Source: Microcystis viridis FACHB-1342 (lineage in GTDB: Bacteria; Cyanobacteriota; Cyanobacteriia; Cyanobacteriales; Microcystaceae). Taken from it: a stretch of 35,265 nt of DNA. The stretch lies in NCBI RefSeq assembly GCF_014698335.1, contig NZ_JACJSV010000051.1:1-35265 (forward strand), read 5' to 3'. The position numbers were made by a program, and so were the translations under genes. Shown piece by piece: positions 1-35,265 of the stretch; position 1 is the first letter of the stretch; each line of letters begins with the position of its first letter. The notes below the pieces were generated by a model, which worked only from the letters and a program-made list of their open reading frames with translations, had not been told where the DNA came from and searched no databases.

Positions 1-1
1 G

Positions 2-247
2 AAACTAGGAGCAGATTTTTATTTTGCTACTCCTTATCATTCGTGGGAGAGGGGATTAAACGAGCATACCAATGGACTGTTAAGACAATTTTTCCCCAAG
101 GGAACGAATTTTAAAATCGTTAAGCCAGAGGAGGTGGAAAGAGCCGTAAACTTGATTAACAATCGTCCTCGAAAATGTCTTGACTATCGTACCCCGAATG
201 AGGTATTCTATAAAGGTAGATCAGACAGTGATGCAATTCAGACTTGA
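2..247 (+). CDS. IS30-family transposase, C-terminal part (cut by window edge)
   Basis: The reading frame is open from base 2 to a TGA at 245-247 and gives about 81 residues. It carries the segment YHSWERGLNEHTNGLLRQFF, which is characteristic of the end of the DDE catalytic domain of IS30-type transposases; the E of WERG is the usual third catalytic acid. The frame ends in a typical basic tail followed by RTPNEVFY. The start lies outside the window, so whether the element is intact cannot be judged. I did not find a convincing inverted repeat just downstream. Confidence 0.85.
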   Translation, partial: KLGADFYFATPYHSWERGLNEHTNGLLRQFFPKGTNFKIVKPEEVERAVNLINNRPRKCLDYRTPNEVFYKGRSDSDAIQT

Positions 248-579
248 ATTGGCCATGTGTAACCCTATACTAAGAAAAAGTATTGCTCTTTTCATCTCTC
301 TAATAATTCCTTTAAGTTATTTAAAGAAATGTGCTTTTATATACTAATAATAATTAACTAAATTAAGAGAAATTTACCAAGATGATTTTACCGATTGTGC
401 TTCGATATACAAAAAAAGTGGCAAGGCAAAAAAATCGACAGGGATAATCCCCGCCGACGTTGTGATCAGAGGTGCCAACACCAGCATTTTGCAGTGTACT
501 CCGACTTAAAAAGTATTGTAAAACATCTTAAATACATATATAATCAAAAATAGCCAACAAGTATAAAGCAAGTGGGATT
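248..579. other. Intergenic region between the IS30 end and cysK
   Basis: No open frame here looks like a protein. The left part is AT-rich debris next to the insertion sequence. The right part holds the cysK promoter described separately. No tRNA cloverleaf or riboswitch was recognised. Confidence 0.6.
516..544 (+). promoter_or_regulatory. Sigma70-type promoter of cysK
   Basis: TTGTAA at 516-521 and TATAAT at 539-544 are separated by exactly 17 bases, the ideal spacing for the housekeeping sigma factor. The -10 box is a perfect consensus and the -35 box matches four of six positions. Transcription would start near 551, leaving a leader of about 30 bases before the cysK ATG. No clear NtcA box (GTA-N8-TAC) was seen overlapping it. 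Confidence 0.6.
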
Positions 580-1527
580 ATGCCGATCGCAAGAGACATC
601 ACCCAATTGGTGGGACGGACACCCCTAGTTCAACTGAATCGAATCCCAGTGGCAGAGGGAGTAAAAGCCCGCATCGTCGTCAAACTGGAAAGTATGAACC
701 CCGCCGCCTCGGTTAAGGATCGCATCGGTGTCAGTATGGTGGAGGACGCGGAAGCCGCCGGACTAATTCACCCCGATAAAACAATTCTGGTGGAACCCAC
801 TTCCGGCAATACCGGCATCGCCCTGGCCATGGTGGCGGCGGCCAAAGGCTATCGCTTAGTCCTGACTATGCCCGAAACCATGAGTTTAGAACGACGGGCA
901 ATGTTAAAAGCTTACGGGGCGCAATTAGAATTAACCCCGGGTAGCCAAGGCATGAAAGGAGCGATCGCCCGGGCCGAGGAAATAGTCGAAAATACCCCCA
1001 ACGCCTATAGTTTGCAACAGTTCCGCAACCCGGCCAACCCGAAAATTCACCGAGAAACCACCGCCGAGGAAATCTGGGCCGATACCGATGGCCTGGTAGA
1101 TATCGTTATTGGTGGCGTGGGAACCGGGGGAACCATTACTGGTATTGCCGAAACCATTAAACCCCGTCGTCCCCAATTTCAAGCGATCGCAGTTGAACCC
1201 TCTAATAGTCCCGTCTTATCGGGAGGACCACCCGGACCGCACAAAATCCAAGGCATCGGGGCTGGTTTTATCCCGGCAATTTTCCGACCGGAATTAATCG
1301 ATGAGGTGATTATCGTCGATGATACGGACGCTTTCGCCTACGCGCGACGGTTAGCTCGTCAGGAGGGACTACTATCGGGCATTTCGGCTGGGGCTGCTTT
1401 ATGGGCGGCGATTCAGGTGGGCAAAAGACCCGAAAACGAAGATAAATTAATCGTCATGATTCAGCCTAGTTTTGGGGAACGTTACCTCAGCACGGCCCTG
1501 TTTAAAGACCTCGAAGATATCGACTAA
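580..1527 (+). CDS. cysK: Cysteine synthase A (O-acetylserine sulfhydrylase)
   Basis: This PLP enzyme makes cysteine from O-acetylserine and sulfide, the last step of sulfate assimilation in the cytoplasm. At 315 residues it has the normal family length. The PLP lysine is K46 in the motif NPAASVKDR, the substrate-binding loop is TSGNTG at 74-79, the phosphate-binding loop is GVGTGGT at 179-185, and the C-terminal block [12 protein letters not shown] is that of cyanobacterial CysK. The ATG at 580 follows a strong promoter by about 35 bases, although no clear Shine-Dalgarno is present. A wrecked cystathionine gamma-synthase gene follows 15 bases after the stop, suggesting an ancestral cysK-metB pair. 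A metX/metY pair lies further right on the other strand. Confidence 0.95.
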
Positions 1528-1542
1528 TAGGACAATAAATTG

Positions 1543-1720
1543 ATGGAATTTGCAACGAGGGCGATTCATGGGGGGCAAGAACCAGACTCTAGCCATGGGG
1601 CGGTAACGGTTCCCATTGATCTCACTTCCACCCATAACACCAGCTTGACTACGATTATCGATTGGGATCGAGAATAGGAACGATTTAAAGCGGCATCTGG
1701 AAAAGGCCTTGATTAGTTAG
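1543..1720 (+). pseudogene. metB: Cystathionine gamma-synthase remnant with large internal deletion
   Basis: From the ATG at 1543 the first 33 or so codons read MEFATRAIHGGQEPDSSHGA and VTVPIDLTST, the N-terminus of trans-sulfuration PLP enzymes of the MetB type. That frame stops at 1675-1677. In another frame, from about 1651, the bases read LRLSIGIENRNDLKRHLE followed by KALIS and a TAG at 1718-1720, which is the expected C-terminus of the same enzyme. Roughly 1 kb of coding sequence, including the PLP lysine, is therefore missing between the two parts, and the join is out of frame. The product cannot be functional. It sits directly after cysK. Confidence 0.8.
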
Positions 1721-1753
1721 GCGAAGTTTTTATCTCATTTGATGGGTTAAACA

Positions 1754-2290
1754 ATGTTTTTTGACTCGGAAGATTGGCAAACGATTATTTTTCGGCTCAG
1801 TATGGCTATGGCCGTCGGCTGTCTGATTGGTTATAACCGACAGCGAGGCGGTCGTCCGGCTGGATTGAGAACTTTTATCATCGTTAGTCTCGGGGCTGCC
1901 ATGTTCGTGATGATTCCCCTACAAGCGGAAGGAGATGTGGGTTATGCGTCTTCTAATGCTCTCAGTCGTACTATTCAAGGGGTCGCTTCTGGTGTCGGTT
2001 TTTTAGGGGCGGGAATCATCCTACAACAATCCCATCGGGAACTAAATAAGGTACAAGTGAAAGGCTTGACTTCGGCGGCGACTATCTGGTTAGCGGCAGG
2101 ATTAGGCGCGGCTTCTGGTTGCGGTTTATGGCAGATGGTTCTGGTGGGAACTTTTTTCACTCTCTCCACCCTCAGTGGCATTAAACGACTGAAGAAAAAA
2201 CAACCCTTAGCCAAATATATTAAAGGTCGTAAGAAAATATCTCCGATTAATCAAGAAATAGACTCATCGGATAGTTCAGCATCTCATTAA
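1754..2290 (+). CDS. MgtC/SapB-family inner-membrane protein
   Basis: The 178-residue protein has four or five hydrophobic helices and the hallmarks of the MgtC N-terminal domain: the arginine-rich loop GYNRQRGGRPAGLRT near the N-terminus, then RTIQGVASGVGFLGAGII and GLTSAATIWLAAGLG. MgtC-type proteins are linked to growth at low magnesium and, in some bacteria, to modulation of the F-type ATP synthase; the role in this organism is unknown. It lacks the C-terminal ACT-like domain of longer MgtC proteins and ends in a short basic then Ser/Asp-rich tail. It is preceded by the metB remnant and followed by a probable hairpin terminator, so it is probably transcribed alone or from the cysK promoter. 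Confidence 0.85.
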   Translation: MFFDSEDWQTIIFRLSMAMAVGCLIGYNRQRGGRPAGLRTFIIVSLGAAMFVMIPLQAEGDVGYASSNALSRTIQGVASGVGFLGAGIILQQSHRELNKVQVKGLTSAATIWLAAGLGAASGCGLWQMVLVGTFFTLSTLSGIKRLKKKQPLAKYIKGRKKISPINQEIDSSDSSASH

Positions 2291-2325
2291 TAAAAAAAGC
2301 GATAAAAATTAATTTTTTATTAAAA

Positions 2326-2358
2326 GAGCAAAAGCTTTTCTGTAATGGCTTTTGGCTC
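2326..2358 (+). terminator. Probable hairpin terminator after the MgtC-family gene
   Basis: GAGCAAAAGC at 2326-2335 pairs with GCTTTTGGCTC at 2348-2358 with a single bulged G, around a 12-base loop. It lies 36 bases past the stop codon and AT-rich sequence follows, but there is no clean run of T, so efficiency is uncertain. Confidence 0.4.
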
Positions 2359-2507
2359 AAAAAGTTTATATTTTATCTAAAATTTATCGTTTAAAAAATA
2401 TAATAAATTTTTTATAAAATTTTCTGTATATAAACAACATACAAGTATTTTGTATGATAGCATTTAGATAGAGTAACTAATTTTTCTAAACAGGAGAAAA
2501 TCCAACT

Positions 2508-3182
2508 ATGATCAACCGAAATAAGAGCTTTAAAAGCCTCAAAAATCAAGTTTTCCAGCTGCTGATTTTCCTCTTAACTGTCACTTTGCTCCTAGGGGGA
2601 AGGGGAAATGCGATCGCCTTGCCGCTACTCCCCGAACCGTTGGCCGTCATCGACCGTGCAACAGCAACGGGTGGCACTGTGGTGGAACCAGTCAAGAAAA
2701 AAAATGAGGTTTCTAGCCCAAAAATTCTCGAAGATGCCCAAATTGCCTATGAAAAAGCCATCCAAGCGGCAAAATCGGCTATCGATGACCTAAAGGCTCA
2801 ACTAGCCGCTCCTTCTCTCGACAAGAAGATTATCGAAGCTCAACAGGACAACCTAGAGGACTTAGCGGATAATATTGACGATCTAGGGGAAAAAGTGAGT
2901 AAATTGACGAAAAAATTGACCAAATCCGGGGCTAAACTCAGTGAAACCCTGCAAAACAACCTTATTACCCTAGAAAATAGCCTCGTTAATACCTCCGAGA
3001 CGATCGATATCTTAGCCGACGACACCGAACGACTCAAAGACAATGCTTCCCCTTTCCTGAAAACTCGCGTAGAAAAGACCATCGACGCGGTTAAACAAAC
3101 TCTACAAGAAAGCGATCGAGCTTGGCAAGAACTGATCTCCTCGGCCACCACGGAACTGGAGAAGACTAGCACCCCGAAATAA
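2508..3182 (+). CDS. Secreted coiled-coil protein, function unknown
   Basis: I do not recognise a family. The 224-residue product begins with a basic stretch and a hydrophobic core (VFQLLIFLLTVTLLLGG, about residues 17-33), a likely Sec signal peptide; no lipobox cysteine is present, so it should be periplasmic or exported. Residues from about 70 to the end are Lys/Glu/Asp/Leu-rich heptads consistent with long helices or coiled coil. The start is well supported: AGGAG lies a few bases upstream in CAGGAGAAAATCCAACTATG. A strong hairpin terminator follows, so the gene appears monocistronic. The upstream 217 bases are very AT-rich and hold a possible -10 box TATGAT at 2453-2458 without a convincing -35. 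Confidence 0.7.
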   Translation: MINRNKSFKSLKNQVFQLLIFLLTVTLLLGGRGNAIALPLLPEPLAVIDRATATGGTVVEPVKKKNEVSSPKILEDAQIAYEKAIQAAKSAIDDLKAQLAAPSLDKKIIEAQQDNLEDLADNIDDLGEKVSKLTKKLTKSGAKLSETLQNNLITLENSLVNTSETIDILADDTERLKDNASPFLKTRVEKTIDAVKQTLQESDRAWQELISSATTELEKTSTPK

Positions 3183-3213
3183 ATAGGGCTTGCAAGGGCA
3201 TAAAATCGGTCTT

Positions 3214-3244
3214 TTTTGGGGTAATTATCGTTTTTACCCCAAAA
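3214..3244 (+). terminator. Strong inverted repeat, likely rho-independent terminator
   Basis: TTTTGGGGTAA at 3214-3224 and TTACCCCAAAA at 3234-3244 form a perfect 11-bp stem with a 9-base loop, 31 bases after the stop of the secreted coiled-coil gene. The arms are bordered by T and A runs, so it could work in both directions. No other gene separates it from the coding region. Confidence 0.65.
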
Positions 3245-3278
3245 TTATCAAATCCGATCCCTAATAGCTGTCTCCCGT

Positions 3279-3308
3279 CTCCTGTCTCGGAGTCTCCTGT
3301 CTCGGAGT
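3279..3308. repeat. Two perfect 15-bp tandem repeats upstream of the Crp-family gene
   Basis: The unit CTCCTGTCTCGGAGT occurs at 3279-3293 and again at 3294-3308, flanked on both sides by partial copies (CCGTCT before, CTCG after). It is a short minisatellite, each unit containing the near-palindrome CTC...GAG. It lies 41 bases ahead of the regulator's likely ATG and could touch its promoter or leader. Nothing suggests a CRISPR: the units have no spacers. Confidence 0.6.
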
Positions 3309-3348
3309 CTCGACTACAAAATTAATTTTGCACGACTACTTACCAATC

Positions 3349-3924
3349 ATGACGCTTACCTATCAACCATCAACCCCCCATCGCTGGCACTTTGATAATC
3401 GGGCGATTTTGCCCCTTAGAAACCCTAATTTCTGGAAAATCGAGAGTGGAGTCGTGAAAACCTCCACCTGGTTAGAAGATGGAACCCTGATCGTCTTGGG
3501 ATTGTGGGGACCTGGCAATTTTGTTGGCAAAACCCTAGAGAGAGTCAATCCCTATCAAGTTGAGTGCATCACTCCTGTACAAGCAGTTTCCTTTTCCACA
3601 GTTGAGAGTTATCAAATGGCAGAAATTCTGCTGTCTCATCTTCAGCAAGCACAAGAACTAAGTATTATTCGTAGCTACAAACGTACTGATGTTATGGTCT
3701 TGAAATTACTGTCATGGTTAGGCAATCAATTTGGTAAACAAACCGGTACTGGACAATTAATTGATGTGCGTCTAACTCATCAGGATATCGCTGACTTATT
3801 AGGAACTACTAGAGTCACAATTACCCGCGCACTTAATCATCTTGAACAACAGGGGGCCGTGGAACGTCTTCCCGTCCATCGTCTTCTTTTACGAGAGGAG
3901 GAAATCTGGCACTACGAGATTTAG
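3349..3924 (+). CDS. Crp/Fnr-family transcriptional regulator
   Basis: About 191 residues from the ATG at 3349; the frame also opens at a TTG at 3328, but ATG is the likelier start (MTLTYQPSTP). The N-terminal part (GVVKTSTWLEDGTLIVLGLW then GPGNFVG) has the beta-roll pattern of cyclic-nucleotide-type effector domains. The C-terminal region, from LTHQDIADLLGTTRVTITRA to LEQQGAVER, is a classic winged helix-turn-helix of this superfamily. No cysteine cluster of an Fnr iron-sulfur type is present. It is followed after 30 bases by a CadD-like transporter and then the flavoprotein/persulfide-dioxygenase fusion, so it probably regulates that unit. The effector is unknown. Confidence 0.85.
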   Translation: MTLTYQPSTPHRWHFDNRAILPLRNPNFWKIESGVVKTSTWLEDGTLIVLGLWGPGNFVGKTLERVNPYQVECITPVQAVSFSTVESYQMAEILLSHLQQAQELSIIRSYKRTDVMVLKLLSWLGNQFGKQTGTGQLIDVRLTHQDIADLLGTTRVTITRALNHLEQQGAVERLPVHRLLLREEEIWHYEI

Positions 3925-3954
3925 AATGGGAAGGATTATCTCTTTTTTCAATCT

Positions 3955-4593
3955 ATGAATTGGTTAGTAGCCCTTTTAATTACTAGCATGACGAGTTTTG
4001 TAGCCACAAATCTTGATGATCTGATGGTGCTAATGTTGTTTTTCTCGCGACTTAATGCTAATTTTCGACCTCGACACCTGATTATTGGTCAATACCTCGG
4101 TTTTACCCTGATTCTCCTAGCTAGTTCCCTCGGTTTACTATTTGGGTTACTGGTTTCTAAAGAATGGATTGGTCTATTAGGATTTATCCCTCTAATTATC
4201 GGCATTAAACAACTTTTGTCAAGGGAAAATGAGGATTATATTCAAGAAGTAAGAGAAGATGTTAATTATTCTAAAAATCGCTCCTTTGTTCCTCGTTTTC
4301 CCTCCCAAACCTATTACATCGCTGCCGTGACCGTGGCTAATGGCGGTGATAATATTGGTATCTATACCTCTCTTTTTGCCAATAATTCCCCGATGCACGT
4401 CTTAATTATTATGATAATTTTTTATCTCATGATGGGGATTTGGTGCGTCCTAGCCTATTTTTTGATTACCCATCCCAGGATAGCTAAAGTGGTTACAAAC
4501 TACGGACATAAAATTAGTCCTTTTATCTATATTTTTCTAGGGATTTATATATTAGTTGACAGCCAATTCTATCGTTTATTTTTAACCTATTAA
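3955..4593 (+). CDS. CadD-like cadmium resistance / cation transporter
   Basis: The 212-residue protein has five or six hydrophobic helices and the two family landmarks: ATNLDDL in the first helix (about residues 18-24) and NGGDNIGIY in the fourth (about 129-137), the acidic and Asn residues placed as in CadD-type transporters. Proteins of this family are annotated as cadmium resistance transporters from staphylococcal CadD; the true substrate here is unproven. It sits between the Crp-family regulator and the flavoprotein/persulfide-dioxygenase gene. A thiol- or sulfur-stress role, such as export of thiophilic metal or of a small solute, would fit these neighbours, but that is inference. Confidence 0.75.
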   Translation: MNWLVALLITSMTSFVATNLDDLMVLMLFFSRLNANFRPRHLIIGQYLGFTLILLASSLGLLFGLLVSKEWIGLLGFIPLIIGIKQLLSRENEDYIQEVREDVNYSKNRSFVPRFPSQTYYIAAVTVANGGDNIGIYTSLFANNSPMHVLIIMIIFYLMMGIWCVLAYFLITHPRIAKVVTNYGHKISPFIYIFLGIYILVDSQFYRLFLTY

Positions 4594-4661
4594 CCAAGAA
4601 TGCCTAAAAAATTATCTTTCAGCTACACTAACTAATACTAAATCCTCTTTAAAAGTTATCT

Positions 4662-6813
4662 ATGAGCTACATTGACCGGAATCAATTTTCTGCAACTTTC
4701 GACATCGCCATTATCGGGGGAGGATTTAGTGGTTCCCTCGTGACGGCGAACCTGTTACGCGACACAGGGACTCCATTATCGATCGCCCTGATCGAGTGCC
4801 GAAAACCCCTCGGTACGGGGATCGCCTACGGAACGCGAGACAGCGGCCACCTGCTCAATATTCCTGCGGGCAAAATGAGCGCCTTCGAGGACGATCCCGA
4901 ACATTTCCTCCACTGGTTAGCGGATAACGGCTATCGATCGATCGATCCGGCCAGCTTCGTACCGCGTCTAGTGTACTGCAAATACATCCGATCGATCCTA
5001 GAAGAAGCGCGGAACAACGCCATTGCCGATCACCGTCTGGAGACATTTACCGATGCGGCGATCGATCTGGTACTCGACGGGGAAAAGGCAACGATTACCC
5101 TCAAAGGAGGCAAGAAAATCAGCGCCGCTAAAGTAGTTCTGGCGCTGGGCAATTTTCCCGCAACGGTTCCCCAACCCCTCGCGTCTCTCAAATTCCCTCT
5201 ATCTCCGCGACGCTTGGGAGACGGACACACTCCCCGAGCTAAAACCCGATGGGACGATTCTGCTCGTCGGTACGGGGTTAACGATGGTGGATATGGTGGT
5301 TTCCCTGGCACAAAGGGGATTCACGGGCAAAATCCACGCAGTTTCCCGTCATGGCCTGATCCCTCGATCGCACCGACCCACCGATCCCTATCCCCCGTTC
5401 CTCACCCTCGAAACCGCGCCCCAGACCACCCGGGGACTCCTAGGGCGAATTCGCGCCGAGGTAAAAACCGCCGAGAGTCAAGGTCACGACTGGCGGGCCG
5501 TTTTAAACGCCTTACGTCCGATATCTCAAGGTCTATGGCATTGTCTGCCGATAGGGGAACGCGCCAGATTTCTACGCCACCTGAAAGCCTATTGGGAGGT
5601 TCTTCGCCATCGCCTCGCCGACGAGATCGCCAGTATCCTCGACGAGGCTGTAGAATCGGGACAATTAACCTATCATGGGGGAAGAATTGAAACTGCTGAG
5701 GTTAAAAACGGCTGTGTAGAGGTTACTATCCGTCAACGGGGGACGGGAAACCTCTTAAACCTAACCGTCGATCGAATCATTAACTGTACCGGCGCGAGTA
5801 ACGATTACAGGACCATAACCGATCCCCTCGTCGTTCATCTTCGCCAACGGGGGTTAATCCGTCCCCATCCTTTGAATTGTGGTATCGAAACTGCGGACAA
5901 CGGGGCGATTCTCAGGCCAGACGGTACGGCGTCGAACACGCTGTACACCTTGGGAAATCCCCGCAAAGGCGATCTCTGGGAAACCACCGCCATTCCCGAA
6001 CTGCGTTTACAGGCGGCCGAACTGGCCCGGGATTTGTTGCGATCGCTGAAAGAGAGAATTTCTCTCCCCACGGCCTACTCGATCGCATTCCGGCCGGCGG
6101 CGCCGATTTTCCGTCAGCTTTTTGATAGGGAATCGAGTACCTACACCTATCTGATCGCTGATTCGGCTACGGGGGAGGCGATTTTAATCGATCCGGTCCT
6201 CGAACAGGTCGATCGTGATCGGCAGATTCTTTGGCAGTTGGGGTTAACTCTACGCCAAACCATGGAAACCCATGTCCACGCCGACCATATCACCGGAGCG
6301 CACCGATTACGCGAGTTAACCAACTGTTCGATCCTCGTTCCCGAAAACGCGGAAGTGAGCGATATCGATGGTTATGTGCGCGATGGCGACATCTGGATCG
6401 TGGCAGGTCAGCAGCTAAAAGCGATCGCTACTCCGGGCCACACCGATAGTCATATAGCCTATCTCATCGATGAAAAACGCCTATTAACGGGGGATGCACT
6501 CTTAATTCGCGGTTGCGGTCGTACCGATTTTCAGAACGGTTCGCCGGAGGTGCTATACAAGACGGTAACGGAGAAGTTATTCACTCTCCCGGACGATACG
6601 CTAGTTTACCCCTGTCACGATTATCTGGGAAGAACGGTCTCCTCGATCGGTGAGGAAAAGCGCTGGAATCCCCGTTTCGCCGGCCGCAATCGCGAGGACT
6701 TTGTGGAGTTGATGAATAATCTCAATCTACCCTATCCCAAGAAGATGACGGCGGCCTTAAGTGCCAACGCACGGGGTGGTAAGGTGGTTTTCGTGATGGA
6801 TTATCAGATATAA
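4662..6813 (+). pseudogene. FAD/NAD(P)-binding protein fused to ETHE1-like persulfide dioxygenase, frameshifted
   Basis: Two overlapping frames make one protein of about 717 residues. The first (from ATG 4662) has the dinucleotide motif IAIIGGGFSGS and FVPRLVYCKYI, typical of YdhS-type flavoproteins. It loses homology near 5190. The next frame, read from about 5190, continues smoothly as LYLRDAWETDTLPELKPDG then LLVGTGLTMVDMV to the stop at 6813. Skipping one base, for example one A of the AAA at about 5189-5191, restores the frame. The C-terminal 235 residues are a metallo-beta-lactamase-fold domain with THVHADH, TPGHT, TGDALLIRGCGRTDFQ and YPCHDY, diagnostic of ETHE1/Blh persulfide dioxygenases, which oxidise glutathione persulfide to sulfite. 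The break may be a real mutation or an assembly error. The fusion itself is unusual; the dioxygenase domain is whole. Confidence 0.8.
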
Positions 6814-6850
6814 ACGGGCAAGCGTTTGATCGCCCCGTCGGTCCTGCGCT

Positions 6851-7214
6851 ACACTGGATAACGAAACACTGGAGGAGTACAAGCCCATTCCTACTGCCGC
6901 GCAACAGCTAACCTGTTTTATTTTAAGTTATTGGGCAACGAAGATGTATTTGCCCGTTAATATTGTTCGGATTGACGAGAGAACGGGAAATATCTGGCTC
7001 TTCTAGGTTCTGTGTGATAAGTTTAATTGACATTATGATCGATCGATCTTTGTGTCCTTTGTGTCTTTGTGGTTCGTTCCACCCCCTCGCTCTTGAGAAA
7101 TGTATGTTAGAATACATTTTACCCACCAAAGCTGGGAGAGCCAATATCTTTTTTCTCGCTGGGGAAGAGCAAGAAATTATTATTTTAAAAAATGGCGATT
7201 GGACGTATGTATGA
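6851..7214 (+). pseudogene. DUF6888-type small protein gene, split by a MITE
   Basis: Before the insertion the frame reads PTAAQQLTCFILSYWATKMY then LPVNIVRIDERTGNI, and after it FFLAGEEQEIIILKNGDWTY V followed by TGA at 7212-7214. Joined, these make a small cyanobacterial protein of the DUF6888 type (recognised from memory). Removing the 147-bp element plus one copy of the 7-bp duplication restores GNI-FFLAGEE in frame exactly. With the insert the first half ends at a TAG at 7004-7006. No ATG is evident at the expected start near 6881-6890 (AAG CCC ATT), so initiation may also be lost. The stop overlaps the start of the next gene (ATGA), the usual arrangement for this gene pair. Confidence 0.7.
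6996..7142. mobile_element. 147-bp MITE with GGCTCT/AGAGCC ends and 7-bp target duplication
   Basis: The element begins GGCTCT at 6996 and ends AGAGCC at 7142; the first and last 11 bases match as inverted repeats at 9 positions. It is flanked by the direct repeat AATATCT at 6989-6995 and 7143-7149. Excision of 154 bases restores the reading frame of the host gene, which confirms the borders. The interior holds no coding region but contains a perfect 7-bp hairpin (AATGTAT/ATACATT, 7099-7118) and a CTTTGTGTCCTTTGTGTC tract that, read on the minus strand, gives the NEPQRHKGHK-like string often found in spurious cyanobacterial proteins. The GG-start ends resemble those of ISL3-type elements; the parent IS is a guess. 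Confidence 0.8.
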
Positions 7215-7423
7215 TAAAACGCGAGTTTGAATCGATGAGTCGCGAAGAATTGCGAGCCTATATTCTCGAACATAGAGAGGACGAGAGGGCCTTTCAAATT
7301 TATCTTGATCGGGTGACGTCCGAACCGGGAGAAATTTATCCCGCACCGCATTCGATCGAGGATTTAAGCCATTTTCCCGATCTCGTGACCAAAAATCGTC
7401 GCAATAAACAACAGAAAATATAA
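7211..7423 (+). CDS. DUF6887-type small protein
   Basis: A 70-residue acidic protein starting at the ATG at 7211, which overlaps the stop of the upstream DUF6888-type gene (ATGA), suggesting translational coupling. The motif FESMSREELRAYILEHREDE followed by AFQIYLDR is characteristic of a cyanobacterial small-protein family that I recall as DUF6887; it normally pairs with the family upstream. The longer in-frame opening back to 7100 belongs to the MITE and is not a natural start. No function is known to me; a toxin-antitoxin-like or small regulatory pair is conceivable. With its partner broken, its translation may be reduced. Confidence 0.75.
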   Translation: MIKREFESMSREELRAYILEHREDERAFQIYLDRVTSEPGEIYPAPHSIEDLSHFPDLVTKNRRNKQQKI

Positions 7424-7436
7424 AGCCGATGCGCTA

Positions 7437-8024
7437 TTATTTACAGATTTTATGATTACTCTCGAAAAGTTCGATTCCATAGTTTTCTAGAAACTCGATC
7501 GCTAGAGATTTCCAAGTCGCATCATCTCTAGGATAAAATTCGGGTGTACAGACATACGCCTCTAGATTCAAGTCTAGATAGTTTTTGTCCAGCCTTGCGT
7601 CGAAATAACTGATCGTGTTGCTTAATTGATTGATCGCTTGACAACGATTTTTAGTAACTTTTTTGAGGCTGTTTGCATTGAATTTGAATTCGACAAAGCA
7701 GAAATCACTTTTATCGAAAAATACACAATCACAATGGGAAGTTCCAAATCCTAAAAGACCTTTTCTGCCATCAATAGGGATAAAGCCAATTATTGTATTA
7801 TCGCTAACCTTGAATGTTTTAGTGTCGTCGAAATCGTTAATTAAAATGTCCTCATCGTTCAAGTTAATAGTACAAGTCGAATTCACGGGAATATCGATAA
7901 TGATAAAAGACTGACCATTGTAGTCGATAATTAGAAACTCATGTCTCTCCTCGATTTGTATAAATTGATCGAGTTTGTCTATTTTTTGGGATAGATAGCT
8001 TTTGATTTCGTCAAACTCTGTCAT
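7437..8024 (-). CDS. PD-(D/E)xK-like protein, partner of the ATPase
   Basis: This 195-residue protein is not a family I can name. Residues 92-114 read GFGTSHCDCVFFDKSDFCFV then EFK: D99, a 12-residue gap, then E112-x-K114 after a hydrophobic strand. This is the pattern of PD-(D/E)xK nucleases, and Q129 follows in a predicted helix as in several branches. The start ATG overlaps the end of the ATPase gene by four bases, so the two are co-translated. Both are AT-rich compared with the neighbouring metX. A nuclease or sensor role beside an OLD-like ATPase would suit a phage-defence module; the nuclease assignment rests on a motif only. Confidence 0.6.
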   Translation of the reverse strand: MTEFDEIKSYLSQKIDKLDQFIQIEERHEFLIIDYNGQSFIIIDIPVNSTCTINLNDEDILINDFDDTKTFKVSDNTIIGFIPIDGRKGLLGFGTSHCDCVFFDKSDFCFVEFKFNANSLKKVTKNRCQAINQLSNTISYFDARLDKNYLDLNLEAYVCTPEFYPRDDATWKSLAIEFLENYGIELFESNHKICK

Positions 8025-9439
8025 TTTCTTTTGAAGGTTCTAGCGTGAATATTATATAGAGCGTTAAATTCACCTCCCATCATTTCGGATACGGTATCTA
8101 GATAATTCTGAGCGATCAATCCCGTGTTACTATCAAAAATAGATTCACAATAATTAGCCTCCTCATCTAAAGATTGATTTCCTAGAGAGTACGCGGAAAA
8201 TTCAGCCGCATTCAACCAGTAATCTTCTGGTATTATTTCCGACACTTCAGACTGTGCCGATGGATTTTTTTCAACAACTCTTTTGGCGAATAGTAAATTA
8301 TTAAAAACTGATAAAATATAAGGACTGTGGGTAGTGATAATTAATTGATTATCTTCATTCCGATTAACCATTATCGCTAATAATTCAATTAAATGCTTCT
8401 GTGCAACTGGAAATAAATGCGCTTCTGGTTCCTCTATAATTCTCAAAATTATCGAATCATAAATAATATTTAAAAAGATGTCCTGTAAAATTCTAATACA
8501 TTCCTGCTGACCAGATGAAGCATTACGAAGATCAATAGAATATCGCTCGTTTTTGTTAAATATAATCTTTTCTTCAGAATTGCCAATTAAGTATTCACCT
8601 TTTAATATTAAATCTATTTTATTTTTTATCACTCTTAAATACTCAATTCCTTTTTTATTTGCCTGATAGTTAATTAATCCATCAAAGCCAGAAAATTTTC
8701 TAAAAACTTGTTTAATAAGTTCCACTTTTTCTATAAATTGTAGCATTAAAAATTCATCTATCATTTGCAGTTTGTTAGCAAAATATTTTTTACTATTTTC
8801 TTTTAAATCAATTTCAATACTTGCAAATAAATATTTCTCAAATAAGTCAGAATAAGTTACCGTTGCATTTCTTCCAGCAATTATAAATAGTAAATCTTCT
8901 TGCTCGTTTTCAAATAAATTATTCAATAACTTTGATAGATATTGATAGGATAAACTATACTGGGTCAAATTATCTATTTTGATATATGGTTTTTCGGAGT
9001 TATCAATATTTTTTTTGGACAAATTAATATAATCTGCAAAACCGTTTTTGAACTGTTCATCTAAAAAATTTTCGCTAAATATTAAGCATAAATTTTTATT
9101 TAAATCAAGATTCAATTGTATATATCTATTTTTTTGAAAACTATAATAAAATCTAACCTCAAAATTCAAAAAATTGAGCGTAGAACCAAAAAAATTATAA
9201 AACTTTATTTTTATAAATTCTCTAAAATAAGTGTCAATATCTGTATATTTCGGTATTTTTTCTTGGGCGAATAAAAAACTTTCAGATTTTAGATTTTCTT
9301 TTAATGATTTAAAAAAATAAATTAATTTAGCGATCGTACTCTTGCCGCTTGCCTGTTCACCGATTAAAACCAGAACTTTTCTAATCTCGATTTCAGCGTA
9401 CTCGATCGCTCCGAAATTTTTAATGACAATTTTTTGCAT
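8021..9439 (-). CDS. AAA15/OLD-like (SMC-type) ATPase, putative defence
   Basis: A 472-residue ATPase of the ABC/SMC type. The N-terminus IKNFGAIEYAEIEI leads to a Walker A GEQASGKST at 27-35. A long Lys/Phe/Asn-rich insert follows. The signature region NASSGQQECIR is at 307-316, Walker B with catalytic glutamates ILRIIEEPEAH at 331-341, and the H-switch ITTHSPY at 368-374. This layout is that of AAA15/OLD-type ATPases in anti-phage systems such as Septu, Gabija and PARIS. No TOPRIM domain is fused at the C-terminus; the activity would lie in the overlapping downstream gene. The coding sequence is markedly AT-rich, suggesting horizontal acquisition. Start: ATG at 9439, no obvious Shine-Dalgarno. 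Confidence 0.8.
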   Translation of the reverse strand: MQKIVIKNFGAIEYAEIEIRKVLVLIGEQASGKSTIAKLIYFFKSLKENLKSESFLFAQEKIPKYTDIDTYFREFIKIKFYNFFGSTLNFLNFEVRFYYSFQKNRYIQLNLDLNKNLCLIFSENFLDEQFKNGFADYINLSKKNIDNSEKPYIKIDNLTQYSLSYQYLSKLLNNLFENEQEDLLFIIAGRNATVTYSDLFEKYLFASIEIDLKENSKKYFANKLQMIDEFLMLQFIEKVELIKQVFRKFSGFDGLINYQANKKGIEYLRVIKNKIDLILKGEYLIGNSEEKIIFNKNERYSIDLRNASSGQQECIRILQDIFLNIIYDSIILRIIEEPEAHLFPVAQKHLIELLAIMVNRNEDNQLIITTHSPYILSVFNNLLFAKRVVEKNPSAQSEVSEIIPEDYWLNAAEFSAYSLGNQSLDEEANYCESIFDSNTGLIAQNYLDTVSEMMGGEFNALYNIHARTFKRK

Positions 9440-9529
9440 AGATGCGTGCGCTCTCTATCCGGCTATAGACCATAGTACCGCAAGCGCTCTCTACCCCACC
9501 ATCCCCAACCCGCGACTATTTCCCGTTGC

Positions 9530-10582
9530 TCATCCATTCCCGAAAGTGACGAGAAGATCATTCAACGCATCCATATCACCATCCATTAAAAATGCGTCGT
9601 GACCGTGCGGCGATCGCAACCAAAATAATTCAGAATTGGGGATATATTTCGCCAATTCCTCTTGTTCTACGGGAGGATAAAGAAGATCCGAATCGATCGC
9701 CACGATCGCCGTCGGTTGTTGAATCGACTGTAAAACCGATTCGTAACTCCTTCCCGTCCGGGTGACATCATGACGATCCATCGCCCTACTTAAGGTGATA
9801 TAAGCATTGGCATCAAAACGTTCGACTAACTTTTTCCCCTGATATTCTAAATAGCGGGCGATCGTGAACTCTCCCCCCTCCCCGTACTCGCGGCCGAAAC
9901 GTTCCTCAAAACTGGCGTGCGATCGGTAGGTAGTCATCGCCATCATCTGGGCTGCCGATAAACCCCGGGACGGAGGGCGATCGAGCGCATAATTTCCCCC
10001 TTGCCAATGGGGATCGGCATAGATCGCTCCCCTTTGAGCCTCTCCCAGCGCGATACACCAGGCCGAATGTCGTCCCGAAGCCGCAATCACAGCGATCGAT
10101 CGCGTCCTCTCTGGGTACAGTAGCGCCCACTCCAAAACCTGCATCCCTCCCAAGGAACCCCCGATCACCAACCGCAAAGACTCGATCCCCAATGCGTCCA
10201 CCAACAGCCGTTGTAGGTGAACCAGATCCCGAATGGTGATCTCTGGGAAAGTCGGGCCGTAGGGTTTACCGGTACGGGGATTGATCGAAGTGGGGCCGGT
10301 TGTCCCGTAGCAACTGCCGAGAATATTGCTACAGACAATAAAATCGCGGGTCGGATCGAGAACGCGTCCCGTTCCTAACAAAGGTTCCCACCAAGCTTCC
10401 ACGTCGGCCGATCCCGTGAAGGCATGACAGACAATAACCCCGTTATCCCGCTTGTTATTCAAAATTCCCCAGGTTCGATAGGCGATCCGCACCCTTTCGA
10501 GAACCGCCCCCGATTCGAGAACAAAAGGACGCGGTGGGGAATAGAAACGGGTTTCCGGGGAGATCAAGTCTAGGCGATCCAT
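9530..10582 (-). CDS. metX: Homoserine O-acetyltransferase
   Basis: MetX activates homoserine (acetyl- or succinyl-CoA) for methionine synthesis. The 350-residue alpha/beta-hydrolase has the nucleophile elbow GGSLGGMQ with S143, an acid at D299 in IDSDLLYPP and a histidine at H328 in SPHGHDAF, the expected triad. VCHAFTGSAD and GSCYGTTGPTS are also family blocks. It starts 15 bases after the metY stop and is surely co-transcribed with it. HIP1-like GCGATCG motifs and normal base composition mark it as core chromosome. Acetyl versus succinyl specificity cannot be read securely from the sequence; the pairing with metY favours acetyl. Confidence 0.93.
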   Translation of the reverse strand: MDRLDLISPETRFYSPPRPFVLESGAVLERVRIAYRTWGILNNKRDNGVIVCHAFTGSADVEAWWEPLLGTGRVLDPTRDFIVCSNILGSCYGTTGPTSINPRTGKPYGPTFPEITIRDLVHLQRLLVDALGIESLRLVIGGSLGGMQVLEWALLYPERTRSIAVIAASGRHSAWCIALGEAQRGAIYADPHWQGGNYALDRPPSRGLSAAQMMAMTTYRSHASFEERFGREYGEGGEFTIARYLEYQGKKLVERFDANAYITLSRAMDRHDVTRTGRSYESVLQSIQQPTAIVAIDSDLLYPPVEQEELAKYIPNSELFWLRSPHGHDAFLMDGDMDALNDLLVTFGNG

Positions 10583-10597
10583 GGGCAGGGTGGTTGG

Positions 10598-11964
<1,367 letters not shown>

Positions 11965-12116
11965 TTACCTCATTAGGGGATGGAATGGGTACAGTGGGCT
12001 TATCTGTTTACTGTATTTTCCTATCATAGCCATCTTCTGCGAGTCAATTTATTGAGATATCCTTTATACAAAATATCTTTTATACCGAAACTGGATTGTG
12101 TTAGGGTAATTGCTAA

Positions 12117-12227
12117 GTAAGTAGTTCTAATCCCCTTAATCCCCCCTTGATCAGGGGGTGCCGATCCCCCCTTAATCCCCCCTTAATAAGGGGGGCATCT
12201 GACAATTTTTAACACCTACCTACTTAC
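12117..12227. repeat. MITE-like GC-rich repeat with inverted ends
   Basis: GTAAGTAG at 12117-12124 and CTACTTAC at 12220-12227 are inverted terminal copies. Between them lie blocks of CCCCTTAATCCCCCCTTGAT type, ending in the hairpin CCCCCCTT-AAT-AAGGGGGG (12177-12195, 8-bp stem). Such CCCCTTAAT repeats are familiar as dispersed intergenic elements in cyanobacteria. No clear target-site duplication was visible, so a transposon origin is less sure than for the element at 6996. Confidence 0.55.
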
Positions 12228-12269
12228 AAAAGAAAGTACCAGCTAGACTGGTGGAATGAGAATGTACCA

Positions 12270-12297
12270 TTTAGACCAAAGGAAATTTTGTTATAAT
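12270..12297 (+). promoter_or_regulatory. Possible extended -10 promoter upstream of the prohibitin-family gene
   Basis: TATAAT at 12292-12297 is preceded by TGT, giving an extended -10 (TGTTATAAT). TTTAGA at 12270-12275, with a 16-base spacer, is a weak -35. It lies about 300 bases ahead of the ATG at 12606, so a long leader or another promoter must be assumed. Confidence 0.35.
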
Positions 12298-12605
12298 TGC
12301 TTCTGGATAACCCCGATTCCTTTCTTGGATAAATAAATGCTTTTTTGTCCAACTTTCTGACTAAAACTAACGAGATAATCGTTTTAATTCATAATTTCTA
12401 AAACATTTAATTGACGACTATAATAACTATAAATAGACCAGTATTTCCCGATATTTTGCCAGCCAGAAGGGAGAGAAATAACGAGACTAAATCTGACTTT
12501 ATCGAAAAAATACAGGACAAGTTTACTTTTATTTTATAGATAAAATTATCAAGAATTACCTGATTTGTAATCCCATCCCATAAACTATCTCTATTACCAA
12601 TTAAA

Positions 12606-13412
12606 ATGCTCAAAATTCGCCTTTTAGCTAGACCAAGTAATCTCTTTTTTTTGTTATTAATTTTGGCGATTATTTTTAATCCTTTCGTGATTGTCAATGC
12701 GGGAGAAAGAGGGGTTTTAATGGTTTTTGGTCAAGTACAGGAGAAAATACTTAATGAGGGTATTCACGGGATTATTCCCGTTGTTAACACGGTAAAAAAA
12801 CTAAGTGTGAGAATCCAAAAACAACAGATAGCGGCCGAAGCTTCCTCCAAAGACCTACAGGAAGTATTTACAGATGTAGCCCTGAATTGGCATATTTTAG
12901 CATCAGAAGTTAATACTATTTTTCAACAAATTGGCGATGAAGCGGCTGTCATCGAACGAGTGATCGATCCAGCAGTGGAGGAAATTCTCAAGGAAGTTAT
13001 GGCTAAATATACCGCCGAAGAATTAATTACTAAACGGGAGGAGGTGAAAGGGGAAGTAGATATTCGTTTGAGCGAAAGACTGAAAAATTATCATATCGGT
13101 GTCGATGATATTTCTTTGGTTCATGTCAACTTTTCCGATCGCTTTACCGAGGCGGTGGAAGCCAAACAAATTGCCGAACAGGAAGCCAAAAAAGCCGGTT
13201 TTATGGTGCTGAAAGCTCTGAAAGAATCGGAAGTGAAAATCAATCTGGCTAAAGGAGAGGCGGAAGCTCATCGCATTCTCCAAGATTCCTTAAGTCCAGA
13301 AGTTTTACAGAACAAAGCGATCGAAAGATGGGACGGTAAACTCCCCCTATTTATGGATGATAATCTGCTCAAGTCCCTTGAATTGGTTAAAGATAAGCGA
13401 AAAACTAGATGA
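12606..13412 (+). CDS. Prohibitin/SPFH-family membrane protein
   Basis: The 268-residue protein starts with one hydrophobic helix (about residues 12-32) and continues with an SPFH/prohibitin domain: VNAGERGVLMVFGQVQ, then HGIIPVVNTV and LQEVFTDVALNWHI. A charged helical region rich in Ala/Glu (EAVEAKQIAEQEAKKAGF) follows, typical of the stomatin/HflC/prohibitin group that forms ring-like membrane scaffolds. The member here is closest in look to bacterial prohibitin homologues. Its 3' end (from 13353) belongs to the 285-bp repeat that recurs at 34136, and a piece of its 5' part recurs at 34095-34117. Ancestrally it stood directly upstream of the DUF202 gene. Confidence 0.88.
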   Translation: MLKIRLLARPSNLFFLLLILAIIFNPFVIVNAGERGVLMVFGQVQEKILNEGIHGIIPVVNTVKKLSVRIQKQQIAAEASSKDLQEVFTDVALNWHILASEVNTIFQQIGDEAAVIERVIDPAVEEILKEVMAKYTAEELITKREEVKGEVDIRLSERLKNYHIGVDDISLVHVNFSDRFTEAVEAKQIAEQEAKKAGFMVLKALKESEVKINLAKGEAEAHRILQDSLSPEVLQNKAIERWDGKLPLFMDDNLLKSLELVKDKRKTR

Positions 13413-13637
13413 TAAAAACAATTTATTAAAACCAGAAGAAAGAATACTTGATTTTATTGAACTTCCCTGCGAGGAACTCCTCTATGCTGTTTAAATCCCG
13501 AAAGACAAAGCAGAAATTTAACGCTGATTACTGGCGAGATCATTCGGCCAACGAACGCACCTATCTGTCTTGGATGCGTGCCTCGATCGCTTTGATGGGT
13601 TTTGGTCTGGTCATTTTGCGTTTACGAACGGCATCTT
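13353..13637 (+). repeat. Upstream copy of the 285-bp island-flanking direct repeat
   Basis: This segment runs from ATGGATGATAATCTGC in the last codons of the prohibitin-family gene, through the 71-base gap, into codon 51 or so of the DUF202 gene. The same sequence is at 34136-34420, with equal length and about 13 mismatches counted by eye (roughly 95 percent identity). Similarity stops abruptly after GCATCTT at 13637. Confidence 0.9.
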
Positions 13638-13678
13638 CTACGGCCCTAGAGGTCTGTCAAAGCAATAATTATGGATAA
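13484..13678 (+). pseudogene. DUF202/YidH-family membrane protein, truncated copy
   Basis: From the ATG at 13484 the frame reads MLFKSRKTKQKFNADYWRDH and then ANERTYLSWMRASIALMGFG, nearly identical to the intact copy at 34267. After about 51 residues it diverges into an unrelated 13-residue tail and stops at 13678, so the second and third membrane helices are missing. The Shine-Dalgarno-like GAGG lies 9 bases before the ATG. The break coincides with the end of the 285-bp repeat, so it was caused by the event that placed the following block here. Confidence 0.85.
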
Positions 13679-13761
13679 TGGGAGGAGTAAAATAAGCAAA
13701 TTAACCCACTTGTATCCGTCAATTTCAACTTTACCGACTACTAGGGCCTGGTGATGAAACC

Positions 13762-15144
13762 CTAATTTTTCTCGATCGCGTAACAGAATCGGCCGATTTT
13801 CGGGGGATTTTCGGCCATGAGGTTGGCCGTGATCGTTTTTAGGCCTCGAAGAAAAGGGAGTAAATTATTCGTTTTCGAGCCATCTTGTTGATTATCCCGG
13901 CCGATTTGCCAGTTCCACTCTTCCCACCAAGGTTGTTCCTGTAGATTCTTGGCGACGAGATCGATCGTGAAGAGGTAAATTCCTGGTTCGGGAAACTTAT
14001 CGGGGTGGATCGTGGTGACAAAATTTAGCTTTCGGGGAGCTTGTCCTGCTGGGGAATCGAGATTCCATTTGGATATCTTGATCGCTTTTTGTAAATTGGA
14101 ATCATCTTTTAAAACTTCTTTTGAGTTTTGAAATGTGTTCGAGAATTTATTGGGAACCTCGATGCTTTGTAAGGGTTCGATCGAACGGACATCGATCGCC
14201 ACCGTATGCTCGCTCGTATCAAGGGAAACACTATCGGAAATCTCAATCGCATCTGTAGAAGTTTGCGGTATTTTCCAGAGTTGATTATTCTGGTCTTTAG
14301 CTTGAACTCTAAAGCCATTTAATGATAGATTCCATTCTCCTAAAACTGCTTTTTCTTCGGCGGGTTTTTCTTCAATTTCTCGATCTAACAAAAATGGTTC
14401 CTTTACAAGATGATTGGGTGAAAAAATAGCAATTTTGCTATTGGCTAAAATGTTCTCTTGGCGTTCTTGTAAGCTGGCAAAATATTGAGTTATGTCGTTG
14501 TGACGACCAATAAAAACTACATAAAATGGACGAAATTTATTGCTAGATTTCTCGTTGGGAAAGGGAAATTTTTTGATCCTGTTTTGCTCTTGCACATAGA
14601 CGGTTCCTTCAAATTCGCTTTGAATCGCCCAAATCGCTACGGCGTATTCAGGATGCTTTGAGTTTAAATAAGTTTCTTGAATTTTTCTCGTGAGAAGTGT
14701 CACATCTCCCGATGCTTGATCGAGATCAGTAACGATAACCTGTAGGGAATTTTTTGTCCCTGGTTCGACAATTAGATTTTGAATAGGAGCGGAAACATCG
14801 GGAAAATCTGTACCATTATAAAAGGTGGGAAGTTGGGCTTTTCTAAAATCACTACGGGTGAGCGCATTTCCCGAACGATAGTATTGAACAGGAGTTTTAC
14901 TGACTAAAGATAGGGTTTCGTCGAGCAGTTTTAGGGTTTGCACATAGAGGCTACCAGCATCGCTAACGTAGCCCAACATTGAGCTAGATCCATCCACTTG
15001 AATCGAGATGCCTAGAGGGGTTGAGCGAGTATCCGTCTGTTCGATCGGGGTAGGTATGCACGAAAAAGGCTTTTCTGCTGTATTGCAAGATACAATTCCT
15101 AAACAAGTGACTATTGTTATGACTAACCATCGAGCGCGCACCAT
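13762..15144 (-). CDS. Lipoprotein with VWA-like metal site, function unknown
   Basis: A 460-residue protein with an N-terminal lipoprotein signal: hydrophobic core then IVSC with the acceptor C20. Residues 45-60 (GISIQVDGSSSMLGYV) hold a DxSxS metal-ion-dependent adhesion site (D51, S53, S55), and VIVTDLDQASGD supplies a second conserved strand, so a VWA-like fold is likely. The rest is beta-rich and unrecognised. The start is well supported by GAGGAG five bases upstream of ATG. It is divergent from the plus-strand operon, sharing a 187-base control region, and is inside the island. It would be tethered to the outer face of the cytoplasmic membrane or to the outer membrane. A partner of the VWA protein at 32722 is possible. 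Confidence 0.75.
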   Translation of the reverse strand: MVRARWLVITIVTCLGIVSCNTAEKPFSCIPTPIEQTDTRSTPLGISIQVDGSSSMLGYVSDAGSLYVQTLKLLDETLSLVSKTPVQYYRSGNALTRSDFRKAQLPTFYNGTDFPDVSAPIQNLIVEPGTKNSLQVIVTDLDQASGDVTLLTRKIQETYLNSKHPEYAVAIWAIQSEFEGTVYVQEQNRIKKFPFPNEKSSNKFRPFYVVFIGRHNDITQYFASLQERQENILANSKIAIFSPNHLVKEPFLLDREIEEKPAEEKAVLGEWNLSLNGFRVQAKDQNNQLWKIPQTSTDAIEISDSVSLDTSEHTVAIDVRSIEPLQSIEVPNKFSNTFQNSKEVLKDDSNLQKAIKISKWNLDSPAGQAPRKLNFVTTIHPDKFPEPGIYLFTIDLVAKNLQEQPWWEEWNWQIGRDNQQDGSKTNNLLPFLRGLKTITANLMAENPPKIGRFCYAIEKN

Positions 15145-15262
15145 TCGATCTCCTCGTGAACTACTGCTACCTTCTCTCCTATACTAGGACGGATTCGACG
15201 AAATTGGCAGGATGAGAAGGAGTTAACTTTTTTTACAATCCCCCGTGTTGTAATAATAGCAC

Positions 15263-15268
15263 TATAAT
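15263..15268 (+). promoter_or_regulatory. Possible -10 box for the island operon
   Basis: A perfect TATAAT lies 63 bases ahead of the ATG at 15332, in the 187-base divergent intergenic region. No -35 box at 16-18 bases was found (TTTACA at 15232 is 25 bases away and TTGTAA at 15248 only 9). It may need an activator, or the operon promoter may lie elsewhere. Confidence 0.3.
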
Positions 15269-15331
15269 ATGTCAAGTATAGGTGTGCAGTTAATTTCGAG
15301 ATAGATTGGTTGAAGGGGAAAGATAACGGAT

Positions 15332-15667
15332 ATGTATATAGAGCGGCCAGCAGATCGAGATCTCTATGATAGGTTATCGCATGGAGATGATTGTCTTGTT
15401 TTAAGTCCTCCAAAAACTGGAAAAAGTTTTTTACTAGAAAGAACGCGCTCGCGTCTTGAAAATGATGGAGTTAAGTGCGTAAGTCTTCGGATGTCCAGAA
15501 ATCAGCAAGGTAAACTTAGAACTAGCATTCCTACAGAGTTCTATTGGGAATTCATTCACGATCTAGCGACACAGTTCACGATGACTACCATTCTAATCCT
15601 AGCCGCTCAGAGTCAGAAGTGGCTAAAACCTGTAGTAAATATGTACCGAAATAATCCCATTAGATAG
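15332..15667 (+). CDS. AAA-like ATPase N-terminal fragment
   Basis: The first 80 residues match the start of the AAA-like ATPases (PF14516 type) common in cyanobacteria: MYIERPADRDLYDRL, then the P-loop SPPKTGKSFLLERTRSRLEN with GKS at 30-32 and GVKCVSLRMS. Full-length relatives have several hundred residues plus WD40 or effector domains, but here the frame ends after 111 residues and the last 30 do not resemble the family. It lacks Walker B and sensor motifs, so it is probably a truncated remnant, though a short stand-alone product cannot be excluded. It lies 8 bases ahead of the next gene and may now serve only as the operon leader. Confidence 0.5.
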   Translation: MYIERPADRDLYDRLSHGDDCLVLSPPKTGKSFLLERTRSRLENDGVKCVSLRMSRNQQGKLRTSIPTEFYWEFIHDLATQFTMTTILILAAQSQKWLKPVVNMYRNNPIR

Positions 15668-15675
15668 AGATAACT

Positions 15676-16164
15676 ATGAAACCTGGTGAAATAATTCGTG
15701 TGATCGCTATTATCGTTGTGGGCGCGATCCTTATGTTCTTGATTCAACCCTTTATCTTTAGAACGGGAGCGATTTGGTCGCCCAGCGTTCAATATCCGGG
15801 AGCGGCCCTAGCGAGTTGGGCGAGTGGGGCGTATATGGTGGCGGCGGGGGTGGTTTTCGGATTGTCGATCGCTTGCACAATTCTCTGGTGCGTGATGACG
15901 GCGAAATCGGCCGCTAGACGACCGGATGAACTCAGAGCTTGGAGCTTGTGGTGGTGGCTTCTCGGAATCGTTCCTATTCTGAGTATCGGTCTCGCCATCG
16001 GGTTTTTCAATCCGATCGAAGAACTGCGTTTACTCCTCGCCCTCTTTTTTGTACTGGATATCCTCATCCTGTTTTGGCTACCGACTGCCAGTAGCACCCC
16101 GGGCCTGTTGATCTACACACCACCCCTATCCCATCAACTGCGGGATATCATCGATCGATTTTAA
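15676..16164 (+). CDS. Four-helix membrane protein, function unknown
   Basis: A 162-residue protein with four clear hydrophobic spans: about residues 8-28, 50-74, 90-110 and 116-135. The loop between spans two and three is basic (TAKSAARRPDELRA), predicting that it faces the cytoplasm, with both ends inside as well. No family was recognised. It ends 23 bases before the tubulin-like gene and is co-oriented, so it may provide the membrane dock for that filament or for other products of the operon. The composition is richer in GC than the sensor genes downstream. Confidence 0.65.
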   Translation: MKPGEIIRVIAIIVVGAILMFLIQPFIFRTGAIWSPSVQYPGAALASWASGAYMVAAGVVFGLSIACTILWCVMTAKSAARRPDELRAWSLWWWLLGIVPILSIGLAIGFFNPIEELRLLLALFFVLDILILFWLPTASSTPGLLIYTPPLSHQLRDIIDRF

Positions 16165-16172
16165 GAAAAAAA

Positions 16173-16178
16173 AGGAGG
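16173..16178 (+). promoter_or_regulatory. Strong Shine-Dalgarno of the tubulin-like gene
   Basis: AGGAGG lies 9 bases before the ATG at 16188, after a run of eight A. It fixes the start at 16188 rather than the ATG at 16194. Such a complete ribosome-binding site is uncommon in this window. Confidence 0.7.
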
Positions 16179-16187
16179 CAATTCAGT

Positions 16188-17693
16188 ATGGCCATGTATG
16201 TGATCGGCATCGGGGGAACGGGGGCGAAATGTATCGAGGCAATCACGAAACTCGCCTCGGTGGGACTGTTTACCGAACAACCGTTAAAAGTTCTCTTTAT
16301 CGATGCGGACGAAACCAACGGGAATCTAGAGCGATCGAGAAACGCGCTCAGTATCTACAGCCGATGTCAGGAGTTGATCGTCGGCAAAGAGAACCAAGAT
16401 AATAGCCAACTCCATCCCTGGATGAAAACTAAGATCGAATCCTTCGATCTCTGGTCGCCCTTTGGGGGGGTTAATTCCAGTAAAGAATTGAAAGCCTTTT
16501 TCAACTACAACACGCTCAAACAAAATCAACCCGCTCTCGGTAATCTATTCGATGTTCTCTACACGAAAGACGAACAGGAAGTCTCGCTAGACGTGGGTTT
16601 CCGCGGTCGTCCGGCGATCGGTTCGGCGGTGATGAGCCAAGTGGATCTCGAACGATTGGATCAAGAACCCTGGGGAGCGCTGATCAAACAAATACAAGCA
16701 GACACAGGCGCAGGAAAAGCCCCGAAAGTGTTTCTCTGCGGGTCGATGTTTGGGGGAACTGGAGCCTCTGGACTACCGACGATCGCCCGTTTACTGGCCA
16801 ATAAACTGAAAAATATCGGGGTCAAAGATCGAGTCAAGATCGGTTGTCTGTTCCTGTTGCCCTATTTCGGGTTCACCCCGCCGCCTGGAGAAGATCCGGA
16901 CGGGATTTTCGCTCGTTCCGAACAATTTTTACTGAACACCGAAGCCGCCCTACGCTATTATGTAACCCAAGCGCGAGAGACCTTCGATACGGTTTTTCTG
17001 CTGGGAAATGAAAACTTCTCGAAAGTGGAATTTAGCGTCGGCAAAAATAGCCAGCGCAATGATCCCCACTTCCTAGAACTCTATAGCGCCCTCGCCGCGC
17101 GGTATTTTTTCCTCCATACCGCCGAAATAGGGGAAAAAGTCGTTTTAATAGGCCGGGAGCAAATCGGTCGGCTGATTTGGGACGATCTGCCGGATCGAGC
17201 GGAAATCCAACCCGCGCTCGTCAACGGGACTCGATTCGCCTACAGTTGGCTGTCCGAGTTTGAACCCGAACTCAACGGCATCCTCAAAAGAAAAGATGAT
17301 CGCCTGGTACTTACACCCTGGTCGCGCCCTTTCTTTCCCCATAAAGGCTCGGCAGACGGGATGACGCGGTTAGGTGACACCCAACAACAGGAAGCACTGA
17401 AGACGATTAGCGCCTGGTGTCGGGATTATCTGACTTGGTTGTACCGCCTGCACCAGATCGAGGGAGAACAGATACAACTCTTTAACACCCAAGCGATGGG
17501 TGATCCAGAAAAGTCCCTCCGACGAGAACAGTTAGCAGAACTGGTACTCGATCGCCATCTCGACAATAAAACCAAATCGAGAGACACGATCACCTCTCTG
17601 ATGCAAAGCCTACAGAGCTATAAACCCGACAACTCCGCGGAGCCTGGGATCGCCGCATTAGCCAAAGCCCTATACACCTTTTGTAAGCAATAG
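16188..17693 (+). CDS. Tubulin/FtsZ-fold GTPase-like protein
   Basis: A 501-residue protein with the two glycine-rich signatures of the tubulin superfamily. The N-terminal loop MYVIGIGGTGAKC (residues 3-15) starts a Rossmann strand and corresponds to the FtsZ GGGGxN region. CGSMFGGTGASGLP (184-197) corresponds to the tubulin GGGTGSG loop, and between them FIDADE (38-42) marks the next strand. The spacing between the loops is longer than in FtsZ (about 170 residues against about 90), as in the divergent prokaryotic tubulin-like families (Tubulin_2 type). The C-terminal half is unrecognised and helical. It is clearly not the housekeeping FtsZ. It is followed 10 bases later by the actin-like protein, so the two are co-expressed; polymerisation is inferred only. 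Confidence 0.8.
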   Translation: MAMYVIGIGGTGAKCIEAITKLASVGLFTEQPLKVLFIDADETNGNLERSRNALSIYSRCQELIVGKENQDNSQLHPWMKTKIESFDLWSPFGGVNSSKELKAFFNYNTLKQNQPALGNLFDVLYTKDEQEVSLDVGFRGRPAIGSAVMSQVDLERLDQEPWGALIKQIQADTGAGKAPKVFLCGSMFGGTGASGLPTIARLLANKLKNIGVKDRVKIGCLFLLPYFGFTPPPGEDPDGIFARSEQFLLNTEAALRYYVTQARETFDTVFLLGNENFSKVEFSVGKNSQRNDPHFLELYSALAARYFFLHTAEIGEKVVLIGREQIGRLIWDDLPDRAEIQPALVNGTRFAYSWLSEFEPELNGILKRKDDRLVLTPWSRPFFPHKGSADGMTRLGDTQQQEALKTISAWCRDYLTWLYRLHQIEGEQIQLFNTQAMGDPEKSLRREQLAELVLDRHLDNKTKSRDTITSLMQSLQSYKPDNSAEPGIAALAKALYTFCKQ

Positions 17694-17703
17694 CCTTTAG
17701 TCT

Positions 17704-20700
17704 ATGTTTTTATTACTGCCGAAATTAAAATCCGATAGCGATGTCCGTCCCTCCGATCAAGCGGGAAAATGGGACGCGCAAGACTTTAAAACCTTTGGCG
17801 ATGTGGCCTCCAGTCTCGATTACAAATCCCCCGGCCAGGTAAAAAGTGTCAGTTCCGTCCCCACCATCTGGGCCCGTCCCCTGTCGATGCAAATGGCTCT
17901 TCACAACAAGGCCTATCCCATCCATCGGCAGATGCTCGACCAGTGGCAAGGAATGTTAGCGGCCTTGGCCCTTGCGGAAATGCGGCGTTTTCCCCTCTCG
18001 GCACAACTGCTAGAACTGGGCCAACTCCGCCATCAAGATCCCTTCGCCCGTGCCCTCTACGAACTGCGCCCCAATCCCCCCAGTAAAGCCCTTTATCTTC
18101 TAGAGGCAAAAAACCCGTGGGAAGATGTCTACGTCTTTTTATGGGATGGGAAATCGGTGGGAATGTCTTCCCCCAGTACGATCGTCGTTCCCTCCGAAGC
18201 CGGCAAGTGGGAAAATCTGCCCTGGTGGAATCGGCAGACCCGTTGTTTGGAAGCGCCGCAAGGTTATCTCAATGCCAGTGAAAAAGCATTGCTCTGGCGT
18301 TGGCTGGAGAACCTCAATAACGAGTTAAATCGCTATACTGGGGACGCGATCGCCCAGAATACCATGCGGGGTCTGTTAGCGGAATTTCAGAATAGCTTGG
18401 GGGGGCAACCGGAACAACGGCTGAGTTTAAGTAATAATCCCCAATTTTTCGGCGTTCCTCTCAATCGAGGCCTTTTAAACGCCCTCAATCGTCCCGTCAA
18501 AGCCGAACCGAAAGAATCCTGCGTGCGGGTCGTGGCCAGCGAGAATAAGCGCGGCCTCGTTCCCCCTCTCCTGATTATCGATCCAGAAATCGCTCGCTCG
18601 TGGGATCGATCGCCCCAAGATATCTGGATCTATCAGGATCAAACCCTCGCCTCTCCATCTATCCTCAAGGATTTACAGACTGGGAAAATCCTCTGGAAAG
18701 ATATCCGGTGGATCGAGTCCAAGGATCTATTTACCCCGGAATTTCACTTTATCGATATGGAAGATGCCCTACCAGGGGGGTTTTTGCCGGATAACACTCC
18801 GTCGATCGTGTTCAAAGGACAGGAAATCACCCCTCTCCTGCCCCTCAACCCGATCCTCCTGGACTACTTTACCCCCGAAGAGTTACTGCGGAAGCTCCAG
18901 TTCAGTACGCTCAACGGGAGTGAGGGGCCAGTTCTGCGGGTATCCCTAGACCTGCCCCTATCGGGCATGAACAATGACGAGAGAAATCCCCAGAATTATC
19001 GGGTGTTTAAAGACTATCCCATCAAGGAAGACAACGCCCTGACCCAAGTTCCGGTTTTAGAGATCTGGCCGAACTTCCGGGCCCAGGGTTGGAAGGAATA
19101 TTACGCCTTTTACTACGATCTGGAATTTCTCGGTTCCTCGAATCCGCTTGATCGCACTTTTCAGGTGAATTTGCCCGGCGCCAAAGAACCGCATATTTTC
19201 CAAGATGGCAAGGGTTCCTATCAACTCACCCGACTAGAGGAGTATCCCTCCTGTATCGAATGTCGGGATCGATCGAAAAACTTCCTCGGCCTAATCCTGC
19301 TGAAAACGCCGGCATCGATCGCTCTGGAGGGTTCCTGGAAAGTGGGGGTCGATTTTGGGACATCTTTTACCAATATCTACGTCAATCGCCGGGGAATAAC
19401 CGAACCGCTTCCCTTAGAAAGTCTGCATCTCAAAGTGACGGAGGTACTGTCCGATACTCGACTGCCCACCCTGTTCGAGTATTTCGTTCCCGAAAACTTC
19501 ATTCCCCCAGAGAAACCGTTACCCCTCAGTAGCGTGTTAACCACCCGAAAGGCGAATAACGTAGCGAAAGAACGCCCGATCTACGACGGTCGGATCTATA
19601 TTCCCGATCGCGCGAGATTTAACCCCCAAGAGGGCTGGATCGAAACCGATCTCAAATGGACGAATATCACCATCAATCGGCTTTTTCTCAAGCATTTAGC
19701 CCTTCATGTCACAGCCCTCGCAGCCAAAAACGGCATCCAACAAATCCAGTGGTCTCTCTCCTATCCTTCCGCTTTCTCCCGCGCCGATAGAATCCGCTAC
19801 GCACGCAACTGGCAGGATTTAACCGAGGAGTTGCAGGCAAAAACCGGGATCAGCCAAATTTGCCCGCAACAGGATAATCTCACCTATTTCCGCACGGAAA
19901 GTGTGGCAACGGCCCAGTATTTCGCCGATCAGGAGGGTCACAACCTCGTCAATAGCACCTGTATCGACATGGGGGGAGGAACCTCGGATATCTCCATCTG
20001 GGAGGCCGACACCGATCGCTTCCAACTGGTGCATCAATGCTCGGTACAATTAGCCGGGCGACATCTGTTCTCCCAATTCTTGGAACTCAATCCCGGATTT
20101 CTCGTCGAGAAGTTTGGGGTAAACACGAGCGAATGGCAGGGATTGAAAGAGGGAAACTTCCACGCCAAGCTAGATGTCCTACTCCGCCTCGAAAGCGAGA
20201 ACTGGCTCAAGAAAAGAGACTTTCTCGAAGAAGATCCCCAATTCCAGGGTTTACTCCGACTGATGGCGATCGGTACGGCGGGACTATACTACTATGTGGG
20301 GATTCTGTTACAGGTTCTCTACGAAAAAGACCGCTACAGCCGACCGGAAATCACCCCCGTGTACATCGGTGGCAACGGTTCGCGCCTGTTGAACTGGCTG
20401 GCGATTGGCGGACGGTTCGATCGTCACGCTGAAGTTAACGAACTTTTCAGTCGGATGCTGAGTAAGGCCTCCGGTTTCCCGGACACCAACGAGATCACCC
20501 GATTAAGCACCCGTCCCAAGGATGAAGTCGCCTGTGGTCTGGTACTAGACCGAACTCCCCTAGGAGGAATTATCAGCAAAAAACCGGAACCGGTAATCGC
20601 CGGGGAGGATTGCGAGGTGAACGGTCAAAAAATTACGTGGAAAGACTATCTGGAGTTGGAAGGCAATATCACCGGCTTCGATATGCCCCAACTCCAGGAA

Positions 20701-20958
20701 GTTCCCGCTTTTCTAAACGAGTTCAACACCGCAGTGAAAGAGATCGACATTCAGGGACTTAAACCCATGCCCGCTTTTAAAAATGGCGAACTGGAGTCTA
20801 GTTACAAAGATCGTCTCTGGCGTGAAGTCCATAAAGAACTGAGAACGAATCTCGTTCACATTCGGGGAGATTCAGAAAACATCCGCGTCGAGCCACCTTT
20901 TATCCTAGGATTAAAGGCACTCCTCCGCGTTTTAGGCAAGGAGTGGGCTGGCAAATAA
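17704..20958 (+). CDS. Large protein with C-terminal actin/Hsp70-fold ATPase, SrfB-like layout
   Basis: The 1084-residue protein has an unrecognised N-terminal half (1-540) rich in Trp, Pro and beta-prone segments, then an actin/Hsp70-type ATPase. Phosphate-1 is VGVDFGTSFTN with D550-S554, phosphate-2 is IDMGGGTSDISIW with D755, and the adenosine motif is VYIGGNGSRLLNWL at 886-899, in the right order and spacing. A helical region WSLSYPSAFSRADRIRYARN precedes phosphate-2. A long non-ATPase N-terminus in front of an Hsp70-like core resembles the virulence-linked SrfB family, but I cannot prove that family by eye. No signal peptide or membrane span is seen. Directly downstream of the tubulin-like gene; it may remodel or gate the GTPases encoded after it. 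Confidence 0.8.
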   Translation: MFLLLPKLKSDSDVRPSDQAGKWDAQDFKTFGDVASSLDYKSPGQVKSVSSVPTIWARPLSMQMALHNKAYPIHRQMLDQWQGMLAALALAEMRRFPLSAQLLELGQLRHQDPFARALYELRPNPPSKALYLLEAKNPWEDVYVFLWDGKSVGMSSPSTIVVPSEAGKWENLPWWNRQTRCLEAPQGYLNASEKALLWRWLENLNNELNRYTGDAIAQNTMRGLLAEFQNSLGGQPEQRLSLSNNPQFFGVPLNRGLLNALNRPVKAEPKESCVRVVASENKRGLVPPLLIIDPEIARSWDRSPQDIWIYQDQTLASPSILKDLQTGKILWKDIRWIESKDLFTPEFHFIDMEDALPGGFLPDNTPSIVFKGQEITPLLPLNPILLDYFTPEELLRKLQFSTLNGSEGPVLRVSLDLPLSGMNNDERNPQNYRVFKDYPIKEDNALTQVPVLEIWPNFRAQGWKEYYAFYYDLEFLGSSNPLDRTFQVNLPGAKEPHIFQDGKGSYQLTRLEEYPSCIECRDRSKNFLGLILLKTPASIALEGSWKVGVDFGTSFTNIYVNRRGITEPLPLESLHLKVTEVLSDTRLPTLFEYFVPENFIPPEKPLPLSSVLTTRKANNVAKERPIYDGRIYIPDRARFNPQEGWIETDLKWTNITINRLFLKHLALHVTALAAKNGIQQIQWSLSYPSAFSRADRIRYARNWQDLTEELQAKTGISQICPQQDNLTYFRTESVATAQYFADQEGHNLVNSTCIDMGGGTSDISIWEADTDRFQLVHQCSVQLAGRHLFSQFLELNPGFLVEKFGVNTSEWQGLKEGNFHAKLDVLLRLESENWLKKRDFLEEDPQFQGLLRLMAIGTAGLYYYVGILLQVLYEKDRYSRPEITPVYIGGNGSRLLNWLAIGGRFDRHAEVNELFSRMLSKASGFPDTNEITRLSTRPKDEVACGLVLDRTPLGGIISKKPEPVIAGEDCEVNGQKITWKDYLELEGNITGFDMPQLQEVPAFLNEFNTAVKEIDIQGLKPMPAFKNGELESSYKDRLWREVHKELRTNLVHIRGDSENIRVEPPFILGLKALLRVLGKEWAGK

Positions 20959-20969
20959 CGGCTAACCAG

Positions 20970-21031
20970 AGGGGAAGTAGGAAAAATACCGGCGAGGTCT
21001 TTTCTACTCCCCTTAGCAAAAAGTCTAAGGG
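20970..21031 (+). promoter_or_regulatory. Two overlapping RNA hairpins that could mask a ribosome-binding site
   Basis: An outer imperfect stem (AGGGGAAGTAGGAAAA at 20970-20985 with TTTTCTACTCCCCT at 21000-21013, two bulges) overlaps a second stem (CCCTTAG at 21010-21016 with CTAAGGG at 21025-21031, 8-base loop). The right arm of the second stem contains part of the Shine-Dalgarno AAGGGAG of the next gene. The stems share 21010-21013, so they exclude each other. This could tune the ratio of the ATPase to the coiled-coil proteins; it is inference from base pairing alone. Confidence 0.45.
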
Positions 21032-21037
21032 AGAACG

Positions 21038-21964
21038 ATGATGTCTAATTGTCCAGTTTGTGATGCTATATATAACGAAGGGCAAGAGAGTTGTACGGTA
21101 TGTAACTGGCCTCTGAATAATGACTCTCAAAAAATTATTATCTGGGCGAAAGGTATTTGGGAAGAGAGAAGTAGTATTAAAGATAAATATAACAAGCGCA
21201 AGACAAAAGATGAAGAGTCTTTAGTGGATGAAATCAAAAGGGATTTGATCGACCCTTTGCAAGCCGAGCTTATGGATTTGAAAAACTCCTTACAAGAAAA
21301 GTTACAAACCATACATTTAGAGCGAGATAGAACTCTAAAAGAACAACTAGAATCAATCAATAGTAATATTAAAAATATCGAGCAAAATCAAGAACAGTTA
21401 GCTACAAAAAATCAAGAAAACTTTTCTCGATCTCAAGAAGAAATTGAAAAAATTAGCAATAGAGTAGGAGATTTAGAAAACAATATTCGAGTGAACGAAC
21501 GTGCCAATCGAAAAATGGTTTCTAACCAATCCTCATATCCTTCTGAAACAAGCGTTTCCTATCCAGAACTTTCGCCACAAACTCAGAACCCGATTAGCCT
21601 AGAAGAATCGAATCTAGCGAAAAGATATAACCGCGATCGAGATGCTTTTTCCCAACAGGCAATCAACGTCACCGCCACCGAAGAAAGCTTGACAAAACTA
21701 AGAATCGGTAGTTCCTCGCGGGTAATCTTCGAGAAAAATCGTCGCGGCAATTATTCGATCATCAAAGAAAACGGCACAGAATATTTAGTACCGAGTAACA
21801 ACCTCAGACTGAACCAACACAACTACAAAGCGATCGAAGACTTTTTCGACTGTAAAAATCTTCAGCTAGAGGGTAACTTTGAACTTCTCAAACCCGCTAG
21901 AGTTTCCGCTTTACCCGGAGGGGAAACCTGGCAGTTAGAGGAACGCGGCATCCTACAATTCTGA
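21038..21964 (+). CDS. Zinc-ribbon coiled-coil protein with shared C-terminal domain
   Basis: The 308-residue protein has three parts. A zinc ribbon has CPVC (5-8) and CTVC (19-22). A long charged coiled coil spans about 40-150, ending in the motif RVNERANRKMVSN. A C-terminal domain of 97 residues (212-308) has the landmarks GNYSIIKENGTEYLVPS, LRLNQHNYKAIEDFFDC, LLKPARV, and a terminal block ETWQLEERGILQF. The same domain occurs once in the next gene and twice in the one after. I recognise no named family for it. There is no signal peptide, so it is cytoplasmic. Start: ATG 21038 or 21041 behind AAGGGAG, which lies in a hairpin. Base composition is more AT-rich than in the two preceding genes. 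Confidence 0.75.
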   Translation: MMSNCPVCDAIYNEGQESCTVCNWPLNNDSQKIIIWAKGIWEERSSIKDKYNKRKTKDEESLVDEIKRDLIDPLQAELMDLKNSLQEKLQTIHLERDRTLKEQLESINSNIKNIEQNQEQLATKNQENFSRSQEEIEKISNRVGDLENNIRVNERANRKMVSNQSSYPSETSVSYPELSPQTQNPISLEESNLAKRYNRDRDAFSQQAINVTATEESLTKLRIGSSSRVIFEKNRRGNYSIIKENGTEYLVPSNNLRLNQHNYKAIEDFFDCKNLQLEGNFELLKPARVSALPGGETWQLEERGILQF

Positions 21965-21985
21965 TATATAAAATCGGTGAATCCT

Positions 21986-23545
21986 ATGAAAAAAATCAGC
22001 TATGCTAAATTGGCTCTATCCCTGCTCCTCGTTTCTACTGTCCTCGTCGGATGCGGGAAGGGGACTGATCCCCAAAAAGAGCAAACCTCTCAAACCTCCT
22101 CGGCAACCGTCGAGAAATCTCCTCAATTACAGAGCGATATCGATAAAGCTTTCGATGAGTTAAAAAAAGAACAGCAAAAGTTTCTCGATGCCCTCAAGGG
22201 AGCGATTACGATTACTGACAAGAAAAAGCTGGAAATTATTAAGAGCGATGCGGTTAGTACAAAGATAGAAAATTTACAGACAAAAATAAAAGAGTATCGC
22301 AAAAATCAGCTACCGAAGCTAAAAGAAGAAGAAAGAGCATCCATTGAGAAAATTTTGGGTGACATCGATAGCTCTTTAGAGGAAATCTCTCAAAAGGTAA
22401 TCAATCCTTTTAAGACAGGATTGACAAGAGATGCAATTGAAAATGTTCAGAAACAATTAGATTTTTTTACAAGAAGAGATATCTCCCAAGATAATTATGG
22501 TAACTTTGGAGATACTACCGTCGGGGAAATTACAAAATTTCTCCAAGATAAACAGAAGTCACTAGAAGATAATATTAAACAATTAAAATCTCCCATCGAT
22601 CCAGAAATACAAAAATTATCTAATCGAATAGCACAGTTAGAAAAAGAAAAAACCTCTTCTAATACCACTTTTCTCGTTGCTATATTAGCATTATTAGCGA
22701 GCGTAATTTCTTTGCTAAGATCCCGCAAAAGATCGAGTAGAAGCTCTTCTATAGGACAACCATCACCCAATAGACATGAGCCTACGAATAAGCGCTTTTC
22801 TAGATTCAATTTTTGGAGTAAAGAAACAAACCCTAAAGGAGATGGAGACGGGGAATCTCCAGAGAACTCGTCCGCTTCAGTTGCTTCTCAAAATTTGAGT
22901 ACAAATGAAACTCAACTTTATTATAAAATTTATGAACGAGTTTACAACGATATTTACAAAAAACTCTCTAAAGAGATAAAAGATATCGAGCGAAAAATTA
23001 CACAAGAAAACCGTATAATTAATGATAGAATTGCCGATTTAGAATTAGAAAAACACAATCGGAAAACCAAAGATACAAAAGTTCGGGAACAAAAAGAACC
23101 AACTGGCATAACCACTTTGAACCCTTCTGCACCACCCGCGAGCCAGACTTACCAGAGTACAGCACCTTCAGTATCTAGCTCTTCCCACTCCCTAGTAGGA
23201 GATAATTATTATCGAGATGCTCGTTCCTCATCCCCGATCGAAGTATCTCCTACAGAAGAAAGCCTAGCGAATCGTCGAATGGGAGGGAGCGAACCAATTG
23301 TACTAGAAAATAAGCGCCGGGGTTACTATGAGGTGTACCTCGACGGTAACTATCATTGTTTGGTACCTAGCCAGAATTTTAGAATCAACCAGAATAACTA
23401 TAAAAGCGTTGAGGATCTATTCGAGTGCCAGAACTACGATCCGAATTATTCCGATAGCTATACCGTCATCCGTCCTGCGGTAGTCTATCCCCTAGCGGGT
23501 GGGCAAACTTGGCAGTTACAACAGCGAGGAGTTTTACGTTTTTAG
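21986..23545 (+). CDS. Lipoprotein with internal membrane span and shared C-terminal domain
   Basis: The 519-residue protein starts at ATG 21986 (a GTG at 21977 is less likely) with a lipoprotein signal, hydrophobic core then VLVGC. A periplasmic coiled-coil segment of about 200 residues follows. A second hydrophobic span, FLVAILALLASVISLL (around 230-246), is followed by the very basic RSRKRSSRSS. By the positive-inside rule the lipidated N-terminus and coiled coil are outside and the rest is in the cytoplasm. The cytoplasmic part has another coiled coil and ends in the shared domain (GYYEVYLDGNYHCLVPS ... TWQLQQRGVLRF). The layout is that of a transmembrane sensor. The last 651 bases are almost a copy of the end of the next gene. 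Confidence 0.75.
   Translation: MKKISYAKLALSLLLVSTVLVGCGKGTDPQKEQTSQTSSATVEKSPQLQSDIDKAFDELKKEQQKFLDALKGAITITDKKKLEIIKSDAVSTKIENLQTKIKEYRKNQLPKLKEEERASIEKILGDIDSSLEEISQKVINPFKTGLTRDAIENVQKQLDFFTRRDISQDNYGNFGDTTVGEITKFLQDKQKSLEDNIKQLKSPIDPEIQKLSNRIAQLEKEKTSSNTTFLVAILALLASVISLLRSRKRSSRSSSIGQPSPNRHEPTNKRFSRFNFWSKETNPKGDGDGESPENSSASVASQNLSTNETQLYYKIYERVYNDIYKKLSKEIKDIERKITQENRIINDRIADLELEKHNRKTKDTKVREQKEPTGITTLNPSAPPASQTYQSTAPSVSSSSHSLVGDNYYRDARSSSPIEVSPTEESLANRRMGGSEPIVLENKRRGYYEVYLDGNYHCLVPSQNFRINQNNYKSVEDLFECQNYDPNYSDSYTVIRPAVVYPLAGGQTWQLQQRGVLRF
22895..23545 (+). repeat. 3' paralogous segment, first copy
   Basis: From TTGAGTACAAATGAAACTCA to the stop region, this segment is highly similar at nucleotide level to 24338-24946 in the next gene. 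The main difference is a 42-base (14-codon) block near 23192-23235, absent from the other copy. Near-identity over the terminal domain suggests recent duplication or gene conversion. Confidence 0.8.
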
Positions 23546-23569
23546 TGCGCTAGAGTACGATGAGGAGTG

Positions 23570-24946
23570 ATGAGAGAAGTTATCCAGATGACGAAACTAA
23601 ATTTTGCGATCGCCGAAATCGTGGATATTTATAATTTCCTACCCAAAGTTCTGGCCCCGAAAGTGGTCAAAGTTGCGGTTCATCCTTCTCAATCTAATAG
23701 GGACAGGCCATCTCTAGCCGAACAGAAAAACGGGAACTATTGGATAGTCCTAGTCGAGGCTAATTACTGGCTACTGCCCCAAAGCGGCCTACGCATCAAT
23801 CAATTTAATCTAGCCACCGTTAAATCTCTATTCGACTGTCAAGGATACGAACTTTCTGAACACGGGGATTTTGTATTACTAGAGGCCGCTCAGGTGTCGG
23901 GAATGCCAAACGGGACAGAGTGGAGACTAGAGAAAAAAGGAGTAATCAACTTTGATCCTAACTATCCCGCAGACGAATTGCGATCGCAACAAAAGCAAGC
24001 GCAACAGGAGATCGATCGTCTTCAGTCCGAGTTAGAGGAGAGCAAAAGGAGAAATCAACGATTAAACGCTCAACTAGCCGAATTAGCCTACGATACATTA
24101 CAAAAGATCCGCGCTGATTTAGTCACCAGAGATGAGTTTATCGAACAAAGTCACAAGCTAAATACCTTAGAAGAATATCTAAACAATGCCTTTGATAACT
24201 TAGACGAAGCCTTTGATAACTTAGACGAAATTCAAGTTAAGTTAGAAGATTTAGAAACCAATATTCGAGCGAACGAACGTGCCAATCGAAAAATGGTTTC
24301 TAACCCATCATCTGGTTCTCAAGTTAATTCTCTAAGTTTGAGTACAAATGAAACTCAACTTTATGACAAAGCTTACGATCAAACTTATCAAGAGATTGAT
24401 AAAAAATTCCCTGGAAAGTTTAAAGATGTCGAGCGAACAATTAGACAAGAAAACCGTATAATTAATGATAGAATTGCTGATTTAGAATTAGAAAAACACA
24501 ATCTGAAAACCAAAGATACGAAAGTTCAGGAACAAAAAGAACCAACTGGTATAACTACTTTGAAACCTTCTGAACCACCTGCGAGCCAGACTTACCAGAG
24601 TACAGCACCTTCAGTATCTAGCTCTTCCCACTCCCCGATCGAAGTATCTCCTACAGAAGGAAGCCTAGCGAATCGCGAGATGGGAGGGACCGATCCAATT
24701 GTACTAAAAAATAAGCGCCGGGGTTACTATGAGGTGTACCTCAACGGTAACTATCATTGTTTGGTACCTAGCCAAAATTTTAAAATCAACCAGAATAACT
24801 ATAAAAGTGTTGAACATTTATTCGAGTGCCAGAACTACGATCCGAATTATTCCGATAGCTATACCGTCATCCGTCCTGCGGTAGTCTATCCCCTAGCGGG
24901 TGGGCAAGCTTGGCAGTTACAACAGCGAGGAGTTTTACGGTTTTAG
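23570..24946 (+). CDS. Coiled-coil protein with two copies of the shared domain
   Basis: About 458 residues from ATG 23570 (GTG at 23567 and ATG at 23588 are alternatives). The first copy of the shared domain is N-terminal (GNYWIVLVEANYWLLPQSGL, then NQFNLATVKSLFDCQG, and EWRLEKKGVINF). It is followed by a Gln/Glu/Arg-rich coiled coil, a 21-base in-frame duplication (AFDNLDE twice), and the segment RANERANRKMVSN also present in the zinc-ribbon protein. It ends in a second copy of the domain nearly identical to that of the preceding lipoprotein. No signal peptide or membrane span is seen. A double-headed cytoplasmic adaptor linking the other two proteins is a reasonable guess. Its mosaic of pieces from both neighbours points to recombination. 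Confidence 0.75.
   Translation: MREVIQMTKLNFAIAEIVDIYNFLPKVLAPKVVKVAVHPSQSNRDRPSLAEQKNGNYWIVLVEANYWLLPQSGLRINQFNLATVKSLFDCQGYELSEHGDFVLLEAAQVSGMPNGTEWRLEKKGVINFDPNYPADELRSQQKQAQQEIDRLQSELEESKRRNQRLNAQLAELAYDTLQKIRADLVTRDEFIEQSHKLNTLEEYLNNAFDNLDEAFDNLDEIQVKLEDLETNIRANERANRKMVSNPSSGSQVNSLSLSTNETQLYDKAYDQTYQEIDKKFPGKFKDVERTIRQENRIINDRIADLELEKHNLKTKDTKVQEQKEPTGITTLKPSEPPASQTYQSTAPSVSSSSHSPIEVSPTEGSLANREMGGTDPIVLKNKRRGYYEVYLNGNYHCLVPSQNFKINQNNYKSVEHLFECQNYDPNYSDSYTVIRPAVVYPLAGGQAWQLQQRGVLRF
24188..24229 (+). repeat. Perfect 21-bp in-frame tandem duplication
   Basis: GCCTTTGATAACTTAGACGA plus A occurs at 24188-24208 and 24209-24229, adding seven residues (AFDNLDE) to the coiled coil. The identity is complete, so the duplication is young or still changing in copy number. 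Confidence 0.85.
24338..24946 (+). repeat. 3' paralogous segment, second copy
   Basis: This is the partner of 22895-23545 and carries the same linker and terminal domain, minus a 14-codon block. The two copies differ by scattered substitutions, for example GGTDPIVLKN against GGSEPIVLEN in the protein. Confidence 0.8.
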
Positions 24947-24987
24947 CTCATCTGACTATTTAGCAATCAACAACGAAAAATTTCCCC

Positions 24988-25746
24988 ATGAACGTAATCA
25001 TTATTGGCAATAAAAGTGTTGGTAAGACCAGTATGGTCATTACCCTATCGAAAGGAACCGAAAATGTTAAAGTGATCCCTTCTGGCCCTGGAGGTAAAAT
25101 CGCTACACTGTCCAATGATAGCATTGAAAAACTAGCGGGAACTTCTCAAAAAGAAGAAGAACCTCTCCTGCTGAGAATTAACCTTCCTTCCGGTTTGGAA
25201 AGAGAGGTGAGAGTTCAGTGGATTGATACCCCTGGGGAAGCCTGGTCTAAACCCGCGTGGCAACAAAGCAACCCAGAAAAATATCAAGATCTGGTACACA
25301 CTCTCGGTCAAAGTCAAGCGGTTTTACTCCTGCTGCCTCCCTATCGATATCGAATTCGAACTCAAGAAATAGAAGATACTCCCGAATTTGAGGAAATTCT
25401 CGACCCGGAGACCTGGAAAAAACAACTCAAGGAACGTCTCACCCTCTTGCGATCGCACTGTCCCAGCGTACAACATATTTTAATCTCTATCCATAAAGCC
25501 GATCTATTTCACAACCTAGAGGAGGAAAAAAACACCTGGCAATACAACACCAACGCTTCCTTTCTCTGGGGGAAACACGACGATCATATCCGAGAGACCT
25601 ATTTTTCCCTAGCCGATGATATAATCCGCGAACATAACTCCCAACCTCCCTACCTCAATCCAAAATTTTTCGTCACCAGCATTCACCATCCCACTCTACT
25701 AGAATTACCCTGGGTCTATTTAGGAGCTTATTTCGCCAATGCCTAA
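24988..25746 (+). CDS. Small P-loop GTPase, first of three
   Basis: A 252-residue GTPase-like protein. G1 is GNKSVGKTS at 7-15, G3 is WIDTPGE at 78-84, and the G4 position reads ISIHKADL (167-173), where the Asn of NKxD is His but the Asp is kept. This suggests guanine specificity may be altered or retained through the Asp only. VTSIHHP near the C-terminus could serve as G5. No membrane anchor is present. The gene overlaps the next by 8 bases (the ATGCCTAA at 25739-25746), so translation is coupled. Together with the two larger relatives that follow, it probably forms the switch of the system. Confidence 0.75.
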   Translation: MNVIIIGNKSVGKTSMVITLSKGTENVKVIPSGPGGKIATLSNDSIEKLAGTSQKEEEPLLLRINLPSGLEREVRVQWIDTPGEAWSKPAWQQSNPEKYQDLVHTLGQSQAVLLLLPPYRYRIRTQEIEDTPEFEEILDPETWKKQLKERLTLLRSHCPSVQHILISIHKADLFHNLEEEKNTWQYNTNASFLWGKHDDHIRETYFSLADDIIREHNSQPPYLNPKFFVTSIHHPTLLELPWVYLGAYFANA

Positions 25747-26602
25747 AGCCTCTACAGAAATTCGCGTGATCGGGGCGAGAAGTTCGGGAAAAACCACCTA
25801 TCTTGCCACCCTAGCCGTTCTTCCATCGGGTTTACTAAAAAAATATCCCAACTTAGAGGTGATTCCTCGCAATGATGAAGCCACGGCCCTACGGAAACGC
25901 GCGCTCGATACGCTCAAAAATCAAGGAAAGATAGCGGGAGATGCCTTCGATGCTGATCAACTTCATAACCTCAAGGACTATGACTTTCTCATCAAAATCC
26001 CGCCGGGGAAAAAGCGATCGAGCATCGAACTAGAACTCCTTGCCAAAGATTTCCCAGGGGAATTTTTTGAACATATTCCCATCCCTCATCAATGGAAAAA
26101 AATCACCCCTTGGGTTGATGACCTATTCACTACCGTAAGCTGGATGGTGATGATGACCGATTGGGAACCCGAACGCGACACATCGCTATATCTCCCGGCG
26201 TTTACCAAACTATGTGAGGAAATTCGCGAGCGGGAAATTCGCAACCCAGAAATTGAAAAACTCCGGATCGCCGTCGTCATGGCTAAATGTGAAAGGGGAG
26301 AACTCTGGCCCTGTCGTCTCGATCCCGACGAGGATTTATTCGAGGTACGATTGCCCGAAACCTATAAACATCTCACCAAAACTTTAACCCCCGATCGATT
26401 ACAATTCTTTGCCTGTTCTGCATTCGGGGTTTTGGGAAGTCGCCGCGATCGAGATTTTGATCCCCGGCCAAACTGCTACTTACCCGACGACGGTTCCCCA
26501 GAAGAAAAAAACGCCTATTTACGAGAACCCGATCGCTGGTATCCCTACGGATTAATTCCTCCGCTATACTGGTTAGCGACAGGCATTCGACTCGAAGAAT
26601 AA
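25739..26602 (+). CDS. P-loop GTPase of the double-GTPase/TRAFAC-like type, second of three
   Basis: The 287-residue protein has G1 GARSSGKTT (12-20), then VIPRNDEAT, G3 KDFPGEFF (103-110), a G4-like VVMAKCE (179-185) and G5-like FFACSAFG (223-230), ending RWYPYGLIPPLYWLATG. The NKxD motif is degenerate (AKCE). The next gene has the same blocks, so the two are paralogues and may heterodimerise. Walker-like PRxSGKTT loops with a DFPGE switch are seen in GTPases next to VWA and SrfB-type proteins in other bacteria; that comparison is from memory. Overlap upstream by 8 bases and a 2-base gap downstream place it firmly in the operon. Confidence 0.75.
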   Translation: MPKASTEIRVIGARSSGKTTYLATLAVLPSGLLKKYPNLEVIPRNDEATALRKRALDTLKNQGKIAGDAFDADQLHNLKDYDFLIKIPPGKKRSSIELELLAKDFPGEFFEHIPIPHQWKKITPWVDDLFTTVSWMVMMTDWEPERDTSLYLPAFTKLCEEIREREIRNPEIEKLRIAVVMAKCERGELWPCRLDPDEDLFEVRLPETYKHLTKTLTPDRLQFFACSAFGVLGSRRDRDFDPRPNCYLPDDGSPEEKNAYLREPDRWYPYGLIPPLYWLATGIRLEE

Positions 26603-26604
26603 TT

Positions 26605-27498
26605 ATGTGGAGTCGTCAACAACCCCCAGAAACCACCGATTCTCAGCCTACCGAATTTCGGATCATCGGACCGAGGCGATCGGGTAAAACCACCTATCTA
26701 TCTGCGTTGGCCTACTGGCCGAACGCGAAACCCGATAGTCCGATCGAGAAAGTTATTCCCCGCGACGACGATACGGCTAAACTAATCGCTATGGCAAAAG
26801 ATATCCTAGAAAATAATGCCATGTTAATGGCTACCTATCTAGCCAGCAATCCGAGCGAAATTCCCACTTATAACCTCTCGATTCAAATGAAGCCCACTTG
26901 GCAAGGGGGACAAGCGATCGATATAATTTGTAAAGACTTTGCTGGGGAATTATTTGAAAAACTATCCCAAGGCAAAACTTCCCACATCGAAGAGTATCTA
27001 GAAGAATGTGCCTCTGCCCTAGGATTACTCATCCTACTCGATGGTACTTTCTTCACAGAAGATCAAAAGTACGCCCAGGGATTGGCCACCTTGAAACAAC
27101 AATTAAAGTGGCGACTAGAAAAAAAAAATCAAAACCTCTCCCAGTATCGGATCGCCTTAGCCTTTACCAAAGCCGAACAATCTAAAATGCGAATCCACCG
27201 ACAGGATATCCCCAGATTTATGAGGCTAAAATTTAATAAAACCTATCAATTACTAGAAAATTGGGGCAAAGAGTGGCCCTGTCCTGTTAAGTATTTTTTT
27301 TGTTCGGCATTTGGCATGAAGCCAGGTGCTTCTCCCGACTCTCCCCTCGCCAACGTTCAAGTTACTAGCCGCGAAGGTGGTGTGACTTCTGGAGTGATCG
27401 ATAACCCAAAAGTGTGGAGACCCTTGGGATTAATGGCACCAATTTACTGGTTACACACGGGTACCGATCATCCCCAACTCAGAGACATAGAGGATTAG
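26605..27498 (+). CDS. P-loop GTPase, paralogue of the preceding one, third of three
   Basis: The 297-residue protein repeats the plan of its neighbour: G1 GPRRSGKTT (22-30), VIPRDDDTAKL, G3 KDFAGELF (110-117), G4-like AFTKAEQ (186-192) and G5-like FFCSAFGMKPG, ending WRPLGLMAPIYWLHTG. The N-terminus has about 15 extra residues and there is a short Gly/Ser insert before the end. TKAE replaces NKxD, so nucleotide specificity is uncertain. It starts 2 bases after the stop of the previous gene and ends 7 bases before the next. Pairing with the preceding GTPase as a heterodimer is inferred from their similarity and tight linkage. Confidence 0.75.
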   Translation: MWSRQQPPETTDSQPTEFRIIGPRRSGKTTYLSALAYWPNAKPDSPIEKVIPRDDDTAKLIAMAKDILENNAMLMATYLASNPSEIPTYNLSIQMKPTWQGGQAIDIICKDFAGELFEKLSQGKTSHIEEYLEECASALGLLILLDGTFFTEDQKYAQGLATLKQQLKWRLEKKNQNLSQYRIALAFTKAEQSKMRIHRQDIPRFMRLKFNKTYQLLENWGKEWPCPVKYFFCSAFGMKPGASPDSPLANVQVTSREGGVTSGVIDNPKVWRPLGLMAPIYWLHTGTDHPQLRDIED

Positions 27499-27505
27499 AA
27501 AAACT

Positions 27506-30016
27506 ATGAGCGATTCCATTTTGATCAAGGAATTTTCTCGGAAATTGTTAGAACCGAAAAGACAGGGCGATCGGTGGGTTTCTAGCGGATTCGACAAAGA
27601 AATCGGTTTAAGAACCCATGAGAATCCTCCCACCCCCATTCAAAATGCAGTCCATAACCACTGGTTTCGGATTAATGATAGTTATCCGCCGGCAGAAGGA
27701 AAGATTGCCCTCATCGCACGAGAAATCGATAGATACGCAGTTTTAGCGGTAGCCTCTCCCCTAAAAGATGATAGCGATCGACCTCTGGTAGGCTATCGTT
27801 ATTTCTGGCTAGAAAAGCCCCTAGATGGAGAAATAGATGCCGTGGGAACATTGTTAGAATGGTGGGTCGAGCGAAATTCCCCCCGTTTCGAGCTAAAGCT
27901 TTATTCAGAGATCAGACATATTCAGCAACAGAATCGTGGACAGGGATATTATTCAGCGATTCTTCACAGTCCTCATGATTTCGATAAAGTTCGTCAATTT
28001 GAGCAACTTGCTTTAGAAGTACAACAAACTCCTCATATTTTTACTCCTAGCAATAGCTTTATTCCTAGTTATTGGCATTTGCATTTTTTTTCTCGATATC
28101 TCAAACAAAAATATAATCGCCCGATCGCTTGGGCGTGGAAGGTCACTGTTTTAGAAAGTCCTAATCAATTTACCCTAATCGCTTGCACTACTCAAGAATA
28201 CTGTCAGATCAATTCCGATGCCAACAAAATCCCAACCGCATTAACTCCCCATAAAACTGGGCAAGATATACTAGATACTTCCCCTGTACAGGTTCAATCA
28301 ATTCAAAGTTTAAAAAGAGCATTAAAAGAACTCTCAGAAGGCAAAGAAATTGATCAAAACCTAAATATCTTAGTTCAAGAACTAGAAAAAACCGATAGCA
28401 CTCGATGGGATTGGGCAACGCTGATCGATAGCACCTGGCTGGAGCAACGACAGCACACCCAACAAGAAAAGATTTATAAATCATTGATTCTACTATTAAA
28501 TCCCAATTTACAGCATACTGACTTAACGATTACCGTCTCCGATTGGCTCAATAGCCTACAAGCGCCAGTATCTCCCGCACCTCAAAAATTGCTGGATTTC
28601 TCTCGCTTTCTTCCCTCAGCCTTATTGACTCATTTCCAGCCATCCGAATTACCCGTTACTCAAGAAGCGAAAGAAGCACTCGATCGACAGCATCAGTTGA
28701 TACAATTGTATTCTAGAAATTCGGTCATATTAGACAAGAATAAAACAAGACTCCATCAACTCATCGCTCGGTTATTTCTCCTACTGCGATCGAACCTCTC
28801 CCCCAAATCAGAAGAAGTAATTCAATGGCTACTTATCGACTACTCCCCACTCTGGAAAGAATCTCTAGAAATCTACACCAACGATCTGTTTAGAAAGCTC
28901 GATCGAGCCTATCTCAAAAAAGAACAATTACCCCCTCAAGAAAGGGATAAGTTTATCGAGAAAATTCTCGAAGACTTAAAACAGCGTGAGCAAGGACAAA
29001 CCACCGAAAATCCCTCGTCCTACGAGAGCATCGCAGGGATTCTAGAAAAGAATAAATCCTATCCGATCGCCGCTTTTTTCTATAAACTCGCTACGGGTAA
29101 AGTTCCCGATAAAATTTGGGAAAACTGCACGAACCTCCCCGAAATTATTCCCCTAGAAAGACCCCCCGCCATTCCTCCACAATCCTCCGAGAAAAGTCCC
29201 AATTCTCTCAAGAAAATCGCCCTAATTCTTTGGCAAAAATATCCTTGGCAATGTCTAGGGTTGAGTGTGGCAGTCGGGACGGTGTTGGGGGTGGGAGTCC
29301 TGTGGGGAGTTCAATCGATCGGACGGGTATTTTCTCCGAAGATTTCCGCAAATCAATCGGTCATTATTCCCTCCGATCCCGTTCGGGAACTATACTTATA
29401 TTTTAATCTCCTAGAATCGGGCGATCGCCGACAAGATCTGCAAGCGAAAAATCTAGACAACCTAAAGAAGTTACGGGAAAAGATGCCCGATTTCAACGCT
29501 TCCCAGTGTAAAACCAGCACTCAACGCGAAGCATGGCTAAGAGAAAGATCAAGTATTATCAAAGATCCTTTATATCGCTTCCTTCAACAACTGACACCAG
29601 CAGTTCCGGTAGAATTAAATAAAACTTACACCGCTAACCAAGTGACAGCCAATCCTCCTCTCAACGCCCCAGAAATTGCCCTAGGGAAAAGTCTTCTCCA
29701 CTCGCTACAATTGTATGAGGGGGAAATCACTCCGATTTGGGATCAGAAAGTATCGGATGCGATCGCTAAGTTCAAAACACAATACCAGATTCAGCCAGCA
29801 GGAGGGGATTTAGATAAAAACACTTGGTCGATTCTCGCTCCCATGATTCAAGATCGGCAGATAAAAACAGCGATCAATACCCTAGAAAGAATCCTAAAAG
29901 AGAGCGAAAATTACTCGATCGCTCTCCCTCGATACAAAGCCTTTCAGCAGTGCAAAACTCAGACAAATACCGCCTATTCTGCCTGCCTAGATCAAATATT
30001 CAAACCCGATAAATAG
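27506..30016 (+). CDS. Large GTPase-linked protein with membrane span and PG-binding-like C-terminus
   Basis: The 836-residue protein starts with a domain of about 115 residues shared with the next gene: FSRKLLEPK, WVSSGFDKEIGL, NAVHNHWFRINDSYPP, DDSDRPLVGYRYFWLEKP and GTLLEWW. A long helical middle follows. At about 577-600 there is one strong hydrophobic span (CLGLSVAVGTVLGVGVLWGV). After it, about 725-780, ALGKSLLHSLQLYEGEITPI and KFKTQYQIQPAGGDLDKNTW resemble a peptidoglycan-binding (PF01471-type) repeat. The N-terminal part would thus be cytoplasmic beside the GTPases, and the C-terminus would touch the cell wall. The N-terminal domain is not one I can name. It sits 7 bases from genes on both sides. 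Confidence 0.75.
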   Translation: MSDSILIKEFSRKLLEPKRQGDRWVSSGFDKEIGLRTHENPPTPIQNAVHNHWFRINDSYPPAEGKIALIAREIDRYAVLAVASPLKDDSDRPLVGYRYFWLEKPLDGEIDAVGTLLEWWVERNSPRFELKLYSEIRHIQQQNRGQGYYSAILHSPHDFDKVRQFEQLALEVQQTPHIFTPSNSFIPSYWHLHFFSRYLKQKYNRPIAWAWKVTVLESPNQFTLIACTTQEYCQINSDANKIPTALTPHKTGQDILDTSPVQVQSIQSLKRALKELSEGKEIDQNLNILVQELEKTDSTRWDWATLIDSTWLEQRQHTQQEKIYKSLILLLNPNLQHTDLTITVSDWLNSLQAPVSPAPQKLLDFSRFLPSALLTHFQPSELPVTQEAKEALDRQHQLIQLYSRNSVILDKNKTRLHQLIARLFLLLRSNLSPKSEEVIQWLLIDYSPLWKESLEIYTNDLFRKLDRAYLKKEQLPPQERDKFIEKILEDLKQREQGQTTENPSSYESIAGILEKNKSYPIAAFFYKLATGKVPDKIWENCTNLPEIIPLERPPAIPPQSSEKSPNSLKKIALILWQKYPWQCLGLSVAVGTVLGVGVLWGVQSIGRVFSPKISANQSVIIPSDPVRELYLYFNLLESGDRRQDLQAKNLDNLKKLREKMPDFNASQCKTSTQREAWLRERSSIIKDPLYRFLQQLTPAVPVELNKTYTANQVTANPPLNAPEIALGKSLLHSLQLYEGEITPIWDQKVSDAIAKFKTQYQIQPAGGDLDKNTWSILAPMIQDRQIKTAINTLERILKESENYSIALPRYKAFQQCKTQTNTAYSACLDQIFKPDK

Positions 30017-30023
30017 ACGCTTA

Positions 30024-31604
30024 ATGATGTGGAATCGATGCGAAATTTATCAATTCTCTCGAAAACTTCTAGAGCCAAAATGGTCTAAAAGACATGAGTG
30101 CTATGTGAGTACAGGATTTGATCGAGAAATCGGCGGAGAAAATCAGGAAGTACCCCCGGAAATTGCGAATGCCGTCCATAATCATGCCTGTCGAATTAAT
30201 GATAGTTATCCTCCCCAAACTATCGCCCTAATCTCTAGAGAAATCGGCAAATATGCCCTATTAGCGGTGGCGACAGCCTTAAGAGATGACAGCGATCGCC
30301 CTCTAATCGGCTACCGCTATTTCTGGTTAGAAAAACCCTCGCAAGATGGCGAAATAGACGGAATCGGAACGCTGCTAGAATGGTGGATCACTCAAGGTTC
30401 TCCCACCTTTCAACTACAACCCTCCTCTTCATCTCCCAAAACACCCCCAAAAGCTTCTAGTTCTTGGCTAAATCGCCATGATTTTTTTAAAAAATATTCA
30501 ACCGATTCGGTGAATATTTCTATCAAAAAAATAGAACAAGAAAAAAAATACTCTCGATCTCCATTATATTTAGACAATATAACTTTTGAGGATTGTCGAG
30601 AATTTCATGCTCTAGCCCTTTCTCTACAAGCAAACGATTCTAGTCCCCTAAATTGGGCTTTTCGAGTGTCTCAATTAGAGATTCCCGAACAATTCTCTCT
30701 GGTTTACACCCAGGATAGCGAGCGAGAACAATTAATTATTCGGTTCGATCGAGTTCCCGAATCCTTCTCGACGGTTTCCGAATATATATCCAGTGATATC
30801 CAAGTCAAACGATGTTTACTAAATCTAGCGAAAAATAAAGATCTAGAACGAAACTTACAAGCCCTCTCTAGTTATTTATATAGTCTTGACAGTGACCATT
30901 GGAACTGGGAAATTATTGTTGATAAAACTGCGCTTAAAAATCATAATATCACGGCGGCTAGATATCGAGCATTACTGGCTATTTTAAAACCATTTCCAGA
31001 AATCGCTAACTGGCTAGACTGGCTACGGAAACGAAGAGGAAATAAACAGTTTGGGCGCGCGGGCATCGAGATGCAACAACAAGCGCTCGACCAAAATCCC
31101 CACCTCGAACAGCGACTATACGCTCTCATCGATGATCTATTAATAACGGAGCAATACAAAAATAGCAAAATTCCCGATCTACCCAAGGAAAAACAATGGT
31201 TATTAATTCGCTCCAAAAGCTTCTGGTCAGATTATTTTTATGACTCCGCAAAATATTATACTGAATCACTACTCATACAAATCCACTATCCAGAATATTG
31301 TCAACTAGACAATCATTTTTTTAACAAAATTTTACAAAACTATCAACAAAAAAAATTACCCGATGCTACTAAAAAACGATACGAATTTCTCGCACGACTA
31401 TTCGCCGAAGTGCGCGCCTATAGCCTAGCGGCTCTGTTTTATCAAGTAAGCCAAGGAGAAGTTCCCGCAGATATATACACCCAAGCCGAAATCCATCTCA
31501 TCGATCTTCAAAAAAGCCACCGCTCATCTGGACTGATCGGCCTAGCTTGGGCGAACCTGACACAGGATCTTATGCTATTATTTAGAAATCTGAGGGGAGG
31601 CTAG
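30024..31604 (+). CDS. Paralogue of the preceding protein without membrane span
   Basis: The 526-residue protein (ATG 30024 or 30027) has the same N-terminal domain: FSRKLLEPKW, CYVSTGFDREIGG, IANAVHNHACRINDSYPP, DDSDRPLIGYRYFWLEKP, GTLLEWW. It also shares the later pattern YSLAALFYQVSQGEVPADIY, matching YPIAAFFYKLATGKVPDKIW in its neighbour. It ends just where the neighbour begins its membrane span, so it is a soluble version, either by design or by loss of the 3' end. A Ser/Pro linker follows the first domain. The 141 bases after the stop hold no gene and could mark a transcriptional break before the FHA/VWA pair. Confidence 0.75.
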   Translation: MMWNRCEIYQFSRKLLEPKWSKRHECYVSTGFDREIGGENQEVPPEIANAVHNHACRINDSYPPQTIALISREIGKYALLAVATALRDDSDRPLIGYRYFWLEKPSQDGEIDGIGTLLEWWITQGSPTFQLQPSSSSPKTPPKASSSWLNRHDFFKKYSTDSVNISIKKIEQEKKYSRSPLYLDNITFEDCREFHALALSLQANDSSPLNWAFRVSQLEIPEQFSLVYTQDSEREQLIIRFDRVPESFSTVSEYISSDIQVKRCLLNLAKNKDLERNLQALSSYLYSLDSDHWNWEIIVDKTALKNHNITAARYRALLAILKPFPEIANWLDWLRKRRGNKQFGRAGIEMQQQALDQNPHLEQRLYALIDDLLITEQYKNSKIPDLPKEKQWLLIRSKSFWSDYFYDSAKYYTESLLIQIHYPEYCQLDNHFFNKILQNYQQKKLPDATKKRYEFLARLFAEVRAYSLAALFYQVSQGEVPADIYTQAEIHLIDLQKSHRSSGLIGLAWANLTQDLMLLFRNLRGG

Positions 31605-31745
31605 GGCAACCCAACGATCAAACCGAAAATTCCCCAACTACGAACGCACTAGCAGCATTAGACTATGGCGGAAACCTTTCTAGTCAATACTAGGAATACT
31701 TTGTCTCTAAACGTTTAACTGGATCAGGAAGGGAGTATTGAAAAA

Positions 31746-32789
31746 ATGAGACTTGTTTTTTATCTGTTGGGGGGCATTATTTCAGCGCTGATCGGCTGGA
31801 ACTTGAGCTTAGTGATCTTAGACCTCTTTAAATTCGCATCGAAGACAATTACTGGAAGCACTTTCCCTTTTTACGTCGAGTTTATTCTCTTCCCGATCGT
31901 CACTATCTGTTTAAGTGTTACCCTTGTCCTAACGACCATTTATCTGAGTAATCCGATTCACTATAAAGCGAATCGAAGAATCCGCAATAGTTATCTCAAA
32001 ATCGCCCTAAAAACTGGTTTAATCGCTGGAGCGATCGCCGCAGTGCTAACTGTGATTATTTACCAGGGAAAATTCCCCCCGGCAAGTGTTCGCATAGTGG
32101 GCTGGAGTTTAATCGGTTTAGGGGCCGGTGTAGCCGAGGGATTATCTTGGCGATCGCTGAGTACCGAGGGCGCGAAAAGTAACACCTTTGAGCGACCGAT
32201 AAAATCTGCCCTTTTCGGATTACTTGCCGGTTTAATTGCCGCCCTAGCGATTGAATTTCTCCGAACAATAATCCCCCTTGGCGGTTATGAAGATCTTTTA
32301 GGATTCACCCTTTTCGGCGCTGGTTTAGGGATGGCGCTCGCCATTTCCACAACCCCCACCTATCAAGTCGCACTGAGAGCCGGTAGAGGATTCGGACGCG
32401 CCCGAAAAGATAACCAATCGGGAAACTATCCCAAAATTAACGATCGCTCTTTAAGAATTGTCAATTTCGAGCAAACCCAAATTGAAGAAGGATTATCTAT
32501 CCAACTTCCTCGCGATACTTCCCAATCTTTACAGATTGGTTCTGCGGAAGATTCCGATATATTTTTACCCGATGTACCCGCAATAGCCGCCAAGCTCAGT
32601 TTAGAGAGAAAACAATGGAGACTTAGCACCCCCGTCGAGAATAAAGTACAGATACAAAGAAGAATGTTATCGGAAAATGCCACGGAAACCTTATATCACA
32701 ATCAAATGTTGACTTTCTACCATGAAAAAACAAATACCTGCTATTACCGATTTATTTTTTGCGATCGCTTTCTCGATCCGGACAACTAA
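31746..32789 (+). CDS. Polytopic membrane protein with FHA-like C-terminal domain
   Basis: A 347-residue protein with about six hydrophobic helices in residues 1-205 and a cytoplasmic tail of about 130 residues. The tail contains SLQIGSAEDSDIFLPDVPAI then AAKLSLERKQWRL, the pattern of forkhead-associated domains (IGS...DI.L.D..V...). The canonical Ser and His of FHA are not obvious, so phosphothreonine binding is uncertain. A reasonable Shine-Dalgarno (GGAAGGGAG) lies upstream. The final 68 bases overlap the start of the VWA gene in another frame, a long overlap that implies tight coupling. FHA and VWA proteins are frequent partners in secretion and conflict systems. Confidence 0.7.
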   Translation: MRLVFYLLGGIISALIGWNLSLVILDLFKFASKTITGSTFPFYVEFILFPIVTICLSVTLVLTTIYLSNPIHYKANRRIRNSYLKIALKTGLIAGAIAAVLTVIIYQGKFPPASVRIVGWSLIGLGAGVAEGLSWRSLSTEGAKSNTFERPIKSALFGLLAGLIAALAIEFLRTIIPLGGYEDLLGFTLFGAGLGMALAISTTPTYQVALRAGRGFGRARKDNQSGNYPKINDRSLRIVNFEQTQIEEGLSIQLPRDTSQSLQIGSAEDSDIFLPDVPAIAAKLSLERKQWRLSTPVENKVQIQRRMLSENATETLYHNQMLTFYHEKTNTCYYRFIFCDRFLDPDN

Positions 32790-34107
32790 AAAAGCTGGTA
32801 GAAACCTTCTGCTTTTTCCCCTATCGATCCTCGCGTTCACTTTCTTCGATTCTGCTTCCGTCCGAGCGAATTCCGTCAAGATTCTCCGCGCCATTACCGA
32901 CCACGATCAAGTGACTTTAAAAGTACAAGTTCGCGACCATCGTGACCTGCTCGTACCCGGATTACAAGCGAATAACTTTACCGTCCTCACCACGGCGGCC
33001 AATCAAACCGAATTTAAATATCGATTAACTCCCCTAACTCTCCCGAAAATTACTATAACCCCACCCGATCAAGTCAAACCCGATCCCGCCTATTTAGTGA
33101 TTTTGCTAGATATGAGCGGCAGTATGGATAATCGGGATGAATCCCAACAAGTCAAACTCCAGGGAGCGATCGAGGGAATCCAAAAATTTATTACCACGAT
33201 CAAAACCAAAAAACTTCCCGTAGAAATTGCCCTAGTTCCCTTTGGGGAAGGGTGCGCCCATAGCTATCCGGTCGATCAGACAGTGATTCAAAAGTATCTA
33301 GAAGCCTATCCATACAAAACAACCAAAACTCGACTTTCCCAGTTAGCCAATATTGATGTCTGCGCCTCCACCAATCTCTATCAACCCCTCGATGAAGCGG
33401 TCAATTTTCTGACCACTTCCGAACGTTTTCAGCAAAATTCTTGGGGTCTGCCTCCCCGTCTCGGCGTGATCCTATTTACCGATGGATTCGATGCCGATCC
33501 CGATCGAAACAAGGAAGAACAACGCTTTCAGTCCACTCTGGCTCTGCTGGCCCGTTCCCCTCACGTCACCGTCCACACGATGGGATACGGCGAATCCCTA
33601 ACCCGACTCCGCGCCCGCGCCCAATGCGCCCAGGAGTTACGCGGCCGCCCTCTCACGGTGGATACTCTCCTTACCTACTGTCAGCTTCCTTGGGGAGAAG
33701 ATATCCGCGAGTTTATCGTCGATCGATCTCGATTGACAGCGATTGCTAAAGAGACCGGCGGAATTGCCCGATTCCCGCGTTCAGCTGAAGAAGTGAGCCA
33801 AGGATTACGAGAGTTCCTGACCGCGCTTCGAGAATACGAGATCAGCTATCCACAACCAACCGCCGATCGGCTCACCATCCATCAAGCCAAAGTTATCGTC
33901 AATGCTCCAGGAAGAGGTATGTCCTCTCTCATCTCCGCACCGCTCGAATTCCAGATGCCGAATTATCTCTATCACTCTCTCTCGATTTGGGAACGTTTGG
34001 CGATTTTTCTCGGTACGCTAGTCGCAACGGTATTCGGTGTTCGCCGGTTCAATGCCTGGAGCCACCAACTCAAAGAAGAAAGCCGCCGAAATTTAGAGGG
34101 GTTTTAA
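32722..34107 (+). CDS. Membrane-anchored VWA-domain protein
   Basis: The 461-residue protein has an N-terminal hydrophobic stretch (LLLFPLSILAFTFF, about 29-42) followed by SASVRAN, a likely signal peptide, then a beta domain. A VWA domain from about 122 has a complete MIDAS DMSGSM (130-135) with later Thr and Asp positions (ASTNLYQPLDEAV, VILFTDGFDADP). A C-terminal helix, LAIFLGTLVATVFGV, anchors it. The VWA domain should therefore be periplasmic. The start overlaps the FHA-like gene by 68 bases. The final codons (EGF and stop) are made from DNA that matches the prohibitin-family gene at 12708-12730, so the natural C-terminus has probably been altered by the junction. Confidence 0.8.
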   Translation: MKKQIPAITDLFFAIAFSIRTTKKAGRNLLLFPLSILAFTFFDSASVRANSVKILRAITDHDQVTLKVQVRDHRDLLVPGLQANNFTVLTTAANQTEFKYRLTPLTLPKITITPPDQVKPDPAYLVILLDMSGSMDNRDESQQVKLQGAIEGIQKFITTIKTKKLPVEIALVPFGEGCAHSYPVDQTVIQKYLEAYPYKTTKTRLSQLANIDVCASTNLYQPLDEAVNFLTTSERFQQNSWGLPPRLGVILFTDGFDADPDRNKEEQRFQSTLALLARSPHVTVHTMGYGESLTRLRARAQCAQELRGRPLTVDTLLTYCQLPWGEDIREFIVDRSRLTAIAKETGGIARFPRSAEEVSQGLREFLTALREYEISYPQPTADRLTIHQAKVIVNAPGRGMSSLISAPLEFQMPNYLYHSLSIWERLAIFLGTLVATVFGVRRFNAWSHQLKEESRRNLEGF

Positions 34108-34117
34108 TGGTTTTTGG
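34095..34117 (+). repeat. Scrap of the prohibitin-family gene at the island's right junction
   Basis: These 23 bases, from AGAGGGGTTTTAATGG on, are identical to 12708-12730 inside the prohibitin-family gene, and weaker similarity runs on to about 34125. About 610 bases of prohibitin sequence present in the upstream copy are missing before the 285-bp repeat resumes at 34136. The VWA stop codon (34105-34107) lies inside this scrap. Confidence 0.85.
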
Positions 34118-34135
34118 ACAGGTGCAAGATCACCT

Positions 34136-34420
34136 ATGGATGATAATCTGCTTAAGTCCCTTGAATTGGCTAAAGATAAGCGAAAAACTAAATGATAAAA
34201 ACAATTTATTAAAACCATAAGAAAGAATACTTGATTTTATTGAAGTTCACTGCGAGGAACTCCTCTATGCTGTTTAAATCCCGAAAGACAAAGCAGAAAT
34301 TTAACCCTGATTACTGGCGAGATCATTCGGCCAACGAACGTACCTATCTGTCTTGGATGCGTGCTTCCATCGCTTTGATGGGTTTTGGTCTAGTCATTTT
34401 GCGTTTACGGACAGCATCTT
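34136..34420 (+). repeat. Downstream copy of the 285-bp island-flanking direct repeat
   Basis: Same length and order as 13353-13637, with about 13 substitutions and no gaps counted by eye. It includes the end of the prohibitin frame and the first 51 or so codons of DUF202. Differences at synonymous positions suggest that the duplication is not brand new or that the copies came from different strains. Confidence 0.9.
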
Positions 34421-34665
34421 TGTCATCTCTAGGACTAGGTTGGTTGTTGGGTTTTGTCTTCGCTATGGTGGGATTATTAACCGTTGTCATCGCCACGCGC
34501 CGATATTTTCTCATCCGGCGGGCGATCGATAGTAATAGCTACGAACCCGCTCAAGTCTGGATTATTTGCTTTAGTATAGCGATCGCTTGTCTCGGGTCGG
34601 GAATTCTCTATTTTGTCGCCACCAGTCCCGATAGCGGTGGAGTGGAAAGCATCGGTTTCGATTAA
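34267..34665 (+). CDS. DUF202/YidH-family membrane protein, intact copy
   Basis: The 132-residue protein has an N-terminal basic segment and the family block DHSANERTYLSWMRASIALM, then three hydrophobic helices (about residues 30-50, 58-78, 98-120). The start is ATG 34267, with GAGG 9 bases upstream; the same start is used in the truncated copy. DUF202/YidH proteins are small inner-membrane proteins of unknown function, common in cyanobacteria. Originally it would have followed the prohibitin-family gene after about 70 bases; here that neighbour is a deleted remnant and the actual upstream gene is the island's VWA gene. Confidence 0.88.
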   Translation: MLFKSRKTKQKFNPDYWRDHSANERTYLSWMRASIALMGFGLVILRLRTASLSSLGLGWLLGFVFAMVGLLTVVIATRRYFLIRRAIDSNSYEPAQVWIICFSIAIACLGSGILYFVATSPDSGGVESIGFD

Positions 34666-34667
34666 AA

Positions 34668-34695
34668 CCCCATCCTCGCAGGGAGCGGGATGGGG
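34668..34695 (-). terminator. Hairpin terminator between convergent genes
   Basis: CCCCATCC at 34668-34675 pairs with GGATGGGG at 34688-34695 around a 12-base loop. Read on the minus strand it is followed by TTTTAAT, fitting rho-independent termination of the Cys-rich gene at 34742-34981. On the plus strand it is followed by A rather than T, so it would act less well on DUF202. Confidence 0.6.
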
Positions 34696-34741
34696 AAAAA
34701 TTGCTCGATACAGGCTGTAAAATCCAGATAACTATTTAGAA

Positions 34742-34981
34742 TTACCCATTTTCCGACCTTTCCCAAGAAGGGGCGAAAGGTGGACAAATCAAAGGACAGG
34801 CACGCCAATGACTGTGAACAGGGACTCCCAAGCGTTGACAATAGCCATTTCCTCTCCCCTGAAACTTATAAAACCGACAGTAACGACAGGTAGAGGAACA
34901 GGTGGCAACTTTCGGGAGAGGATTTCCCGTGGTTTCGATCGCTGTTAGTTTTGGGGATAGGGTGGAAATGGTGTCTAGCAT
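34742..34981 (-). CDS. Conserved Cys-rich small cyanobacterial protein
   Basis: A 79-residue protein from ATG 34981; GGAG lies just upstream on the coding strand, so this start is preferred to an in-frame TTG at 34993. The core is CSSTCRYCRFYKFQG, GYCQRLGVPVHSHW and ACPLICPPFAPSWE, with six or seven cysteines arranged like a small metal-binding or disulfide-stabilised module. I recognise the pattern as a widespread but uncharacterised cyanobacterial protein. No signal peptide is present. Its function is unknown; zinc or iron-sulfur binding is conceivable. Confidence 0.75.
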   Translation of the reverse strand: MLDTISTLSPKLTAIETTGNPLPKVATCSSTCRYCRFYKFQGRGNGYCQRLGVPVHSHWRACPLICPPFAPSWERSENG

Positions 34982-35184
34982 GGAAGTCTCCAAGGCTAAC
35001 GGGGTTCACTAGCGACTCTTACCGTACCTAGTCCCAAATTATGTCACAGTTGCTCATCCTCCCGGAGTATAACGATTGACACGCTCCTAAAAAATTGAGA
35101 AAATCCCTTGCTGCCAGACCCATTTCACCACAACACGCTTAGAACCCACATTCCGCACCCTAAGTAGATCTCTTGCAAAAGTAA

Positions 35185-35265
35185 TCAAGATATATCCTTT
35201 TGTCGGTAACGAAGTTCGTAATTGTAGATACCAGCAATCAAATTCAATCTCAGACCAAATCGCCG
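35185..35265 (-). CDS. IS5-like transposase, C-terminal end (cut by window edge)
   Basis: The minus strand reads RRFGLRLNLIAGIYNYELRY then RQKDIS and a stop at 35185-35187. RFGLRFNLIAGIYNYEL is the usual end of IS5-type transposases in cyanobacteria. The sequence GATCTCTTGCAAAAG at about 35168-35182 just outside is a likely terminal repeat of the element. Only 26 codons are inside the window. Confidence 0.7.
   Translation of the reverse strand, partial: RRFGLRLNLIAGIYNYELRYRQKDIS

Follow-up and report, generated by a model that had tools for sequence, protein, structure and literature searches.

Do the 13 same-strand genes that run from position 15676 to 34107 in a 35,265-nt stretch of Microcystis viridis FACHB-1342 DNA (the window, i.e., the whole stretch analysed) form a single, undescribed system for envelope signalling or conflict? 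A sequence-only reading had proposed this from a co-directional gene run with short or negative gaps, and both features are present (gaps of 23, 10, 79, 12, 21, 41, -8, 2, 7, 7, 141 and -68 bases). The genes are real, but they belong to two operons and not to one conserved operon: operon A (13762-24946) and operon B (24988-34107). The range 15676-34107 also starts late, because the divergently transcribed gene of a VWA-like lipoprotein belongs to operon A. The features are listed in Table 1. Zinc ribbon, lipobox and coiled coil were assigned by eye or by simple pattern; the predicted envelope-facing parts are seen in the products as a lipobox (by eye) and hydrophobic segments. GAPa and GAPb are labels coined in this analysis. 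The ORF at 15332-15667, which separates the two arms, is probably a remnant.

Table 1. Features of the island and its bordering repeats (positions in the window)
Feature	Operon	Position	Strand	Remarks
Left direct repeat of island		13352-13637		3' end of band-7 gene and following DNA
VWA-like lipoprotein, divergently transcribed	A	13762-15144	-	Lipobox LGIVSC (by eye), DGSxSM motif
ORF similar to N-terminal part of AAA_35		15332-15667	+	PF14516 E 4.5e-4, below cut-off
TM1, 4-TM membrane protein	A	15676-16164	+	Four hydrophobic segments
TUB, tubulin-like GTPase, 501 aa	A	16188-17693	+	PF13809, GGxG, FGGTGA
ACT, actin/Hsp70-like ATPase, 1084 aa	A	17704-20958	+	Conserved motifs, cross-family profile
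CC1, C-terminal CC domain	A	21038-21964	+	Zinc-ribbon-like CPVC..CTVC and coiled coil (by eye)
CC2, C-terminal CC domain	A	21977-23545	+	Lipobox-like N-terminus (by eye); TM 226-250
CC3, without TM	A	23567-24946	+	Two CC domains, near both ends
GT1, DO-GTPase-like P-loop GTPase	B	24988-25746	+	Family A4 matches; window protein below cut-off
GT2, DO-GTPase	B	25739-26602	+	DO-GTPase1 family matches; window protein below cut-off
GT3, DO-GTPase2	B	26605-27498	+	PF19993 35 bits, cut-off 27
GAPa, large protein	B	27506-30016	+	TM 581-603; weak PG_binding_1 E 9.6e-4, below cut-off
GAPb, N-terminal paralogue of GAPa	B	30024-31604	+	42% identity to GAPa residues 7-334
5-TM protein, FHA-like C-terminus	B	31746-32789	+	Weak
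VWA protein, N- and C-terminal hydrophobic segments	B	32722-34107	+	PF13519 29.1 bits, cut-off 27
Right direct repeat of island		34135-34420		Runs into DUF202 gene

The division into two operons was seen in other genomes. A scan of genome contigs with two peptide patterns gave 72 ACT loci; it cannot show absence elsewhere because the patterns were taken from cyanobacterial sequences. Cyanobacterial names are borne by 71 of these records, and the one labelled Euryarchaeota (CPC89) falls among the picocyanobacteria in the TUB tree. A second set, of 24 TUB loci, overlaps with the ACT loci. Several loci are cut short by the end of a contig, and the sequence downstream of ACT exceeds 4 kb in 54/72 and 8 kb in 45/72. 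Upstream sequence exceeds 1.7 kb in 68 of the ACT loci, and TUB adjoins ACT in 63 of these (62 by ORF and L161 by tblastn). Operon B has all six genes in order in 11 of 13 loci. TUB was found in 24 of 386 cyanobacterial genomes and GAPa relatives in 13 of 373 (own genome counted in each; overlapping samples), and the two positive lists share only two genomes, G000 and G318, with operons A and B of G318 on different contigs. None of the 72 operon A loci contains operon B genes and none of the 13 operon B loci contains operon A genes. The expected recurrence of the gene set was found for each operon, in conserved order, but the dozen genes do not hold together as one system: A and B are apart wherever else they were seen, and one conserved A+B operon was discarded. 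ARC6-like genes (ARC6 is an FtsZ anchor) lie close to operon B in 6/13 loci and, in a few cases, close to operon A.

The core of operon A is also found in Prevotella sp. oral taxon 299 in the order lipoprotein, small TM protein, TUB (E 4.3e-38) and ACT (E 2.3e-23). The same order is present in five records of a viral collection, two of them near-identical. No TUB was found in phage records and no GT3 relatives were confirmed in viral contigs. The presence of the tubulin-actin pairing in bacteria that are not closely related makes it a good candidate for a real, putatively envelope-linked machine.

The tubulin fold proposed for TUB has modest profile support, weaker than that for the actin fold of ACT. 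PF13809 matches TUB with E 1.4e-9 (38.1 bits, Pfam cut-off 27), and the Tubulin_2 model matches 24 of 25 family members at E<=0.1 (best 1.4e-9). The tubulin-superfamily GTPase motifs GGxG and FGGTGA are invariant in the family alignment, whose 25 members are 488 to 534 aa in length. All four solved structures found with a cross-family TUB profile are tubulin-superfamily proteins (best E 0.0048); the cyanobacterial profile alone found no solved structure at E<=10.

ACT carries its nucleotide-binding motifs in the C-terminal half, where the phosphate 1 (DFGTSFT), phosphate 2 (DxGGGTSD) and adenosine (GGNGSR) motifs of actin/Hsp70 are conserved. The window protein has no Pfam match above cut-off; among 18 family members, FtsA and MreB models match 17 and 13, respectively, at E<=0.1. 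The cross-family ACT profile finds solved structures of FtsA (best, E 2.4e-5), MreB and Hsp70, and the cyanobacterial profile gave a few chance-like structure matches (e.g., RPB5) alongside MreB and FtsA. These profiles argue for the actin/Hsp70 fold that had been proposed. The comparison with the actin-like partner of SrfABC was dropped: the SrfB model is absent among the families matched by the actin-like proteins (0/18 members at E<=0.1).

In the lipoprotein family alignment (A8), C20 is near-invariant and D51, G52 and S55 are invariant in 20/20 members. The VWA-like motif is kept in all 20 and Pfam VWA matched only one (E 0.07), so the VWA call for this family is based on the motif. In 58 loci the upstream sequence is longer than 4.5 kb. 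Of these, 40 have the lipoprotein gene upstream of ACT with the TM and tubulin genes by ORF search; tblastn recovers a missed TM or tubulin gene in two more, for a total of 42. The lipoprotein gene was not found in 14 of the 58 loci and a fifteenth has only a distant one. In locus L109, which is left out of the 40/58 count, the gene is 9 kb downstream. TM1 homologues are found directly upstream of the tubulin gene in other loci. The three coiled-coil proteins CC1, CC2 and CC3 have a C-terminal domain (CC domain) in common. Three search rounds gave 199 CC-domain ORFs in the pooled set: 141 in 60/72 ACT loci, 51 in the overlapping 24 TUB loci, four on two plasmids and three in the window. The 13 operon B loci gave none. 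Outside cyanobacteria, proteins in the corresponding positions gained no hhalign support as homologues of the CC domain (probabilities below 1%). Locus L121 has a CC domain fused to a degenerate ACT paralogue.

All three P-loop GTPases of operon B match DO-GTPase models, but only GT3 does so above cut-off. In the GT1 family (A4), DO-GTPase1 matches 9/14 and DO-GTPase2 7/14 members at E<=0.1, and in the GT2 family DO-GTPase1 matches 14/14 (best 1.5e-9). The residues at the Walker B glutamate are invariant in 14/14 members for GT2 (G107/E108) and GT3 (G114/E115); in GT1 the Walker B glutamate is not invariant. The VWA protein was confirmed by PF13519, and TIGR03436 also matches it (E 4.3e-17, below its cut-off). 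Two other assignments are weaker. The wall-contacting domain of GAPa is weak (PG_binding_1, 19.7 bits, cut-off 23). The FHA-like membrane protein has its TM segments, but its FHA match is weak (PF16697, 17.1 bits, cut-off 33.2); the best solved-structure matches of its family profile are to Ki-67 (E 0.07), an FHA domain. We discarded GAP1-N2 as the identity of GAPa/GAPb: it was found above cut-off in none of 291 cyanobacterial genomes (own genome included), and no GAP1 is among the 25 families listed of the 42 matched by 18 members of the GAPa/GAPb family. FNIII and GASH are not among the Pfam matches of 14 island proteins at E<=1.

Both operons are carried on one 20.8-kb island between direct repeats of 286 bp (95% identical). 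The uninterrupted site, with a single repeat copy, is present in 10/10 other Microcystis genomes examined. The window TUB groups with Crocosphaera (100/100) in the TUB tree and not with rows L141 and L142, which are from Microcystis. Operons A and B also have copies on plasmids: operon A is plasmid-borne in, e.g., Picosynechococcus sp. PCC 73109, and operon B is on plasmid B of Trichormus variabilis ATCC 29413. Two plasmids examined, one per operon, have their own ParA and ParB. Chromosomal copies exist too, e.g., in Arthrospira sp. PCC 9108. Two ORFs lie between an McrB gene (E 4.4e-38) and the Prevotella lipoprotein gene, and this is the only locus with a confirmed defence neighbour. Island, plasmid copies and the McrB gene bear out the mobility of the locus. 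The island has no recognised toxin, nuclease or other effector, and PADLOC models matched none of the nine island proteins scanned, out of 14 (E<=0.1).

Several candidates were rejected. TerD-like proteins picked by eye beside L264 were matched in 0/5 records by a family search. A MotA/TolQ-like (Zorya-like) protein, also picked by eye, beside L258 was not found in that record by family search, the sole family match being elsewhere in the Prevotella record; phmmer with the L258 candidate gave only chance-like matches to coiled coils, and MotB_plug (E 0.039) and OmpA (E 0.018) matches in its vicinity are both weak. A tRNA-Pyl call had no Rfam match at the gathering score.

The kinds of both operons are partly known. 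FtsZl1-vWA operons, with a predicted membrane-remodelling role, combine tubulin-like, vWA, GTPase and PG-binding or OmpA proteins (Makarova and Koonin, 2010; PMC2875224). As that source describes them, they resemble the operons here in joining tubulin-superfamily and membrane proteins, sometimes with a GTPase or PG-binding protein, and in occurring in cyanobacteria; the VWA-like lipoprotein of operon A is a candidate counterpart of their vWA protein. Most FtsZl1 members it describes have a coiled coil and an alpha-helical C-terminal domain, whereas TUB has 501 aa. A term find in its main text gave no actin or Hsp70 partner. The canonical FtsZl1 of M. viridis FACHB-1342 is encoded by a separate gene elsewhere in the genome (1078 aa), and TUB, judged on length, is not of this long type (488-534 vs 1078 aa). 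Operon B is like the DO-GTPase conflict systems, including the GAP1-N2 type (Kaur et al., 2020; PMC7159879), in which DO-GTPases go with vWA proteins and envelope parts; it differs in that GAP1-N2 was not found above cut-off (291 cyanobacterial genomes). Tubulin and HSP70 are variable components there, and linked-gene themes (tubulin, HSP70, kinase) are called non-overlapping. Operon A departs from those themes: it has both a tubulin and an actin/Hsp70-like protein and lacks DO-GTPases. This pairing fits neither system, and no description of it was found in open-licence PMC text. Within that text the pairing is undescribed, but FtsZ-like/vWA/GTPase operons and DO-GTPase conflict systems with tubulin or HSP70 are published.

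The likeliest reading of operon A is an NTP-driven assembly system that is linked to the envelope and spreads with mobile DNA; this function is putative. We infer sensing, assembly, coupling and purpose from the predicted products as follows. The VWA-like lipoprotein and the membrane-spanning CC2 may monitor the periplasmic or membrane side, and TM1 would couple them to the cytoplasm. In response, the TUB GTPase and ACT ATPase may act as switches or form assemblies on the membrane, and the CC-domain proteins would serve as adaptors. In operon B, three GTPase paralogues may cooperate with the large partner proteins, the FHA-like membrane protein and the VWA protein. Both operons probably serve the same broad task of managing envelope stress or invasion and travel on mobile DNA like other conflict systems. 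A horizontally acquired island with two separately distributed, envelope-associated NTPase operons for envelope stress or invasion is a plausible account of the locus that stops just short of probable. More tentatively, operon A may encode two filaments, a tubulin and an actin/Hsp70 relative, that act jointly as a mobile system not yet named and are controlled by a VWA-like lipoprotein with transmembrane adaptors; this system would occur in Cyanobacteria and Bacteroidota at least, sense the envelope and answer invasion or damage.

Operon A could instead be a cytoskeleton for membrane remodelling or cell organisation with no conflict role, its patchiness reflecting niche traits. ARC6-like neighbours agree with this, as does the similar gene combination for which Makarova and Koonin proposed such a role (FtsZl1; PMC2875224), but the canonical FtsZl1 is a separate, longer protein and copies of operon A are on an island and plasmids; we consider it unlikely. 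The plasmid and island copies, and the core in five viral-collection records (two near-identical), would suit a machine that maintains or partitions mobile DNA, its tubulin and actin being functional counterparts of TubZ and ParM. This is quite improbable: the two plasmids examined already encode ParA and ParB, other copies are chromosomal, and partition would not be expected to need a lipoprotein or membrane parts. A single integrated A+B machine, as proposed earlier, is very doubtful, since the 41-bp gap, common strand, shared island and a few accessory genes (ARC6 or IMS-like, serine hydrolase) that certain A loci have in common with certain B loci are set against 0/72 and 0/13 mixed loci and only two genomes on both lists.

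To our knowledge, bacteria seldom encode a tubulin relative and an actin relative side by side as partners. If operon A is the mobile envelope-linked assembly system preferred here, it would offer a compact, transferable operon with both proteins in which linked NTP-driven assembly at the envelope could be tested. It would also carry the themes of DO-GTPase and FtsZl1 operons into a cyanobacterial setting in which GAP1-N2 was not found (291 genomes).

The gene set of the window comprises two operons rather than one. Thirteen genes lie on the same strand from 15676 to 34107, where the sequence-only reading had noted at least a dozen and had taken them for a single operon; in other loci the gene sets of operon A and operon B recur apart from each other. 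Neither the 72 ACT loci nor the 24 tubulin loci, some of which are short stretches, yielded an operon B gene, and no operon A gene was found beside operon B in 13 operon B loci of other cyanobacteria. Operon B (the DO-GTPases GT1, GT2 and GT3, the large protein, the FHA-like membrane protein and the VWA protein) is complete in 11 of these 13 loci and is also present in two Microcystis genomes, G386 and G387. TUB, the tubulin-like protein, occurs in 24 of 386 genomes and relatives of the large protein GAPa in at least 13 of 373, a lower bound given this family's rapid divergence; the two lists share no genomes but the window genome and G318. ARC6-like genes are found near operon B in six of the 13 loci and serine-hydrolase-like genes in three, an observation that also concerns L254 and L255; a few operon A loci have similar genes in their vicinity.

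Profile searches support the actin/Hsp70-like protein (ACT), the P-loop GTPases (as DO-GTPases) and the VWA protein named in that reading, while its FHA and peptidoglycan-binding assignments matched profiles weakly. The tubulin fold was supported by profile searches but not by the narrower, cyanobacterial profile, and the Pfam Tubulin_2 model covers the window TUB only partly. Neither TUB nor ACT has a TM segment.

Operon A was compared with two overlapping sets, 24 other tubulin loci (23 genomes) and the 72 ACT loci. The common core consists of a VWA-like lipoprotein, a 4-TM protein, tubulin and actin; proteins with the CC domain come next. Within Microcystis, the genus of the window, the M. 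aeruginosa record SFBI01000013.1 has a locus of this type as well. On the neighborhood maps, the ACT gene lies within about 4.2 kb after the tubulin gene in 22 of 24 tubulin loci and was not seen there in G111 and G080a. Of the 68 ACT loci whose upstream sequence is long enough, 63 have TUB next to ACT (one by tblastn). An ORF search recovered all four core genes, with the lipoprotein gene upstream of ACT, from 40 of 58 loci, and tblastn added two more for a total of 42. Among the 58, 29 loci have a divergent lipoprotein gene and 14 a co-directional one; in L109 it lies 9 kb downstream, and in 14 loci it was not found. Second ACT-like paralogues in L110, L113, L121 and L130 lack the nucleotide-binding motifs searched for, except for one partial match in L121. 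A distant fifth CC-domain copy (E 2.7e-10) is found away from the island, in a 738-aa frame (G000:C106:32590-32883).

The core is also found outside cyanobacteria. In Prevotella sp. oral taxon 299 the order is lipoprotein, small TM protein, TUB (E 4.3e-38), ACT (E 2.3e-23), coiled-coil protein and zinc-ribbon TM protein, and an McrB-like gene (E 4.4e-38) lies upstream, two ORFs from the lipoprotein gene. The same order is present in viral-collection records L256, L257, L258 (L259 is near-identical) and L264. By eye, the Prevotella lipoprotein carries a VWA-like motif; it is tied to the cyanobacterial family via L256 (E 1.8e-18), and the cyanobacterial profile matches L256 (E 1.9e-14) and L258 (5.7e-7). 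In L257 and L264 the gene at this position had no profile match. These contigs are viral by the label of their collection; L264 carries relaxase-like and integrase-like genes as judged by eye. Cross-family alignments retain GGxG and FGGTGA in TUB and the actin-type motifs in ACT; a TUB stretch with invariant Q and E could be the T7 loop.

Each operon is a variant of an already known kind, operon A being further removed. Makarova and Koonin (PMC2875224) reported FtsZl1 with partners of the vWA, GTPase and OmpA types, also in cyanobacteria, and proposed a role in membrane remodeling. The canonical FtsZl1 of the window genome (1078 aa, G000:C13:15366-16385) is a different gene from TUB, and operon A and B profiles had no match among its neighbors (19.9-kb stretch). 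Kaur et al. (PMC7159879) describe DO-GTPase systems with GAP1, and tubulin or HSP70 as separate themes. Operon B shares the DO-GTPases but has no recognizable GAP1-N2, whereas operon A shares a tubulin and an Hsp70-superfamily protein but has no DO-GTPases. The dual tubulin and actin pairing was not found in open-licence literature (for the 2010 paper, its main text, the operon families being listed in its supplements).

Features in the DNA flanking the two operons
Feature	Position	Strand	Remarks
FAD/NAD-binding protein	4662-6813		two overlapping frames; metallo-beta-lactamase-like C-terminal part, by eye
AAA_15/OLD-type ATPase	7437-9439	minus	nearest AriA model, E 7.7e-59
Cys/Met metabolism enzyme	10598-11290	minus	matches profile positions 193-380 of 381 only
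Pyrrolysine tRNA (ARAGORN)	12093-12181		no Rfam family match at gathering score; probably false
Direct repeats, 286 nt	13352-13637 and 34135-34420		95% identical
Recurring end sequence	35165-35265		last 100 bases

The direct repeats enclose both operons and delimit a putative mobile island. All 10 other Microcystis genomes examined (an eleventh, G388, without a close flank match, was left out) have contiguous flanks with a single repeat copy, to which both window copies are 95-98% identical in nine genomes and 84-85% in the tenth. No integrase or transposase was recognized among Pfam matches of the island proteins. A crossover between the chromosome and a circle carrying the stretch would fit this arrangement. 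In the TUB tree the window protein groups with Crocosphaera (100/100), and the Microcystis rows L141 and L142 are far off. TUB relatives are found on five cyanobacterial plasmid records (one Gloeothece, three Picosynechococcus, one [Synechococcus]), and the two examined both carry the whole operon A core. GT3 relatives are found on eight (Nostoc, Tolypothrix, Trichormus, Microchaete and Gloeothece), with the six operon B genes in order on both of the two examined. Outside the repeats, the OLD-type ATPase and its 195-aa partner, which has no Pfam matches, are a candidate defense pair near the island. The FAD/NAD-binding frames look like one protein split by a frameshift, and the Cys/Met enzyme is probably truncated. 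The end sequence recurs many times in Microcystis genomes, frequently at contig ends, a pattern expected of a mobile element.

No effector was recognized in the island. Binding of CC proteins to ACT is suggested by two observations: 60 of the 72 ACT loci encode CC-domain proteins, and in L121 a degenerate ACT copy is fused to the CC domain. CC2 has a lipobox-like N-terminus and a mid-protein TM segment and could therefore connect the periplasm with its cytoplasmic CC domain. The expected location is the outer side for the VWA-like lipoprotein and the cytoplasm for TUB and ACT. From this placement and the suggested CC-ACT link we infer a putative outside-in switch, in which sensing would drive NTP-dependent assembly at the membrane.
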